DNA of 64,000 nt from Flavobacteriales bacterium (GTDB lineage: Bacteria > Bacteroidota > Bacteroidia > CAIKAF01): the NCBI GenBank assembly GCA_025451235.1, contig JANWKT010000001.1, positions 1 through 64,000 on the forward strand, given 5' to 3'. The notes under the pieces were generated by a model. That model ran no database searches. It was not told where the DNA came from and worked only from the letters and a program-made list of their open reading frames with translations. Position 1 is the first letter of the stretch; every line of letters begins with the position of its first letter. A program made the position numbers and the translations under genes. Shown here in pieces: positions 1-64,000 of the stretch.

Positions 1-1591
1 AAAAGAAAAATTTGTTCAGGCTATAAAAAATATCCTCTTTCATCATGAAGATTCCGGAGTGACGGGTGATGATCCAAACTTCATTGGTCAATCCAGGAGT
101 TATTTTAATAATATGATCCGTTATCCCTTCCATTTTCTCAACTGAAAAATGATCGAAAGAGATTTTATACAGACCATCTCTGGTTCCAGCCAACAGGAAT
201 TTACTATTATAGTTGTAAATACACGTAATTCCCATGGAGCCAGGAACCATTTCCTCACTTATCAGTCCATTCACCTCATTTAATCCTCCCTGCAACAATC
301 CATAGTACTTTCCCTCTGGTCCCTTTACTATTTGTGAGGCAGCGGCAGTTCTTAGGCCTTTTGGCCGGAACTCGATCTGAGAAAATGCGGTCAGCTTATC
401 ATCGGCCCGGACCAATTCATCCTTACCGGCTATAAGATATTCCTTCCCGTTAAATTCTATATCACTCATTGGATAGGCTAATTGATCGCTTAGTTGAATA
501 TTATATAGCATATCCTGGCTCATGCGAACGATCTCACCCGAAATAGAAGAAACAAATACGTTCCCTTCCAGTGACTCTAACATTTCCGCCCTCCTATCCA
601 TACCTATAATATTGTTATAAGAAAGAATAGACTTATTGGCAGTATAAAACACACCTCTTTCCAAAGTGGTACACCAAATACCCCTTTCATCATCTTCACA
701 AATCCCTGTAATAGACAGATCCGGTAAGCTGATAATGGATTTGTTCATCGCAAAAACATCCGGATAATAATAAACTCCTTTTTTATATGTACCAATCCAT
801 AGGCCATCATCTTTATCACAATATATATTCAAGATCCGGTTAGGATACTGCAAGAGCTCGTAAGTTCCGTCGGGGTATAATGCAACCATTTTATCCCCTA
901 TACTAATAAAGCCGGTTCCATTTCGGCTCATAGCGGTACAACCTCTCCAGTGAGGCGAACTTTTCCCCGAATATGGAATCTCTATTTCTTGTATCCCGCC
1001 TTTCAGCTGAATAATGATCTTTAAACTTCGCAGAAGAACTCTGGGATAGGAGGCCTTTTTTTGCGGAAGAATGGTCCCAGAAGTTTTAACAAAGCAATAG
1101 GCTGTATCCTGGGAAAACGCCTTGACCCGCTCTAAATGCCCTGAAATATTCGCCTTATAAGTATCATACTGGGAATGCAAGTATATACTGGTATCAACCA
1201 GATCGACCGCATATATCTGCTCAAATTTTGTTTGGAATTTTTCGCGATAAAGTCTGCTTACCGGAGATTCATATAAGCTATCATTCTTATACACCAAAAA
1301 ACGATTGTCAGAAGTGGTCATCCATATATCTCCGGAGGGTGCTTCCTTTACCCAATAGCAAGAGAGCTCAGGTAATCCTTCCTTCTTCCCGAATACTTTT
1401 AGGTAATTACCGTCATATTTACAAAGTCCTTCATCTGTACTGATCCAGATGTAGCCATGATGATCCTGAATAATATTATAACATTCCTGGGAAGGAATGG
1501 CCAGATCCAAATGGCGAAAAAAAAGCTGCTGCCCATACAGTTTAGATATGCAGATAAATAGAAGAAGGTATATGATACACTGAAATCTCAA
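1..1591 (-). CDS. Two-component-regulator propeller sensor protein, 3' end cut by window edge
   Basis: An open minus-strand frame enters from the left edge and is uninterrupted for 530 codons. The N terminus is a signal sequence (hydrophobic IIYLLLFICI, then GQQ). It is followed at once by the hallmark of the two-component regulator propeller family (Reg_prop), IIQDHHGYIWISTDEGLCKY, with further blades such as DDGLWIGTYKKGVYYYPD and DDERGIWCTTLERGVFY. In Bacteroidota such periplasmic seven-bladed propellers usually precede a Y_Y_Y domain, one membrane helix and a LytS-type or hybrid histidine kinase; that half lies outside the window. A stop codon sits four codons before TTG 1591 and no in-frame ATG lies between, so TTG is the best start. 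A -7 box lies 18 bases upstream. Whether it partners the LytTR regulator at 47.9 kb is unknown. Confidence 0.85.
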   Translation of the reverse strand, partial: MRFQCIIYLLLFICISKLYGQQLFFRHLDLAIPSQECYNIIQDHHGYIWISTDEGLCKYDGNYLKVFGKKEGLPELSCYWVKEAPSGDIWMTTSDNRFLVYKNDSLYESPVSRLYREKFQTKFEQIYAVDLVDTSIYLHSQYDTYKANISGHLERVKAFSQDTAYCFVKTSGTILPQKKASYPRVLLRSLKIIIQLKGGIQEIEIPYSGKSSPHWRGCTAMSRNGTGFISIGDKMVALYPDGTYELLQYPNRILNIYCDKDDGLWIGTYKKGVYYYPDVFAMNKSIISLPDLSITGICEDDERGIWCTTLERGVFYTANKSILSYNNIIGMDRRAEMLESLEGNVFVSSISGEIVRMSQDMLYNIQLSDQLAYPMSDIEFNGKEYLIAGKDELVRADDKLTAFSQIEFRPKGLRTAAASQIVKGPEGKYYGLLQGGLNEVNGLISEEMVPGSMGITCIYNYNSKFLLAGTRDGLYKISFDHFSVEKMEGITDHIIKITPGLTNEVWIITRHSGIFMMKEDIFYSLNKFFF

Positions 1592-1608
1592 AATGATGAC
1601 TTATTGAA

Positions 1609-1616
1609 CAAAGGTA
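1609..1616 (-). promoter_or_regulatory. Bacteroidota -7 box for the propeller sensor
   Basis: On the minus strand TACCTTTG matches the Bacteroidota -7 consensus TAnnTTTG and lies 18 bases before the TTG start. No clear -33 TTG is seen, so the leader would be very short and the call is moderate. Confidence 0.45.
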
Positions 1617-1680
1617 ATAATACGTATATATTTTATATAGTGTAAAAAATGTAGTGGGTGGTAAGAATAAATAAATCCTA

Positions 1681-1700
1681 ACAGGCTAATATTGGCCTGT
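1681..1700. repeat. Short inverted repeat in the leader of the 2823-residue surface protein
   Basis: ACAGGC, an 8-base spacer and GCCTGT form a perfect 6-bp inverted repeat ending 19 bases before ATG 1720. It could be an operator or a leader hairpin masking the ribosome entry region. The rest of the 128-bp divergent intergenic region is AT-rich with no clear plus-strand -7 box. Confidence 0.35.
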
Positions 1701-1719
1701 AAAACATTATCACCGCTAT

Positions 1720-4700
1720 ATGAGAAAAATTTGGCTTGCACTGGCATTCACTTTGCCTTTATCTTTTTTATACAGTCAAAGTGTGAGTAATCCCATACCT
1801 GACCTTGATGCAAATGCACCTATGCATTTTTGCGGTACCGGCACAAAATACATTAGTTATATCAACACTGCTCAATCAACTGCACATGCATCCCGCATTC
1901 CGGTAGCAGTAGCTGGTTATACTCCCATGAGCTTGTTCCCAGCAAACCAGGTTGAAATATGCGGAATGTTCAAGATTTACTACCAGGATTATCTGACCGG
2001 TTTGAACGAAGGATTTGCAGATCCTGCATTAGGTGCACAGCGCAGAGGAACATTTTGTGCGGTGCTAAGTTATGTGGACAGTATCATCGATATTCCAGAT
2101 ACCATTGACATTTTTGTTGATCAATCTTTTAGTGCCGGGTTTCCTTACACCGGCACAGGTTCACCCCTTGCTTTTGCCAGCCCATCTTATCCATCATTGT
2201 TTTCCAATAGCCCCGGAATTTATAACGGCCATTTTTATGACCATGTTACCACGGGAGTGGATCCGGATATGAATATGTACGATATGACCATGACGGTAAA
2301 TTTTCATCAGGTATATAATTCGTGGAATGGCTCATATACTCCGGTAACTTATCACAATGATTATATGAACCTAACGGGTACATGTCATTACGATCTGTAT
2401 ACGGTCTTACTCCATGAGGTAACTCATGGTATGGGTTTTTTAAGCATGGTGACCGAACATCCTTCAACACATGATGCGGTGAATGGGCCCAGCACAAGTC
2501 CATACAATAATGCATTTTCTTTGTATGATCAAATGTTTCTCTATAAAGGAAATATCATCACCAATAGTTTTACGAAAATAGTGGATGCAACCAACCCTAT
2601 GTCTCCATTTATAGATCCGACTATCAATACTTTTACAGATCCACTACGTTCAAATGATATATGGATCAATGATCAGCCAAATCCTGAAAATCACCCTACA
2701 TATTGTGGAAACTGGTTACAAGTAAATGGTTATCCCGGCGTAACTCTTTTTCCACCGTCATTTTTATCGCATCTTAATCATAATCCTGGTTCTTTTGCTG
2801 GAATGTCACAATACTCTCCAGGTTTCCGGGAAAAATATAATATGGGTCCTTCAATAGATAAAGAGGAATTTAAAAGAAGATGGACCTATGGTGAAATACG
2901 TATGTTACTAAACCTGGGATATATAATAGATCCCATTTTTTCGACATCGACATCATTAAATGGAACGGATCAAAATGGCCAATTACTGGTAAATAATGTG
3001 TCAGCAACCAGAACAAATATTTCAACTCCTATAACAACAATTGATGGGGGCGCATTCAGTTTTGTAGAAAACCCTGCTCCCGATTTTTCCATTCTCAACA
3101 ATAATTCTCCGAGCTTTCCCAATAACTCTACCTTGTCAATTAATATTTCCTCCCTCGTCAATATTACTGATCCTGATGGAGATCCTATTTCTATTATGCC
3201 AGGAAGCCTATATGGAATCAGAGGAGTAAGTACAGGAGGGAATAATCATAATCTTATTTCTATCAATCCTGCAGGCACTCAGGTGGACTATACTCCTGAG
3301 CCTGGGTTCAAAGGTATAGCACAATTTGCATTTAATTTATGGGATGGACATGAAAAAGGAGCTTTGAAGATCATTACAATTAATGTTCTGCAAGGAGGTT
3401 ATATTCCTGCACAAGGACAGGATATGGTAATCAATGGAGACTTTGAAGATGGAACTGAGGTAAGACAACGTTTTGTAAACACAAGTGTTCCTAACTCCAC
3501 ACGGGAATCCGGAATAGAAGGTGATTATTGGAATGGTGCACATTTTGCAGGGGCTCATCCATATTCATACTTATCTAACAATTGGGGTCCTTATGGACGT
3601 GGTATGGTAATTACCAACTCATTTCATGATTGTTCTTACATATCCAGTCCTGTTATTCGATTTAATTTTGGAAGTGAAACTAACTCAGCAAATAATGAAC
3701 CAGCCGCAGCATTTGAAACCCCGCTACCGTTAAATACTACTCCAAATAATGAAAGATTTGTAAGAGTTCAGGCCAATGGCCAAAGATATTATTTGCGATT
3801 AATGGATAATCTAATTACCAATCGTTACTATACATTGGAATACGATATTGCACTTGGAGCTGCAGGTAATACGAATAACTCCCCCAATCAACTCATTACT
3901 GTCCAATGGATGGCTTTAAACAATTTATTTCCAAATCCATTTGGAGCTACAATCCTTCAAACGGAAACTATCTTGGACACCATACCTGATGTAAATTCCG
4001 GTGACACTACTATGTACTGGTATCATGTAAATCATACTTTTATGTATTGTGGAACTCCTACCGAATATATAGCACTATCACCAAGCAGGGATCTCACCTT
4101 TTTTGACAACGTTTCCTTAAGGGTGGATACTAACTTCAGCTCTTTTGATAGTATTATTGTTTCTACCACAACAGATACCATTTGTTTTGGCGATTCAACT
4201 TTATTGGTAGCTGCTCCCAATATTTCTCCCTGTTTTATTGATTTTACCTGGTATCCTGATACCTTAACAGGAGACAGTATATGGGTGTCGCCAACTTCCA
4301 CTACAACCTATACCGTGGTTGGAACCAATGGGGTGGATACCGATACAGCTACCATTACAATAGTTGTTTTGCCCAGCTATGATTTTATCAGCGTTACTCC
4401 CATTGATCAATCCATATGCAATGGCGATACTGCCATGTTCGTAGCAAGTGGTGCTGTCAACTATGAATGGTCTACCGGTTCGACCAATGATACGATTTTT
4501 GTCTCACCCCCCACTTCTACTTCTTATACCGTCACGGCAACCGATGCATGTGCTGTGGATGATACCATAACGGTCAACCTCACCGTATTACCCATCCCGA
4601 TCATTTCCATCACTTTAGGATCCGACACCATTTGTACAGGTGAATGCACTTCACTTATCGCTTCAGGAGCAACCACCTATTCCTGGTCTCCTTCGGTCTC

Positions 4701-7700
4701 CTGTACAGGTAATTGCGACACAGCTACTGTTTGTCCAATATCAACTACTACATACACCGTTACTGGAACAGACGCCAATGGATGTACTAATATTGCAACG
4801 ATAACTATCGTGGTTAATCCAAATCCTACGGTTAGTGTTACCCCATCTTCATCAACAATATGTAATGGTCAGAATGTATCACTTACCGCATCTGGTGCAA
4901 GTACCTATACTTGGTCACCATCCACTGGTCTGAGTTCAACAACCGGATCAACGGTAACAGCGAGTCCAAGCAGTACCATTACCTATACGGTTACCGGTAC
5001 GGATGTTAATGGTTGCACGGCCACGGCAACTTCCGTTATTACAATCACAGCACCTTTTGGTGTAAATATCGTTCCACAGGGAGGAACTCAATTTTGTTCC
5101 GGAGATAGCTTGCGTTTAACCTGCAATACCAATTGCTCAACACCCGCCTATCAATGGTTCGTCAATGGAATACCTATTGCGGGGGCAACTTCTTCCACTT
5201 ATTATGTCACTACTCCCGGTAATTATTTTTGCCAAGTAACCTGCGGTACCGGTTGTATTGTAAATTCAAATATTCTCGGTATTAGTTTATTTAATGTTTC
5301 CCCGGTAGTTCTTACTGTACCTAATGATACATTTTGTGAACCTATACCAGGTTTCGGAACAGGGGTGGCCATGAGCATTGTTCCAGGTCCACCTTCGGGC
5401 TCTACGATTCAATGGTTTCACAATGGTATTCAGATTACACCTTCTTTGCTGGACCAATCAACAGAAAGTGGGTTTTATTATGTAGTGGTAACCTATCCAA
5501 ATGGATGTTCGGTTACTAGTGATTCCCTGGCGATTCTTATTTATCCAAAACCGGATGTTACGATTACTCCCGAAAATGTATGGTTATGTGGAAGTGAAAC
5601 TGAGATCCTTACCGCCAATTCCAGTATAAGTTCACTTACCTACAGCTGGACATTTAACGGTAGTCTGGTAAGCAGTATCAATACTTATACAGCGAATGCC
5701 CAGGGAGAGGTAATTGTTACGGCAACGGATGCCAACGGATGTGTAAACCAGGATACCGTAAATATTTATTGGGCACCGGATAGTATCTGCAATCAATGCC
5801 TGGTTCCCAATGGTGATTTTGAATACTATAATACAGTAGGCACATTTGGTTCAAATATCGGTGATGGCGATGGGCCATTTTGGACTCAAGCCACTTCCGG
5901 TTCTCCAGATCTTTTCAATGTCGCCTTCCCTTCAAATATTAGTGTTCCCACAAATACTTTTGCAGCAAATGCTCCTGCAAATTCGGGTGTGGGATACGCA
6001 GGATTTTATTCATACTCGACTACCCCTAATTATAGAGAATATATACAAGCTCCTCTTAATTGTATTCTTGAGCCTAATCAGAAATACGAGGTATCCTTCT
6101 TTTTGAGATTAGCGGATCAATCTAAATTTGCTACCAACAACATTGGAGCTTTCTTATCGTCTACTGCTCCTCAGATATCTCAATCATTACCCGGATTACC
6201 GTTTTTCAATACACTTGGTATTGCTCCCCAACTCAACACTGCGACCATTCAAAATATAAATAATGGTTGGGTACAACATTCGATGAATATAATGGGTAAT
6301 AATGAGCAGTTCATTACTATAGGGAATTTTTACGATGATGCCAGCTCGTTGATCAATCAAACCTATCCGGCAGCTTCGATCAATGCAGCCTATTATTTCG
6401 TGGATGATGTCTCCGTAACTCCTATTGCTCCAAGTGTTTCGGTAAGTCCGTCAGGTTGCGTTGTCCCAGGAACATCGGTTACATTGACATTAAGTGGTTC
6501 ACCTATGTATTTAATAACCGACAGCCTCACCGGTGCTGAGGACACCGTTTCTACACCCACCGGAGCAATTACTTATACAATCAACACCAACAGTATTTAT
6601 ATAATAGAACCTATTTTAGGCTGTGCAGGTGAAAAATGTGAGGTACGTACCATCGTTACAATTCCTGTTATCCCAAATGTTTTTGTGAATGATGATGCCA
6701 TCTGTCCTAATTCATCCACTATGCTCATTGCAGGTGGTGCAGATACTTATACCTGGAGTGCAGGTACAATTCCCTCAACTGGTTCGGTGGTTATTGTAAG
6801 TCCTGCAACTACCACTACCTATACAGTTACAGGAACTACTAGCTATGGATGCTCCGCAACTGCAGTTTCAACCGTTACTCTTCTTCCTGCACCCAATGTA
6901 AGTGTATTCCCATTTTTAATGTTCAATTTATGTCCAGGAAATACTGTTACGCTTACAGCGTCCGGCGCAAGTTCCTATGTATGGTCACCAGCGATAGGTC
7001 TTAACCAGACAACCGGCTCATTGGTAACAGCCACTGCATCATCAACAATTACTTATACTGTAACGGGAACAAATAGTTTTGGATGTGAAGATGCTGCGAC
7101 CGCCACACTAAATGTGAATCCCCCGGGTCCAACCATAACCGTAAGTCTTTCCAATACGGGAACCGTTTGTCCAGGAACACCTATCATAGCTACAGCAAGC
7201 GGTGCAACTTCTTATACATGGTCTGCATCTCCCGGGGGTGTCATTGTTACGGGTAATCCATCCTCAACAGCCACGATTACGGCCATGCCAGGAATAACTT
7301 ATACGGTGGTCGGATCAAACGGTGGTTGCCCTGGAACTCCACTCAATTTTACCGTACCGGTCCAAACAGTGACTTGTTCCGGAGGAAATGTTCCCACAAC
7401 TTTCAACATAACTACAGCTGGACAGCTTCCTGCTTCACCTATTAATATCCCTGCCAACACAACATTAACGATCATGCCCGGCAGTTTAATTAATCTTGCA
7501 AGTACAGAATTTAGAATGGGAAGTCTCAGTAAGATCGTTGTTCAGAATGGAGCAACTCTCAACATCAGTGGTTGCTGGCTGCATAGCTGCGGGTGCCTAT
7601 GGACAGGTATAGAGGTAGAAAACGGAGGCGTGCTGAATATCACTAATACTCCCGGATTTTCTGGCAGCGCATCCGTAGTTGAAGACGCACTGATCGCAGT

Positions 7701-10191
7701 GAACGGATTGCCGAATCATACCACTTCAACTCTGGTGCCTACCATTCATATACAGAATACCCTGTTCAATAAAAATGCAACAGCTATTTGGCAACAAAAA
7801 AATTCAAATAATGTTAGCGGAAGTTTTATTCGCAACAGTATTTTCACCTGTCGAGCGATGACTATAAACGGTTCTGCACCATTTTTCGGCAACTTTGGTT
7901 TTCTTATCACAAAATTCCTTTTCACTTCAAATGTCAATAATTTAAATTCAAGTTACGCACCTGTACTTACCGGATTAGGCAACCGAAGTTCAATTGGTGT
8001 TATGGTTAACCTTGTTACACATGCCAATGGATTTAAAATAGGTGATCCGCAAAACGGTGGAATGGTAAATATTTATGATAACCTGGATTATGGGAATATT
8101 GTTATAAGCAGTAATGCAATTATTAAGAATAACAGATTCCAAAATCTTACGGGAAATAATAATGGAACAGGGTTCTCTGCAAATGCGACAGGTGTGGGAA
8201 TTCTAGGATTAGGTGATAAAGCTCATTACACCTTGATAGTCGGTGAGTATTCCGGATTGGGAGATCCGGTTGGCAATAACCCTGAGAATTTCTTCCGCAA
8301 CAATTTAAGGGGATGTGATGTGAGAAACTATCTTTTTTATGCTTTTAATAATGATATGGACAACCAGGTTACCGATCATTATACAAGCATTCCATTTCAG
8401 GCAAATGCATTCGCCACTACAGGGCAATTTACAGGAGAATATGGCTTCTTATACAGAAATATACAACCATTTTCCATAACCGCAAGGATTGAAGGCAATA
8501 CCATCATGAATTGCAATACCGGTATACATGTACTGAGAAATTTCAACTACGATGCCACACTTATTTCTGTAAATTGTAACAGTATCAGTAGTAACCAAAT
8601 TAACTTCTCTGGAATACAAAATCGCTATTGTTATCAAGGGATAGTTTTGGAAGATGTTGTAGGTAGTGTAACAAGCGTAGTCCCAACAGCTGGTATAAGG
8701 GCCAGACACAATACCATTACCAATATTTACTCGAATGCTATCTTCAGCAGAAATATCAAAAATGGCCTGAACATCAGGGATAATGATGAGCTCAGTGTAC
8801 TTTACAATGTCTTTCCACACACTGCTGATGCAATACATCTTGAAGGATGTGAAAGTGCAACCGTTGAAAATAATACAGATATCCGCACAAGTAACGGCAA
8901 TACAACCATAGGAAATTCCAATATTACCGGTATCTATATTATGAATAGTCCGATTACAACGGTTAAATGTAACCAGGCAAGGTTCGTTGGTAATTGCATT
9001 TTGTTTGATAACGCCTGCCCCGCAAGCAGGTTCCAGAATAATACGATGAGAGATGGAATTAACGGTCTTTCGATCGTTAGCGATGGCTTTATAGGAACCC
9101 AGGGCTCTATTATATCCCCACAAAACAACCGATGGGGAACCGGTAATCTTACTTTCCAGACCTTCACCAATAATACTATTGTTGATCCAAATACAACTTC
9201 GATTATATATGGTAGAATGTTGACCAGTGGAGGTTTCACCCAATATCCGACTAATCACAATGGCACGATTCCTTATATAAATACTCAAGGTATTAAAGCC
9301 GGTACTGGTTTGGGACCTTTCTGTATCAATTACGAGCCGGGATTCAGTTGTGCCGGAGATGGCTTATCCGGATTGGTTGATGGCAGCAATAATTCAACAT
9401 CAAACGCGGATGACAGAAACCTGCTCTCAAGTCAATTGAAGGCGGTAATTCATTTAGATATGGCTACCTTATTCGGCGATGAAGGAAAATGGAGAGGAAC
9501 CAACTGGGCCATGAATGTAATTCAAGGTGACTCTTCTATTTTAGCATCAGATACAGAGCTAAAAGATTTCTATAACGAAAACCTTAATAGTGCATATATC
9601 CAATTGTTCAATGCGAATAAAATGATGTTAACCGATCAGTTTGAAAATGCTAGCCAGATAAACAACAGTATCACTCCATCCAATATTTTAGAAAGTAATA
9701 GAAAATCATTGAATGAAGTGATACTGAAAAAATTACAACATCCTGATCATATCTATGACCAACATGATCTGAATGTAGTTCATGATATCGCCATACAATG
9801 TCCTTATCAAGGAGGTGATGCGGTGTATGAAGCCAGAGCCTGGTACAATTTGGCTACTAATCGCAACAACCATTATCCGAATATTTGTCCAGTGAATAAT
9901 ATAGAAGAGCAGGCTACGCCGGTTAATCGTGAGGAGCAAATATATTTCAAGCTTTATCCAAATCCTAGTGATGGGCATTTCCAGGTTACCTATGACCTGA
10001 ATACAAAAGAAAATGTACGCTTAGAGTTTTATACTTTACAAGGACAAATGATCTTGAGCCAGGTACTGGGGGCCAATATGAGTAACAGTGAGATTGATTT
10101 GAGTCAAATGGAATCAGGTGTTTATTTGTATAAGTTGCAGGATGAAAACCATGTCTACTATACAGGTAGGGTTGTTATCATTAAAGAATAA
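1720..10191 (+). CDS. Giant multidomain T9SS surface protein with zincin-like N-terminal domain and beta-helix
   Basis: 2823 residues, exported by signal peptide (MRKIWLALAFTLPLSFLYSQ) and probably placed on the surface by T9SS. Residues about 30-400 form a metalloprotease-like domain with HEVTHGMG at 232-239, an HExxHxxG zincin signature. Then come a cadherin-like segment with TDPDGDPISI (about 455-560), a jelly-roll-like domain starting NGDFEDG (about 568-800), Ig/PKD-like repeats with YTVTGTD..GC motifs (about 815-1355), a second NGDFE domain (about 1357-1565), more Ig-like repeats to about 1890, a parallel beta-helix rich in NN and NTI turns (about 1890-2520), and a type A sorting domain from YPNPSDG (about 2744) to the end. 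Substrate and proteolytic activity are not shown by sequence; adhesion or matrix binding is a guess from architecture. A strong terminator follows. Confidence 0.88.
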   Translation: MRKIWLALAFTLPLSFLYSQSVSNPIPDLDANAPMHFCGTGTKYISYINTAQSTAHASRIPVAVAGYTPMSLFPANQVEICGMFKIYYQDYLTGLNEGFADPALGAQRRGTFCAVLSYVDSIIDIPDTIDIFVDQSFSAGFPYTGTGSPLAFASPSYPSLFSNSPGIYNGHFYDHVTTGVDPDMNMYDMTMTVNFHQVYNSWNGSYTPVTYHNDYMNLTGTCHYDLYTVLLHEVTHGMGFLSMVTEHPSTHDAVNGPSTSPYNNAFSLYDQMFLYKGNIITNSFTKIVDATNPMSPFIDPTINTFTDPLRSNDIWINDQPNPENHPTYCGNWLQVNGYPGVTLFPPSFLSHLNHNPGSFAGMSQYSPGFREKYNMGPSIDKEEFKRRWTYGEIRMLLNLGYIIDPIFSTSTSLNGTDQNGQLLVNNVSATRTNISTPITTIDGGAFSFVENPAPDFSILNNNSPSFPNNSTLSINISSLVNITDPDGDPISIMPGSLYGIRGVSTGGNNHNLISINPAGTQVDYTPEPGFKGIAQFAFNLWDGHEKGALKIITINVLQGGYIPAQGQDMVINGDFEDGTEVRQRFVNTSVPNSTRESGIEGDYWNGAHFAGAHPYSYLSNNWGPYGRGMVITNSFHDCSYISSPVIRFNFGSETNSANNEPAAAFETPLPLNTTPNNERFVRVQANGQRYYLRLMDNLITNRYYTLEYDIALGAAGNTNNSPNQLITVQWMALNNLFPNPFGATILQTETILDTIPDVNSGDTTMYWYHVNHTFMYCGTPTEYIALSPSRDLTFFDNVSLRVDTNFSSFDSIIVSTTTDTICFGDSTLLVAAPNISPCFIDFTWYPDTLTGDSIWVSPTSTTTYTVVGTNGVDTDTATITIVVLPSYDFISVTPIDQSICNGDTAMFVASGAVNYEWSTGSTNDTIFVSPPTSTSYTVTATDACAVDDTITVNLTVLPIPIISITLGSDTICTGECTSLIASGATTYSWSPSVSCTGNCDTATVCPISTTTYTVTGTDANGCTNIATITIVVNPNPTVSVTPSSSTICNGQNVSLTASGASTYTWSPSTGLSSTTGSTVTASPSSTITYTVTGTDVNGCTATATSVITITAPFGVNIVPQGGTQFCSGDSLRLTCNTNCSTPAYQWFVNGIPIAGATSSTYYVTTPGNYFCQVTCGTGCIVNSNILGISLFNVSPVVLTVPNDTFCEPIPGFGTGVAMSIVPGPPSGSTIQWFHNGIQITPSLLDQSTESGFYYVVVTYPNGCSVTSDSLAILIYPKPDVTITPENVWLCGSETEILTANSSISSLTYSWTFNGSLVSSINTYTANAQGEVIVTATDANGCVNQDTVNIYWAPDSICNQCLVPNGDFEYYNTVGTFGSNIGDGDGPFWTQATSGSPDLFNVAFPSNISVPTNTFAANAPANSGVGYAGFYSYSTTPNYREYIQAPLNCILEPNQKYEVSFFLRLADQSKFATNNIGAFLSSTAPQISQSLPGLPFFNTLGIAPQLNTATIQNINNGWVQHSMNIMGNNEQFITIGNFYDDASSLINQTYPAASINAAYYFVDDVSVTPIAPSVSVSPSGCVVPGTSVTLTLSGSPMYLITDSLTGAEDTVSTPTGAITYTINTNSIYIIEPILGCAGEKCEVRTIVTIPVIPNVFVNDDAICPNSSTMLIAGGADTYTWSAGTIPSTGSVVIVSPATTTTYTVTGTTSYGCSATAVSTVTLLPAPNVSVFPFLMFNLCPGNTVTLTASGASSYVWSPAIGLNQTTGSLVTATASSTITYTVTGTNSFGCEDAATATLNVNPPGPTITVSLSNTGTVCPGTPIIATASGATSYTWSASPGGVIVTGNPSSTATITAMPGITYTVVGSNGGCPGTPLNFTVPVQTVTCSGGNVPTTFNITTAGQLPASPINIPANTTLTIMPGSLINLASTEFRMGSLSKIVVQNGATLNISGCWLHSCGCLWTGIEVENGGVLNITNTPGFSGSASVVEDALIAVNGLPNHTTSTLVPTIHIQNTLFNKNATAIWQQKNSNNVSGSFIRNSIFTCRAMTINGSAPFFGNFGFLITKFLFTSNVNNLNSSYAPVLTGLGNRSSIGVMVNLVTHANGFKIGDPQNGGMVNIYDNLDYGNIVISSNAIIKNNRFQNLTGNNNGTGFSANATGVGILGLGDKAHYTLIVGEYSGLGDPVGNNPENFFRNNLRGCDVRNYLFYAFNNDMDNQVTDHYTSIPFQANAFATTGQFTGEYGFLYRNIQPFSITARIEGNTIMNCNTGIHVLRNFNYDATLISVNCNSISSNQINFSGIQNRYCYQGIVLEDVVGSVTSVVPTAGIRARHNTITNIYSNAIFSRNIKNGLNIRDNDELSVLYNVFPHTADAIHLEGCESATVENNTDIRTSNGNTTIGNSNITGIYIMNSPITTVKCNQARFVGNCILFDNACPASRFQNNTMRDGINGLSIVSDGFIGTQGSIISPQNNRWGTGNLTFQTFTNNTIVDPNTTSIIYGRMLTSGGFTQYPTNHNGTIPYINTQGIKAGTGLGPFCINYEPGFSCAGDGLSGLVDGSNNSTSNADDRNLLSSQLKAVIHLDMATLFGDEGKWRGTNWAMNVIQGDSSILASDTELKDFYNENLNSAYIQLFNANKMMLTDQFENASQINNSITPSNILESNRKSLNEVILKKLQHPDHIYDQHDLNVVHDIAIQCPYQGGDAVYEARAWYNLATNRNNHYPNICPVNNIEEQATPVNREEQIYFKLYPNPSDGHFQVTYDLNTKENVRLEFYTLQGQMILSQVLGANMSNSEIDLSQMESGVYLYKLQDENHVYYTGRVVIIKE

Positions 10192-10236
10192 GGATGATCA
10201 CCATGGCAGATAGAAGATAAAATTACCCCGATTCAG

Positions 10237-10267
10237 AAAAAGGCCTCCGCTTTTTGAGGCCTTTTTT
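10237..10267 (+). terminator. Rho-independent terminator after the giant surface protein
   Basis: AAAAAGGCCTC, an 8-base loop and GAGGCCTTTTTT: an 11-bp stem ending in a T run, 45 bases after the stop codon. Confidence 0.85.
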
Positions 10268-10292
10268 ATTCCTATCCATGGGAAACTTCCCC

Positions 10293-10300
10293 TATCTTTG
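10293..10300 (+). promoter_or_regulatory. -7 box deciding the helicase start
   Basis: TATCTTTG fits TAnnTTTG and ends four bases before ATG 10305. It implies a very short leader and argues against the upstream in-frame TTG at 10254, which lies inside the preceding terminator. Confidence 0.5.
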
Positions 10301-10304
10301 TTCC

Positions 10305-11627
10305 ATGCAAGAACAAGATTGGTTAAAATCAAGCCTGGCGCATGTAGGAATTACAGAGCTCAATGAAATGCAGGAATCCACCTGGAAACATTACGAAAAA
10401 AATGACCATCTCATTCTTTTATCACCTACCGGATCAGGAAAAACATTGGCTTTCTTGTTGCCATTGATCCAGTTATTAAATCCCGAAATCACCAACAAAG
10501 TACAGGCACTTATTTTAGCTCCTTCTAGAGAGCTGGCTTTACAGATCGAAACGGTCTTTAAAAGTTTAAAAACCGGCCATAAGGTCAATTGCTGCTATGG
10601 AGGTCATCCCATGAGCATTGAAAAAAACAATTTGATCCACCCCCCTGCTTTATTGATCGCCACTCCTGGAAGAATGGTGGACCATATTGAAAGAAAAAAT
10701 CTACGATTAGATGGAATTACCACCTTGGTGATTGATGAATTTGATAAATCATTGGAATTTGGTTTTGAAGAGGATATGAAATTTATTATTTCACAATTAC
10801 CTCATCTCAAAAAGAAAGTAATGACCTCAGCTACCAAATCCATTGAAATTCCTTCATTCGTGGAATTAGGCCAGGCAACCACCTTGGATTTTTTACATAA
10901 AAAAGAAAAGGAATCCAAGCTCATCATTAAAAAAGTGGTGGCAGAAAAATCAGTATTGGATACTTTGTTTCAATTGTTATGTACGCTCGGAAGCGGCTCC
11001 ACCTTAGTATTCTGTAATTTTAAAGAAAAGGTGGAAAAAGTAAATGGATACCTGCAACAAAGAGGAATTCAAAATGAATATTTCCATGGAGGGTTAGAGC
11101 AAGTTGACAGGGAAAAGGCGTTGATCAAATTCAGGAACGGTTCTGTAAATATTCTAGTGACCTCCGATCTGGCATCCAGGGGATTAGATATTCCCGAAAT
11201 AAAAAATATTATCCATGTACAATTACCCCCGCATGAGGATGCGTTCATCCATCGAAACGGAAGAACAGCACGGATGAATGCAGATGGAATGGCATTGATT
11301 GTCACTGAAAAAAATGAATCGTATCCAGGTTATATTGACCGTAAGATGGAATCCTTCCATGTGGATCCGAAAGCTGGGATACCTGCACCACCGCAATGGA
11401 CCACCTTGTATTTTGGGAAAGGGAAAAAAAACAAATTGAATAAAGTAGACATTGTTGGTTTCCTGAGCCAGAAGGGGGGATTAAAAAAAGAAGAGATCGG
11501 GTTGATAGAAGTAAAAGACTTTTTTAGTTATGTAGCTATTCGTTCCTCTCAGGTAAAAACGGTACTTGTAAAGATCAAGGATGAAAAGATCAAGAATATG
11601 AGTACAAGAATTGAGGTTTGTAAATAA
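10305..11627 (+). CDS. DEAD-box RNA helicase, DbpA-like
   Basis: 440 residues. ATP-dependent RNA helicase: Q-motif region with NEMQ near residue 20, motif I SPTGSGKT (40-47), motif Ia PSRELALQ, TPGR, motif II as DEFD rather than DEAD, motif III SAT, motif V TSDLASRGLD and motif VI HRNGRTAR. The C-terminal ~70 residues (KKNKLNKVDIVGFL to SYVAIRSS) match the DbpA RNA-binding domain, which in E. coli targets the enzyme to 23S rRNA hairpin 92 during 50S assembly. Same role is inferred here; 50S or cold-adaptation helicase is the fallback. The start is set by the -7 box and by translation beginning MQEQDWLKSS. Single-gene unit between two terminators. Confidence 0.9.
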   Translation: MQEQDWLKSSLAHVGITELNEMQESTWKHYEKNDHLILLSPTGSGKTLAFLLPLIQLLNPEITNKVQALILAPSRELALQIETVFKSLKTGHKVNCCYGGHPMSIEKNNLIHPPALLIATPGRMVDHIERKNLRLDGITTLVIDEFDKSLEFGFEEDMKFIISQLPHLKKKVMTSATKSIEIPSFVELGQATTLDFLHKKEKESKLIIKKVVAEKSVLDTLFQLLCTLGSGSTLVFCNFKEKVEKVNGYLQQRGIQNEYFHGGLEQVDREKALIKFRNGSVNILVTSDLASRGLDIPEIKNIIHVQLPPHEDAFIHRNGRTARMNADGMALIVTEKNESYPGYIDRKMESFHVDPKAGIPAPPQWTTLYFGKGKKNKLNKVDIVGFLSQKGGLKKEEIGLIEVKDFFSYVAIRSSQVKTVLVKIKDEKIKNMSTRIEVCK

Positions 11628-11634
11628 AGGATAC

Positions 11635-11667
11635 AAAAAAAATGCCGGTGAGACGCCGGCATTTTTT
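11635..11667. terminator. Bidirectional terminator between helicase and S74 surface protein
   Basis: AAAAATGCCGG, loop TGAGACG, CCGGCATTTTTT, with A and T runs on both sides. It lies between convergent genes and can serve both. Confidence 0.85.
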
Positions 11668-11694
11668 CGATTTGGGGAAACCACACTAGATCGG

Positions 11695-13767
11695 TTATTC
11701 TGTTTTCACCATTTTCTTGGTGTCGATCACTTGTCCGTCCACCACTAGAGAATAGGTATACATTCCATCTCTTAAATCGCCGGCAAATACCACCAGGCGG
11801 CCTGCTCCTCTTTCTTCAATACCCGTTACCTTGATCATTTTTCCATTCATGTCAAAGAATTGGATTTGTGCTACTCCGGCATCCTGCGGAATATAATAAT
11901 TGATCACCGTTTGGTTAGTAAATGGGTTTGGAGAGTTTTGATCCAATACAACCACCTCAAGATTCGACAAGGTAACCTCCTGTTCATTTACATTGTTGGG
12001 CATAGGGTTGTATTGTTGTCCCTGGGTTAGTGCAATGAGTTGATCAATTTGTTGCTGTTGGGCTTCGATCATTTCTTGTTGCTGTTGCATGGCATCTACA
12101 ATGATGGCAATAAAGCCCTGGTAATTAAGCGCCAGGTATTCCTCTTTGGGGGAAATTACTTTACCCATTGAATCATATAAAGCCGGGAATACCGCTGGAG
12201 ATGTTAACTCCGGTAAAATGGTTTGAACATCCTGCGAAATAAAACCATATTGTTTTTTATCAGACAATGCAATATTTGTATGGTTTTCCCTGTCGAAAGA
12301 ATAAGTAACAGGTTGTAGTTTCTTGATAATATCGAGTGGGCTTTTTATCTCCTGAATCTCTTTTTTCAGGTTTCTATCAGACACTCCATACATATTGGTG
12401 ATCAAAACATCTCCATTAAAAAATCCGGCATAATCCGGGCCTGGAGGTAATCCAGCCCCTGTTAACCCTGAATTTAATGCAACGGTCGCATAAATCCCAT
12501 AATTATTCGTGGCTCCCACCGCACGGGCATCCACTCCGAAATTTGCATTTCCAGGTGTACTTACAATGATGCTTGCTCCTGAATTATTCGCTGTTGGATT
12601 GGTGCCTGAAAAAATCTCCACATTCAGTCCCTGATTGAGAGGTGAAGAAGAGCCGGTAATATCTGCATTTACACTTAAGGATGCAAAAGAAGCATTGGCG
12701 GTAAGTGCATTTAACCCAATATTATAAAATGAATTGAATCCAACACCTCCAGTACTTCTTGCATTCACGGCAATAGCGTTTGAAGCTCCACTTGTTGTAA
12801 ATACAGACGAAGTTACACCAGTCGCCGAGCCAGGCCCAGTGTTTTGAGCCCTAAAAGCTCCTCCTGCTACGGTACCTCCACTTGCCAAAAGCGAAAGAAA
12901 AGCGCCGGCAGTTTGTTGAAAATCGTTATTCACGGTAAATCTGGAAACAATGGTTGTACATGCAGGAAATCCGATATTAAATTGCGAAGGTGATGCAGCT
13001 GGCATGGTATGATTGATATTAAATCCAGCCATTGGAATTTCTCTTGTGCTCGTCAATGCACCCAAACCACTTCCACACGTTCCACCCAATTGTACATTAC
13101 CTCCGGTTACGCTTAATCCATTATTAGCACCGGTGATACCCCCGCCCCCGGGAACATAAATAATGTTGCCCAACGCATCAACTGCCAATACCCCAGGGCC
13201 TGGATTAGCCGTAGTAGGACATCCCGAACCCAATTGAGTAAGTCTTACACCACTCGAACAAAGACCAAACGAAGAGTTTACTTCCAGTTGGTTAGTAGGT
13301 GTCGGTGTATTAATCCCAACAAGTCCGGTGTTCAGGATGACCATTCTTTGCGTTGCATTTGTATTAAAGCGCATAGAAAGATTTTCCTGTTGGCTCAACA
13401 ATGCGTCCCCGCTAGTGAGCACACTTGCAAAGAACCCATCGGCCGCGGTAGCTCCAGTTGCTCCATTGGTAATTCTCATCCTCACATCTACCGCATTCAA
13501 GTTGTGCAGGTGTAAACGATCAACCGGGCCAATCGCTACCGGGAAAACGCCAATCCCAACCCTTAAGTTATTTCTTGCCGCATTGGTTCCGGCAACATTG
13601 TTCCCTTGAAACATGAGAACGTTGTTCTGCGCAGTTTGCAATTGGGAGTTGAATGGAAAATTAACACTTGGAAAATACGCTGGCCCTACATTGTTAATTG
13701 TTTGGGCCATGATACTGCCGGTGACAAAACAACATGCCGCCAATGCAAAAAAGATTGTTTTTTTCAT
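11695..13767 (-). CDS. T9SS surface protein with tail-spike-type S74 intramolecular chaperone domain
   Basis: 690 residues. Signal peptide MKKTIFFALAACCFVTGSIMAQ. The N-terminal ~450 residues are Gly/Ala/Asn-rich repeats with phage-tail-fibre character (LVGINTPTPTNQLEV). Residues about 458-590 carry the peptidase S74 / endosialidase chaperone signature: YGVSDRNLKKEI (Ser463), LQPVTYSF, YGFISQDVQ and LNYQGFIAIIVDAMQQQ leading into a Gln-rich coiled coil. S74 domains of phage spikes trimerise, fold the fibre and usually self-cleave at the Ser. Residues 611-690, beginning NSPNPF, are a type A T9SS sorting domain, so the protein is probably exported by the SprA channel. A trimeric fibre on the cell surface is inferred. 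Confidence 0.82.
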   Translation of the reverse strand: MKKTIFFALAACCFVTGSIMAQTINNVGPAYFPSVNFPFNSQLQTAQNNVLMFQGNNVAGTNAARNNLRVGIGVFPVAIGPVDRLHLHNLNAVDVRMRITNGATGATAADGFFASVLTSGDALLSQQENLSMRFNTNATQRMVILNTGLVGINTPTPTNQLEVNSSFGLCSSGVRLTQLGSGCPTTANPGPGVLAVDALGNIIYVPGGGGITGANNGLSVTGGNVQLGGTCGSGLGALTSTREIPMAGFNINHTMPAASPSQFNIGFPACTTIVSRFTVNNDFQQTAGAFLSLLASGGTVAGGAFRAQNTGPGSATGVTSSVFTTSGASNAIAVNARSTGGVGFNSFYNIGLNALTANASFASLSVNADITGSSSPLNQGLNVEIFSGTNPTANNSGASIIVSTPGNANFGVDARAVGATNNYGIYATVALNSGLTGAGLPPGPDYAGFFNGDVLITNMYGVSDRNLKKEIQEIKSPLDIIKKLQPVTYSFDRENHTNIALSDKKQYGFISQDVQTILPELTSPAVFPALYDSMGKVISPKEEYLALNYQGFIAIIVDAMQQQQEMIEAQQQQIDQLIALTQGQQYNPMPNNVNEQEVTLSNLEVVVLDQNSPNPFTNQTVINYYIPQDAGVAQIQFFDMNGKMIKVTGIEERGAGRLVVFAGDLRDGMYTYSLVVDGQVIDTKKMVKTE

Positions 13768-14033
13768 AAAACTGTTTTTAAAGTTAATACTAGTAAGAAA
13801 TTGATGGTTGATTGTTTTTGGAGATAAGGGGATGAATGTAAGCAGGAAGAGATTTAAAAATAACTGCTAAAAACCCGTATTTCCATCCGTATTTTCCCGG
13901 ATGGCAAAGCTGGTCATTCAATGAAATGATCGGTTTTTTATCAAAAAAATGACCGTTCATTACATCCTTTCTACCGATCCTTACAAAAACCCTCCTTTCC
14001 TTACAAACAATCATTACCTACGGGTTCATGATC

Positions 14034-14041
14034 TAATTTTG
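14034..14041 (+). promoter_or_regulatory. -7 box for the tail-fibre-like / BNR operon
   Basis: TAATTTTG matches TAnnTTTG, 24 bases before ATG 14066. It lies in the 298-bp divergent region between the S74 protein and this operon; nothing else recognisable was found there apart from AT-rich DNA and a short GC-rich imperfect hairpin near 13885-13905. Confidence 0.5.
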
Positions 14042-14065
14042 GGTAACAACAAAAAACTTTTAATC

Positions 14066-15142
14066 ATGAAAACAATCAAAATCATTTTATTAGGAACCAT
14101 GCTGATGAGTGCACAGGTATATGCACAATGGAATCTTTTAGGTAATACAGGAACTAATGATCCGGCAGTTCCAGCCACCTACGGAACTTCAACTATTGGA
14201 GGAACAGAAAACTGGGTAGGGACCACCGATGCTCAGGATGTCGTTATCGGAACAAATACAATTGAACGATTCCGGATTAAAAAATCTACAGGAAATGTTG
14301 GTATAGGAACTGCAGCGCCAACACAGAGACTACATGTATCAAATGGAAACGTGATGCTCGATTATGCCAGTGTAGGTACTACAGGTAATTTATATTTCGG
14401 CGCTCAAATAGACAATGGATTCAGCAATGGATTAAGGCTTTTCGCCACAAGTACATCTTCTTATATAGATAGTAGGAATTCTACTTCAACCAATGGGTTG
14501 ATATTTAGAGTAAATACTACTGACGGGGGAACAGAAAGAATGAGGATCTGTGCCAACGGGAATATAGGAATCAATACTACAAATCCCCTTTATAAACTTC
14601 ATATCAGTGGAGATCTTTTTGTAACCGGTAACAGTAATAATGCAACTGTATTATATGGAGACAATACACAGCCTGAGTATGGAACAGAATACCATGATCC
14701 GGCCACAGGAGTATCTGGTCTTAATTTCTGGAAGCCCTGGAATAGTCATAATGGAGCTGGTGGTCAAGGGTTTTTAAATTATATTCTTTACTTAAATGAT
14801 GATGGAAATGTTGGTATTGGTGTTGATCCGGATAAGATCAATTCAGCTTATAAATTATCGGTGAACGGTTCAATTCGTGCTGAAGAAGTAGTAGTAGAAA
14901 CCGGATGGGCCGATTTTGTATTTGAGCCGGGTTATCAATTAATGAAATTGGATTCATTAGAAGATTTCGTAAAAGCCAATCATCATTTACCGGGTGTTCC
15001 AACCGCTGCGGAAGTAGAAACCAATGGAGTAAAAGTAGGAGAAACAGAAGCAAAACTTCTTGAAAAAATAGAAGAGTTAACGCTGTATGTAATCGAACTG
15101 AATAAAAAAATTGAAATTCTCGAAAACAAATCTCAAAACTAA
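14066..15142 (+). CDS. Secreted tail-fibre-like protein with C-terminal coiled coil
   Basis: 358 residues from ATG 14066, chosen because a signal peptide starts there (MKTIKIILLGTMLMSAQVYA) and the -7 box lies just upstream; an in-frame alternative start at 13949 would put 39 odd residues in front. The body has repeats of the type GNVGIGTAAPTQRLHV and GNIGINTTNPLYKLHI, found in phage tail fibres and Bacteroidota surface proteins. The C terminus (HHLPGVPTAAEV, then LLEKIEELTLYVIELNKK) is a coiled coil common to this group and probably drives trimerisation. No T9SS sorting domain is seen. Five bases separate it from the next gene, so the two are co-transcribed and may form one surface structure. 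Confidence 0.78.
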   Translation: MKTIKIILLGTMLMSAQVYAQWNLLGNTGTNDPAVPATYGTSTIGGTENWVGTTDAQDVVIGTNTIERFRIKKSTGNVGIGTAAPTQRLHVSNGNVMLDYASVGTTGNLYFGAQIDNGFSNGLRLFATSTSSYIDSRNSTSTNGLIFRVNTTDGGTERMRICANGNIGINTTNPLYKLHISGDLFVTGNSNNATVLYGDNTQPEYGTEYHDPATGVSGLNFWKPWNSHNGAGGQGFLNYILYLNDDGNVGIGVDPDKINSAYKLSVNGSIRAEEVVVETGWADFVFEPGYQLMKLDSLEDFVKANHHLPGVPTAAEVETNGVKVGETEAKLLEKIEELTLYVIELNKKIEILENKSQN

Positions 15143-15147
15143 TAACT

Positions 15148-18100
15148 ATGAAAAAGGGAATAGTTATATCTCTGCTAACCATACTTCTTCATACTCCCAT
15201 TTGGGCACAATTTGTCGGCCAGGGTGATAATTTTTTTGAGAAAGTAAGTGCACTCCAACAAAAATATGAACTGGAAAGAAAGAATGGAAATTCTAACCAG
15301 GAACATGAAGGAAGTGAATATAGTAAGTTTAAGCGCTGGCTCAATTTCTGGATGTATCGTGTTCCTGCCAGTGGTGATTTAAGCGATTATATGCGAGCTC
15401 AAAAAACTGTGGTAGATCATTATTATGAAAACAACATGACTCCCAGATCAAGCAATACTGATCCCTGGCATAGCATAGGTCCACTGAATGAGCCGCTCAA
15501 TACTTCAAATGGATCAAATTGTGGTACCCGGGCTGGAATTGGTCCCGTAAGGTTTGTTGTCATGTCTAAATCAGACAATGATCATCTATTAACCGGTTCC
15601 TATACGGGAGGATTGTTTCTATCCACTGACGCTGGTGATACCTGGGCAAATGCCGGAGGCGATGAAGGATGGAATAATATTGGTTGCTCAGGAGCTGTTT
15701 TTCATCCAGCCAATAGCGATATCTTTTATGCTACTTCAAATGCAGTAGGCGGATCAACCGGTTATAACGGTGGTGTATATCGCACTACAAATGGAGGAAC
15801 ATCCTGGGATAAAGTGGCCGAAGGAGGTACTCATTTTGACATCTGGGGATTATTGAATACGATTGTTGTCAATCCTTCCAATCCCGATGAATGTATTGTA
15901 ACAAGCAATAATGGGTTATTTATTTGTTCCAACCTAAATGCCGCCACTCCAGTATTCACAACCTATGCTTCCAGGCAATTCCCGAGCAAAAATATCTACG
16001 ATATAGATGTAAGACCGGGTACCTCGGAGGTATTTATTACGGTAGCAAGTAATATTGTCGGATCCACACCCTCGGGTCTTATATGGGGTAGTTTTGAGGT
16101 GTATAAATCCACCAACTTCGGGACCAGCTGGTCAGTGGTTAGTGGCATGCCTTCAAACTTCAATACCAACAATACAACTGCAGTTACGATTGAATTTAAT
16201 GAGATTGATAATTCGTCATTCTTTATTTTAAGAAATTCAACTAACAGCAACCCATGCCCAGACTTTATGTGTACCAGTACCTGCGATGCTAACGATGAGC
16301 TATGGGAGTATAATATTGCAGGAGGTAGTGCTTCATTGTTAAACAGTGACCTGAATATAAATCATGGTGGTGGACATGGTTTTGGAGTGGCTCCAACTAC
16401 TGGTGATTATATGTTGTTTTCATTTGTGGACAGATATGCTAAATATGATAATGGAACTTTTACACGTTTCACGTCCGGTAATGCAAATAAATATGATTAC
16501 CATGTCGATTGTGAAGATTTCTTATTTCACCCTTCGGATCCTTCTATCGTATACATGGCTAGCCATGGAGGTATCCATAAAAGCACCGATTATGGTTCAA
16601 CGTGGGTCACAAAAAATAATGGTCTTGCAGTGGCTGAAGGTGTTTCTATGTCTACTTCATATCTCAATCCTTCAAAAGTTGCTCTTGGTCTTTACCATGA
16701 TGGCTGCATAATTACCAACACAGCCTATGGTGCCGCATGGGAACCAGATTGGGATTTTATTGATGGAACCTATGACGGACAAGAAGTAATTATTGGGAAC
16801 GTAAATAAGGACCTTATTTATGTGAGTAGCCAGGGCGGAAATTGGGAACGATCGATGGATGAAGGTTTGAATTTCACGGATGTTTCTCTTTCTTCCCATT
16901 TCTTTACAAAAGGTGATATTAACCAAGTGGATAATACCATTCTATACCGGATAGCATATAGTGGCGGATTTCCGGAAATTCAAAGGTCCTTCAGCAATGG
17001 TACATCTGGAACCAACCAGGTAATTTCCAATTTTGCATCTATCTTATCTCCTGGTGAAACTACCTGGCAAATTTTTACATCTGAAGTTTTTAAGGATATA
17101 GCATATGTTAAAATATATGCAGCCGGTTATAGTCGTCTTTTTGTAAATAAGTTCATCAATGATCCTACCCCTTCGGTAGTAATAGCCAATTGGGTGGAAC
17201 TTCCTTATCCTACCCTACCAACAGTTTGTGGCGTTAACACATTTGACGTATCCGATCTCCAGGTAAGTTTCGAGGATGAAGACATCATTTACATTTCCAG
17301 GTCATCTCGAGACTTTTGTTCAAATACTCCGATAGGAACTGGAATGTTCTATAAATTCGATTACAATAATTTGTCTTCCCCGGTATTTACTGATCTTACC
17401 CATAACCTACCCAATACAGGTATCGGGTATGAAAGTATTGCGATTGAAAAAGGGTCGGATGGCGGAGTTTACGTAGGAACCGATTTTGGGGTCTTCTATA
17501 CGAATAATAAACTCCTTGCCAGCGGCAGTTCTACCAAGTGGATCGATTTTAGCGGTGGTTTGCCGAATGGAATATGCAATGGATTGGAGATTAACTACCA
17601 GGTGAACACCTTAAGAGCTAATATTTATGGAAGGGGTGTTTGGGAACATAATTTATATTGTCCGGATGATTATGATCTCGATCTTGCCATTACACATTCT
17701 ACTCCTTACTATTACGAGGTGGAACATGATATTACCTCCAGGTCATTGGTACCGAATACCGGTAATATTACCTACAGAGCTGGAAATAAAATTGTTCTTC
17801 AGCCACCATCCAGTGGAACAGGAGTTGGATTTAAAGCAACCGCAGGATGTTATTTCCATGCCTTTATTCACCCATGTGGTGGGGGTGTAAACAGTTTCAG
17901 ATATCCTGATGAAGCTTCAGCAGAAGACGAGTTATATAACAACGACGAATTGCTGAAAGAAGACGTGGAGAATATCGTGGTTTACCCGAATCCAAGTGAT
18001 GGGATCTTTTCAGTGCAAAGTCGAAATGATATGATGGCTGATAGGGTTTTTGTATACGACTTATCCGGAAAGCTCATCGCCAATTATCAGCAACAAACAG

Positions 18101-18204
18101 TAAATGGATTCCAGGTGGATCTATCCGGATATCCAAATGGAACATATTTCTTACGAATTGAAAGCACAGGAAAAAACTATATTTCCAAGCTTGTAAAAAA
18201 ATAA
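15148..18204 (+). CDS. BNR/sortilin-type beta-propeller surface protein with T9SS type A domain
   Basis: 1018 residues with signal peptide (MKKGIVISLLTILLHTPIWAQ). Residues about 110-860 contain propeller blades with Asp-box motifs such as STDAGDTW, TTNGGTSW, STNFGTSW and STDYGSTW, as in sialidase/Vps10-like propellers. No sialidase catalytic residues could be recognised, so a binding role fits better than an enzyme. Residues from about 940, VYPNPSDGIFSVQ to ISKLVKK, form a type A sorting domain. It follows the tail-fibre-like gene by five bases and ends before a strong terminator; the pair is one operon. Confidence 0.85.
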   Translation: MKKGIVISLLTILLHTPIWAQFVGQGDNFFEKVSALQQKYELERKNGNSNQEHEGSEYSKFKRWLNFWMYRVPASGDLSDYMRAQKTVVDHYYENNMTPRSSNTDPWHSIGPLNEPLNTSNGSNCGTRAGIGPVRFVVMSKSDNDHLLTGSYTGGLFLSTDAGDTWANAGGDEGWNNIGCSGAVFHPANSDIFYATSNAVGGSTGYNGGVYRTTNGGTSWDKVAEGGTHFDIWGLLNTIVVNPSNPDECIVTSNNGLFICSNLNAATPVFTTYASRQFPSKNIYDIDVRPGTSEVFITVASNIVGSTPSGLIWGSFEVYKSTNFGTSWSVVSGMPSNFNTNNTTAVTIEFNEIDNSSFFILRNSTNSNPCPDFMCTSTCDANDELWEYNIAGGSASLLNSDLNINHGGGHGFGVAPTTGDYMLFSFVDRYAKYDNGTFTRFTSGNANKYDYHVDCEDFLFHPSDPSIVYMASHGGIHKSTDYGSTWVTKNNGLAVAEGVSMSTSYLNPSKVALGLYHDGCIITNTAYGAAWEPDWDFIDGTYDGQEVIIGNVNKDLIYVSSQGGNWERSMDEGLNFTDVSLSSHFFTKGDINQVDNTILYRIAYSGGFPEIQRSFSNGTSGTNQVISNFASILSPGETTWQIFTSEVFKDIAYVKIYAAGYSRLFVNKFINDPTPSVVIANWVELPYPTLPTVCGVNTFDVSDLQVSFEDEDIIYISRSSRDFCSNTPIGTGMFYKFDYNNLSSPVFTDLTHNLPNTGIGYESIAIEKGSDGGVYVGTDFGVFYTNNKLLASGSSTKWIDFSGGLPNGICNGLEINYQVNTLRANIYGRGVWEHNLYCPDDYDLDLAITHSTPYYYEVEHDITSRSLVPNTGNITYRAGNKIVLQPPSSGTGVGFKATAGCYFHAFIHPCGGGVNSFRYPDEASAEDELYNNDELLKEDVENIVVYPNPSDGIFSVQSRNDMMADRVFVYDLSGKLIANYQQQTVNGFQVDLSGYPNGTYFLRIESTGKNYISKLVKK

Positions 18205-18222
18205 CCCCCAAATGAAAAAGAG

Positions 18223-18260
18223 AACAGCAAACCTCCTATAGGTTTGCTGTTTTTTATTTT
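18223..18260. terminator. Terminator between convergent BNR and OmpA-type genes
   Basis: AACAGCAAACC, loop TCCTATA, GGTTTGCTGTT (perfect 11-bp stem) followed by T-rich DNA for the plus strand and preceded by an A-rich stretch for the minus strand. It overlaps the last codons of the minus-strand gene. Confidence 0.85.
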
Positions 18261-19813
18261 TGAGGATTCTTGAAGAAGTGCACCATTCCACCATCGTCGA
18301 GCCAGATGGCATCAGGTCCGGTGAGCCAGAGGTTGGTGCCTACCAGCCAGGTATATTTACCGGTGGCTTCAATAAGAGGGATCGGAGGAGAAACCGGGAT
18401 TCTTCCTGGATAATTATATTCCTGGATCATTCCGTTGAAGAAAAATAAATAACTACCACTTCCGTAATACATCATGGCATCTGGCCGGGTGGTTTGTATT
18501 CCCGGGAAGATAGATTGTAACATATATGCCTTCGATTGACCGGAACTCGGCTTAAATAAATAACAACTATCATTCTTGATAAAGCATACCATGTCTTCTT
18601 CGGGCATATAGCAGGAAGCATCGATCCGATTGAATCCAACTCCTGAAAAAATATCGCTGATATTCTGCTCCTCCGCTTCTGCAGCATTTGAAGTGCTGTT
18701 ATAAAGTCTCGCTTTAGATCCTTTAAAAAAATAAGGGGTTCCTTCATAATCCAATACATCATCTACATGGTCGGTATACATGCCTCCAAAATGATTTTTG
18801 TTGATGGCAAGGGGGTAACCGTTCTTCCATTTCTTATTGTTGGCATCGTAAAGCAGATATAAGACATTGGTAAATTCCTCGTATTTAGTTTTGTCTATTT
18901 TCTGAATGGCTTTTGGCTGAATGATCATAGAAACTCTCCTATTTTGCTGCCGGCCTTCTTCGGTAGTATTTTTGGCCACCGGTTGTGTTTCGCCAAATCC
19001 CTGCGTAATAATGCTGATCGTTTTGTCATTTAATTTTTTGGCTAGATAGTCTTTCACCGAATTTGCCCTGTTCTTCGATAATGTGGAATTATATTCATCG
19101 GATCCTATACTATCCGTATGCCCATATATTTCAATGGATTTGATCGAGGTGGCATTTAACTTACCTGCCAGGTTATCTATTTCGGTCAGCGCCTCTTTTT
19201 TCAATGTATAGGAAGCATTATCGAAAAGAAAGGAGCTACTTAAATTTACTTGCATCACACTACCGATAGCACCAATCGCATCAATATCAGCTCCTGACCA
19301 ATAACCCTTGCATGCTTGCTTAAGATCCGTTAAGCGGACATAATAAAAAACCTCACCGGGTTTTACAAAATCTTTTATATCCACCTCTGCCCTGCCTCCA
19401 TTGATCTCGCCAACGTTTACCCATGTATTTCCATCTTTCGAAATTTCGAGCATGGTGGCTTCAATAAAAGTACCCAGCTCAAAAATGTATAAGTCGGGGC
19501 CATCAATGTCCATTAAAGCATTGTCGGTAAATCGCACTGTAATACTGCCACCGCATCCCAGGGTAAAAAAGCCGGTACTTTTTTCAATATCATAATTGGG
19601 TTCATCTAATACAATCGTGTTAGGTCCACCATTTTGCTCAGGCATGGCAGAGCCATTCACTTGATCAACTAATACATCTGCGAATGAAATTTTTCCAAAG
19701 GGGAAATAAACAAATCCGCCGTGACCGTCGTTATAAATAGCTTCGGAAGAGGATTGGGAAGTGACATTTAGTGCAGAGAAAAAAAACAAGCCATAGTATA
19801 CTATTTTCCTCAT
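18254..19813 (-). CDS. OmpA-family protein with central peptidoglycan-binding domain and hemopexin-like C-terminal repeats
   Basis: 519 residues. Signal peptide MRKIVYYGLFFFSALNVTSQ. The N-terminal ~165 residues form a beta-rich domain with GPDLYIFELG and LEISKDGNTWVNVG, like discoidin/cell-surface modules. Residues about 190-300 are an OmpA domain (IEIYGHTDSIGSDEYN, LSKNRANSV, GFGETQP, NRRV), which binds peptidoglycan diaminopimelate. The last ~200 residues carry four units of the pattern D(A/D)...FFKG: DDVLDYEGTPYFFKGSKA, IDASCYMPEEDMVCFIKND, PDAMMYYGSGSYLFFF and PDAIWLDDGGMVHFFK. This fits a four-bladed hemopexin propeller; that part is an inference from pattern. Monocistronic, with a convergent terminator. 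Confidence 0.8.
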   Translation of the reverse strand: MRKIVYYGLFFFSALNVTSQSSSEAIYNDGHGGFVYFPFGKISFADVLVDQVNGSAMPEQNGGPNTIVLDEPNYDIEKSTGFFTLGCGGSITVRFTDNALMDIDGPDLYIFELGTFIEATMLEISKDGNTWVNVGEINGGRAEVDIKDFVKPGEVFYYVRLTDLKQACKGYWSGADIDAIGAIGSVMQVNLSSSFLFDNASYTLKKEALTEIDNLAGKLNATSIKSIEIYGHTDSIGSDEYNSTLSKNRANSVKDYLAKKLNDKTISIITQGFGETQPVAKNTTEEGRQQNRRVSMIIQPKAIQKIDKTKYEEFTNVLYLLYDANNKKWKNGYPLAINKNHFGGMYTDHVDDVLDYEGTPYFFKGSKARLYNSTSNAAEAEEQNISDIFSGVGFNRIDASCYMPEEDMVCFIKNDSCYLFKPSSGQSKAYMLQSIFPGIQTTRPDAMMYYGSGSYLFFFNGMIQEYNYPGRIPVSPPIPLIEATGKYTWLVGTNLWLTGPDAIWLDDGGMVHFFKNPQK

Positions 19814-19925
19814 AGCAAGTGATTAGATATTAAATATAACGAACCTAGCTGAATTTTGTTATACAATTATTATGCCTGGAGTTCAAAGACCTGCAGGATC
19901 GCGGCCCAAAATGGATAATGAAGGA

Positions 19926-20330
19926 TTAGTTACTGCTCTTAAAATGCATTTGAATAACCTGAGCAATGGCAGCAAATTCTTCTTTGGATATCTGTAGTTT
20001 GGGGTTGTTGAAATCCATCTCCTTCATATTGTTTACCGGGATAAGATGTACGTGGGCATGGGGCACCTCAAAGCCTGCCACTACCATTCCAATACGCTGG
20101 GTGGGAATTGTTTTTTGGATCGCTTTGGCCACAAGTCTGGCAAACTCCATGAGCCCAGCATAGGTGGTGGCGTCCAGGTCAAATAAATGATCTACCTCTT
20201 GTTTAGGGATGCATAAAACATGTCCACGTTTTAATGGGGCAATATCCATGATTGCCAAATAATGATCTGTTTCGGCTACCTTATAACCCGGAATTTCTCC
20301 ACTTACTATTTGAGAGAAGATGGAAGCCAT
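19926..20330 (-). CDS. HIT-family nucleotide hydrolase/transferase
   Basis: 134 residues, cytosolic. The histidine-triad signature HAHVHLIPV is near residue 90, with the usual N-terminal FSQIVSGEIPGYKVAE and HVLCIPKQEVDHLFDL segments of HinT-like proteins that hydrolyse nucleoside phosphoramidates or dinucleotides. The ATG shares its A with the last base of the greA stop codon (TAATG), so it is translationally coupled to greA. The substrate cannot be told from sequence. Confidence 0.92.
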   Translation of the reverse strand: MASIFSQIVSGEIPGYKVAETDHYLAIMDIAPLKRGHVLCIPKQEVDHLFDLDATTYAGLMEFARLVAKAIQKTIPTQRIGMVVAGFEVPHAHVHLIPVNNMKEMDFNNPKLQISKEEFAAIAQVIQMHFKSSN

Positions 20331-20803
20331 TATCTTGAAATTTTCATTACCTCAAAGGTCATTAATCCCCCAGGGACTTGAACATCAACTGTTTCTCCCT
20401 CTTTTAATCCTAACAATGCTTTTCCAATGGGTGAATCGCTGCTGATCTTGCCTTCTTTTAAGTTAGCCTCGTTTTCGGAAACTATCTGGTATTCCATTAC
20501 AGCACTGTTCTTTTTGTTCTTGATCTTTACTTTGCTTAAAAGGGATACTTTCGAGGTATCCACATTGGCATTATCCAGGATCCTTGAATTATTAAGGGTT
20601 TCCTGGAGTTTCGAGATCTTTGACTCCAGCAATCCCTGGGCCTCTTTGGCAGCATCATATTCAGCATTCTCGGAAAGGTCCCCTTTGTCACGGGCTTCAG
20701 CTATTTGTTGAGAAATCTTAGGTCTTTCAATAGACACCATGTGTTCCAATTCCTCTTTCAGCCTTTTATAACCTTCTTCGGTTAAGTAATTTATCTTCGA
20801 CAT
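20330..20803 (-). CDS. greA: Transcription elongation factor GreA
   Basis: 157 residues, the usual length. The N-terminal coiled coil (EEGYKRLKEELEHM) holds the conserved acidic tip DKGDLSENAEYDAAKE that reaches into the RNA polymerase secondary channel and stimulates transcript cleavage. The C-terminal FKBP-like domain ends SPIGKALLGLKEGETVDVQVPGG. First gene of a two-gene unit with the HIT protein. A possible -7 box (TACATTTG, 20892-20899) lies 89 bases upstream, beside the terminator of the preceding gene. Confidence 0.97.
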   Translation of the reverse strand: MSKINYLTEEGYKRLKEELEHMVSIERPKISQQIAEARDKGDLSENAEYDAAKEAQGLLESKISKLQETLNNSRILDNANVDTSKVSLLSKVKIKNKKNSAVMEYQIVSENEANLKEGKISSDSPIGKALLGLKEGETVDVQVPGGLMTFEVMKISR

Positions 20804-20859
20804 TGGTCCTGATATTTATGGGTATTTAAGGCGTTGTTACAAAGCCTTCTTAAAAACAT

Positions 20860-20886
20860 GAACAGAAAGCTTTCGGCTTTCTGTTC
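20860..20886 (-). terminator. Terminator after the PorV/PorQ operon
   Basis: Perfect 11-bp stem GAACAGAAAGC / GCTTTCTGTTC with loop TTTCG (plus-strand sequence). On the minus strand it follows the PorV/PorQ stop by about 50 bases and is followed by ATGTTTTTAA. A TACATTTG -7 box at 20892-20899 on the same strand may start the greA transcript within or next to this hairpin. Confidence 0.75.
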
Positions 20887-20934
20887 GGTAACAAATGTAT
20901 AAAGATTTATTGAATTATAAAGAAATTTCGGAGC

Positions 20935-22047
20935 TTAGATTGTGAACCTGGCACCAAAACTATGCACCCCTCCAAAATTGTAAGTAGCTCTAAATGAGTA
21001 ATCAAAACCAATTTTGGTAGTTCCACCTTTTTTAAACGGAGCTTCGAAGGTAATACCTCCGGTAGGTCCGAAAAATGCGTTTAACATGGTTGGGGTAGCT
21101 CCTTCTCTGTTTCCAAATATCCCTTCCTCAAATGCATATCCACCGCGAACCATCAGCATATTTTTGAAGTTATACTGAAGTCCTAAAGTCCATTGGTCAT
21201 AAGTAAATGAATGGGTGGCAAAGTTGAAAGCAAAATCCAAAGAATGAGATTTATTGATACGATACATATATCCAACGCCGATATTCATCAATGCAGGCAT
21301 TTCATATTCCGCTGATCTTTGTTCAACTGTTACCAATGATCCGAAGATGGGAGAAGTAAATTGTGTAGAAAGTCCATCACCATTTGCTCTCATTCTTGGT
21401 CCGATGTTTTTTAATGTGATCCCAAAGAATAAATTATCCTGGTCATCATCTGGTAGCCCTTCGATCTTGCGTTTGCCGATCTTGGTTTTATACATGATCC
21501 CTGCATCCACCGCAAAACCTGTAGAGTTTACGTTTGACAATCCTTGAGTGATGATCCTAACGGTAATACCACCGGATATTTTTTTAGAGAAAGCTCTTGA
21601 ATATGATAAAGCAATGTTCAAATTACTTACTTGATAGGTATTACCCGTACCTTCAGGTTGGTCGACGGTAGTTTCCGAAATTTTACCTGAATTAAGTGCC
21701 ATTACACTTAAACCGATCACACCTCTTTGTGCCCCTAGATTTTGTGCAAATCCGAAACTTTCAATGTTGATACCGGTTCCTGCCAACCACATGGAATGCG
21801 AAAATATAAGTTCTGTCTTTTTAGTAAAAGACAAACCAGCCACATTCATGAACTGTGATTCTAACCCACGGCAAAAAGCAGTATTTGCATTTGCCCAGCC
21901 TGAACTACGAGCCCAAGGGTTAATCAAAAGATCGGTGCTGCCCGCAGAACCAGCCCTATCACCGTTTCCAGCGTAGGTGAATTGAAAGGCAGCTGACATA
22001 AGTACAATAGTCGCCAATAATTTTTTTCCTGTCTTCATCTTTGCCAT
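20935..22047 (-). CDS. PorV/PorQ-family outer-membrane protein
   Basis: 370 residues with signal peptide (MKTGKKLLATIVLMSAAFQFTYA, preceded by MAK). The body is an outer-membrane beta-barrel of the PorV/PorQ (UPF0164) type: early NPWARSSGWANANTAFCRGLE and NVAGLSFTKKTELIFSHSMW, later FGITLKNIGPRM, ending FGARFTI. PorV carries T9SS cargo from the SprA channel to the attachment complex; PorQ is related. This gene closes a minus-strand run of TonB-dependent receptor and giant surface protein, 34 bases after the latter, so it may be a dedicated partner for those proteins. Whether it replaces the housekeeping PorV cannot be decided here. Confidence 0.85.
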   Translation of the reverse strand: MAKMKTGKKLLATIVLMSAAFQFTYAGNGDRAGSAGSTDLLINPWARSSGWANANTAFCRGLESQFMNVAGLSFTKKTELIFSHSMWLAGTGINIESFGFAQNLGAQRGVIGLSVMALNSGKISETTVDQPEGTGNTYQVSNLNIALSYSRAFSKKISGGITVRIITQGLSNVNSTGFAVDAGIMYKTKIGKRKIEGLPDDDQDNLFFGITLKNIGPRMRANGDGLSTQFTSPIFGSLVTVEQRSAEYEMPALMNIGVGYMYRINKSHSLDFAFNFATHSFTYDQWTLGLQYNFKNMLMVRGGYAFEEGIFGNREGATPTMLNAFFGPTGGITFEAPFKKGGTTKIGFDYSFRATYNFGGVHSFGARFTI

Positions 22048-22081
22048 ATTATTCTTTAATTAATAATAAATACATTCAACA

Positions 22082-25000
22082 TTAGAAATTATCAAGTTGT
22101 AATGGTCTTAATACTCCATACCATTTCAATATTTTCTCACCAATACCTGGGGCATTTACATGTATAATGTATAAGCCGGTTGATATAGGAATATTTTTAT
22201 AGTTCTTTAGATCCCATGCTACACTGGTAGTGGTATTGTCATCCTTTTCAAAGGTCCTGATAAGCGTACCATTTAATGTATAGATAGAAATTGTACATCT
22301 ATCCGGCAGGTTTACAATTTTTACCCTGTTATCCAATGCTGAGGTTTCATACTCACTTGCTGAATAATAAGGGTTAGGAACCACCTGAATAATATCCAAT
22401 GCACTAGAGGCGGTTGGTGTATTATTGATAATCGATTCCAATCCATCGAATGTAAATTCATACATCGGATTATTAGCATTTACCGGAGCTGACTCAGGGT
22501 TCACTGAAGAATAATCTTTCGAATATGATTTCTGAACTCTTAATCTTATCCTCAGATCACTAGCTAACCAGTTTTTGCCGGTAACGCTGAATGGAATTCC
22601 AGCCCAGATACAATTTCTCCAAACCTGACGAGCTCTAGCCAATGAAACTCCGCTGATAGGTTCAAAATTATTCGTTGTATCCGTTAAGTTCTTAATGATC
22701 TTTAATCCATAATCATAATTAGGGAATATATTGTAAGCACCTTCTGCAGGGTTTGATTCGAATACATAGATATAATGTTTACCCGCAAATAAATAATCAC
22801 CCAGGTCAGAAACATATCCTTCCGGATTTCCTGTTAAAGGATCAGAATTAGAAGGATTGAATAACATATCCCTTCCATTCTCACCAGCCAGATAAGAATC
22901 TTCACCGAAAGCGATATTCAATCTTTCTCCTGTTTCCACATTGATGGCATATCCAGGGAACCAACCCATTCCATAAGCCGAAATATAATTCGGGTCAGAA
23001 GGATTTGAACTTGCCGTAGTAGCAAAGTTTTTATTTCCATCCTGGTCAACAGAGAATGCAAAACGCAGGTCTAAGTTTTTAGGTGGAGTTGAATTTGGGA
23101 AACCTGGATCTACATTCGCATCATTGGGTAAACTTCCAATCGGATTGTAAGTTTCGAATACAGGACATCTGCTCCATTTTGATTTATCAGGAGTGATAAC
23201 AATATCAATAGATCCTATATATGAATTTGCGGTATTAGGAATAATTTTCCCTGAAGCATTGATCTGGCTAGAATAACCAACGTTATGTCCTGGGAACAAC
23301 TGAGTGGCATTCGGGTCTTGTTTATAGTTACTTACACTGGAAGTAAGAATATAAGGTACAATACCGCCACCACCATAGAAGGATGTTCCGCTTACAAATT
23401 TGCCCTGTGGGTCAAAATAAATTTTCTGAGCTTGAGAGCAAACTACCGTTTCCATATAGTTACTATTCCAATACGTAGTATTATCATCAGCAGTGCTACC
23501 TGCTCTTACCCAATTCAATGGAGAGTCACCATCTATATCAGGGAAGAATCCGAGGTAAACATTTTCTGGGTCATCGAATTCGATGCTCGAAAATAAAAGT
23601 CCATTCCCCGGGGTTGATACTTCGGTACCATTGATGTCAATAGACCCTGGATCAGTATAGAAGGTGGCAATATTACAACCGGCTGTATTCACGATCCATG
23701 ATGGACCAGGATTTTGAACCTGGTGAACATCGATAGAGAATCCAAGGAATTCGTTGGTTCTTTCGTCATAAATGATTTGTTCGTACGCCTGAGCCAAATT
23801 GCTTTCTGATCTGGCAACCGTATCAGAACCCGAAATAGTATCCGGATCCAACAAAACCCATGTGGCGGTGCTTTGAATCGCTTTTACAGCTTGGTTGGTG
23901 GTATCCATTACTTTTAAAATATATCTCTTGCCTTTAATCAACAAGGGATCAATAATTTTTACTTTGATAGGTCCTAATCCATTTTCATAAGTAAGAATTT
24001 TTGTTCTATGGTTTGGATCGGCTAAAATGGCATCTTCAGTTGCTTTGGTCAATTCCAGCACATTTCCTCCATTTCCTCTTCCTTCCAGTCTGGTAATTTG
24101 TGGTCCAAATCCATACAATGAATTCAGAATGGTTCCTCCATTTTCTACGGAAGGAATATGCGGTGTAGCTTTATAAACTTTAATGTTTCTTCTACCCAGG
24201 AAGAATGGTTCTTTTTGCCCATCCAATAAGGTAGGATCATTTGGATCATAGGTTTTATAATTGTTATATCCATAAGCCAATGCCATATAATAATAGTCTT
24301 TATGGTTCACCAGTGTTTTGCTGGTATTGGTTACCGACTCATTGAACTGATCCTGATCAATTTTAAACGAGTGTCGGATACCCTGGTTCTCACCATCTAC
24401 TTTTACCACCGGTACTGAATATCCCAATCCATCATCATACTCAAAGTTGACGATTCTGCTGATCGGATTTCCGTTGGCATCAAAGTTTCGAAGATCACAT
24501 TGGGCCACCAATCGACCGAATTCAGAACCATCCGAACCAAATATATCAGTAGCGGTTACGGTTTTATCTTTTACCTGATAGATCAAATATCCTTCGAAAC
24601 GGATCATTCTATCATAATGCGCCGTATCGATCTGAGTACCTATCTGAATGGTAGTAGATACCTGGACACTTTGGTTATTTAAATAACCATATAAGCTATC
24701 CACCAAGGTCATCCCTACATAAATGTAGAACATGCTATCTTCTGGCAGCGCTTGTTGATTTTGATACAAATAATAAGTAGTTCCTGAAACATCGGTTGAA
24801 TCGAACTGAGGTACCCAAATGGTGGTATCCGTTGTAACAGGTGAAGAAGATAAAACATATTCAGGAATGAAGTAGTTTAATTCTTCATATTGATTCAAGT
24901 AGTTATTTGAAATGGATTTATTGGTCAAATACATCACTAATTCCTGGTCTAATTCCTGGATATTTAAATCTGGAGCATCCGGACCATTCAATACTTTAAA

Positions 25001-26743
25001 ACAGTTTTCGAAAAGTGATTGGGCTTTGATGTCGGCTGCCAATACTTTCAATACAGATTCGTAGGAGGCCCCTGTTGAAGATCGTGCCCAAACCACCCCG
25101 GTTGTAATATCGTTTACAGCACCCGGCTTGAGGGTAAATGGTCCAGCGGACTGAACGAAACGACGGTCACCCGCCTGGTTAGGGTTGGGAGATCCTCCGG
25201 TATTCGTTTCCGACCAACTGAAAGAGGCGGCTATACCTTTGGTTCCCCAGTTCCATGGATCAGAATCGCCTGGGAACATGAAATCTGCTTTAGGAGAAGC
25301 AGCACAAGATCCGGAAGGATAACCATTGCAACCAAAGATCATTCTGGAATTGTCTCTCCAATATCCTCTCAGGTAGTTATAATATTCAGGACCTGTACTA
25401 GGGTCACCGGTAACAGCACCAGAGTTATTATAATAAACGAATCTTCTCATACCGAAACGTTCGTTGTCAGCAATTGTATCATCAAATCCAACTCCGTTGA
25501 TACCGAAAGTTGCATTTGTTCTAAGCGTATCCTTGGTATCGCTTAATAATAAGTTCATCGCAGCCAATGCCTCGGGAGTTGGGTTATTTGGATCCCAGCT
25601 TTTATCCCAGAAATCCGCAATACCGTTGTTATCCATATAAGGACCTAAGAAGAAGTCGATACCAATGGCTGGTGGATTTGCACCATAACCATTCTGACCA
25701 GAATATGGATTATCAAAATCATCTGCATTGTACATAAATCCAAATCCACGTTCAACATCACATCCGGTATAATCATCAATCGCTCCACCGATATCAGCAT
25801 CTGTATTGATACCAAAATAACATTGTTCCAATGTAGTGGTTCCGCGATTGATCAACTGATAATTATAAAAGGTCATGTTGTTGATCTCATCATTGGTATT
25901 AAACCCAAAACCTTGAGCTCTGATCTCCATACCAATTGCATTACCAGCAGATTCACCATGGATATTTCCTTTATCGTTAAATACCCACCATAAAGTAAAG
26001 TCACCATACAGAAGGGCACTTCTATTTGTTCTGCAATCAATGGTATTATCCAAATCATAAAATGGATAATCACCATCTGAATAATCATATACTCCATCTC
26101 CTGCCACATCATAGAAAGGAGCGAGAATATTCTGCATCACTAAATGCTGTCCGTTCGATTGAAGGATTGGATTTCCTGGCCATTTTTTAATGGACTCAGG
26201 TACTTGATAATTGTCACAAGATGGGTCGGTAGATGTACCATCGCCGCATAACCTGAACAATTCAACATCCTGACGGCTAACACTCCAAAGCTGATCATAC
26301 AGGTCACAAGTCTCTGCATCAATGGCAGCACTGCCTAATGTATCCAATGGACCTGTCCAATAGTCAACCCCATTTGTACGGTAACGTTGAGCAGCCACTT
26401 TTAAGGTTTGTGTCTGAGCCTCACGTCCACCAATCCAAAGGTTTCCTACAAATAAGGAGTGGGTATTACTTCCTTTAGGAATTTCATAACGGGCATTCGA
26501 GATCAAATCCCACCACATATCACCTCCGGAGTGAATCAAAGCACGAACATTGTTTACATTCAACTCAGCAGAAGTTGAAGGTGGTAAACATCCGGCTGAA
26601 GTAGATTTTTCTTCAGCACTTTGCTTCCCGGCATTGGTAGACTTGGTTGGGTCGAACACATAGGCATTCACTATGGCGGTTGAACCAAATAAAAGCCCTA
26701 ATGTTAACACTGCAAAAATTCTTTTCATATTCCTCGATTTCAT
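22082..26743 (-). CDS. Giant surface protein, copy B, with type A-like sorting domain
   Basis: 1553 residues. Signal peptide MKRIFAVLTLGLLFGSTAIVNA (ATG 26743 adds MKSRN; ATG 26728 is an alternative). The mature start has SAGCLPPSTSAELNVNNV and RALIHSGGDMWWDL, then NLWIGGREAQTQTLKVAAQR. An acidic metal-binding-like block reads NTDADIGGAIDDYTGCDVER, followed by PPAIGIDFFLGPY. The C-terminal ~100 residues (VVPNPYYSASEYE, ISIYTLNGTLIRTF, STGLYIIHV) resemble a type A sorting/FlgD-like Ig domain, but the tail KWYGVLRPLQLDNF runs past the usual end. It is a paralogue of the gene at 31485-36119 with long identical stretches. It lies 23 bases after a TonB-dependent receptor. Function unknown; a surface partner of that receptor is inferred. 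Confidence 0.8.
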   Translation of the reverse strand: MKSRNMKRIFAVLTLGLLFGSTAIVNAYVFDPTKSTNAGKQSAEEKSTSAGCLPPSTSAELNVNNVRALIHSGGDMWWDLISNARYEIPKGSNTHSLFVGNLWIGGREAQTQTLKVAAQRYRTNGVDYWTGPLDTLGSAAIDAETCDLYDQLWSVSRQDVELFRLCGDGTSTDPSCDNYQVPESIKKWPGNPILQSNGQHLVMQNILAPFYDVAGDGVYDYSDGDYPFYDLDNTIDCRTNRSALLYGDFTLWWVFNDKGNIHGESAGNAIGMEIRAQGFGFNTNDEINNMTFYNYQLINRGTTTLEQCYFGINTDADIGGAIDDYTGCDVERGFGFMYNADDFDNPYSGQNGYGANPPAIGIDFFLGPYMDNNGIADFWDKSWDPNNPTPEALAAMNLLLSDTKDTLRTNATFGINGVGFDDTIADNERFGMRRFVYYNNSGAVTGDPSTGPEYYNYLRGYWRDNSRMIFGCNGYPSGSCAASPKADFMFPGDSDPWNWGTKGIAASFSWSETNTGGSPNPNQAGDRRFVQSAGPFTLKPGAVNDITTGVVWARSSTGASYESVLKVLAADIKAQSLFENCFKVLNGPDAPDLNIQELDQELVMYLTNKSISNNYLNQYEELNYFIPEYVLSSSPVTTDTTIWVPQFDSTDVSGTTYYLYQNQQALPEDSMFYIYVGMTLVDSLYGYLNNQSVQVSTTIQIGTQIDTAHYDRMIRFEGYLIYQVKDKTVTATDIFGSDGSEFGRLVAQCDLRNFDANGNPISRIVNFEYDDGLGYSVPVVKVDGENQGIRHSFKIDQDQFNESVTNTSKTLVNHKDYYYMALAYGYNNYKTYDPNDPTLLDGQKEPFFLGRRNIKVYKATPHIPSVENGGTILNSLYGFGPQITRLEGRGNGGNVLELTKATEDAILADPNHRTKILTYENGLGPIKVKIIDPLLIKGKRYILKVMDTTNQAVKAIQSTATWVLLDPDTISGSDTVARSESNLAQAYEQIIYDERTNEFLGFSIDVHQVQNPGPSWIVNTAGCNIATFYTDPGSIDINGTEVSTPGNGLLFSSIEFDDPENVYLGFFPDIDGDSPLNWVRAGSTADDNTTYWNSNYMETVVCSQAQKIYFDPQGKFVSGTSFYGGGGIVPYILTSSVSNYKQDPNATQLFPGHNVGYSSQINASGKIIPNTANSYIGSIDIVITPDKSKWSRCPVFETYNPIGSLPNDANVDPGFPNSTPPKNLDLRFAFSVDQDGNKNFATTASSNPSDPNYISAYGMGWFPGYAINVETGERLNIAFGEDSYLAGENGRDMLFNPSNSDPLTGNPEGYVSDLGDYLFAGKHYIYVFESNPAEGAYNIFPNYDYGLKIIKNLTDTTNNFEPISGVSLARARQVWRNCIWAGIPFSVTGKNWLASDLRIRLRVQKSYSKDYSSVNPESAPVNANNPMYEFTFDGLESIINNTPTASSALDIIQVVPNPYYSASEYETSALDNRVKIVNLPDRCTISIYTLNGTLIRTFEKDDNTTTSVAWDLKNYKNIPISTGLYIIHVNAPGIGEKILKWYGVLRPLQLDNF

Positions 26744-26766
26744 ATTTTAAACAAAAACTTTTTCAA

Positions 26767-29700
26767 TTAAAAACTTAAAATAGCTCCAAACCTTACTCTT
26801 CTTGGCATACTGTAGTTATAAGGATCGTTTACCTTCATATTATAGTAGTTCATATAAGATGTAGGATCCACCTGGCTTAAGATCTGAGCTTCGTAATTTG
26901 GAGCAGTTAAATAACCATCATCCGTTGGACTACCTGTAGCGGCATACACTCCAACAATATTCTGAACATTGAATAGGTTTTGAATATTTATATACAATTG
27001 TAGAGTGGCTCTTTTACGACCAGTATTGTTTTCTTTTTTCTTGCCAAAGAATAAAGTAATGTCCTTGTTAATGCTGAGGTCATTGTAAAATTCAAATGGA
27101 AGGCGAGCTCCATTTAATGAACCTAATAATGATCCATTGGAAGATCCAGTAATTAATTGGGTGGGTGTAGGGATCACCTGACGTGAATATGGAACACCAG
27201 AGTTTCCGTAAAGGGTCATACTTACGCCAAGGTTTCTAAAGATGGCCTCAAAGAATTTTCCACGAGGTCCCATATATTTAGTACCGGTAGAAGGATCTTT
27301 ATCTTTTGTTTCACCAAAATTAAATACTCCAAATAACTTGAACTGGTGACGGGTATCATATCCTAATGGAATCGTTGAACGCAAGTTAGGTTGACCAGAG
27401 TTGATCAGGTTCAATTGAGAGAAACTGTTCGATCCAGTACCGTCGGCAAATTGTAAAGTATAGTTAGCGGTTAAACTAATATTGCCACTTTGAGGTGCAA
27501 GAATGATCTCAGCCGAAAGACCTTTTACCGTAGCAAAATCTATATTGCTCCAGTTGGTATACGTTCTTGGATAAGCTTCCTGCACTTTCACTACAGCGAT
27601 CATATCACGCAATTCTTTATAAAAGGCACGAATTTTAAATAAGATAGACTCCGTTAAGATCTGACGGAAGCTCAATGAAAACTCAGTGGTTCTTTCAGGT
27701 CTTAAATTTGGGTTATTAAACCTTTTGTTACCTGTATTATAAGATGCATTATCCCAGAATAAATAATCCAAAGGATTCATTTGGGCCAGGTTCTGGTTAC
27801 CATCAAACAAGGTAGGACGCTGAGTAAGCACATCATAATACGCAGAGAACAATGTTTTTTCGGAGATAGGGAATGAGAAAGAAATCCTTGGCATTACATT
27901 TACTTGAGGTACATAATCGGTAAATGCGTTGAAAAGTCCAGCTCCAACGGTTTTGCTTCCACCTTCTGAAACAGATGAAGTAGCAGGATCCGTTAAATAA
28001 GGTTGAACGCGACCGGATGAGTTTCTCAATAAAGTAGGGTCGTTGATCACTTCTCCATCAGCATTGTACCAGGTATCACCATCTCTGAATCCCAAAGGAG
28101 CACCAGAGGTTGGATTGTTCTCATCCACTACATATACTACCCAATCATCTTCTACATTTCCGGGCACTACATACGAGCTTGGGAAAAGATTCCAATCAAC
28201 ATCTCCAGCTTTTCTGGTATCGTATAATGAATATTGGTCCTTCAATACTTTTTGGTTAGCGTCAAAACGATCGATCCTCACTCCTACGCTAAATACAATA
28301 TCTTTAAAAGAGAATTTATCCTGTATATAACCTGCCATATAAATAGGCTGGAATGCAGAAGTAGGTCTGGTATTAAATCCGTTGGCATCTTTTTCAAGGA
28401 AGAAATCTTCAAAACTGCTTCTTCCTTCTACCCTGTTACCATATGCATCATAACCAATATGAGTAATCAAGTTGTTACCGCTGTTGTATAGCTCATCAGT
28501 AGCGAACATGTTCAGGTCAAAGAAATCAGGATCTAACCCATCAATATTGATATAGTCTAATCCATTTACACTCAATCCCAATTTTTGTCTCAGGTTATAA
28601 TCAAATAAAGATTGACCTAAACCAAATCCAGGACGAAGTGGATCGGATACATATAATGGATTATAATTAATGGTATCCTGATAAGACATAGATGAATTAT
28701 ACACTGGCATGCCGTTAGCAAGATCCAGCGTACCCAAATGAGAACCGGTTAACTGCCTTGCAATGGTCCATAAACCCACCGGGGCAATGGTATAGGAAGC
28801 ATCCGTTCTTTGTTCAAATTCAAAACCTAATCCAATATCATGGTCTCCAATGGTGGCGGTTCCGGTAAAATTGATCCTGAACTGGTTGTTATCAAAATTG
28901 GAATATCCATTGTAAGCAAAGCCTGGGCTTCTATACATATCATAAACATTATCTGGTCCATAACCATTGATAATACCACCTGTATTAATAATGCTGGTTA
29001 ACTGGTCGTGGAATCCTTCGGATTGAGGATATAATGAATAGAATTGTGAAGTAACGGCTGCAATTTGGTCGTTGATCGACGAAGGTGTAAATGCAACGGA
29101 GGTATCCTGGTAACCTGTAAATAAATAACCAGACATATCTAATGAGTCATCATATCCATATGCATAAGTAGGTGCACGGTATACATCAAACTTACCGACA
29201 TAACCATAATTAAAGAACCTGTTTTCATGCTGTACGTCCTCAGTTTTTGTAAACCCTTTCAGATAATCTACCTGTAAACTGATCATGGCATTTTTTAATC
29301 CTTTGTATTTTCCTTTATCGTCTTTTTTACCTTCGAAGTATTGGGTGATCCGACCATAAATATTCCAGGTAAAGGCTTGAGTTCTTCCATTGCGATCCCA
29401 GTTAAACATGGAGTTATTATAATCCCATGCTTTTTGTTGTCTGGCGTTTACGTATCCACCTATGGAAATAAAAGTATTTTTTGCTGGGTTGATATCAATT
29501 TTAGCGTTTCCATTGATATACTGCCTATCTGCATTCAATCTATAAGAGCTTTTTTCAAAATCGTACACTCCCAAATACTCTGCATTCAAACGGGTACCAC
29601 TTTGTCCGGCAGGAGGCAGACGTAAAGGATCATTAATAATTCTATTGCGGGCATCATCGGTAGCTCTGTACCATCCACCAAAACCCGGGGTTGGATCAAG

Positions 29701-30549
29701 GTCATAACCTGCTTCAAGGGCCAACATAAAACCGGCCAAAGGTTTACCTTCTTTTCCTTTTCTTTTGATCATTGGTCCGCCGATCACACCACTCACATAA
29801 TGATGTCCAAAATTATCCAGGAACTGAGAGGTCCTTCCCTCAATAGCTCCAAAAAATTGGTTCGAAATATTTCTGGTGGTGATCTCAATGATACCTCCGG
29901 TTACGTCCCCATATTTTGCTGGAACACCACCCAGGATAGCGTTTACAGACTCTGCACCTTGACGAGGAATGGTAGACCCACCACCACGTACCTTCACACC
30001 ATCAATAAAAATGGTAGCATCTTGTCTGGATCCTGCAAAATTTTGAATGGCCCCGTCCCTTGTATAAACCCCAGCGGTTACGTTCACTATACCCAGGGTA
30101 GTAGTAGAAGGGTTATTCATGATCTCTTTTCTGCTATAGGTTCCTCCTTCGGAGGTATTTCCCGGGTCGATCTTGATTTTTGAAGTGCTTACCACAAATT
30201 CTTTCAGGGTAACATCTGCCTTCATTTTAGGACTTAAGAAGGTAATACTACCAGCCGTAATATTTACTCCAGTTTGGGTATACTGAGGTAATCCAGCACT
30301 GGAAAATTTTACGGTATAAGTACCAACACTTATGTTCTTGATCCAATAATTTCCATCGATATCAGCTGACTGGCCTGTTACCATCTTGTTGTTTTCCTCG
30401 ATAACAACGTTGGCGAATGGAATAGGAGTTTTACCATCCTCTTCAGTAATGGTTCCTTTTAACTCACCGGTAGTCTGCGCTAATGCTACCGTTTGAATGC
30501 CTGCCAAAAACAATAAAATGCTAAGTAACCTTTTCATCATCTTCATCAT
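26767..30549 (-). CDS. TonB-dependent receptor with CarboxypepD-reg-like domain, copy B
   Basis: 1260 residues. Signal peptide MMKMMKRLLSILLFLAGIQTVALAQ. Residues about 28-110 are a carboxypeptidase-regulatory-like Ig domain (GELKGTITEEDGKTPIPFAN), then a plug domain (DATIFIDGVKVRGG, VPAKYGDVTGGIIEITTRN) and a very large barrel ending RVRFGAILSF, the C-terminal Phe typical of outer-membrane barrels. It is SusC-like in order of domains but the partner is not SusD. Its C-terminal repeats YSRQVIPTPTQLITG and LLGSLNGARLPFEFY are identical in the second copy. Substrate unknown. It follows the small membrane protein gene by 90 bases and leads into the giant protein. Confidence 0.9.
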   Translation of the reverse strand: MMKMMKRLLSILLFLAGIQTVALAQTTGELKGTITEEDGKTPIPFANVVIEENNKMVTGQSADIDGNYWIKNISVGTYTVKFSSAGLPQYTQTGVNITAGSITFLSPKMKADVTLKEFVVSTSKIKIDPGNTSEGGTYSRKEIMNNPSTTTLGIVNVTAGVYTRDGAIQNFAGSRQDATIFIDGVKVRGGGSTIPRQGAESVNAILGGVPAKYGDVTGGIIEITTRNISNQFFGAIEGRTSQFLDNFGHHYVSGVIGGPMIKRKGKEGKPLAGFMLALEAGYDLDPTPGFGGWYRATDDARNRIINDPLRLPPAGQSGTRLNAEYLGVYDFEKSSYRLNADRQYINGNAKIDINPAKNTFISIGGYVNARQQKAWDYNNSMFNWDRNGRTQAFTWNIYGRITQYFEGKKDDKGKYKGLKNAMISLQVDYLKGFTKTEDVQHENRFFNYGYVGKFDVYRAPTYAYGYDDSLDMSGYLFTGYQDTSVAFTPSSINDQIAAVTSQFYSLYPQSEGFHDQLTSIINTGGIINGYGPDNVYDMYRSPGFAYNGYSNFDNNQFRINFTGTATIGDHDIGLGFEFEQRTDASYTIAPVGLWTIARQLTGSHLGTLDLANGMPVYNSSMSYQDTINYNPLYVSDPLRPGFGLGQSLFDYNLRQKLGLSVNGLDYINIDGLDPDFFDLNMFATDELYNSGNNLITHIGYDAYGNRVEGRSSFEDFFLEKDANGFNTRPTSAFQPIYMAGYIQDKFSFKDIVFSVGVRIDRFDANQKVLKDQYSLYDTRKAGDVDWNLFPSSYVVPGNVEDDWVVYVVDENNPTSGAPLGFRDGDTWYNADGEVINDPTLLRNSSGRVQPYLTDPATSSVSEGGSKTVGAGLFNAFTDYVPQVNVMPRISFSFPISEKTLFSAYYDVLTQRPTLFDGNQNLAQMNPLDYLFWDNASYNTGNKRFNNPNLRPERTTEFSLSFRQILTESILFKIRAFYKELRDMIAVVKVQEAYPRTYTNWSNIDFATVKGLSAEIILAPQSGNISLTANYTLQFADGTGSNSFSQLNLINSGQPNLRSTIPLGYDTRHQFKLFGVFNFGETKDKDPSTGTKYMGPRGKFFEAIFRNLGVSMTLYGNSGVPYSRQVIPTPTQLITGSSNGSLLGSLNGARLPFEFYNDLSINKDITLFFGKKKENNTGRKRATLQLYINIQNLFNVQNIVGVYAATGSPTDDGYLTAPNYEAQILSQVDPTSYMNYYNMKVNDPYNYSMPRRVRFGAILSF

Positions 30550-30639
30550 TATTTATTATATTTTTAATATAGGTCTGTAAATTTACAAGGTCGTAAAAGT
30601 ATATATTTAAGTCTATTTAACAAATGTTTAATTCACAAA

Positions 30640-31173
30640 TCAGTATTCCGGTCTTTTTAATATTTCGGCTGTAATTATTGCCTTTCTCCAGTCAATATCA
30701 GCCCATTCACTTACCTGTTCTTCAACCACTTCCTCTTTAATATCATCAAACCCTACTCCGTGAACATGGTGGTCCGAAGTTTCGTCATAATCCACCACTT
30801 CCTCGGTATAGTTAAGTTCTGTATCGTAGCTATAATATTCCTTCTCTGCTTTTTCTAACGTTGAGGTATCCTCATAGGAAGTATACTTCTCCGGCTCTTT
30901 ATCGGTAAAAACCTTTTGTTCTTCCACCTTTGGAGGGTAGAATTTCTGGGGTTTTTGCTCGCCTAAGAGGCTTTGCAATATATCCTCCAGGGATTTTGGC
31001 TGAGTTGTTTGCGGTTTGTTATAGGTGGTTGTGGTAGGCTTGTTGTAATTGGTAAGAGGCTTTTTTTGGCCCGAACTTCCTGTGTTAGTGGGCTTTTTCT
31101 TCTTTTTAAGCACAGAGCTGATGATAGCTGCGCCTAAAATCAATGCCCAAATAATCAGGGTGGTTTTGTTCAT
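30640..31173 (-). CDS. Small membrane-anchored acidic protein of unknown function
   Basis: 177 residues. One N-terminal membrane helix (TTLIIWALILGAAIISSVL) followed by KKKKK, which keeps the rest in the cytoplasm by the positive-inside rule. The middle is Thr/Gln/Lys-rich low complexity, and the C-terminal half is strongly acidic (YTEEVVDYDE, EEVVEEQVSEW) ending DWRKAIITAEILKRPEY. No family recognised for sure, though the C-terminal DWRKAIIxAEILxRPxY pattern looks conserved by composition. It has its own strong promoter and sits between the two receptor/surface-protein pairs. Confidence 0.75.
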   Translation of the reverse strand: MNKTTLIIWALILGAAIISSVLKKKKKPTNTGSSGQKKPLTNYNKPTTTTYNKPQTTQPKSLEDILQSLLGEQKPQKFYPPKVEEQKVFTDKEPEKYTSYEDTSTLEKAEKEYYSYDTELNYTEEVVDYDETSDHHVHGVGFDDIKEEVVEEQVSEWADIDWRKAIITAEILKRPEY

Positions 31174-31192
31174 GGTCTATTTATTACAATTA

Positions 31193-31223
31193 CAAATGTA
31201 ACGGCCTAAATATAATACGCCAA
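31193..31223 (-). promoter_or_regulatory. Complete Bacteroidota promoter for the small membrane protein and downstream pair
   Basis: On the minus strand: TTG (31223-31221), exactly 20 bp, then TACATTTG (31200-31193), a full -33/-7 match. Transcription would start near 31186, about 13 bases before the ATG at 31173. It probably also serves copy B of the receptor pair and the PorV/PorQ gene. Confidence 0.75.
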
Positions 31224-31346
31224 TTACAAAAAAAGGCCTTTGTCATTAAAAAAGGGATAAAAAAGGCTATATATTATTTTTAATTATCTCATTTTCAATA
31301 TTTTGATTGGTTAGGTGCCGTTAAATTCTGTTAATGCTAAAATAAA

Positions 31347-31442
31347 TTCAGGGTGTCAGGCCTCCAAGAGTTTCCCGATAGCTTCCTGATGGCTATTTCG
31401 AGGGAGGGAGGAATACTTAACCCCACCAGCTTGAACCCTGAA
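31347..31442. repeat. Imperfect long inverted repeat in the 311-bp gap
   Basis: The 311-bp gap 31174-31484 holds the promoter above, an AT-rich stretch, and this region bounded by TTCAGGGT (31347-31354) and ACCCTGAA (31435-31442), with an inner hairpin ATAGC/GCTAT around a 9-base loop near 31380-31395. It lies just after the stop of the upstream giant protein on the minus strand and could be a 3'-end structure or processed repeat. No T run was seen, so terminator is not claimed. Confidence 0.35.
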
Positions 31443-31484
31443 GGTTTGAGAGTTTGAGGTTTGAAGTTAATCTCAAACATAGCA

Positions 31485-34400
31485 TTATAAATTATCCAAC
31501 TGCATAGGCCTCATTACTCCATACCATTTCAAAATCTTTTCTCCAATTCCTTCCGCTTTTACATGAATAATATATAATCCGGTTGATATCGGGATGTTTT
31601 TAAAATTCCTTAAATCCCAAGCTACACTTGTGGATGTATTATCCCTTTTAATGAACTTTCTGATCAAGGTACCATTGATGGTATAAATAGAAATATCACA
31701 TTCATCCGGCAGGTTCACAATTTTTACCCGGTTATCAAGAGCGGAGGTTTCATATTCACTGGCCGAATAATAAGGATTCGGAACTACCTGTATAATATCC
31801 AATGCGCTGGTAGCCGTTGGATTGTTTTGAGTAACCGTTTCCATACCTTCAAACGAAAACTCGTACATGGGATTATTTGCATTCACCGGACTGGTTTGTG
31901 CATTGAAGGCCGAATAATCTTTTTGATAAGGTTTCTGCACCCTCAATTTTATTCTTGCTTCACCACCCAACCACACTTTATCGGTAACATTGAACGGAAC
32001 ACCCGACCATATGCAATTTCTCCAGATATTTCTTGCCCTTTGTGTTCCCACACCTGAGATGGGATAATCATTGTTGGTATCATCTGTTAATTGCTCCATC
32101 AGCTCTGCACCCGCATCGTAATTCGGGAATGCTTCGCTGCCACCCCCCGCCGGATTCGATTCAAAAACATAGATATAATGTTTCCCTGCAAAGAAATAAT
32201 CGCCAAACTGCTCAGAATAATAACCTTGATTATTCCCTGAAGGTGGATCTGATTTGGATGGATTGAATAACATATCTCTTCCGTTTTCGGTAAACAAATA
32301 CGAATCTTCACCAAACGCAATATTTAATCGTTCTCCAGTTTCCACATTGATGGCATATCCAGGGAACCAACCCATTCCATAAGGTGAGATATAGTTAGCC
32401 GAATCAGGATGATTGCTTGCCGATGTTGTATAACTTTTATTTCCTTCTTTATCTACTGAAAATGAAAAACGCAGGTCCATACTTTCAGGATAGGTTGTTA
32501 CGGGAAATCCCGGATCCACATGTGCTTCATCCGGATCATTGATTAAATTATGGGTTTCAAAAACCGGGCATCTGGACCATTTGGATTTATCAGGAGTAAT
32601 CACAATCTCCACAGATCCCATATAGCTCATGTAGGTTCTGTTACCGATCCTTCCTGCTGCATTCACAATGGTAGTATTACCTATTCCGTGTCCGTAAAGT
32701 CCGTTATATGAATTCAAACTGGAGGTAAGCAAGTAAGGTACCATGGTACCACCACCATAAAATGACTCTCCATTCAAAAACTTCCCTTGCGGATCAAAAA
32801 ATACTTTTAGAGGAGGATTCGGAGTTGGTTGTGATTGCTCAAAATGGTTGCTGTTCCAGAAAGTAATATCCGCATCATCTGTGCTTCCAGCTCTTATACA
32901 ATTCAGTGGATTATCTCCATCCTGATCTGAGAAAAATCCGATATAGTAATTTTCCGGGTCTTCAAATTCAATATGGGTATATAATAATCCATTGCCTGGC
33001 GTCGACCGTTCTGTTCCGTTCACCTCCACTATACCCGGTTCAATATATTGAGTATTCAAAATGCCTGCACTATAGGTCCAGGTTGGACCAGGATTCAACA
33101 CCTGGTGAATGTCAATTGAAAATCCAAGGAATTCATTGGTCCTTCTGTCATAAATGATCTGCTCGTAAGGTTGTGACAGATCACTTTCTGATATGGCCAC
33201 CGTATCATCTCCTCCGGGAGCTACCGTAGGATCGAGCAGAATCCAGGTGGCTGTATTCTGCACAGTTTTTACGGTTGCCAAGGCTGTATCCAATATCTTC
33301 AAAACATATTTTTTCCCTTGAATCGACAATGGATCAATGATCTTTACTTTAATAGGGCCCAATCCGTTTTCATACGTAGGAGTTTCCACTCTATGATCAG
33401 GAGATGCCAGGATCGCATCCTCTGATTCTTTGGTAAGTTCTAATATATTTCCGCCATTCCCTCTTCCCTCAAGCCTGGTAATTTGTGGCCCAAATCCGTA
33501 TAACGAGTTGAGGATAGATCCGCCACTTTCCGGAGCCGGAATATGAGGAGTTCCTTTATACACCCTGATATTGTTCCTTCCAAGGAAGAAAGGTTCCTTT
33601 TGACCATCCAAAGCAGTTGGATCATTGGGATCATAATTCTTATAGTTGTTATATCCGTAAGCCAATGCTATATAATAATAATCTTTATGGTTCACCAGAG
33701 TTTTGCTCGTATTGGTAAAAGATTCGTTGAACTGGTCCTGTGTGATCTTAAATGAATGTTTGATCCCCTGGTTTTCGCCATCCACCTTTACAATCGGAAC
33801 TGAATATCCTAATTCATCATCATATTGAAAGTTGACGATCTTACCAATGGGATTACCACTGGCGTCCACATTGGAAACATCACATTGAGCTACCAGTCTT
33901 CCAAACTCCGATCCGGCAGGCCCAAAAATGTCCGTAGCCGTTACGGTTTTATCCTTTACCTGGTAGATCATGTAACCTTCAAACCTAATATACTGATCAA
34001 AAAAGTTGGTATCCAACACGCTTGACTGGACCGTAGTTATTACTTGCGTACTTTGATTAGCTAAATAGCCGAATAAACTATCCACAGGGATCATTCCTGC
34101 ATACAATATAAAAAGACTGTCGTAAGGATTTGGTTGAGGCTCATCATATAAATAATAAGCCACTCCCCCAACATTAGTAGAATCGTAATGAGGCACCCAG
34201 ATAAGTGTATCATGAGTTGCCGAAGGAGTTAATTCATATTTTGGAATAAAATAATTTTTCTCGGTGTACCGGTTCAGGTAATTGTTAGAAGTGGGCCTGT
34301 TGGTCAAATACATCACCAATTCCTGATCCATTTCCTGAATATTTAGATCCGGAGCATCAGGTCCATCCAATACTTTGAAGCAGTTCTCAAAAAGTGCCTG

Positions 34401-36119
34401 CGCTTTGATATCAGCCGATAAAACTTTTAAAACAGATTCATAAGAGTCGCCAGAAGATGACCTGGCCCAGACCACTCCTGTAGTAATATCATTCACAGCT
34501 CCAGGTTTTAAAGTAAATGGTCCAGCCGATTGCACAAACCTTCTGTCATCTGCGGGGTTCACATTCCCTGCTCCATTTGTATTTGTTTCCGACCAATCGA
34601 AACCAGGATTTTGTCCTTTGGTACCCCAACGCCATTTATCTGAGCCTCCCGGGAACATAAAATCCGCATATTGTGTGCTTCCCGAAAACTGTCCGATAGG
34701 TTTGCCATTTCCACCATAGATCATCCTGCTTCCACCACCTGATTGGGTCCAATACCCCCTTAATAAATTATAATAATCAGGACCATTTACTGGATCCTCT
34801 CCATTGTTGTAATAAACAAATCTTCTCATACCAAACCTCTCGTTGTCTGCAATCGTATCATCAAAACCAACTCCATTGATCCCATAAGCAATACTTATCC
34901 TGGTGGTATCCTTCAAGCCAGCAATGGCGGTAGTTGCCACTCCCGGAGGGTTGTTATTTGGATTCCAAGATCTATCCCAGAAGTCAGCTACCCCATTGTT
35001 GTCGAGATAAGGTCCCAGAAAAAAATCAATCCCGATCGCTGGAGGATTTTCGCCATATCCCAAAGCACCTTGATAAGGCCCGTCAAAATTATCTGCATTG
35101 TACATAAACCCAAAACCCCGTTCTACATCACAGCCTGTATAATCATCTTTGGCTCCCCCAATATCTGCATCTGTGTTCACCCCAAAATAGCATTGCTCAA
35201 GGGTGGTAGTTCCTCTGTTGATCAACTGGTAATTATAAAAGGTCATGTTGTTGATCTCGTCATTCGTGCTAAATCCGAAGGCCTGCGCCCTTACTTCCAT
35301 TCCAATGGCATTGCCCCCTGATTCTCCGTGAATATTTCCTTTGTCATTAAAGACCCACCACAAAGTAAAGTCACCATATAATAAGGCACTCCTATTATTT
35401 CTACAATCAATGCTATTGTCAAGATCATAGTATGGATAATCACAATCTTCGTATTCATAGATCCCGTCACCGTCATTATCAAAAAAAGGGGCCAATATAT
35501 GTTGCATGATCATATGTTGCCCATTACTTTGCGGAATAGGATTGCCTGGCCAGTTCTTGATTGACTCCGGTATCTGATATCCTTCGCAGGAAGGATCATC
35601 TGAACTTCCACAACCACATAATTTAAACTGTTCCACTTCCTGTCTCGTTATTTTCCAGAGCCTGTCATATAGATCACAAGTTTCTGCATCAATGGAGGCG
35701 GTGCCCAGTGTATCCAGTGGGCCTGTCCAAAAATCGACTCCAGTAGTGCGATAACGTTGAGCAGCCACTTTTAAGGTTTGCGTTTGTGCTTCGGTTCCAC
35801 CGATCCAAAGATTCCCTACATACAATGAATGTCTTCCGCTGTTCTTAGGAATTTCATACCTCGCATTTTGGATCAGGTCCCACCACATATCTCCACCCGA
35901 ATGGATCAATGCACGAACATTGTTCACATTCAGCTCGGCTGAAGTTGAAGGGGGCAAACAACCGGCTGAAGTTGATTTTTCTTCACCTGTGGTCTTGGTA
36001 GCATTCCCTGATTTGAGTGGATCAAAAACATGGGCTCTTAATTCAATACTCATTGGGAGTATTAAAACCATCGAAATGATTATAGCAAATGTAGTTTTCA
36101 TAATACTTGGTTTAACCAT
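31485..36119 (-). CDS. Giant surface protein, copy A, paralogue of 22082-26743
   Basis: 1544 residues. Signal peptide MKTTFAIIISMVLILPMSIELRA; ATG 36119 adds six residues and lies two bases after the upstream stop, while ATG 36101 gives a spacing like copy B. It shares with copy B the blocks SAGCLPPSTSAELNVNNV, RALIHSGGDMWWDL, NTDADIGGAKDDYTGCDVER, NERFGMRRFVYYNN, RRFVQSAGPFTLKPGAVNDI and the C-terminal VVPNPYYSASEYETSALDNR to KWYGVMRPMQLDNL. Differences cluster in mid-protein (the DTLIWVPHYDST region). T9SS export is inferred from the C-terminal Ig-like domain and the PorV context. Function unknown. Confidence 0.8.
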   Translation of the reverse strand: MVKPSIMKTTFAIIISMVLILPMSIELRAHVFDPLKSGNATKTTGEEKSTSAGCLPPSTSAELNVNNVRALIHSGGDMWWDLIQNARYEIPKNSGRHSLYVGNLWIGGTEAQTQTLKVAAQRYRTTGVDFWTGPLDTLGTASIDAETCDLYDRLWKITRQEVEQFKLCGCGSSDDPSCEGYQIPESIKNWPGNPIPQSNGQHMIMQHILAPFFDNDGDGIYEYEDCDYPYYDLDNSIDCRNNRSALLYGDFTLWWVFNDKGNIHGESGGNAIGMEVRAQAFGFSTNDEINNMTFYNYQLINRGTTTLEQCYFGVNTDADIGGAKDDYTGCDVERGFGFMYNADNFDGPYQGALGYGENPPAIGIDFFLGPYLDNNGVADFWDRSWNPNNNPPGVATTAIAGLKDTTRISIAYGINGVGFDDTIADNERFGMRRFVYYNNGEDPVNGPDYYNLLRGYWTQSGGGSRMIYGGNGKPIGQFSGSTQYADFMFPGGSDKWRWGTKGQNPGFDWSETNTNGAGNVNPADDRRFVQSAGPFTLKPGAVNDITTGVVWARSSSGDSYESVLKVLSADIKAQALFENCFKVLDGPDAPDLNIQEMDQELVMYLTNRPTSNNYLNRYTEKNYFIPKYELTPSATHDTLIWVPHYDSTNVGGVAYYLYDEPQPNPYDSLFILYAGMIPVDSLFGYLANQSTQVITTVQSSVLDTNFFDQYIRFEGYMIYQVKDKTVTATDIFGPAGSEFGRLVAQCDVSNVDASGNPIGKIVNFQYDDELGYSVPIVKVDGENQGIKHSFKITQDQFNESFTNTSKTLVNHKDYYYIALAYGYNNYKNYDPNDPTALDGQKEPFFLGRNNIRVYKGTPHIPAPESGGSILNSLYGFGPQITRLEGRGNGGNILELTKESEDAILASPDHRVETPTYENGLGPIKVKIIDPLSIQGKKYVLKILDTALATVKTVQNTATWILLDPTVAPGGDDTVAISESDLSQPYEQIIYDRRTNEFLGFSIDIHQVLNPGPTWTYSAGILNTQYIEPGIVEVNGTERSTPGNGLLYTHIEFEDPENYYIGFFSDQDGDNPLNCIRAGSTDDADITFWNSNHFEQSQPTPNPPLKVFFDPQGKFLNGESFYGGGTMVPYLLTSSLNSYNGLYGHGIGNTTIVNAAGRIGNRTYMSYMGSVEIVITPDKSKWSRCPVFETHNLINDPDEAHVDPGFPVTTYPESMDLRFSFSVDKEGNKSYTTSASNHPDSANYISPYGMGWFPGYAINVETGERLNIAFGEDSYLFTENGRDMLFNPSKSDPPSGNNQGYYSEQFGDYFFAGKHYIYVFESNPAGGGSEAFPNYDAGAELMEQLTDDTNNDYPISGVGTQRARNIWRNCIWSGVPFNVTDKVWLGGEARIKLRVQKPYQKDYSAFNAQTSPVNANNPMYEFSFEGMETVTQNNPTATSALDIIQVVPNPYYSASEYETSALDNRVKIVNLPDECDISIYTINGTLIRKFIKRDNTSTSVAWDLRNFKNIPISTGLYIIHVKAEGIGEKILKWYGVMRPMQLDNL

Positions 36120-36121
36120 TA

Positions 36122-39100
36122 TTAAAAATTAAGCATCACACCAAATTTCACTCTTCGGGGCATGCTATAGTTATAAGGATTATCTACTTTCATTGAATAA
36201 TAATTTGCGTAAGATTGAGGATCAACCTGACTGGCAATCTGGGATTGGTAATTCGGAGAGGTTAAATAACCATCATCTGTAGGACTGCCGGTAGCACTGT
36301 ATACATTTACAATATTCTGAATATTGAATAGATTTTGAACATTTACATATAGTTGCAATACTGCCAATTTACTGCCTCCTCCTTTTTTCTTAAAAAACAG
36401 GTTAATGTTCTTAGTTACACTCATATCACTGTAAAATTCAAACGGAAGTCTGGCTCCGTTCAATGAGCCCAGCAATGATCCATTAGATGAGCCTGTGATC
36501 AATTGGGTAGGTGTTGGAATGACTTGTCGGGAATAAGGTACTCCAGAGTTTCCTACCATACTTATGCTTAAGCTCACATTTCTAAAAATCGATTCAAAGA
36601 ATTTTCCCTTTGGTCCCAAATATTTTGTTCTGTCATTTCGATCGAGTTTCTTGGTGTCACCAAAATTAAATACTGTGAATAGTTTGAATTGATGCCTTGA
36701 ATCATATGCCAACGGAATCGTAGATCTTAGATTTGGTGAACCGGAATTGATTAAATTTAATTGTGAAAAGCTACTTGAACCCGTACCATCAGCAAACTGT
36801 AAAGCATAAGAAGCATTCAGTTTGAGATTTTCACCCATAGGTTTTACAGTAACTTCGAATGCCAATCCTTTGGAGGTAGCAAAATCAATATTACTCCAGG
36901 TTGTATAACTCCTGGGGTAAGCCTCCTGAACTTTTACCGTAGCTATCATATCCCTCATTTCCCTATAAAAAGCATTCACTTTTATTAGAATCATTCTGGA
37001 TATAACTTGCGCAAAACTGATCGTAAAGTCAGTAGTTCTTTCCGGTCTTAAATTGGGATTGTTGAAAATCGTTCCTGAGGAATTATAGCTGGTATTATCC
37101 CAGAACAAATAATCCATTGGATTCATTTGCGACAAATTTCTATTCCCATTATATATGGATGGGCGCTGAGTAAGTACATCATAACTGGCTTCAAACATGG
37201 TATTCTCTCCCAGAGGAAAATAAAAAGAAATCCTTGGCATTACATTTACCTGTGGAACATAATCCGTAAATGCGTTGAATAATCCTGGTCCTGGATTTCT
37301 AACATCCACGGTTGGATCAACTAAAAATGGCTGAACACGACCCGAGGAGTTTCTCAAAACAGTTGGATCGGAGATCACTTCTCCAGATGCATTGTACCAG
37401 GTTTCTCCATCTCTATATCCTAAAATCGCCGTTGGGCTATTTACGTCATTCACGTATACCACCCAATCATCTTCGGCATTCCCTGGATGATTGATAGGTT
37501 GTCCGTTAAGATCCGACACGTCCCCCACCTTCTTTGTATCATACAAAGAATAGGGGTCCTTTAAAACTTTTTGATTCGCATCATATCGGTCAATTCTTAG
37601 CCCGATATTAAATACAATGTCCTTAAATGAAAATCTATCCTGAATATATCCGCCCAAATAATTAGGCTGAAAGGAGGAAACAGGCCGGGTTAAATTTCCA
37701 TACGCATCCCTGGAGGTAAAAAAGTCCTCAAGACTTGAGTTGGATGTAGTTCGATTACCGTATACATCAAATCCGGAATTGGCCACAAAACTATTTCCAT
37801 TGTTATACAATTCATCCGCACTGAACATATTGATATTTAAAAAATTGGGATCTAAGGAGTCTACATTTAAATAATTTAAACTATTTGCCTCTAACCCCAG
37901 CTTCCTTCTAAGATTATAATCAAAGAATGTCTGACCTAATCCGAATCCCGGACGATTTGGGTCAGCTACATATAGTGCACCGTAATTGATAGTATCCTGG
38001 TAAATTCCCATTTGATTGTATACTGCATGAGGGTCTGAAGTGTCTAAGGTCCCTAAATGCGAATTCGTTAAAAGTCTTGCTGAGGTCCACAGCCCAACTG
38101 GATTTAAATTATAAAATGCATCATTTCTTTGTTCAAATTCAATTCCCAATCCAATATCATGATTTCCTACAGTTGCAGAGCTGGATAGTACTATTCTGAA
38201 TTGGTTATTGTCTGCTATCTGATATCCATTATAAGGAGTTCCAGGACTATTGTACATATCATACACCGGTCGTGGAGAAGTACCATTAATTACACCTCCA
38301 TTATTGGTGATACTGGATAGTTGATCATAATGACCCTGGGCAGAAGGGTACAGGTTATAAAGTTGCGAGGTGATCGCTGCAATCTGACCATTAACGGTCG
38401 ATGGAGTAAATGTGACCATGGTATCCTGGTAGCCGCTGAATAAATATCCTGTTTTATTCGCCTTAGCATCGTAGCCATAAGTATATGTGGGGGTTCTGTG
38501 AATATCAAACCTACCCACATATCCATAGTTAAAAAAATTATCCTGGTGTCTTACGTCTTCCGTTTTTGAATAGCCTTTTAGATAATCTATCTGCAAACTC
38601 ACCATACCGCTTTTTATCCCTTTGTACTTTCCTTTAGAATCCGTTTTCCCTTGAAAGTACTGGACAAATCTTCCAAAAACATTTCCGGTAACAGATTGGT
38701 TCCTTCCGTTGTTCTCCCAATTAAACATTGAATTGTTTCGGTCCCAGAGCATATTTTCAGTAGCATTCAAATAACCTCCCACAGAAATGAATGTATTTTT
38801 TGCCGGGGCAAAGTCTAGTTTTGCATTCACATTGAAATATTGAGAAGCTGCATTCATCCTAAAAGGAGATTTAGTAAAATCGTCCTCAGATAAATACTCA
38901 GCATTGTATCTGGTGCCACTTTGTCCAGCCGGAGGTAAGCGGAGTGGATCATTCACCACTCTATTCAGTGCATCATCTGTTGCTCTGTACCAACCACCAT
39001 ATCCTGGACGTGCATCTTTATCATATCCTCCTTCGAATGATACCACATATCCGAGGATTGGCTTACCCACAATGGTGGTCTTTTTGCCGGAGCCGGTACC

Positions 39101-39901
39101 TTTCTTTTCTTTTCGTTGAAGCAACGGCCCTCCTATGGTTCCACTGAAATAATAATGTCCGTAATCATCCAGGAATTTTGAAGTTCTTGCCTCTACAGCG
39201 CCAAACATCTCATTTGAAATGTTTCTCATGGTTACTTCAATCACTCCACCCACTACATCACCATACTTAGCTGGAATCCCAGTAACATATACATCAATGG
39301 ATTCCACTCCGCCTCTGGGTAATATGGCCAATCCATTTCTGATCTTTACACCATTGATAAAAATAGTCGGTGCCTGACGGGCACCTGCGAAACTTCCTAA
39401 GTCACCGTCACGTGTATATACTCTTGGCACCATGGTTACCATGGCTAGATAATTAACCGCCGGGAAGTCCATCATAGCTTTCCTATCAATAGGAAAACAG
39501 GTAATCGGTTTTCCTGGATCGAGTCTAAAAATATTCTTTGCGCTAACTGTAATGGTAGAATCTATTCTACCACTCACCACCTGCATTTCTGGATCCAAAC
39601 GAGTGATCTGACCTGTAGTGATAACTATATCATCTATTTTAAACACCGCATAGCCGTGTAAATAAAACTGAACGGAATATTTTCCTGTTTGAATTCCCTG
39701 GATCCAAAAATTGCCTTGAGCATCTGTTTGAATTTCATTTACAGGTTTGTCGTTTTGCAATACCTGCACCATAACAAATTCCAAAGGTAATTGGGTGGAC
39801 TGATCAAGCACAATCCCTTTCAACTCTCCAGTTCCCTGTGAAAACAAGATGGGCTGGATACCCAGTAATAGAAATAGAATCCATAGTACTTTTCTCATCA
39901 T
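36122..39901 (-). CDS. TonB-dependent receptor with CarboxypepD-reg-like domain, copy A
   Basis: 1259 residues. Signal peptide MMRKVLWILFLLLGIQPILFSQ, then GELKGIVLDQSTQLPLEFV (CarboxypepD-reg-like), plug segments APTIFINGVKIRNG and IPAKYGDVVGGVIEVTMRN, and a large barrel ending RRVKFGVMLNF. It is a clear paralogue of the receptor at 26767-30549: the plug, YSRQVIPTPTQLITG, and the C-terminal NPYNYSMPRRV are shared. The SSNSSLEDFF and PSIYNGNRNLSQMNPMDYLF regions show where the copies diverged. It is two bases upstream of the giant protein, so the two are translated together. Substrate unknown. Confidence 0.9.
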   Translation of the reverse strand: MMRKVLWILFLLLGIQPILFSQGTGELKGIVLDQSTQLPLEFVMVQVLQNDKPVNEIQTDAQGNFWIQGIQTGKYSVQFYLHGYAVFKIDDIVITTGQITRLDPEMQVVSGRIDSTITVSAKNIFRLDPGKPITCFPIDRKAMMDFPAVNYLAMVTMVPRVYTRDGDLGSFAGARQAPTIFINGVKIRNGLAILPRGGVESIDVYVTGIPAKYGDVVGGVIEVTMRNISNEMFGAVEARTSKFLDDYGHYYFSGTIGGPLLQRKEKKGTGSGKKTTIVGKPILGYVVSFEGGYDKDARPGYGGWYRATDDALNRVVNDPLRLPPAGQSGTRYNAEYLSEDDFTKSPFRMNAASQYFNVNAKLDFAPAKNTFISVGGYLNATENMLWDRNNSMFNWENNGRNQSVTGNVFGRFVQYFQGKTDSKGKYKGIKSGMVSLQIDYLKGYSKTEDVRHQDNFFNYGYVGRFDIHRTPTYTYGYDAKANKTGYLFSGYQDTMVTFTPSTVNGQIAAITSQLYNLYPSAQGHYDQLSSITNNGGVINGTSPRPVYDMYNSPGTPYNGYQIADNNQFRIVLSSSATVGNHDIGLGIEFEQRNDAFYNLNPVGLWTSARLLTNSHLGTLDTSDPHAVYNQMGIYQDTINYGALYVADPNRPGFGLGQTFFDYNLRRKLGLEANSLNYLNVDSLDPNFLNINMFSADELYNNGNSFVANSGFDVYGNRTTSNSSLEDFFTSRDAYGNLTRPVSSFQPNYLGGYIQDRFSFKDIVFNIGLRIDRYDANQKVLKDPYSLYDTKKVGDVSDLNGQPINHPGNAEDDWVVYVNDVNSPTAILGYRDGETWYNASGEVISDPTVLRNSSGRVQPFLVDPTVDVRNPGPGLFNAFTDYVPQVNVMPRISFYFPLGENTMFEASYDVLTQRPSIYNGNRNLSQMNPMDYLFWDNTSYNSSGTIFNNPNLRPERTTDFTISFAQVISRMILIKVNAFYREMRDMIATVKVQEAYPRSYTTWSNIDFATSKGLAFEVTVKPMGENLKLNASYALQFADGTGSSSFSQLNLINSGSPNLRSTIPLAYDSRHQFKLFTVFNFGDTKKLDRNDRTKYLGPKGKFFESIFRNVSLSISMVGNSGVPYSRQVIPTPTQLITGSSNGSLLGSLNGARLPFEFYSDMSVTKNINLFFKKKGGGSKLAVLQLYVNVQNLFNIQNIVNVYSATGSPTDDGYLTSPNYQSQIASQVDPQSYANYYSMKVDNPYNYSMPRRVKFGVMLNF

Positions 39902-40230
39902 CTTCCATATTTAATAGTTAAAGAAATTCTTTCAGAAATATCGGCTGCACTTATATTGTACGTGTGGCAGGTTGGATAAGTAAAGAACTTAAAATCGGGT
40001 TTGTCGGATATTTTTATGGCATAACCCGCATCGTAATCCATACTTATTATCGTTTTAGTAGAAAAAACAGTTCCAGGAAAATGCATTTCAAAAGTTGTTG
40101 GATAAATATTGGATCCCGATTTCGAATGGTGCTTGGCATTCAAATCATTCTTTGTGTATAGCCCACTCTGTCTGCTAGTACAAGCATTCGAAAGAAAAAC
40201 AGGATGTGGTAAAAAAATGGTCCAATTCAT
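39898..40230 (-). CDS. Possible small leader protein overlapping the receptor start (uncertain)
   Basis: A 110-codon frame begins 20 bases after a complete promoter and its TGA overlaps the receptor's ATGATG start. No signal peptide, no recognised domain (ends ISERISLTIKYGR). Position favours a real translated leader; composition does not prove coding. If not translated, this is a 330-nt untranslated leader. The other copy of the receptor has no such frame before it. Confidence 0.3.
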   Translation of the reverse strand: MNWTIFLPHPVFLSNACTSRQSGLYTKNDLNAKHHSKSGSNIYPTTFEMHFPGTVFSTKTIISMDYDAGYAIKISDKPDFKFFTYPTCHTYNISAADISERISLTIKYGR

Positions 40231-40249
40231 TTTGCCCGTGTTGATGGAT

Positions 40250-40282
40250 CAAATGTAACTGGATAAAAAACCGGAGACCAAA
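40250..40282 (-). promoter_or_regulatory. Promoter for receptor/surface-protein pair, copy A
   Basis: Minus strand: TTTG (40282-40279), 21 bp, TACATTTG (40257-40250). Start of transcription expected near 40243, about 340 nt before the receptor ATG. Confidence 0.65.
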
Positions 40283-40440
40283 AACAAAATCGTTGCTTTG
40301 TCATTCAAAATTTTCATTTCACGACATGGGTCAAAATAAATAACCGAAATTTTTATATCAGTTCGGATCCGAAAAAAGAATCGGAAAAAAATGAAAAGAA
40401 TTTAGTTACCATTTATCGGAAAATATTTATCGCGGATTAT

Positions 40441-40579
40441 GCAGCAGCGATTGGAGTGATAGCTCCCGGATGAGGCAGCAGCATAGCCATGTAAGCAGGG
40501 CCGAGTAGACGAAGAAATACCAGGCCCTGCCTACATTGCAGCTGCTGCCTGGCCGGGACTAAAACGGAAAGCGCTTTCC
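40441..40579. repeat. REP-like long hairpin element
   Basis: The 389-bp gap 40231-40619 contains this element. Nested arms: CCCGG/CCGGG (40465-40469, 40553-40557), AGGCAGCAGC/GCTGCTGCCT (40473-40482, 40541-40550), ATGTA/TACAT (40489-40493, 40532-40536), GCAGGGCC/GGCCCTGC (40495-40502, 40523-40530), loop of 20 bases. The flanks GATTGGAGTGATAGC and GGACTAAAACGGAAAGC are related to each other, and the right one runs into the palindrome GGAAAGCGCTTTCC (40566-40579). GC content is far above the surroundings. It resembles REP-type or small non-autonomous repeats of Bacteroidota; a structured RNA is the alternative. Confidence 0.6.
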
Positions 40580-40601
40580 ATCATTTTTAAAAAAAATGAT
40601 G
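40579..40601. terminator. AT-rich hairpin after the basic-protein operon
   Basis: CATCATTTTT, AAA, AAAAATGATG: a perfect 10-bp stem 19 bases after the stop of the last minus-strand gene. Its T and A runs could end transcription on either strand, but GC content is low. Confidence 0.45.
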
Positions 40602-40619
40602 TAGCTGCCCTAAGAAATT

Positions 40620-40901
40620 TTATCGGTGAGAATTCTTGACATTCTTCTTGGTTTGCTTCAGGTGCTTCTTCATACGCTTACGGGTAGCTTTTGTCTGAAT
40701 ATCCTGATGCCTTTTTAAAGCAGATTGGTCCGCTTTAGCCGCCTCTTTCATTCTTTTCTTCTTCTCTCTCTTGATATTTTTTTGAGAGGTAGTAGCATCC
40801 TGGGCGTATGAAGCTCCCGTATAATATGGGTTATGAAAATATTGCGAATAGCTAACGAATAAAAGGATGACCAGAGAATATAAAAATGTTGCTTTCTTCA
40901 T
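40620..40901 (-). CDS. Small secreted, very basic protein
   Basis: 93 residues. Signal peptide MKKATFLYSLVILLFVSYSQ or slightly longer, mature part Lys-rich: KNIKREKKKRMKEAAKADQ and, at the end, TRKRMKKHLKQTKKNVKNSHR. The TRKRMKKH.K.TKK block is shared with the C terminus of the next protein upstream, showing that the two are related. Last gene of a four-gene minus-strand cluster, eight bases after its neighbour. No family recognised. Predicted periplasmic or outer-surface location from the signal peptide only. Confidence 0.75.
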   Translation of the reverse strand: MKKATFLYSLVILLFVSYSQYFHNPYYTGASYAQDATTSQKNIKREKKKRMKEAAKADQSALKRHQDIQTKATRKRMKKHLKQTKKNVKNSHR

Positions 40902-40909
40902 GTCTATAA

Positions 40910-42247
40910 CTATTTAACTTTATTCTTGTTCTTAGGATGCATATTCTTCTTGATGATCTTCTTGGTCTCTTTCTTATGCTTTTTCATACGCTTCCGGGTA
41001 TCGGGATCCTGCAATTTAAGATGCCTTTTGGCTAATTTTTTCTGGGCTTTTTCGAATGACTTTCTATCTTTCTTTTCCTTTTTTAGCTGAACTTTTTTAT
41101 CTACCGAGCCTTCCACCTCCTCAATATCCTTACGCTCTTTACGTGTAAGTTTATCCCGGTATGTTTTCCGGCGGTTAATCATGTCCTTCGATTGTAATGC
41201 TGATCGTTGCTTTTGTGACATGAAAGTCTTGTTCTCTTTGCCCTGAAAGGTTTTATCAGTAGCTTTTTTATTGGTTTTTTTCTTCTGGTTCTTATCATCA
41301 GCGGATGCCGTAGACTGTTTGGCAACTTTTTTATCTGCTTTGATATCATTGTCCTCTGCACTTGCGGTAGATTCTCTGGCCTGTTTCTTATCGGCCTTTT
41401 TATCTGTATCCTCCGCACTTGCCGTAAACTCTTTTGCTTTCTTATTTATTTTTTTGTCGCTATCGATGGCGGTGGCGGTTGATTCCCTGGCCTTATTCTT
41501 ATCGGCCTTTTTATCTCCATCAACTGCAGCGGCTGTTGAACTTTTTGCCTTTTTGTTGGTTTTTTTATCGCTGTCGGCGGCGGTGGCTGTTGACTCCCTG
41601 GCCTTGTTCTTATCCGCTTTTTTATCTCCATCAACCGCAGTTGCTGTTGAGCTTTTGGCCTTTTTGTTGGTTTTTTTATCACTGTCAGCGGCGGTGGCTG
41701 TTGACTCCCTGGCTTTGTTCTTATCCGCTTTTTTATCTCCATCAACCGCGGTGGCGGTGTTTTCTCTTGCTTTCGAATTTTTATTCCTATCCGCATCTGA
41801 CGCCACAAAAGTTGAATTTTCGACTTTTTTCTTGTTCACCTTGTTGTGGTTTTCAACCGCTGCAGCGGTGTAGGATCTAGCCTGAGGATTTTTTCTTCTC
41901 TTTTCGTTTTGAGCAACAAAGGTAGAACTGATCACCTTTTTTTTATCCACTTTTTTATCGCGGTCCTCAGCAGTTGCTGTATAGTTCCTGGCAGTTTTGT
42001 TCCTTTTCCGTGTATGATCAGCTCCTGTAAAGGTAGATTTGGCAGCTTCTTTTTTGTTTCCTTTTCTATAATTATCCTCTGCTACAAAAGTGTTCAGTCT
42101 TGCTTGCTTTTTTTTTGCCGGATCAATCCTATTTACGTCTACCTTGATCCTGTCTCTGTCGCTATAACGTTTGGTCTTGATTTGGGCAAACGCCTCCACC
42201 GAGCCGAGCAAGAAAAGTGAGATCAATATGAGGAAGGTGTTCTTCAA
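40910..42247 (-). CDS. Secreted Lys-rich repeat protein
   Basis: 445 residues. Signal peptide MKNTFLILISLFLLGSVEAFAQ. About 15 repeats of 17-20 residues run from residue ~50 to ~330, pattern A(R/K)xST(A/F)xAxDxDKKxxKKx, e.g. ARESTATAADSDKKTNKK; older repeats at the N-terminal side have TF in place of TA. The C-terminal third is basic and helical (ERKDIEEVEGSVDKKVQLKK) and ends with DPDTRKRMKKHKKETKKI, shared with the smaller downstream protein. No Cys, no sorting domain, no enzyme motif. The very basic charge suggests binding to an acidic polymer (DNA, LPS, polysaccharide), which is inference. The repeat DNA is itself tandem with a 111-bp period. Confidence 0.8.
   Translation of the reverse strand: MKNTFLILISLFLLGSVEAFAQIKTKRYSDRDRIKVDVNRIDPAKKKQARLNTFVAEDNYRKGNKKEAAKSTFTGADHTRKRNKTARNYTATAEDRDKKVDKKKVISSTFVAQNEKRRKNPQARSYTAAAVENHNKVNKKKVENSTFVASDADRNKNSKARENTATAVDGDKKADKNKARESTATAADSDKKTNKKAKSSTATAVDGDKKADKNKARESTATAADSDKKTNKKAKSSTAAAVDGDKKADKNKARESTATAIDSDKKINKKAKEFTASAEDTDKKADKKQARESTASAEDNDIKADKKVAKQSTASADDKNQKKKTNKKATDKTFQGKENKTFMSQKQRSALQSKDMINRRKTYRDKLTRKERKDIEEVEGSVDKKVQLKKEKKDRKSFEKAQKKLAKRHLKLQDPDTRKRMKKHKKETKKIIKKNMHPKNKNKVK
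41440..41765. repeat. 111-bp tandem repeat inside the Lys-rich protein gene
   Basis: The landmark TTATCTCCATC ends one base after 41520, 41631 and 41742, i.e. a period of 111 bp (37 codons, two protein repeats). Copies are near identical at DNA level, so this stretch expanded recently and may vary in copy number. Confidence 0.8.
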
Positions 42248-42267
42248 TTCTTTATACGTCGATTTAA

Positions 42268-42531
42268 TTAATCAAAATAACATTTGCAAGGTGGTCTTTC
42301 TTTCAAGTTCAAACGCTGACGTCTAAATTTAAATTTGTGTTTTGCAGGGTAATTCTTATACGAATGTCTTTTCTTAATGTTTAGTTCTTCCTTCACTGCT
42401 TTAGGCTCTACCTGAAATCTTTCCTTTTTATAGCGTTTACCCATTTTACCCACATTCTGGGCATATCCGGCCAAGGGGATATATAAAAAGCAGGTAAGGG
42501 TGCATAGGATCCAAATGGCCCTATTTCTCAA
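42268..42531 (-). CDS. Small secreted basic protein
   Basis: 87 residues from TTG 42531, chosen because it gives a compact signal peptide (RNRAIWILCTLTCFLYIPLAGYAQ) and overlaps the upstream gene by only 11 bases; ATG 42570 would add 13 residues and overlap it by 50. The mature part is rich in Lys/Arg (KRYKKERFQVEPK, KFKFRRQRLNLKERPP) and ends CKCYFD. No family recognised. It lies between the M6-like protein and the repeat protein in the same cluster. Confidence 0.65.
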   Translation of the reverse strand: MRNRAIWILCTLTCFLYIPLAGYAQNVGKMGKRYKKERFQVEPKAVKEELNIKKRHSYKNYPAKHKFKFRRQRLNLKERPPCKCYFD

Positions 42532-44743
42532 TGATCCTGGCACCTGTAGATTTGATGAGTTTGCTTCCATTTTGCTTGATTAATGCGGCTCCCCGCTTTA
42601 CAATAATACGACTTTTTTTGCCCATTATGAGGGTGGAACCACTATTTAAATACAAACGGCTTCCGTTCTCTAAAATTATCTTTGCCCTTGGTTTTAACAG
42701 GATCACAGAGCCCGAAATAGCCTGAAAAACGGTGGTATCACTCAGCCATATCTGCGAGCTGTCTAATACCGGATAAGCATTGATCTGGGTAGGAGTATAA
42801 CTCCTGTCAAGTAAAACGGTTTTATTTTTTTCCACGATCAGAGAGGGTTGGGTGGTATCTTTTACATGCGGATACAGCAGGATATTGCCACACCATCTTA
42901 CATCTTTGTTAATGGTATAATCATCCCAGCGTATCCTCACTTTGATGGCCTTCTCTCCATTCACTATTTCATCTTCACTCAATAGCTCCACCGACAAGCC
43001 ATTCAAATGTATGGTCCGGTTTTCAAAGCTGCTTTTAGGATCGTTCTTTTTAAAGTAAAATCGTTTGAATTCAAAATCACTTGCATGGGTGTATACCGGC
43101 ACCGCTGCGGGATTGGTAGAAATCCCAATTTTGGTTTTGTTGGTCTTTAAAGAATAGGCATCCTCATAGTCCCCGCTTTGCTGGTATTTCCAAACAAGGC
43201 TATCTCTCACCACCTCCGAAAGGCCTGGTTGATACTTTTCCCCATTGTAGAGTTTTCCATCCCTATTGTCGTCTACATAAGCAAAAAGGTCGCTGTATCC
43301 TGTAAAAGGGTTTTCAAGACTTCCTGATTTATCGATGGGTAATGAACGGTTATTCCAGCTGCCACACCATGGTCCACCATCACTTTTCAGGTCATATCTG
43401 TATTCAAAATCGTAATTTCCTTCAGCCGTAAAGGGCAATAACCAACTCGCCAATCCATTCGGATGGCTCATCCGGGAAGTATGGATATCGCTGTTGCCCT
43501 CCTTCATATCCTTACCCACCTGTATATAACAATACATGCCCGGAACGCCATAAGGATATTTCCCATCGGCGTCATCTACACAACCCGGGTTATAATACTC
43601 ATCAAACTTCGTTTTAAGTTCCCGATATTCAATCCATAAATATTGATTCTTTACATCTCCCTCTTTTTGCCAATCAATATGTGGAAGCTTGATTCTGATC
43701 GCATCACCCGTGCTAACATGATCACGCAAGTAAAAAATACCTCCATCTGGTAAATTCTCCTGGGTAACGGTTTCGGTATTTACTTCCTGGTTTTTATCAT
43801 TATAAGCAGATATAAGAAATTTCTTTTCAGGGTTTTTCCAATTCATCATCCATCTATCCCAACCGCAAACAGCAAACATGGTAGCCACCAGTTGAGCGGT
43901 ACAGCTATAGTTATACGGAGTGGCAATAAAGGTGTGAACTCCACGCCCTCCTCCTGAATGCCAATTATTTCCTCCAAAGATCCCATGCAGGTGCTCTGCG
44001 ATGGTTATATGAAAACCTCCATAGCCTCCGCCCGAATTGTTATAAGAGGTAATGATCTGGGATCCTTTGGTATTTTTAAGTTTCCCCGTTCTGATGTTGT
44101 TGATCCCGTATCCAGAATTGTCTCCGGTATTTAACCCTGATAAAAACCTGTTGTTTCTCCAGATCACATATACCAGGTCAATATATCCATCCGGCTTCTT
44201 CAGTTTGGGCAGGCCCTCCTGCCCGACAGTCCAATTGTCAAACTGCCTCAAATGATATCCGTTTTTTGTATAGATAGTGGTATCCTTGAAGAGGGTGTCC
44301 ATGATGGAAAAAACAATTCCCACATGGGTATCACCAGGTCTGGCCATATAACATGGAACCGAAATCACCTCAGGTACATAGTCCCCGATGATCACATAAT
44401 TCCCAAAAGAGGCCTCGTGATAGTAATGTGTAATGGTGCCTTTGAAGTTTTTATCCAGAGGCACCTCAGGATCAAGGAACTGGCTTGAGTTTTTGGGTAA
44501 CCTGGTCTTGCCCGACCAATCTCTACCCCATTCCCCAGGCATATTTTCAGGCATGTTTGAAGGACAGGGACCTTTGCTAAAATCAATTTCGGCAAAAATC
44601 ACCAATGCCCGAATCGTATCCGAAGCGGGTATACTTACTCCATTGCTGATGAAATGGGTGGTTTGGCCACTTAATATTGCTGTACATACAATAAAAAAGA
44701 GGAAAACTATGTTTATCTTTGGAATATGTTTCATAGGAACCAT
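42521..44743 (-). CDS. M6-peptidase-like secreted protein with altered zinc site
   Basis: 740 residues; signal peptide within MKHIPKINIVFLFFIVCTAILSGQ (ATG 44743 or 44734). The fold markers of M6 (immune inhibitor A-like) peptidases are present: ALVIFAEIDFS near residue 45, ITHYYHEASFGNY, DGYIDLVYVIWRNN, and the zinc region ITIAEHLHGIFGG. There the HExxH signature reads AEHLH: the first His is Ala, while Glu and last His remain, so normal catalysis is doubtful. The C-terminal ~60 residues are short beta-strand repeats (KIILENGSRLYLNSGSTLIM) like a small beta-helix. No sorting domain recognised. First gene of the cluster of basic proteins; its start overlaps the divergent lipoprotein gene. Confidence 0.75.
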   Translation of the reverse strand: MVPMKHIPKINIVFLFFIVCTAILSGQTTHFISNGVSIPASDTIRALVIFAEIDFSKGPCPSNMPENMPGEWGRDWSGKTRLPKNSSQFLDPEVPLDKNFKGTITHYYHEASFGNYVIIGDYVPEVISVPCYMARPGDTHVGIVFSIMDTLFKDTTIYTKNGYHLRQFDNWTVGQEGLPKLKKPDGYIDLVYVIWRNNRFLSGLNTGDNSGYGINNIRTGKLKNTKGSQIITSYNNSGGGYGGFHITIAEHLHGIFGGNNWHSGGGRGVHTFIATPYNYSCTAQLVATMFAVCGWDRWMMNWKNPEKKFLISAYNDKNQEVNTETVTQENLPDGGIFYLRDHVSTGDAIRIKLPHIDWQKEGDVKNQYLWIEYRELKTKFDEYYNPGCVDDADGKYPYGVPGMYCYIQVGKDMKEGNSDIHTSRMSHPNGLASWLLPFTAEGNYDFEYRYDLKSDGGPWCGSWNNRSLPIDKSGSLENPFTGYSDLFAYVDDNRDGKLYNGEKYQPGLSEVVRDSLVWKYQQSGDYEDAYSLKTNKTKIGISTNPAAVPVYTHASDFEFKRFYFKKNDPKSSFENRTIHLNGLSVELLSEDEIVNGEKAIKVRIRWDDYTINKDVRWCGNILLYPHVKDTTQPSLIVEKNKTVLLDRSYTPTQINAYPVLDSSQIWLSDTTVFQAISGSVILLKPRAKIILENGSRLYLNSGSTLIMGKKSRIIVKRGAALIKQNGSKLIKSTGARIIEK

Positions 44744-45187
44744 CAGGTAAAGTTACAAATATTAGGCCTTCTTTTTGTGGCCCTTTCATTTACGGGATGT
44801 CAAAGGCAGTATCCGGTGAATATTCCATATGTGACTTTTGATTTTACGATCAATATCCTGGATCCTCAATTTGTAAATTTACAAGGTGTAGGCGGCACAG
44901 CTATCATCGACGGCGGATCGAGGGGGATCATTATTTACCGCGTTTCGATCGATCAATTTAATGCTTATGAACGGCATTGCACTTACGACAGTGAGAATGC
45001 CTGTGGTAAGGTTAGTTTCGATGGAAGCGGAATTATATTAGTTGATGACGATTGCTCGGGTGCTGGTTGTGGAAGCAAATTTAATGTAATAGATGGGTCG
45101 GTAACCAACGGTCCCGCTCAATATCCCCTCATTCAATATTCCACTCAATTCGATGGGATGGCCATGCTTCGTATTTACAATAATTAA
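44726..45187 (+). CDS. Rieske-like lipoprotein lacking the His ligands
   Basis: 153 residues. Lipobox LSFTGC with Cys25 as the lipidated residue. The rest has the layout of a Rieske domain: GGTAIIDGGSRGIIIYRV, FNAYERHCTYDSENACGKV, CSGAGCGSKFNVIDG and NGPAQYPLIQY. Normal Rieske proteins have CxH and CxxH; here these are CTY and C-G-S-K, leaving four Cys, so a 2Fe-2S Rieske centre is unlikely. The GS.F..DG...GPA..PL.Y ending is typical of a Bacteroidota Rieske-like group. Starts divergently from, and overlapping, the M6-like gene. Electron transfer is unproven. Confidence 0.7.
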   Translation: MFHRNHQVKLQILGLLFVALSFTGCQRQYPVNIPYVTFDFTINILDPQFVNLQGVGGTAIIDGGSRGIIIYRVSIDQFNAYERHCTYDSENACGKVSFDGSGIILVDDDCSGAGCGSKFNVIDGSVTNGPAQYPLIQYSTQFDGMAMLRIYNN

Positions 45188-45255
45188 TCAGATTTATTAA
45201 ATAAGGGGAGTTAATAACTAATCATCCATGTCTGAGCGTTTACAGCTCCTATTCA

Positions 45256-45263
45256 TACTTTTG
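45256..45263 (+). promoter_or_regulatory. -7 box for the small membrane protein at 45281
   Basis: TACTTTTG fits TAnnTTTG and ends 17 bases before the ATG. No clear -33. Confidence 0.5.
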
Positions 45264-45280
45264 CATATATACACAAAGAT

Positions 45281-45628
45281 ATGAAGCCTATTACCGCAGC
45301 TTTACCTATTGCCAACTGGATTTTCAGAGGTTCCATTCTCCTGTTCCTGATCCTGACGTATTATGAAAAAATTATCGTTGTTAATTTCAAGAACTTCGGA
45401 GATGTGATGTTCTTTGTCTATGTTTTAAGCGGACTTCTTCTTTTTATTGGAGGTTTCTTATCAAAACCTACTCTTTCAATTATATCTGGTGTATTGCTTT
45501 TCCTTTGTACTTTATATTTTATGGTGATTGATTTTCCAAATGAACTTACCAGGAGGCATATTTTGGGATACATGATCTATTTATGGCCCGCCGGGCTTGG
45601 ATTATACTTCGCAGGCTCCGATAATTAG
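45281..45628 (+). CDS. Small four-helix membrane protein of unknown function
   Basis: 115 residues with four hydrophobic helices (around 13-25 GSILLFLILTYY, 42-60 VMFFVYVLSGLLLFIGGF, 65-85 LSIISGVLLFLCTLYFMVI, 95-112 HILGYMIYLWPAGLGLYFA). No signature residues; DoxX-like size but not a confident match. Its 3' end overlaps the convergent amidohydrolase by four bases. Confidence 0.75.
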   Translation: MKPITAALPIANWIFRGSILLFLILTYYEKIIVVNFKNFGDVMFFVYVLSGLLLFIGGFLSKPTLSIISGVLLFLCTLYFMVIDFPNELTRRHILGYMIYLWPAGLGLYFAGSDN

Positions 45629-46809
45629 GATAATAACTGTATCGCCAGGTAAGCCATCAACCCACTTCCATGTTGCAATGCATTTTCATCGATATCAAAG
45701 GTGGAGGTATGGACCGGTGCTGTAATTCCCTTTTCTTTATTTCCCGTACCTAACCGATAAAAACAGGAAGGTATAACCTGACTATAATAGGCAAAATCCT
45801 CTGCCGTCATACGGATCTCCAGAGGCAATACATTTTCCTTCCCCAGGTATTGCTCGGCATATTTTATACAAGCCGCCGTTATTTTTTCGTCGTTCACCAG
45901 AACAGGATAACCTTTCATTATATTCAAATCATATCCGCAATGAAATTTTTCTCCTATTTTATTTGCTTCCTTCAATAACATTTCATGAACCTTGTTACGA
46001 AAAACCTCATCCAGTGTCCGCAAGGTTCCTTCCACTTTCACTTCGGCGGGAATAACATTGGTAGCACCATTTGCAATTATTTTACCAAATGCCAGCACTG
46101 CCCGACTTGTTTGAGTACTTAGTTCCTGGTGTACCCGATCGCAATTCACCATGAATTCCGCTGCTGCCATGGTGGTATAATTATATTGATGGGGCAAAGC
46201 TGCATGACCACCTTTTCCCCGGATCGTTAAATGGATCTCGTCGGTAGATGCCATATACATTCCCGACCTAAAACCTGCCTGACCGCATTCCAGTTCCGGA
46301 AAAACATGTTGACCAATGATCAACTCCGCATCAGGTTTTTTCAATCCACCTTCTTCAATCAACAATTTTGCACCACCCGGGAGTTTTTCTTCACCTGGTT
46401 GAAATATGATCTTCACCGTGCCTTCAAACTCTTCTTTTAGCTGGTGAAGAATAATGGTAGTCCCCAGCAATGAGGCAGAATGAACATCATGGCCACAGGC
46501 ATGCATGGTCCCTTTGTTTTTTGAAATGTATGAGGTAGAATTCGTTTCGGTAATGGGCAGGGCATCCATATCTGCCCTTAGGGCTATTGTTTTCTTATGA
46601 GGATTTTTACCCTCTATATGGCAAATGATTCCGGTTTTTACCCAACCTGTTTGGTAAGTTACCCCATGACTATTTAAAACATGCTGGATATAATTAGACG
46701 TATTAAATTCTTCGAAAGATAATTCGGGATTTGCATGAAGATGTCTTCGGATAGCAACTACCTCGGGAAAAATAGATGCAGAGATTTCTTTGATTTTATT
46801 CTCCAGCAT
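45625..46809 (-). CDS. M20-family amidohydrolase (N-acyl amino acid / IAA-amino acid hydrolase type)
   Basis: 394 residues from ATG 46809; a TTG frame start at 46839 would overlap the upstream permease and is not preferred. Metal site MHACGHDVH (Cys105, His107), LRADMDALPI, PGEEKLPGGAKLLIEEGG and the C-terminal MTAEDFAYYSQ are typical of the M20D group, which removes acyl groups from amino acid amides. Physiological substrate cannot be told. The ATG follows the permease stop by one base, so the two are coupled; uptake and hydrolysis of an acidic conjugate is a fair guess. Confidence 0.92.
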   Translation of the reverse strand: MLENKIKEISASIFPEVVAIRRHLHANPELSFEEFNTSNYIQHVLNSHGVTYQTGWVKTGIICHIEGKNPHKKTIALRADMDALPITETNSTSYISKNKGTMHACGHDVHSASLLGTTIILHQLKEEFEGTVKIIFQPGEEKLPGGAKLLIEEGGLKKPDAELIIGQHVFPELECGQAGFRSGMYMASTDEIHLTIRGKGGHAALPHQYNYTTMAAAEFMVNCDRVHQELSTQTSRAVLAFGKIIANGATNVIPAEVKVEGTLRTLDEVFRNKVHEMLLKEANKIGEKFHCGYDLNIMKGYPVLVNDEKITAACIKYAEQYLGKENVLPLEIRMTAEDFAYYSQVIPSCFYRLGTGNKEKGITAPVHTSTFDIDENALQHGSGLMAYLAIQLLS

Positions 46810-46810
46810 C

Positions 46811-47188
46811 TTATTTCCAAAAAAACATTTTAATAGCAACTATTACCATCAGAACTGCAAAGATCTTTTTTACAATATTCTGGTCAACGGAGAGGGCCAG
46901 ACGGGAACCAAAAAATCCTCCAACCGCAAAAAAACAGGCAATGATCAATGCATAAACAATGTTTACATGCCCTTGTTTCCAATAATTATAAACTGCAACT
47001 CCGATGCTCAAAGGGATCATCATAACAGCCAAAGAAGTTCCCTGGGCTGTTTGCTGGGTAAGGCCGATGGCAAATACCAGCATAGGTACCATGATAATAC
47101 CTCCGCCTACCCCTACCATACCGCCTAAAAAACCGGCAGCTAAACCAGTAATGGCCAGTAACAAAAATGTGCTAACATCCATTTTCAT
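46811..47188 (-). CDS. Half-size TSUP/TauE-SafE family permease
   Basis: 125 residues from ATG 47188 (MKMDVSTFLLLAITG; MDV at 47182 also possible). Four helices with the family signature GFLGGMVGVGGGIIMVPML. Most TSUP exporters are twice this length with two such repeats; short forms act as dimers. Family members move sulfite, sulfonates or organic acids. Coupled to the M20 amidohydrolase. A -7 box lies 18 bases upstream. Confidence 0.88.
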   Translation of the reverse strand: MKMDVSTFLLLAITGLAAGFLGGMVGVGGGIIMVPMLVFAIGLTQQTAQGTSLAVMMIPLSIGVAVYNYWKQGHVNIVYALIIACFFAVGGFFGSRLALSVDQNIVKKIFAVLMVIVAIKMFFWK

Positions 47189-47205
47189 AAATTTCAAACG
47201 ATGAA

Positions 47206-47213
47206 CAAAATTA
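47206..47213 (-). promoter_or_regulatory. -7 box for the permease/amidohydrolase operon
   Basis: Minus strand TAATTTTG fits TAnnTTTG, 17 bases before ATG 47188. It lies in the short divergent region shared with the MBL gene. Confidence 0.5.
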
Positions 47214-47262
47214 CAATTTATTGCCCCGTAATACTTATTTTCGGCCACAGTTTTCAGCAGAT

Positions 47263-47901
47263 ATGTTAACAGTTGATTGTTTTACCTTTAATCCCTTTTC
47301 AGAGAACACTTATCTGGTCTATAACCAGGCATTGAGTTGCGTCATTATTGATCCGGGTTGTTATACTGCAGAGGAAAAGATGCGGTTGAAAGAATATATT
47401 GCACATAAGAAGCTGGTGCCTCAATTGATATTTCTAACCCATACGCATATTGATCATGTTTTTGGATTGGCCGAGGTGAAAAAAGAATATAAGGTACCCA
47501 TTTATGGCCATCCGCTTGCTGCTAAAGGTTTAGCAACCACAGAGCTGGTAGCAAAACTGTATGGGCTTACAGTAGACCTGCCCCCAGCAATTGATATATT
47601 TATTGAGGAGGGAGAAAAAATATCGCTTGGCCCAAGTAGTCTTGATATTTTATTTTGTCCTGGTCATGCACCAGATCACCTTGTTCTATATGATCCTCAA
47701 GAAAAATTTATGATCGTGGGTGACGTGATATTTCAGCAGTCTATTGGCCGGACAGATTTGCCAGGAGGGAACTTTGATACACTCATGGATTCGATCCATC
47801 GTAAAATCTTACCACTCCCCTCAGAAACAATACTTTACCCTGGCCATGGGCCGGAAACCACTATAAAAGAGGAAATTACTAACAACCCATTTTTGAAATA
47901 A
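47263..47901 (+). CDS. Metallo-beta-lactamase-fold hydrolase, glyoxalase II-like
   Basis: 212 residues from ATG 47263; a TTG at 47221 is in frame but adds 14 residues with no homology-like features. Zinc motif THTHIDH (His60, His62, Asp64, His65), CPGHAPDHL, GDVIFQQSIGRTDLPGGN and LYPGHGPET match the small glyoxalase II / YcbL group of thioester hydrolases. Cytosolic. Followed by the LytTR regulator at 38 bases. Confidence 0.92.
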   Translation: MLTVDCFTFNPFSENTYLVYNQALSCVIIDPGCYTAEEKMRLKEYIAHKKLVPQLIFLTHTHIDHVFGLAEVKKEYKVPIYGHPLAAKGLATTELVAKLYGLTVDLPPAIDIFIEEGEKISLGPSSLDILFCPGHAPDHLVLYDPQEKFMIVGDVIFQQSIGRTDLPGGNFDTLMDSIHRKILPLPSETILYPGHGPETTIKEEITNNPFLK

Positions 47902-47903
47902 GA

Positions 47904-47929
47904 AAATTTGTCTAATTTTATACAAATTT
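47904..47929. promoter_or_regulatory. Inverted repeat before the LytTR regulator
   Basis: AAATTTGT, 10 bases, ACAAATTT: a perfect 8-bp inverted repeat ending 10 bases before ATG 47940. It may be an operator for autoregulation or a weak hairpin. It does not look like the direct-repeat LytTR sites described for AgrA/LytR regulators. Confidence 0.4.
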
Positions 47930-47939
47930 CACTTGACGC

Positions 47940-48689
47940 ATGTTAAAAGCCATTATCGTAGACGACGAGCAAAACAGTAGGGAAAATCTAACTTTCTTGT
48001 TAAAAGAGCATTGCAATGGTATTGAGATTATTGGCACGGCGGGAAGTGTTTCTGAAGCAATTACAGAAATTTCAGCTAAAAATCCGGAAATCGTATTTCT
48101 CGATATTGAAATCGGAGAAGGAAGTGGATTTGATGTACTAGAAAAAATTACCGGAATGCGGGCAGAGGTAATCTTCATTACTGCATTTAATCAATATGCT
48201 GTTAAAGCATTTAAATTTGCCGCCATTGACTACCTTCTGAAACCAGTAGATATACAGGAATTAAAGGATGCAGTTTTACGCGCCGAGCAAAGAATCTCTG
48301 AAAACAAGATCAGCACAAAACTCGAAAGCCTGGTAAGTAATTTGGCTGAAGGGGGGAAAAAAAATAAAAAAATAGGCTTGCCTGTTTCTGGAGGAATTCA
48401 GTACTTCCCTTTGGAACAAATTGTAAGGCTTCAATCGCAAAGTAACTATACCACCTTTTTTATGTCTGATGGCAGACAATTCCTGATCAGCAAAACCTTA
48501 AAGGAGTATGAGGAACTGCTTTCAGATCAGGGCTTTACAAGGGTTCATCAATCTCACCTGGTTAATTTAGACTTTGTTCAACAATACCAAAAAGCGGAAG
48601 GTGGCTATGTGGTTCTCTCTGATGGAACTAATATCCCTTTATCTAAAAATTATAAAGAGAACTTTATTGAATCACTCAATAAATTCTAA
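47940..48689 (+). CDS. LytTR-family response regulator
   Basis: 249 residues. Receiver domain residues 1-120 with IVDDE, phosphorylation site FLDIEIG (Asp55), ITAFNQYAVKAFKF (switch) and DYLLKPVD (Lys). Residues about 145-249 form a LytTR DNA-binding domain: IVRLQSQSNYTTFFMSDGRQ, KTLKEYEELL, RVHQSHLVNL, GTNIPLSKNYK. Its sensor, usually a LytS-type histidine kinase, is not next to it; the propeller sensor at the left edge could only be a distant partner. Target genes unknown. Confidence 0.95.
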   Translation: MLKAIIVDDEQNSRENLTFLLKEHCNGIEIIGTAGSVSEAITEISAKNPEIVFLDIEIGEGSGFDVLEKITGMRAEVIFITAFNQYAVKAFKFAAIDYLLKPVDIQELKDAVLRAEQRISENKISTKLESLVSNLAEGGKKNKKIGLPVSGGIQYFPLEQIVRLQSQSNYTTFFMSDGRQFLISKTLKEYEELLSDQGFTRVHQSHLVNLDFVQQYQKAEGGYVVLSDGTNIPLSKNYKENFIESLNKF

Positions 48690-48738
48690 GCTAAAAACTC
48701 TCTTTACTAATTCATACCCTTTTCATACTAATTATCTA

Positions 48739-48769
48739 TTGCATTAGCCTGGGCTAGCAGTTACATTTG
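48739..48769 (+). promoter_or_regulatory. Complete promoter upstream of a candidate RNA
   Basis: TTG (48739-48741), 20 bp, TACATTTG (48762-48769): the full Bacteroidota -33/-7 match. Transcription would start near 48776, 370 nt before the next gene, which fits an independent RNA. Confidence 0.7.
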
Positions 48770-48775
48770 CCGCTT

Positions 48776-48955
48776 AATCGTTCATTCATCTTGTTTTCAT
48801 AGTGGGAGGAAACCTTCAGGACCGGTAGTGGAATTGTTTACATTTTTCAATCAACTCTATCGAAAAATCTAAGTTAACCCTTATGGCAGCGAATTAATTT
48901 GCTACCGGGCCCTCAAGGTTCAATACTTCTAAGCTCCCTACCTGTTACTTTTTTT
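48776..48955 (+). ncRNA. Candidate structured non-coding RNA, about 180 nt
   Basis: In the 456-bp gap 48690-49145 a promoter is followed by a segment folding into one long-range helix: GGGAG/CTCCC (48804-48808 with 48934-48938), AACCTT/AAGGTT (48811-48816 with 48915-48920), GG/CC and CCGGTAG/CTACCGG (48819-48828 with 48902-48911), with small hairpins inside (GCGAA TTAA TTTGC at 48889-48902 competes with it at the edge). Seven T residues at 48949-48955 give a 3' end. No coding frame fits. Size resembles 6S RNA, but identity is open; tmRNA, SRP RNA and RNase P signatures were not found. The rest of the gap (48956-49145) holds only a small hairpin CTAGGT/ACCTAG at 49006-49023. Confidence 0.55.
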
Positions 48956-49145
48956 CGAACGTTTTACCAATAAACTAACTCTTTTACGCAATATAAGTTG
49001 ATTTACTAGGTGTTTTTACCTAGCCCCGGGTCAGCCGATGTCCTGATAATTTGCTAAAACTGTAGCTGTAGCCGTTATTAATTCATGGTAAATACTGGAT
49101 TATTTCCGATAAATTAATACATTTATTGCCCTAAATTTTGTATCC

Positions 49146-50351
49146 ATGGAAACTATCATTTCGTACGACAGGTCCCTACAAACCAGCCTGAAATCTTCAT
49201 TAGACCGAGATCATTGGAAGTATGTAATGGACCAGTGGGACCAGAAAAACCACAAGGCTGCCATCCTGGGCACATTGGATTATATCAACCGTGAGGCAGT
49301 AAATAAGTATGGAAATCCTGAAAAAACTGAGTTTAAAATACCTCATGGATCCATTATTATAGAAATAAAAATAACGGATACCGAATTTATCGTTAATGCT
49401 CCTTTTTTAGGTTTACCAGAAGGACCAAAGGTTCCTTTGCTCCGGCAAATTGCACAGCTTAATTTTCATCCATTAAAATTATCCAACGTGGCCCTGGAAA
49501 ATGATCGGCTTACCTTCGAATATAAAGGTCCGGTGGATACCTGCGAACCTTATAAGGTATATGATATCCTCAGTGAAATTACCTATTATGCGGATAACCA
49601 TGACGACGAGTTCATCAAAAAATTCAATGCGAAAAGATTATATGACCCGGAGGTTATTTTCTATGATGCACAGACCGTAGAAAAATCCTGGGAAAGGTTC
49701 AATGCCATCGTGAAGGAGTGTAAAGATTATATTGTTCATTTCGAAACCAAAAGGCTTCCTTATTTTGTATGGGATATTGTTTCGATCACATTGAGAAAGA
49801 TCGAATACTATCTATCTCCTCAAGGGTTCCTGAGGTTTGAGCTCGAAAAAAATGTGAATGACATGATGAACCAAAACCTGAATATCAACGATAAAATCAA
49901 TCGTGGAAAGGAATTCATCGAAAAATTATCTACTTACGATCGAAAATCGTTTGAAGCAGATCTATACAAACCTGTTATATTCGTTCCTTATAAAACTTCA
50001 AGTAGTTTAGAAAATGTAAAAAAATCGTTGGAAAGTAATTTATCCAGATTTAACGAGGAGTATAACCGCCAAGACTTGCTAGGTGCTGCCTTCACTGGCC
50101 TATATGCGATTTACGATCTGTTTTATATTTATGATATGCAGGACGATATAAGGATATGCCTTGAAACGGCCCTGGAAAGTTCTCAAGGAAAAACTTATAG
50201 TGAAGCCTGTACGATCTATAAATCTACTTTCGACCAAATCCAAAGTGGTAATTTTAATAACAATGCTTTTGTTACCTCCAGGTCGGATAACAAGGACAAC
50301 AATGATGCCCGGTCGGGCGGGGGATTTTTTAAAAAAATATTCGGGAATTAA
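49146..50351 (+). CDS. YbjN-like protein with helical middle and amphipathic tail
   Basis: 401 residues, no signal peptide, so cytosolic. Residues about 60-150 look like a YbjN/CesT-type domain: IPHGSIIIEIKITDTEFIVNA, then LPEGPKVPLLRQIAQLNFHP and LENDRLTFEYKG. The remaining part is helical and charged (SYLSPQGFLRFELEKNVND region, QDLLGAAFTGLYAIYDLFYIYD), and the end is Ser/Asn/Gly-rich followed by GGGFFKKIFGN, an amphipathic-helix-like tail often seen on peripheral membrane proteins. It lies 13 bases before a protease gene that has a related YbjN-like domain, so the two likely act together. Function unknown; chaperone-like binding is inferred from fold resemblance. Confidence 0.75.
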   Translation: METIISYDRSLQTSLKSSLDRDHWKYVMDQWDQKNHKAAILGTLDYINREAVNKYGNPEKTEFKIPHGSIIIEIKITDTEFIVNAPFLGLPEGPKVPLLRQIAQLNFHPLKLSNVALENDRLTFEYKGPVDTCEPYKVYDILSEITYYADNHDDEFIKKFNAKRLYDPEVIFYDAQTVEKSWERFNAIVKECKDYIVHFETKRLPYFVWDIVSITLRKIEYYLSPQGFLRFELEKNVNDMMNQNLNINDKINRGKEFIEKLSTYDRKSFEADLYKPVIFVPYKTSSSLENVKKSLESNLSRFNEEYNRQDLLGAAFTGLYAIYDLFYIYDMQDDIRICLETALESSQGKTYSEACTIYKSTFDQIQSGNFNNNAFVTSRSDNKDNNDARSGGGFFKKIFGN

Positions 50352-50364
50352 ATAAAACACTACC

Positions 50365-51444
50365 ATGAGCTATAATTCAGATATCAATAAAGCCATTTTT
50401 AAGGTAAATACCGCCAACGGAAGCGGAACTTCATTTTACTTAAAAAACCGAAAAATATTTGTTACCAACCATCACGTAGTAGCTGGTTCGAAGGAAGTGG
50501 CCCTGGAAGACCATGACCGGAACCGGTATTTTGCCAAGGTTATCCAGATCAATCCGGATGCCGACATCGCCATTCTAAAAGCGGATGTTGATTTTGATAC
50601 CCTGGATCTGCATATTGAAACCAATGGACTACCACAATCACGTGATCAGGTTTTTGTGTTGGGATATCCGTTCGGTATGCCTTTTACAGTAACCGAGGGA
50701 ATTATATCAGCCCCTAAACAACTCATGGAAGGCAGGTATTATATACAAACCGATGCAGCGGTAAATCCAGGAAACAGTGGCGGCCCGGTGGTATCTGCCA
50801 ATGGAAGTGTAATTGGAATTACCACTTCCAAATTCAACAATGCCGATAATGTAGGATTCGCCATTCCAGTTGAAAATCTAATGCTCGACCTGAACAGCCT
50901 GGAACAAAACACCCAATTCCAGTTTTCATTGAAATGCAACTCCTGTGGAACTTTATTATTCGAAAAAAAGGAATATTGTGATAATTGCGGTGGTAATATA
51001 GATATGACCCAGTTTAATGACGGTACTCCGACGGAAATAGAAAAATTCTGTGAAGAGGCCATCAAGGATTTTGGGATCAATCCTGTGTTGGCAAGAACCG
51101 GTTATGAGTTCTGGGAATTCCATAAAGGTAGCTCGATGATCAGGATATTTATCTACAACAATAATTACCTCTATTGCACCTCCCCTATTAATAACCTTCC
51201 TACACAAAAGCTGGAAGATTTTTATAAGTTCATTTTAAGCTCCCAGTCTGCACCATATCAATTGGGCATTTATGAGAACAAGGTATATATCAGCTACCGG
51301 GAACATGTTTCGGCCATATTTGGATCGCATAGAAGCGAAGTGAAAAAACATGTGATGAATTTCCTTCAAAAGGCCGATGATATGGACGATTATCTGAGGG
51401 CTGAGTTCGGGGCCGAGCATTCGAATTTTGCCAAATTAAGCTAA
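50365..51444 (+). CDS. Cytosolic trypsin-like serine protease with zinc ribbon and YbjN-like domain
   Basis: 359 residues without signal peptide or membrane helix. Residues 10-175 are an HtrA-like S1C protease: His37 in TNHHVV, Asp67 in DADIAILK, Ser138 in NPGNSGGP, so the catalytic triad is complete. No PDZ domain follows; instead a zinc ribbon with Cys191/194 and Cys205/208 (CNSCG, CDNCGG), then residues about 215-359 with WEFHKGSSMIRIFIYNNNYL, TSPINNLPTQKLEDFYKF and ADDMDDYLRAEFG, a YbjN-like domain like that of the upstream partner. HtrA proteases normally act in the periplasm, so a cytosolic form with these add-ons is unusual. Target and trigger unknown. Confidence 0.85.
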   Translation: MSYNSDINKAIFKVNTANGSGTSFYLKNRKIFVTNHHVVAGSKEVALEDHDRNRYFAKVIQINPDADIAILKADVDFDTLDLHIETNGLPQSRDQVFVLGYPFGMPFTVTEGIISAPKQLMEGRYYIQTDAAVNPGNSGGPVVSANGSVIGITTSKFNNADNVGFAIPVENLMLDLNSLEQNTQFQFSLKCNSCGTLLFEKKEYCDNCGGNIDMTQFNDGTPTEIEKFCEEAIKDFGINPVLARTGYEFWEFHKGSSMIRIFIYNNNYLYCTSPINNLPTQKLEDFYKFILSSQSAPYQLGIYENKVYISYREHVSAIFGSHRSEVKKHVMNFLQKADDMDDYLRAEFGAEHSNFAKLS

Positions 51445-51486
51445 ATATGCAAAAGGGACACCAGGTATTATTGCCTGAATAATCTC

Positions 51487-51503
51487 TAATTTTGCTATCT
51501 TCG
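51487..51503 (+). promoter_or_regulatory. Promoter region of the glycosyltransferase gene
   Basis: Two overlapping -7-like boxes, TAATTTTG (51487-51494) and TATCTTCG (51496-51503), 20-30 bases before the GTG start. Which one is used cannot be told. Confidence 0.45.
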
Positions 51504-51522
51504 CAAACTCTAAATTCAAACC

Positions 51523-52245
51523 GTGTCAAACCGGGTAGTCATCATTCCAACGTATAACGAGAAGGAGAACATCGAAAAGATGATTCGCAAAGTATTTTCT
51601 TTAGAAGAATACTTCGAATTATTGATCGTGGACGACAGCTCTCCTGATGGTACCGGTGAAATTGTAAAATCTCTACAGAAAGAATTTGCTGGCCTGCATT
51701 TATTATCGAGAGCAGGCAAAGAAGGTCTTGGTAAAGCTTACCTGGCCGGCTTTCAATGGGCTCTTGACCATCATTACGAATATATATTTGAAATGGACTG
51801 TGATTTTTCGCATAATCCGGATGACCTGATCCGTTTATTCAAGGCCTGCGAAGAAGGGGCTGACGTAACCATAGGGTCCCGGTATGTAACCGGAGTGAAT
51901 GTAGTTAACTGGCCCATGAGCAGGGTTATGCTTTCTTTTTTCGGTTCTGTATACGTTCGGTTCATTTCGGGGGTGAAGGTGCATGATGCTACCGCAGGAT
52001 TTAAATGCTACCGCAGGAAAGTACTGGAATCTATCAACTTCGATAAGATCCGTTTCAAAGGATATGGATTCCAGATCGAAATGAAATATGTATCCTGGAA
52101 GATGGGATTCAAATTAAAAGAAGTGCCTATTATTTTTACCGACCGGACTGAAGGTACCAGTAAAATTTCAAAAAATATAATTGCCGAAGCTTTGTTTGGA
52201 GTGATCCGGTTAAAACTCTCCTCTGTTAAAAGATACAGGAAGTAA
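51523..52245 (+). CDS. Polyprenol-phosphate mannosyltransferase-like glycosyltransferase (GT2, DPM1 type)
   Basis: 240 residues, start GTG. GT2 fold: IPTYNEKENIEKM, DDSSPDGTGEIV, and the DxD site EMDCDFSHNP near residue 90; IGSRYVTG, DATAGFKCYRRKVL and the C-terminal RTEGTSKIS match bacterial dolichol-phosphate-mannose-synthase-like enzymes that move a hexose from a nucleotide sugar to a polyprenyl phosphate at the membrane face. No C-terminal membrane helices, so it is the soluble DPM1 form. Acceptor and sugar are inferred from the family only. Confidence 0.92.
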   Translation: MSNRVVIIPTYNEKENIEKMIRKVFSLEEYFELLIVDDSSPDGTGEIVKSLQKEFAGLHLLSRAGKEGLGKAYLAGFQWALDHHYEYIFEMDCDFSHNPDDLIRLFKACEEGADVTIGSRYVTGVNVVNWPMSRVMLSFFGSVYVRFISGVKVHDATAGFKCYRRKVLESINFDKIRFKGYGFQIEMKYVSWKMGFKLKEVPIIFTDRTEGTSKISKNIIAEALFGVIRLKLSSVKRYRK

Positions 52246-52298
52246 TTTACGATTTTCAGCTCCCCACCATACTCATGCGCTTAAGTATTAGCATAAAA

Positions 52299-52321
52299 AA
52301 GGCGCTTGATTGAAGCGCCTT
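52299..52321. terminator. Bidirectional terminator between convergent genes
   Basis: AAGGCGCTT, loop GATTG, AAGCGCCTT: 9-bp stem with A run before and T-rich DNA after, serving the glycosyltransferase and the type B surface protein. Confidence 0.85.
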
Positions 52322-52344
52322 TCTCTTTTATCTTATCAAGTTTT

Positions 52345-55278
52345 TTATCTGATCAGGTTCACCTGTCCTCGTACGGTTTTTTCATTCTCAAATACCGCCC
52401 ATGAATCATAAACAACCATATACGTATAGACCCCTAAAGGAGATTCTTTGCCCCCATGCTTACCATCCCAGCCTTTTGCAGGATCACTGGTACGGAATAT
52501 TTCTTGTCCCCATCTGTTATAGATGGTAAGGGTATAATAATCCAACTCCGGACAAATAACCGGTTTAAAGATCTCATTCTTCTCATCACCATTTGGTGTA
52601 AATGAATTGGGAACAAAAAGATTACAATAACAAGTGAGTTCATGTATATCAACGGTATCTTTCGCCGTACAACCACTGATATATACAATGATGGACGCTG
52701 TTTGAGTTTCATCGAAAGTAACTGTTTGGCTATTACTTCCATTACTCCATGCATACACTGCATTATTTAAATCAGCTGTTATCTCAATATTTTCATCCTG
52801 GCAGAACCAAACACTATCAGGTAATATATCATTGATCACCACCTTTAATCCAACCACAATAGTATCCTCCACAAAACAAGGTGGCACTGTAACCTGTGCA
52901 ATATAAGTGCCTGCATTGTAAATATAACCACTCGGTAGCGTGCCTAATCCATTATTCCACAAGTAAGCAGATGCATTGGGTAAAGTGGCATCGAGCAGAG
53001 CAGAGTCGCCGTCGCAAATCTCAAAATCAGGCCCCAAAGAAAATGCCGGTGGTGCAGTAACCACAACATTCACAGTATCGCCTTCTACGCAAGTATTCAC
53101 AGAAACTTCCACCCAATAATTTCCAGTAGTGGTTACATTGATCGTTTGCGTAACTGCATTAGTACTCCATAGGTAATTGGCTCCTGGTATACCAGCATCC
53201 AATATTACCTGGTCGCCCTGGCATATATTTGTATCATTCCCCAGATCAACCGTGAACAACTGAAAGTCAAGAATATTTACCGTATCGTCCGAAGCACAGT
53301 TGCCATAATCTACATGTACAAAATAGGTGCCTGGACCCGTAGCTGTGAAAGTTGGATTGGTTGAATTGTCCTGCCATGTATAGGAAATCCCTAGCGGATT
53401 GACGGATAGGACAATCGTATCCGGGAAGCAAATAGAGGTATCATTGGGTAAGCCGGCCTGGTTAGGAATAATTTCCGTGACCGTTGCACTATCCGTAATA
53501 TGGCAACCTCCCTGCGAGTCATAAGCGACTGTATAATAACCTGCCGGCACTGTTTTTACTGTATCATTCGTATTGTCCCACCAGGTGATCGTACCCATAC
53601 CTCCGGTTGGAATCATCCAGGTTATGCTATCACCCGGACATACGGTTGTATCGTGAATAAGATCAAGTACAGCAACGGAGGCAACAAAGTTCACCGGAAA
53701 AGTGACGGAGTCGAGATTACAACCTCCAGGTAACATATACCACATGGTAACCATGTATTGTCCCGGATTTGTATATGTGTGCCCAGCTGACCAACCTGGT
53801 ATTACCTGAGGGCCATCGCCAAAATTCCAAGCCACCTGAGTAACGGTAGTATTATTGCTATCCAGGAAACAAAATACATATTGGTCCTGGCAATCGAGGG
53901 TGTCGTTGAAAGATGAAAATACAGATGTATCTCCCGAAAATACCACTTGGGGTTGGGCCAATAAATCGATTAGATTGGCGCCTGCCAGATATCCATAAGA
54001 TTCATACTGACCAAAACCATATGTGGTAGCTATAAAACCGGTATCACAATGCAAAACATGTGAGCCTGCAAGGATGGTTATTGGAGCAAATGACCAGGCG
54101 GGGTTGCCAGTTACCGGCTGATAACTTGCAGCGGGTATTGGAACACCATCCAATACAACTCCTCCAGCTATATTCACCGTTTTGGTAACCACATTCAAAT
54201 AATAATTGGTGGTAAGCGGCATGGCATAAGCACCAAAAATAGCGTCCGTGGTTGCTTGCTCTACCGGCGGAATAATAATATAAAAAGGGTCGGCTCCGGC
54301 GCAGAAATCGTAGTCCTGGCTATTGGCATATTGGGCCACTAAAACAGGATTGTTACTGGTGATCCATTTAGCCGGACCTGGAGTGATGAATTCTACAAAT
54401 TGTCCGGCATTCAGGTTATACACCCCCACTCCGGAAACATTTACAACGGTTCCATTGGTATGGGCAGTAATGGTATAGGTATCCCCTATCCTGGTGGTTA
54501 AGGGAGAAATAACAAAGTTCTTTCCCCATCTGTTTACATCGGGAATTTGCTCATACAAGTGATCGCAACAGCAAACAAATTGAGCACCCACATTGGGTAT
54601 AGAAGCACATTGGTTACCTCCAAACACTGCGAATTTTTTACAAGTGGCCATTCCACCGGTAGCTTTAACCGTAGATCCGGTGAGGTCTCCGTTCGACTGA
54701 ACCATATAGGTTTGGCCTTGTTGGAGCATAATGGTAAAAGGTGTTCCAGCTGCGTTACCTTGCAAGGTCGCGGCCGAAGGAGTAATTTCTACCTGAGTAT
54801 TGTTCTCAGCAGCTACGATAAGAAATTCAGCTGCGGAACCTGCCAGGTTGCTGGGATTATATACCGCTACCCGATAGTCGTTTCCGATGGAAGTGGTTGG
54901 ATAAATAACGGTGGCATCTACCGTAGCATTTTCAACATTGGCCGCATATACTGTTATAGGCAGGGCACTCGTAATATGGATGGCCTGGTTCTGTACTACC
55001 TGGTCCTGGATCACCAAAGGATTATTAAAAGCCGGGATCGTAACATTCAGCAATACATTGGCCGTGATATTGAAATTTTGAGAATAACTTCCATTGGCTA
55101 AAGTAACCGTACAGGTTGTATTTACCGGAGAGGTCAAATATAATTGACCATCTATCTGGGTACTGGAAAAGTTTTCGAGGAAGCCGAACCAAAAATCTGT
55201 ACCCGCAGTTGAAAATTGCGAATGTGCAGGAACAAACGTAAAAAGGCCTAGGCAAAGGGCAAGTAGAAATTTTCTCAT
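52345..55278 (-). CDS. T9SS type B surface protein with IgGFc-binding-like N domain and PKD domain
   Basis: 977 residues. Signal peptide MRKFLLALCLGLFTFVPAHSQ, followed at once by FSTAGTDFWFGFLENF, the start of the IgGFc-binding-protein N-terminal domain (about 22-440) as found in mucus-binding FCGBP. A PKD domain (about 455-540: VAWNFGDGPQVIPGWSAGHT) and Ig-like repeats with CPGDSITW, CFPDTIVL, CQGDQVIL and CDGDSALL follow. Residues about 885-977, from LFVPNSFTPNGDEKNEIFKP through YNRWGQEIF and YTYMVVY to NLIR, are a CHU_C type B sorting domain, which is not cleaved like type A but also uses the SprA channel. Ligand unknown; surface adhesion is inferred. Confidence 0.9.
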   Translation of the reverse strand: MRKFLLALCLGLFTFVPAHSQFSTAGTDFWFGFLENFSSTQIDGQLYLTSPVNTTCTVTLANGSYSQNFNITANVLLNVTIPAFNNPLVIQDQVVQNQAIHITSALPITVYAANVENATVDATVIYPTTSIGNDYRVAVYNPSNLAGSAAEFLIVAAENNTQVEITPSAATLQGNAAGTPFTIMLQQGQTYMVQSNGDLTGSTVKATGGMATCKKFAVFGGNQCASIPNVGAQFVCCCDHLYEQIPDVNRWGKNFVISPLTTRIGDTYTITAHTNGTVVNVSGVGVYNLNAGQFVEFITPGPAKWITSNNPVLVAQYANSQDYDFCAGADPFYIIIPPVEQATTDAIFGAYAMPLTTNYYLNVVTKTVNIAGGVVLDGVPIPAASYQPVTGNPAWSFAPITILAGSHVLHCDTGFIATTYGFGQYESYGYLAGANLIDLLAQPQVVFSGDTSVFSSFNDTLDCQDQYVFCFLDSNNTTVTQVAWNFGDGPQVIPGWSAGHTYTNPGQYMVTMWYMLPGGCNLDSVTFPVNFVASVAVLDLIHDTTVCPGDSITWMIPTGGMGTITWWDNTNDTVKTVPAGYYTVAYDSQGGCHITDSATVTEIIPNQAGLPNDTSICFPDTIVLSVNPLGISYTWQDNSTNPTFTATGPGTYFVHVDYGNCASDDTVNILDFQLFTVDLGNDTNICQGDQVILDAGIPGANYLWSTNAVTQTINVTTTGNYWVEVSVNTCVEGDTVNVVVTAPPAFSLGPDFEICDGDSALLDATLPNASAYLWNNGLGTLPSGYIYNAGTYIAQVTVPPCFVEDTIVVGLKVVINDILPDSVWFCQDENIEITADLNNAVYAWSNGSNSQTVTFDETQTASIIVYISGCTAKDTVDIHELTCYCNLFVPNSFTPNGDEKNEIFKPVICPELDYYTLTIYNRWGQEIFRTSDPAKGWDGKHGGKESPLGVYTYMVVYDSWAVFENEKTVRGQVNLIR

Positions 55279-55324
55279 TAGGCTGATATTAAAAATGGGT
55301 TAAAATATACAGTATAGTAGATAT

Positions 55325-55332
55325 CAAATATA
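55325..55332 (-). promoter_or_regulatory. -7 box for the type B surface protein
   Basis: Minus strand TATATTTG fits TAnnTTTG, 46 bases before ATG 55278; no clear -33. Confidence 0.45.
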
Positions 55333-55468
55333 AGTAAAAAGTTGCATCGACATTCGGGTTCAAATTGTTAAATCAGGGGTTTTTAAGCCCAATAGATGCA
55401 GAATCTGGTTAACTCCTTTTTTAAACGAGGATTTGACAGGAAGGGCATGAAGTGTGAAGAGACGGAAA

Positions 55469-55548
55469 GGCGGCAGGGATTGCTATTGACAAGCCCGGCC
55501 TGCCTGCCGAAGGGCTGGCTGGCGCATAGGCAGGCAGGTTTAGCCGCC
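55469..55548. repeat. GC-rich interspersed repeat (CCTGCCTGCC hairpin type)
   Basis: Outer arms GGCGGC/GCCGCC (55469-55474, 55543-55548) enclose CCTGCCTGCC (55499-55508) and GGCAGGCAGG (55529-55538). A short plus-strand frame across it reads ACLPKGWLAHRQAG; similar false frames are common over a widely spread Bacteroidota repeat. It sits 29 bases before the ACMSD-like gene and is much richer in GC than its flanks. Confidence 0.6.
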
Positions 55549-55577
55549 ATTCAGGTTATTTTTACTAGTTTTACGCC

Positions 55578-56588
55578 ATGCTAAAAATCGATATGCATAC
55601 CCATATCCTGCCCAAGGATATCCCTGATTTTGCCAAGAAGTTCGGGTATGAAGGTTTTATAAGATTACATCATCATCGAGAAGGATGGGCCCGGATGATG
55701 CAAGGCGATAAATTTTTTAGAGAGATCCATGAAAATTGCTGGGACCCCAAAGTAAGGATAGAAGAATATGCCCGTTTCAACACCCAGGTGCAGGTGGTAT
55801 GCACCATCCCAGTTATGTTCAGTTATTGGGCACAACCACAGGATGGGCTTGAGATATCAAGATTTTTAAATGATCATATTGCAGAAGTTGTAGCCCAATA
55901 CCCAAAAAACTATGTGGGATTAGGCACCTTACCTATGCAAGATGTGGAGCTGGCCATTCAAGAACTTGAAAGATTGAAGACGGAATGCCATATGCCCGGC
56001 ATACAAATAGGAAGCAATATCAATAATATTAATCTGGGAGATGAAAAATTATTCCCGGTCTTTGAGGCTTGTGAAAAGCTCGACATGGCTATTTTGGTCC
56101 ATCCTTGGGAAATGATGGGCCAACAGCATATGGGCAAATACTGGTTACCTTGGCTGGTGGGCATGCCGGCGGAAACAGCCCGTGCCATTGCATCGCTGAT
56201 CTTTAGTGGAGTAATGGAAAAGCTCCCTAAGCTCCGGTTTTGTTTTGCTCATGCAGGGGGAAGTTTTATTCCTACCATAGGTAGATTGGAACATGGCTTT
56301 CATTGCAGGCCCGACCTGGTAGCCATTGACAACCCTGTAAATCCAAGAGAATATTTAGGTAAGTTCTGGGTGGACAGTGCCACCCATGATCCCGAATTGC
56401 TGGAATATATCCTGAAGAAAGCAGGGAGTAAAAAAGTATGCTTAGGCACTGATTATCCCTTCCCCCTAGGCGATTTGGAGATTGGTACGTTTATTGAACA
56501 GATGAACTTGGAGCCGGCAGTGATAGAAGATATGTTCCATCAATCTACGCTGGACTGGCTGAAGTTGGACAAAAAACAGTTCGTATGA
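55578..56588 (+). CDS. ACMSD-like amidohydrolase-family decarboxylase
   Basis: 336 residues, the usual length of 2-amino-3-carboxymuconate-6-semialdehyde decarboxylase. Metal and catalytic residues line up with that enzyme: HTH (His7, His9), LVHPWEM (His175), FAHAGGS (His225) and LGTDYPFPLG (Asp292). ACMSD diverts the tryptophan/kynurenine path away from quinolinate; other family members decarboxylate related aromatic acids, so the substrate is likely but not certain. Other kynurenine genes are not in the window. Its stop overlaps the next gene by four bases (ATGA). Confidence 0.88.
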   Translation: MLKIDMHTHILPKDIPDFAKKFGYEGFIRLHHHREGWARMMQGDKFFREIHENCWDPKVRIEEYARFNTQVQVVCTIPVMFSYWAQPQDGLEISRFLNDHIAEVVAQYPKNYVGLGTLPMQDVELAIQELERLKTECHMPGIQIGSNINNINLGDEKLFPVFEACEKLDMAILVHPWEMMGQQHMGKYWLPWLVGMPAETARAIASLIFSGVMEKLPKLRFCFAHAGGSFIPTIGRLEHGFHCRPDLVAIDNPVNPREYLGKFWVDSATHDPELLEYILKKAGSKKVCLGTDYPFPLGDLEIGTFIEQMNLEPAVIEDMFHQSTLDWLKLDKKQFV

Positions 56589-57019
56589 AAAAACTATGTT
56601 TCGCTTTTGGATTAGTTATTATTATACTTTCAGCTTGCAAAACAGTGAGAAATAATACCAACAATGTTCCCGTGAACAACGAACCTGTATGTACTCTTAT
56701 CGTTATAGATACAGGTGGTATTTACGCATCTGGTGATGAGTTTCTATTAGTTGGTGCTGAATTGAAAGGTAAATGCCTGGAAATTGAAGTGGAATACAGC
56801 GGGGGTTGCGGAGGTGATACCTGGACGTTGGCATGGACCGGGAACCTGATGAAATCATTACCTCCGAAGGCCAATATTTATCTCCATTTAAAAGATGAAG
56901 ATGCCTGCAGGGAAGTAGTGCGTAAAAAAGTTTCTTTTGATATCAGTTCCATCTATAACGGAGAAGTCATTCTGATGCTCAAAGATTTTAGAGGAGTACT
57001 TACCTACAAGCCAGGATAA
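56585..57019 (+). CDS. Lipoprotein of unknown function, coupled to the ACMSD-like gene
   Basis: 144 residues. Lipobox ILSAC, lipidated Cys18, then an Asn-rich linker (NNTNNVPVNNE) and a small beta-rich domain with SGGCGGDTWTLAWTG and LKDEDACREVVRKKVSFD; two Cys may form a disulfide. The GGCG..W.L.W and KVSFDIS features suggest a beta-sandwich but no family is recognised. Overlaps the previous gene by four bases, so same transcript; no functional link is evident. Confidence 0.8.
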   Translation: MKKLCFAFGLVIIILSACKTVRNNTNNVPVNNEPVCTLIVIDTGGIYASGDEFLLVGAELKGKCLEIEVEYSGGCGGDTWTLAWTGNLMKSLPPKANIYLHLKDEDACREVVRKKVSFDISSIYNGEVILMLKDFRGVLTYKPG

Positions 57020-57022
57020 GTT

Positions 57023-57676
57023 TTACCGAAGTGTAAAATTGATCGGCAATACAAAATTTACCTTTACCGGACGGCCACTTTGTTTACCTGGTTTCCATTG
57101 GGGCATTTTCGACACAACTCTTTTCGCCTCTTCATCGCATCCACCTCCAATACCTCTTTTTATAACTACGTTATGAATATTTCCTTCTTTATCCACCATA
57201 AATCCCACCCATACTTTTCCTTGAATTCCTTGCTCTTTTGCCATTTCAGGATAATGTATATTGGTTTGCATAAAGTTGGCTAAAGCAGGCTGTCCACCTG
57301 GAAATTCAGGCATTTCCTCAACGATGGTATATATTTCGTCCTCAGAGACTATTTCCTCGTAGTCGCCAACGGCCGTTGGACCTTCTACCTCACTGGATCC
57401 TACAGTAGTATTTATCCTATCATCATCATCAATCTCGTAGCCGTCTCCATGATGCTCAATAATCGTTGGGGGTGTAAACTTCACGTATTCGGTTGGAGGT
57501 GGTGGTTCCTCCCTCAAAGAATCAGGTTCCTGTAAGGTAACTTCTAACTTTGTTTGTGGTGTTTTTTTGATGACCAGATCAATAGCCAATGGTTCGTTTT
57601 GGCCGGCTCTTTGATCCATTCCTGCACAACTTGAAAAAAGAATGGCAAGAATAGCAACTGCAGTTATTCTTCTCAT
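57023..57676 (-). CDS. TonB C-terminal-domain lipoprotein
   Basis: 217 residues from ATG 57676, chosen because it begins the signal sequence and avoids the overlap with the VanZ-like gene that a start at 57754 would give. Signal MRRITAVAILAILFSSC with a lipobox-like FSSC (Cys17). A proline and acid-rich spacer (REEPPPPTEYVKFTPP) leads to a TonB C-terminal domain (FPGGQPALANFMQTNIHYPE, GIQGKVWVGFMVDKEGNI, WKPGKQSGRPVKVNFVLP). Typical TonB proteins anchor by a membrane helix to reach ExbBD; a lipid-anchored form would not transfer energy in the same way. Last gene of the sprA block. Confidence 0.85.
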   Translation of the reverse strand: MRRITAVAILAILFSSCAGMDQRAGQNEPLAIDLVIKKTPQTKLEVTLQEPDSLREEPPPPTEYVKFTPPTIIEHHGDGYEIDDDDRINTTVGSSEVEGPTAVGDYEEIVSEDEIYTIVEEMPEFPGGQPALANFMQTNIHYPEMAKEQGIQGKVWVGFMVDKEGNIHNVVIKRGIGGGCDEEAKRVVSKMPQWKPGKQSGRPVKVNFVLPINFTLR

Positions 57677-57699
57677 AAAGGGTTTTACTTTTTTGTGAG

Positions 57700-58095
57700 T
57701 TATATATTTTTTTTCTGTTTCTGTTCTATTTTTTTTCGAAAAAAAACCATCCAAATAATCGTTGCCAGTAGTACACCAGCCACATTGGCCATCATATCGT
57801 ATACATCAAAACTTCGGTTCCTGAAAACCTCCTCCTGCATCAATTCCATCAAGGCTCCGTACGATGCACTTAATATAACCGCAATTAACAAATAATATTT
57901 TCTGAGCAGGGTGAATCTTTGTTGCAAAGCAAAGCCTCTTAACAAAATACCTTGTAAAAGGCCATAAATAATCAGATGTCCGAATTTATCAAAACCAATA
58001 ACAGGGGAAGGTGGTAATTGTTCGCCGGGAATGGCGCTTGCCACAAGAATGAAGAGCAGCCAAAAAACTCCCCATATATTATATTTCCAAAACAT
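57700..58095 (-). CDS. VanZ-like membrane protein
   Basis: 131 residues, four predicted helices. VanZ-family motifs: FDKFGHLIIYGLLQ, ELMQEEVFRNRSFDVYDMMANVAG. The family is tied to teicoplanin resistance in one operon, but most members have no known role. Follows gcvH by 14 bases and is followed by the TonB-like gene; this order after sprA recurs in Bacteroidota genomes as I remember them. Confidence 0.88.
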   Translation of the reverse strand: MFWKYNIWGVFWLLFILVASAIPGEQLPPSPVIGFDKFGHLIIYGLLQGILLRGFALQQRFTLLRKYYLLIAVILSASYGALMELMQEEVFRNRSFDVYDMMANVAGVLLATIIWMVFFRKKIEQKQKKNI

Positions 58096-58109
58096 TTATC
58101 CTATTAGGA

Positions 58110-58490
58110 TCAAACTCCCACCAATGAGGAGTATGAAGCAGCATCCAACAGATGGTCCAGCTCAGAAGGATTCGTCAACTTTACCTTTACCATCCAGCCC
58201 TCACCATACGGATCATGGTTCACCAATTCAGGGTTTGATTCCAGTTTCGGGTTTACTTCAATAATTTCAGCACCCACTGGTAGAAAAAGGTCGGAAACTG
58301 TTTTTACCGCCTCTACGGTCCCAAACACTTCTTCCTTTTTCAAAATTTCCCCGACAGTTTCTATTTCGACAAATACAATATCTCCAAGTTCACTCTGGGC
58401 AAAATCGGTAATACCTATATAGGCAACTTCTCCATCTATACGGATCCATTCATGGTCGTTTGAATACTTGAGTTCTGAGGGGATTTTCAT
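58110..58490 (-). CDS. gcvH: Glycine cleavage system H protein
   Basis: 126 residues from ATG 58490, the usual length; a TTG/ATG extension upstream to 58523 is not needed. The lipoyl-accepting lysine is Lys63 in [13 protein letters not shown], with DHEWIRIDG at the N terminus and [15 protein letters not shown] near the end. It shuttles the aminomethyl group between the P, T and L proteins. It has its own -7 box after sprA. Confidence 0.97.
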
Positions 58491-58520
58491 AATTAAGTAG
58501 TAAGATTTAATTAAGGTGCT

Positions 58521-58528
58521 CAAACGTA
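58521..58528 (-). promoter_or_regulatory. -7 box for gcvH
   Basis: Minus strand TACGTTTG fits TAnnTTTG, 30 bases before ATG 58490. No exact -33. Confidence 0.5.
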
Positions 58529-58529
58529 C

Positions 58530-58551
58530 AAAAAAAAATCAAAATTGATTT
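58530..58551 (-). terminator. Possible terminator after sprA
   Basis: Minus strand AAATCAA, loop TT, TTGATTT then a run of T: small AT-rich hairpin with T run, 25 bases after the sprA stop, just upstream of the gcvH promoter. Confidence 0.5.
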
Positions 58552-58575
58552 AGCAATGTTGATATTTTAAGATAG

Positions 58576-61500
58576 CTATTGAGACAAGGTAAACCTGATA
58601 CTTAATCCTGCATTGGTATTGGCAGTAGGGAATTGATTGGCTACGAATGGGTTATTGATAATCTGGTCCACAAACAGCCTTACCATGATAGAAGAGTTCA
58701 CTTGGTACTCGGCAAACGCTTTGATGTTAATAGCTCTCTGACCCGCAGTTACCTGTTCAATTTCAGTATCTATTTTCCTTATAATGGTAGAGTTGTCTCT
58801 CAATCCGAAATCAAATCTCAGGTTCAGGTTGCTTTTAATGTCTTTGCCACCAATCCTGAAAGGAAGTTTTACATTTTTAATGGTATAACCTGCTCCCACG
58901 ATCACCTCGAAGGTATTGCTTTCAGTAACCTGGCTATTAGGGAAATTAAGAGTTATATTTCTTGAAGATTTTATCTCTACACTTGCCTGTACCGTATTAT
59001 TAAAAGTAAGATCCATTTTGATAAGCGGATTATAACTTTCAGACAGGGTAACACTGGTCATAAAATATCGGCTGATATAATTTCCGTTGTCATCCAGAAT
59101 GCTATGCTCAAATGGGTTTTTAATAAATACGGAAGGGTCGTAACCTGGTGCAGAAGTATATACATAGTTAGACTGGAAGCCCGCCATATTCATCGTACAT
59201 TGATATGCATGTGTAAACACAATGTTTTTAAATATTTTCTTGAAGAACGGCAGATCTTTCAATCCGTCGAATTGTACCCTCCAATTCGGGATCGGGATTT
59301 GCGGGAACATATCTAAGCTCATGTCTGATGCATCCCTGCCCTGATATGCGGACAAGAATGAATAGAGCAATACATCCTGTTGCTTATCGCCATACCCCAC
59401 CTGGTAAGTTGCATTGGGGTTATGACTTGCATATGGATTAAGTTGTGCAATCCTTCCTGAAATAACAGATCTGTTGGCCAATAATTGTGCAAAAATAGTG
59501 GAAGAAAAATTTGCTCCAATTCCGCCGAACGAAGTGGCCATCATATTCGATGAGATGCTAAAATTACCCACCGTTAATGGATTCTGTGCCCTAAAGTCAT
59601 CCACACTTGGCACATATCTATAATTGGCCTGATAGTTCTCTGCATATTGCCTGGTTCCTGTAATGGTAACCCTGAACCCTTTGAATGGCTCATAAGTAGC
59701 ATTGTAAGTAAGGTTCGAATTATGGGTACGGTTAAACAGAACATTTAATGAGCTGTCTCTTACCAGCCAGTTGTCATGAACGACCTTATTGGCAAGATCT
59801 AAATCATTGTACTGCCGTCCGAATACAAAGTCCCCGCCTACACCTGGATTATAAATATCCATTCCCAGCAACGAGGTGCCCGCTTTATAGCCAGGTAAAA
59901 TAGTTCCATTGGTTTCCGTATAACTCACCGAAAGATTCTTTAAACCAAATATAATTTTACCAATGGCCCGGGGGATCTCTGTCCATTTGAATTGGTTTTT
60001 CTCTTTTTTACCTTCGATAAAAATATCTGCATCTTTTACATCTTCGCTGGAAATAAATCTCACCCTTTCATCATCCACCACTTCGGTTTTTCCAATCACA
60101 TCGTGTCCATCCTTGGCCACCACCCGAACCGTTACCAATTCGGTTTTTAGTTTATGCTTGATGAGTTTTTTCTTGTCCTTTTTAAAGTCGACGTCCTCTT
60201 TACTCCATTTTACCGTCTTGTATTTTTTAGTGTCCGAAGTATCATTCTTATTGTCCTTCTTGGGTTGCTTCCAGATCTCTTTCAATCCTGGGATCTTGGT
60301 CCACAAGTTGGAGAGATTCAACTGTGCATTTACCTTGAACGTCATGGAATTTTGTGCCACGTTCCCAAAACGACCCTGGGTAAATTCATTGGTTGGGGTT
60401 CTCTGCATGGTACCTGAGGTCCATTTATAATTACCCGTGTATCCAACGGAAGCAGATATCCATTCTGTAATGGGAAATTTGCTGAAAGGAATCTGGTAAT
60501 TCACATCGAAGTTATGCGTATACATGGTATTTCTTCCAAAAAATCCAACCTGTGGCCTAATGGTACTATCCAATTCCATTTCAGGCTCATCAATCCGAGA
60601 ATTATTGGTTGCGTTGAAAGTAAATGTTACCGATTTAAACGGACTGTATTGGAAATCATAGGTACGAACCCAGGTAAAATTCTTTTTGAACGACGGGAGG
60701 ATCAACAGGTCATAGGTGGTTGTATTCCTCAACAGGAATTCATTTTCATCCCGCTGGATATTTGCCCTGGCAGCCAATCGTTTGGGGACCAAAGTAAAGT
60801 TGAAATCCTTCAACCACTTCAGCCATTTACTCTTCATTTTCTTCGATTTTTTAAACGGCTCCCAATATTTTACAGTAGGTGAAAAGGTATATCCCAGCGA
60901 TCCCCTATGTTGAGTCGTATTGTTTCTTACCGTTTTAATATCATGATAGGTATCCTCGGTAAATGAATAAGAAATATCCCAATTCTCAATGTCCCAAGGA
61001 TGTACCTTTTTGTTCCCGTTCACCCTGTTCTTCCGCATATTGGTAACGTTGAAACTCGTACGGGTAATCACCGTTTGCACCAACTGTCGCAATGAATCTT
61101 TTTGTGGTTCCGTACTTAAATTCTCCAGGGACCTGGTGAATTTAACATCCGGATCCAATGGGTTGAATTGAGGATTGGCTACACTGGTAGAATAACTAAA
61201 GAAAACAGGGATCGTTACACCCGCTTTTGGTCCGAAGAATTTTCCAAACTCAAACTGGGTAGTAATATCAAAGGTGGTGGTATTCTGTCTGCTTCTTTGT
61301 AAAGGTTTCTGATCGATATTTCCAAAACCAAATGAAGTATAGGAAGCGGATGCTGTTACCTGCCCGAAATCTGCCAAATCAAGTTGAGTTCTCACTTTTG
61401 CGGCCCAGCCTCCTTGCTCATAATAATCTGTTACCCTCAGCTCATTTACCCAGATCTGTGCTGTTTTGGCTAAACCATCATCTGCTTTGACCCCGTTCAA

Positions 61501-64000
61501 ACCCGTTTGCCATGGATTGTTTTTTGCATGCGGATTTCTTACCCCGATCATTACACTTCGGATATTCGCAATATTCGGATTACCTACGATTCTAATCCTT
61601 TGCCCATTCGACATGAGCTTTTCAAAAACAAGATTGACCGGATAACCCTGGGCATTTCGTTCCAGTTTGATTTCAGGAAGATCTTCTAAAATAACATTGA
61701 TCTCATTATTGGCTCTCCATACATTTTTTCGATAATCTTCATCGTCACTTGGATTTGTGAGACTGGTAGGTTGTTGGGTGGGGTCTGACAATGCCAACGG
61801 AACTTCGATCTCATAATAATTTTCCGTAGCATCCATTCCTAAACGAATGAATACAGAAAGATCGTTGCTATCCAAAGGAATTCCTAATACCTCCTCCGCA
61901 TGCACCCACATTTTTAAATGTTTGTACGACCTGAAATCATATTCAGTATTTTTATATACAGCTTTCGCCTCTCCATCCTCCAAATTAGTTACATTCATTA
62001 CCAATGCCTGCTCATTTAATTGGGTGAGCTGCGGGTTAGCAGGATCCACCTCTCTTGTAATTCCAGGAGGCATGGCATAGGGGAAGGGTAACTTACCGGT
62101 ATTCTCTTCAATATTAACCGTAGTTGAATTAAAATCGGCAGCATCTTGGGTAACAAATGCAGTAGGATCCCATAAGCTCGACTGGTACATCCTCCAATCG
62201 GCACGAACCAATTGCAAGGTGGCTAGTCTTAAGAAAATATCATCCGGAAAATCCGTCATCAACATTCTCATGTATCGGATAGAACGGAAATTATCAATGG
62301 TACCGATCTGCTCCCTGTCTTCCGACCGGATCGGGATTCTGAACTGGATCCATTTTACAGATTTGGTTACCGTTTGTCCATTTACTTCATAAGGTTTACT
62401 GATCCCTGTTCTGATATCGGTAATATAATTTTCCCCGATCTCATCCAGGTCTTCCGGTTTAATGCTCAAGGTATACTGGTAATATCCCTCCGGTTGATCC
62501 AGTGTAAAGTTGGAATTCACGTCCTCTGTATTCGGAGTTTGTTGGAAGGATTCATTGATATTTCCTGCAGGTGAATTTCTCTCAGCACCTAAATAATGTT
62601 TATATCGCTGATGTGGATAACCACCAGTCAAAATATCATCGTTATAGGCCGAGCCATTATAATGGCGATAGTTATCAGCAGATGGATCTGCATCAAGATC
62701 GGCATATGCTGGGATGGTGGTAGTACCATATGCAGAGGCAGCCGCTTGTAAATAACTATCAAAGAAAGTTCTTTCTGTTCCATCAATCAATCCATCATAC
62801 CCTACATCCTGCGAATCACGGGTAGCCGGATCATTATCAAAATTACTATTGATCGGTTGTAATAAAGGAGCTCTTCCCCAGGCAGTATTTGTTGTAGGGC
62901 GGTCTTGTGTTGGCGTAGGTAATCCGTTCTCATAATTCAGTCTTCCATCGCGACAAACGTCTTCATTCATGTTCCCGATCTGGATAATAAATTTACCACC
63001 ACCTCCGGCAGCCAGGTTCGCATTCGTTGATCCAGGTCCGTCATCCCATGCTTTCAATGAATCCAGGTCAGGAGAAAATGGATCCATCATCCAGAACTCA
63101 ATATAAGATACGTTCGCTGCATCCCAGTTAGTGGTTTCCATTCTTCTCATCATGGAACCAAAATTACTTTTGGGATTTTGTAAAACTACTTTGTTGATTT
63201 CTCCTGTATTCAAAGAAGCAACATCATAATTGTATGGTCCTCTTTCATCCGGGTAAAAATGCAGATCTAAAATTTGTTGAGTGGAAATTACTCCTAAATT
63301 CTTCGGAGGCTGATAACCAGGGAACACTTCTTTACTGTCAATTTCACGCAGGTAATCGTTCGTCATTACATGCTGGTTATTCTTGATAGCATTGGGTGTA
63401 TAAGAGTTATTCCTGTAAAACAATGGATCCTGTATGAACCAGGTCATTTTTGCCCGGTTAAAATTATATCTTACATCATTGAAATAATTTCCGTTCGGGA
63501 ACAAAGGATTGTCTTGGGGCACCGTACCCAATCTCCAGAAAAATGGATTCCGGATATCAATCGGTGTTTCTGCTCCTTCGAAGTCGTCAATATAAGAGAT
63601 CCCGTTCTCACCGGTCTTATCGATCACCGTATTATATCCCGGAATTAACCCTGCAAACTCTCCGTTTATTTTAAAATTACTCGGGGCTTTGGTATCTATC
63701 CCCGGAATGAGATCGACTATCCGGGTGATCAAATTCGATTGGGTGGAATAATTGATATCATATCCCAACATGGTATTCGAAATAGGTTCGTTACCAATGT
63801 CAATTTTTTGGGTAAGGGGTCGTTCATGTAAATTCATGAAGGTGGCTCCCATCTGGAAATTCTTGCTGAATTTATAATCCGCATGCACGCCTATCATCCG
63901 CTTTTGCTGGATGTTAAAAGTGGCATTGTTTTCTAAAGAGATATTAATGGGTAATCCTGAGTTGAGGATACTTTCATTCACGATCCTTACTTTACCCGCA
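58576..64000 (-). CDS. sprA: SprA, T9SS outer-membrane translocon (N-terminal part beyond the window)
   Basis: About 1807 residues are visible and the frame is open through base 64000 (AGKVRIVNESILN across the edge), so the start is outside. Family features: LPINISLENN, KFSKNFQMGATFMNLHERP, EFAGLIPGYNTVID, ISYIDDFEGAETPIDI, NPFFWRLGTVPQDNP, the RTFFDSYLQAA and GWAAKVRTQLDLADFG segments, ending AGLSIRFTLSQ. SprA (Sov) forms the 36-stranded barrel through which T9SS cargo leaves; the full protein is about 2400 residues. At least six genes in this window encode likely cargo. Upstream of gcvH, the common Bacteroidota order. Confidence 0.97.
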   Translation of the reverse strand, partial: AGKVRIVNESILNSGLPINISLENNATFNIQQKRMIGVHADYKFSKNFQMGATFMNLHERPLTQKIDIGNEPISNTMLGYDINYSTQSNLITRIVDLIPGIDTKAPSNFKINGEFAGLIPGYNTVIDKTGENGISYIDDFEGAETPIDIRNPFFWRLGTVPQDNPLFPNGNYFNDVRYNFNRAKMTWFIQDPLFYRNNSYTPNAIKNNQHVMTNDYLREIDSKEVFPGYQPPKNLGVISTQQILDLHFYPDERGPYNYDVASLNTGEINKVVLQNPKSNFGSMMRRMETTNWDAANVSYIEFWMMDPFSPDLDSLKAWDDGPGSTNANLAAGGGGKFIIQIGNMNEDVCRDGRLNYENGLPTPTQDRPTTNTAWGRAPLLQPINSNFDNDPATRDSQDVGYDGLIDGTERTFFDSYLQAAASAYGTTTIPAYADLDADPSADNYRHYNGSAYNDDILTGGYPHQRYKHYLGAERNSPAGNINESFQQTPNTEDVNSNFTLDQPEGYYQYTLSIKPEDLDEIGENYITDIRTGISKPYEVNGQTVTKSVKWIQFRIPIRSEDREQIGTIDNFRSIRYMRMLMTDFPDDIFLRLATLQLVRADWRMYQSSLWDPTAFVTQDAADFNSTTVNIEENTGKLPFPYAMPPGITREVDPANPQLTQLNEQALVMNVTNLEDGEAKAVYKNTEYDFRSYKHLKMWVHAEEVLGIPLDSNDLSVFIRLGMDATENYYEIEVPLALSDPTQQPTSLTNPSDDEDYRKNVWRANNEINVILEDLPEIKLERNAQGYPVNLVFEKLMSNGQRIRIVGNPNIANIRSVMIGVRNPHAKNNPWQTGLNGVKADDGLAKTAQIWVNELRVTDYYEQGGWAAKVRTQLDLADFGQVTASASYTSFGFGNIDQKPLQRSRQNTTTFDITTQFEFGKFFGPKAGVTIPVFFSYSTSVANPQFNPLDPDVKFTRSLENLSTEPQKDSLRQLVQTVITRTSFNVTNMRKNRVNGNKKVHPWDIENWDISYSFTEDTYHDIKTVRNNTTQHRGSLGYTFSPTVKYWEPFKKSKKMKSKWLKWLKDFNFTLVPKRLAARANIQRDENEFLLRNTTTYDLLILPSFKKNFTWVRTYDFQYSPFKSVTFTFNATNNSRIDEPEMELDSTIRPQVGFFGRNTMYTHNFDVNYQIPFSKFPITEWISASVGYTGNYKWTSGTMQRTPTNEFTQGRFGNVAQNSMTFKVNAQLNLSNLWTKIPGLKEIWKQPKKDNKNDTSDTKKYKTVKWSKEDVDFKKDKKKLIKHKLKTELVTVRVVAKDGHDVIGKTEVVDDERVRFISSEDVKDADIFIEGKKEKNQFKWTEIPRAIGKIIFGLKNLSVSYTETNGTILPGYKAGTSLLGMDIYNPGVGGDFVFGRQYNDLDLANKVVHDNWLVRDSSLNVLFNRTHNSNLTYNATYEPFKGFRVTITGTRQYAENYQANYRYVPSVDDFRAQNPLTVGNFSISSNMMATSFGGIGANFSSTIFAQLLANRSVISGRIAQLNPYASHNPNATYQVGYGDKQQDVLLYSFLSAYQGRDASDMSLDMFPQIPIPNWRVQFDGLKDLPFFKKIFKNIVFTHAYQCTMNMAGFQSNYVYTSAPGYDPSVFIKNPFEHSILDDNGNYISRYFMTSVTLSESYNPLIKMDLTFNNTVQASVEIKSSRNITLNFPNSQVTESNTFEVIVGAGYTIKNVKLPFRIGGKDIKSNLNLRFDFGLRDNSTIIRKIDTEIEQVTAGQRAINIKAFAEYQVNSSIMVRLFVDQIINNPFVANQFPTANTNAGLSIRFTLSQ

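What the first reader, a model, noticed from the sequence alone, without database searches (positions are those of the whole stretch)
20935..39901. Duplicated receptor + giant surface protein unit ending in a PorV/PorQ gene
Two copies of the same two-gene unit (TonB-dependent receptor of 1259/1260 residues, then a 1544/1553-residue surface protein) lie head to tail, with a small membrane protein between and a PorV/PorQ gene at the end. Layout recalls SusC/SusD, but the partner is not SusD: it carries a W/GG-rich N-terminal block (RALIHSGGDMWWDL) and an acidic NTDADIGG..DDYTGCD block, with a sorting-like Ig domain at the C terminus. Long stretches are identical between copies while mid-regions differ, as expected for duplication and change of ligand. 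This looks like an undescribed uptake or surface-display system using T9SS.
Basis: partly seen in the sequence, partly recalled or inferred. Interest (0 to 1): 0.65.

Follow-up and report, generated by a model that had tools for sequence, protein, structure and literature searches.

The report
Conserved receptor, giant protein, PorV trio
The window holds a three-gene outer-membrane unit (a TonB-type import receptor, a giant surface protein that looks exported by the type IX secretion system, and a PorV-like barrel) that recurs across Bacteroidota but that I found no paper describing; in this genome the receptor-giant pair has been duplicated.

Summary
REC (TonB-dependent receptor), GIANT (about 1550 aa) and PORV (PorV/PorQ family) are intact, same-strand and almost touching. 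REC_A/B are 62% identical and GIANT_A/B 72%; trees make each pair sisters, so the pair duplicated in this lineage. REC has no SusC signature and GIANT is not SusD. GIANT's N-half is confidently predicted as the beta-supersandwich of GH15/65/94/116 enzymes, without their catalytic barrel. Its C-terminal Ig domain matches T9SS signal domains, best PorZ. REC lies directly upstream of GIANT in 99 of 112 loci of the class; PORV is next in 102 of 113. In 20 of 20 loci from other classes the trio is intact although the flanking greA/HIT genes are gone. Every GIANT-positive genome has sprA, which also lies in this window. Solo giants exist, mostly extra copies. No paper describing the trio was found. 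Most likely it is an outer-membrane uptake complex: GIANT exported by T9SS, held by its own PorV-family barrel, serving as the extracellular part of REC. The complex, ligand and import are inferred. The claimed ligand-change signature is not supported: A/B divergence in GIANT mirrors family-wide conservation.

The parts
36122..39901 (-). REC_A: TonB-dependent receptor with CarboxypepD_reg N-terminal extension, plug and barrel (extra copy)
   Evidence: Family: plug PF07715 in 16/22 and barrel PF00593 in 10/22 members; plug match to colicin I receptor, E 4e-13
31485..36119 (-). GIANT_A: giant surface protein, sister of GIANT_B
   Evidence: tree support 100/100
31193..31223 (-). Bacteroidota-type promoter match TTG-N20-TACATTTG, about 20 bp before the SMALL start codon
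   Evidence: the pattern occurs about 0.3 times per kb on this strand, so suggestive only
30640..31173 (-). SMALL: 177 aa, N-terminal hydrophobic (probable transmembrane) segment, acidic linker, C-terminal motif of the type 'WRKAIITAEILKRPEY'
   Evidence: homologues directly upstream of REC in 38 of 81 loci examined; weak DUF4834 match
26767..30549 (-). REC_B: TonB-dependent receptor of the core unit
22082..26743 (-). GIANT_B: giant surface protein of the core unit, Sec-type signal peptide, no lipobox (by eye)
24992..26590 (-). GIANT_B residues 52-584: beta-supersandwich domain (includes the GGDMWWDL and DADxGxxxDDYxGCD motifs)
   Evidence: AlphaFold pLDDT 87, pTM 0.86; Z 18.3 to 9ju0, 17.6 to 1ug9, 17.3 to 1lf6
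22085..22423 (-). GIANT_B residues 1441-1553: T9SS-type C-terminal Ig domain with conserved end KWFGxxRPxDLxxF
   Evidence: PorZ 5m11 E 1.2e-5; RemZ CTD 8gl8_D prob 1.00; Z 10.9
20935..22047 (-). PORV: PorV/PorQ-family outer-membrane barrel
   Evidence: NF033709 135 bits, cut-off 90; family profile hits solved PorV 6h3i, E 6e-17
20860..20886 (-). Terminator-like hairpin (11 bp stem, T tail) between PORV and greA
   Evidence: 1 found, 1.0 expected in shuffles, so weak
20330..20803 (-). greA: conserved downstream neighbour in this class, not part of the trio elsewhere
19926..20330 (-). HIT-family protein: conserved downstream neighbour in this class, not part of the trio elsewhere

Best explanation
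REC, GIANT and PORV are subunits of one outer-membrane uptake complex. GIANT crosses the inner membrane by Sec and the outer membrane through the SprA translocon, guided by its C-terminal Ig domain. Its own PorV-family barrel (PORV) takes it from the translocon and keeps it on the surface through an uncleaved C-terminal domain, as PorQ/PorV are thought to hold PorZ/PorU. GIANT's large body, with a supersandwich domain related to the N-terminal domain of sugar-active enzymes, sits over or beside REC and captures a substrate. TonB energy acting on REC then imports it. In this genome the REC-GIANT pair is doubled and both giants share one PORV. Shown: sequence families, predicted folds, gene order, co-occurrence with sprA, and duplication history. 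Inferred: the physical complex, export route, non-cleavage of the C-terminal domain, and import. The ligand is unknown; a carbohydrate or glycoconjugate is only a guess from the fold.
For: Linkage: REC directly upstream of GIANT in 99/112 loci and PORV next in 102/113 within the class. All three are intact in 20/20 loci of other classes, although greA/HIT are gone. Further trios occur as paralogues, two in a row in L220. REC is a TonB-dependent receptor, with a TonB-box-like stretch between the extension and the plug in many members. The GIANT C-terminal domain resembles T9SS signal domains, best the non-cleaved ones of PorZ and PorU, and has an invariant Lys in the last strand (K1540). PORV is a PorV homologue but not the canonical PorV, which probably lies elsewhere (C8, 372 bits). 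All 53 GIANT-positive of 60 relatives and all 184 of 395 phylum genomes carry sprA, and no sprA-negative genome has GIANT. N-half supersandwich. Literature: non-cleaved CTDs of PorZ/PorU (PMC11285876); cognate shuttles that stay with their cargo for Type B domains (PMC12618676).
Against: No complex was modelled or measured. The C-terminal domain is below the curated cut-off of TIGR04183 (19.1 and 16.1 against 23 bits). About 11 giants lack a receptor next door, so a giant can exist without its own REC. The sprA correlation follows phylogeny (most sprA-negative genomes listed are one family), and one search counts some matches to the C-terminal domain only. The TonB-box-like motif is degenerate in both window copies. 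A supersandwich fold does not by itself show ligand type.
Confidence: 0.55

Rival explanations
1. The trio is a housekeeping outer-membrane assembly or secretion accessory (like the extracellular canopy of the Bacteroidota BAM complex or the T9SS attachment complex); REC is a structural barrel rather than an importer.
For: Within the class there is usually one core copy at one fixed place beside greA and HIT, with about 50% identity in the N-half across orders. Canopy-type extracellular BAM subunits exist in the phylum (PMC12611786, PMC12578637). The C-terminal domain is closest to PorZ, an attachment-complex part.
Against: BamG is a FadL-family barrel and BamH a lipoprotein; GIANT has no lipobox and PORV meets no BamG cut-off. 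Whole families with T9SS lack the trio, so it is not essential for T9SS. Several paralogous trios per genome in other classes suit uptake better.
Confidence: 0.18
2. GIANT is mainly a surface adhesin or S-layer-like coat anchored by PORV; REC beside it imports something unrelated or only senses.
For: GIANT has lineage-specific solo duplicates in G033, G037, G038 and G039 without a second REC. Supersandwich-only tandem arrays of about 560 aa exist in G307. T9SS surface anchoring is common.
Against: REC directly upstream is kept across classes when other neighbours change; in the window REC duplicated together with GIANT.
Confidence: 0.15
3. GIANT is an extracellular carbohydrate-active enzyme that processes a substrate for REC.
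For: Supersandwich fold shared with GH15/65/94/116.
Against: In those enzymes this domain is the non-catalytic N-terminal part. The catalytic (alpha/alpha)6 barrel is absent: both halves are predicted beta-rich with few helices. No Pfam enzyme family matches.
Confidence: 0.06
4. Gene order is only an inherited neighbourhood without functional coupling.
For: Within the class the greA and HIT neighbours are equally conserved.
Against: In 20/20 loci from other classes the trio persists without greA/HIT, and paralogous trios keep the same order.
Confidence: 0.06

Closest known systems
SusC/SusD-type uptake systems (including RagAB, BtuBG)
   Same: TonB-dependent receptor with CarboxypepD_reg extension, paired and nearly abutting with a gene for a large surface protein; paralogous pairs in one genome
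   Different: No SusC/RagA family signature reported for REC (0 of 22) and no SusD match to GIANT. The partner has no lipobox, carries a T9SS-type C-terminal domain and comes with its own PorV-family gene
T9SS Type B cargo with cognate PorP/SprF shuttle (SprB/SprF, PMC12618676)
   Same: Cargo gene followed by the gene of an outer-membrane shuttle barrel; shuttle thought to fix final location
   Different: Here the domain is PorZ/Type A-like, not Type B, and the shuttle is PorV/PorQ family, not PorP/SprF; a TonB-dependent receptor precedes them
T9SS attachment complex PorU-PorV and PorZ-PorQ
   Same: T9SS-exported proteins with non-cleaved Ig-type C-terminal domains held by PorV/PorQ-family barrels; the GIANT domain is closest to PorZ
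   Different: GIANT is not a protease or PorZ; it has a conserved tail KWFGxxRPxDLxxF beyond the last strand, is linked to a TonB-dependent receptor, and is not universal in T9SS genomes
Bacteroidota BAM canopy (BamG-BamH, PMC12611786, PMC12578637)
   Same: FadL-like barrel plus large extracellular partner over a bigger barrel
   Different: BamH is a lipoprotein and BamG has its own family model; neither applies here, and no TonB-dependent receptor is a BAM subunit

Membership tests
TonB-dependent receptors | Plug domain and TonB-type beta-barrel | tested here: met
   Plug 16/22, barrel 10/22 family members; plug region hits 2hdf at 4e-13. The two window copies themselves show only the N-terminal extension above Pfam cut-offs
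SusC/SusD | SusC/RagA subfamily signature in the receptor | tested here: not met
   No SusC/RagA model among NCBIfam matches of 22 REC proteins
SusC/SusD | SusD-family lipoprotein partner | tested here: not met
   No SusD Pfam or NCBIfam match to GIANT; Sec signal without lipobox cysteine (by eye)
T9SS cargo | C-terminal Ig-type signal domain (TIGR04183 or PF18962) | tested here: inconclusive
   Below curated cut-offs by sequence, but the predicted fold matches PorZ, PorU, RemZ and NucA domains
T9SS cargo | T9SS in the same genome | tested here: met
   sprA in this genome and partly in this window; 53/53 and 184/184 GIANT-positive genomes
T9SS cargo | sprA-dependent surface export | not testable with these tools
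   Needs a mutant
PorV/PorQ family | NF033709 above cut-off | tested here: met
   135.3 bits against 90
Canonical PorV or PorQ equivalog | NF033710 or NF033711 above cut-off | tested here: not met
   74.7 of 250 and 51.2 of 220 bits; a stronger PorV-family match lies on contig C8
BAM subunits BamG/BamH | BamG model match / lipoprotein BamH | tested here: not met
   BamG model weakly matched by only 1 of 23 PORV proteins; GIANT has no lipobox
GH15/65/94/116 enzymes | Catalytic (alpha/alpha)6 barrel after the supersandwich | tested here: not met
   No such helical barrel in either predicted half

The most novel reading that the evidence does not exclude
A phylum-wide outer-membrane machine that joins two energy-driven systems: T9SS delivers a giant extracellular subunit that a dedicated PorV-family barrel never releases, and together they form the surface part of a TonB-driven importer. 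This would be a SusCD-like architecture that arose independently and a third kind of T9SS cargo/shuttle pairing.
Probability: 0.4. Interest if true: 0.8.

Novelty: new variant of a known kind. Interest (0 to 1): 0.62.

Why it matters
If right, the type IX secretion system supplies structural subunits of nutrient importers, not only enzymes and adhesins, and PorV-family barrels can be permanent partners of one cargo. The trio occurs in most families sampled near this genome within its class, and in several paralogues per genome in other classes, so it may underlie a substantial, unassigned part of Bacteroidota nutrition. The named relatives found are mostly uncultured, and many completely sequenced families of the same class lack it, which may be why it has been missed.

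Tried and rejected
BAM canopy idea (BamG/BamH): rejected on family models and lack of a lipobox. SusD relationship: no match. GH enzyme: catalytic barrel absent. Recent gene conversion between copies: synonymous sites near saturation. A/B variable regions as ligand-change signature: they follow family-wide conservation. PDB sequence search with GIANT_B alone: nothing. The middle of the C-half (about residues 700-1440) gave no fold match beyond the C-terminal domain; it was not folded alone, so its fold is untested. Literature searches for a receptor/T9SS/PorV unit found no description. Names of the genomes from other classes are hidden, so those classes cannot be named.

Full report
WHAT IS THERE. 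In transcription order: REC_A, GIANT_A, SMALL, REC_B, GIANT_B, PORV, then greA and a HIT-family gene. The two giants are 72% identical and the two receptors 62%. Third bases at conserved four-fold sites agree in only 36% and 32%, so the duplication is old. In trees the two giants (100/100) and the two receptors (SH-aLRT 100, quick tree) are sisters nested in their family. The pair therefore duplicated in this lineage; the relatives of the family whose loci were fetched show one copy at this place. The core copy is B: SMALL-REC-GIANT-PORV-greA-HIT is the arrangement seen elsewhere, with SMALL homologues detected upstream of REC in 38 of 81 loci. Copy A is an addition upstream. A Bacteroidota-type promoter match lies just before SMALL and a terminator-like hairpin lies between PORV and greA; both are weak evidence.

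FAMILIES. REC: CarboxypepD_reg extension in 22 of 22 members, plug in 16, barrel in 10; the plug matches the colicin I receptor at 4e-13. No SusC/RagA model appears among the matches. Between extension and plug, many members carry a TonB-box-like stretch (for example LKEVVVTEYKVPLIEKD), degenerate in both window copies. PORV: PorV/PorQ family (135 bits, cut-off 90) but below the PorV, PorQ and PorV2 equivalog cut-offs. A profile of its relatives hits solved PorV at 6e-17. A much stronger PorV-family match sits on contig C8 (372 bits) and is probably the canonical PorV. GIANT: no family above any cut-off.

FOLDS. GIANT_B 44-640 was predicted at pLDDT 87 and pTM 0.86, and 690-1553 at pLDDT 84 and pTM 0.85. 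The N-half is a beta-supersandwich like the N-terminal domain of GH15/65/94/116 enzymes (Z 18.3, 251 residues, 9ju0; Z 17.6, 1ug9), without their catalytic helical barrel. The C-terminal Ig domain matches PorZ (E 1.2e-5, Z 10.9), then PorU and the RemZ and NucA signal domains seen bound in the SprA-PorV translocon. Its end, KWFGxxRPxDLxxF, is conserved; K1540, in the last strand, is invariant in 35 sequences. This recalls the functionally important Lys of Type A domains (PMC10994853, PMC11285876); that the two lysines are structurally equivalent was not tested. According to PMC11285876 the PorZ and PorU domains are not cleaved.

NEIGHBOURHOOD. Within the class, REC is directly upstream in 99 of 112 giants with enough flank, and PORV is next in 102 of 113. 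The two locus sets overlap in a few records, so the counts are not fully independent. In 20 of 20 loci taken from other classes of the phylum the trio is intact while greA and HIT are absent. Those genomes carry several paralogues, including two trios in a row (L220) and trios with extra giants (L215). Linkage that survives a change of flanks argues for joint function. About 11 giants stand alone. Four are sisters of the core copy of the same genome, so they are extra copies rather than a different system. One genome has tandem arrays of about 560-aa supersandwich-only proteins (L213).

CO-OCCURRENCE WITH T9SS. GIANT was found in 53 of 60 relatives, all with sprA; the three relatives without sprA lack GIANT. 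In 395 phylum genomes, 184 have a match and all 184 have sprA (303 of 395 do). The test is confounded by phylogeny and includes weak matches to the C-terminal domain only. Many sprA-positive genomes lack the trio, so it is not needed for T9SS. sprA itself lies at 58585 and beyond in this window.

MECHANISM. The most economical reading is a T9SS-exported extracellular subunit, retained by a cognate PorV-family barrel and serving a TonB-dependent receptor. Shown: gene families, predicted folds, gene order, co-occurrence and duplication. Inferred: complex formation, uncleaved C-terminal domain, import, ligand. Sharing of one PORV by two giants, and solo giants without a second REC, fit a model in which giants vary on a shared barrel set, but do not prove it.

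AGAINST THE KNOWN. It works like SusCD in layout but is not a member: the receptor signature and the SusD partner were tested and not met. It resembles Type B cargo with PorP/SprF shuttles (PMC12618676), but with PorZ-like and PorV-like parts. It is not the BAM canopy (PMC12611786, PMC12578637). No paper describing the unit was found in the open-access library; subscription journals are largely not covered.

VERDICT. A new variant of a known kind, of clear interest because it is conserved across classes, undescribed as far as searched, and directly testable.

Noticed in passing
window 58576-63981 (-), continuing to about 65817 of contig C1: sprA, the T9SS translocon gene, lies about 19 kb from the trio and runs off the window end (SprA model 2316 bits).
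   Followed up: partly
window 52345-55278 (-): 977-aa protein with a CHU_C (Type B T9SS) C-terminal domain at 52408-52617 (60.6 bits), one of 48 CHU_C matches in this genome.
   Followed up: no
L082 8897-10310 (own genome, contig C13 about 42.9-44.1 kb): Three tandem small genes (154-175 aa) match only the C-terminal domain of GIANT at 35-44% identity: stand-alone sorting-type Ig domains of unknown use.
   Followed up: partly
L213 (genome G307, contig C96): Tandem array of 11 genes of about 480-570 aa that match only the supersandwich half of GIANT, without the C-terminal domain.
   Followed up: no
window 44726-45187 (+): 153-aa protein with a likely lipobox and several cysteines (Rieske-like by eye only); homologues lie near the trio in many loci.
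   Followed up: no
window 40910-42247 (-): 445-aa lysine-rich repeat protein (units like 'ADSDKKTNKKAKSSTATA'), upstream of REC_A.
   Followed up: no
window 1720-10191 (+): Very large ORF of 2823 aa, not analysed.
   Followed up: no
L105 15521-19630 and L157 15384 onward: A second giant after PORV (between PORV and greA in L105): a giant-only duplication that shares REC and PORV.
   Followed up: partly
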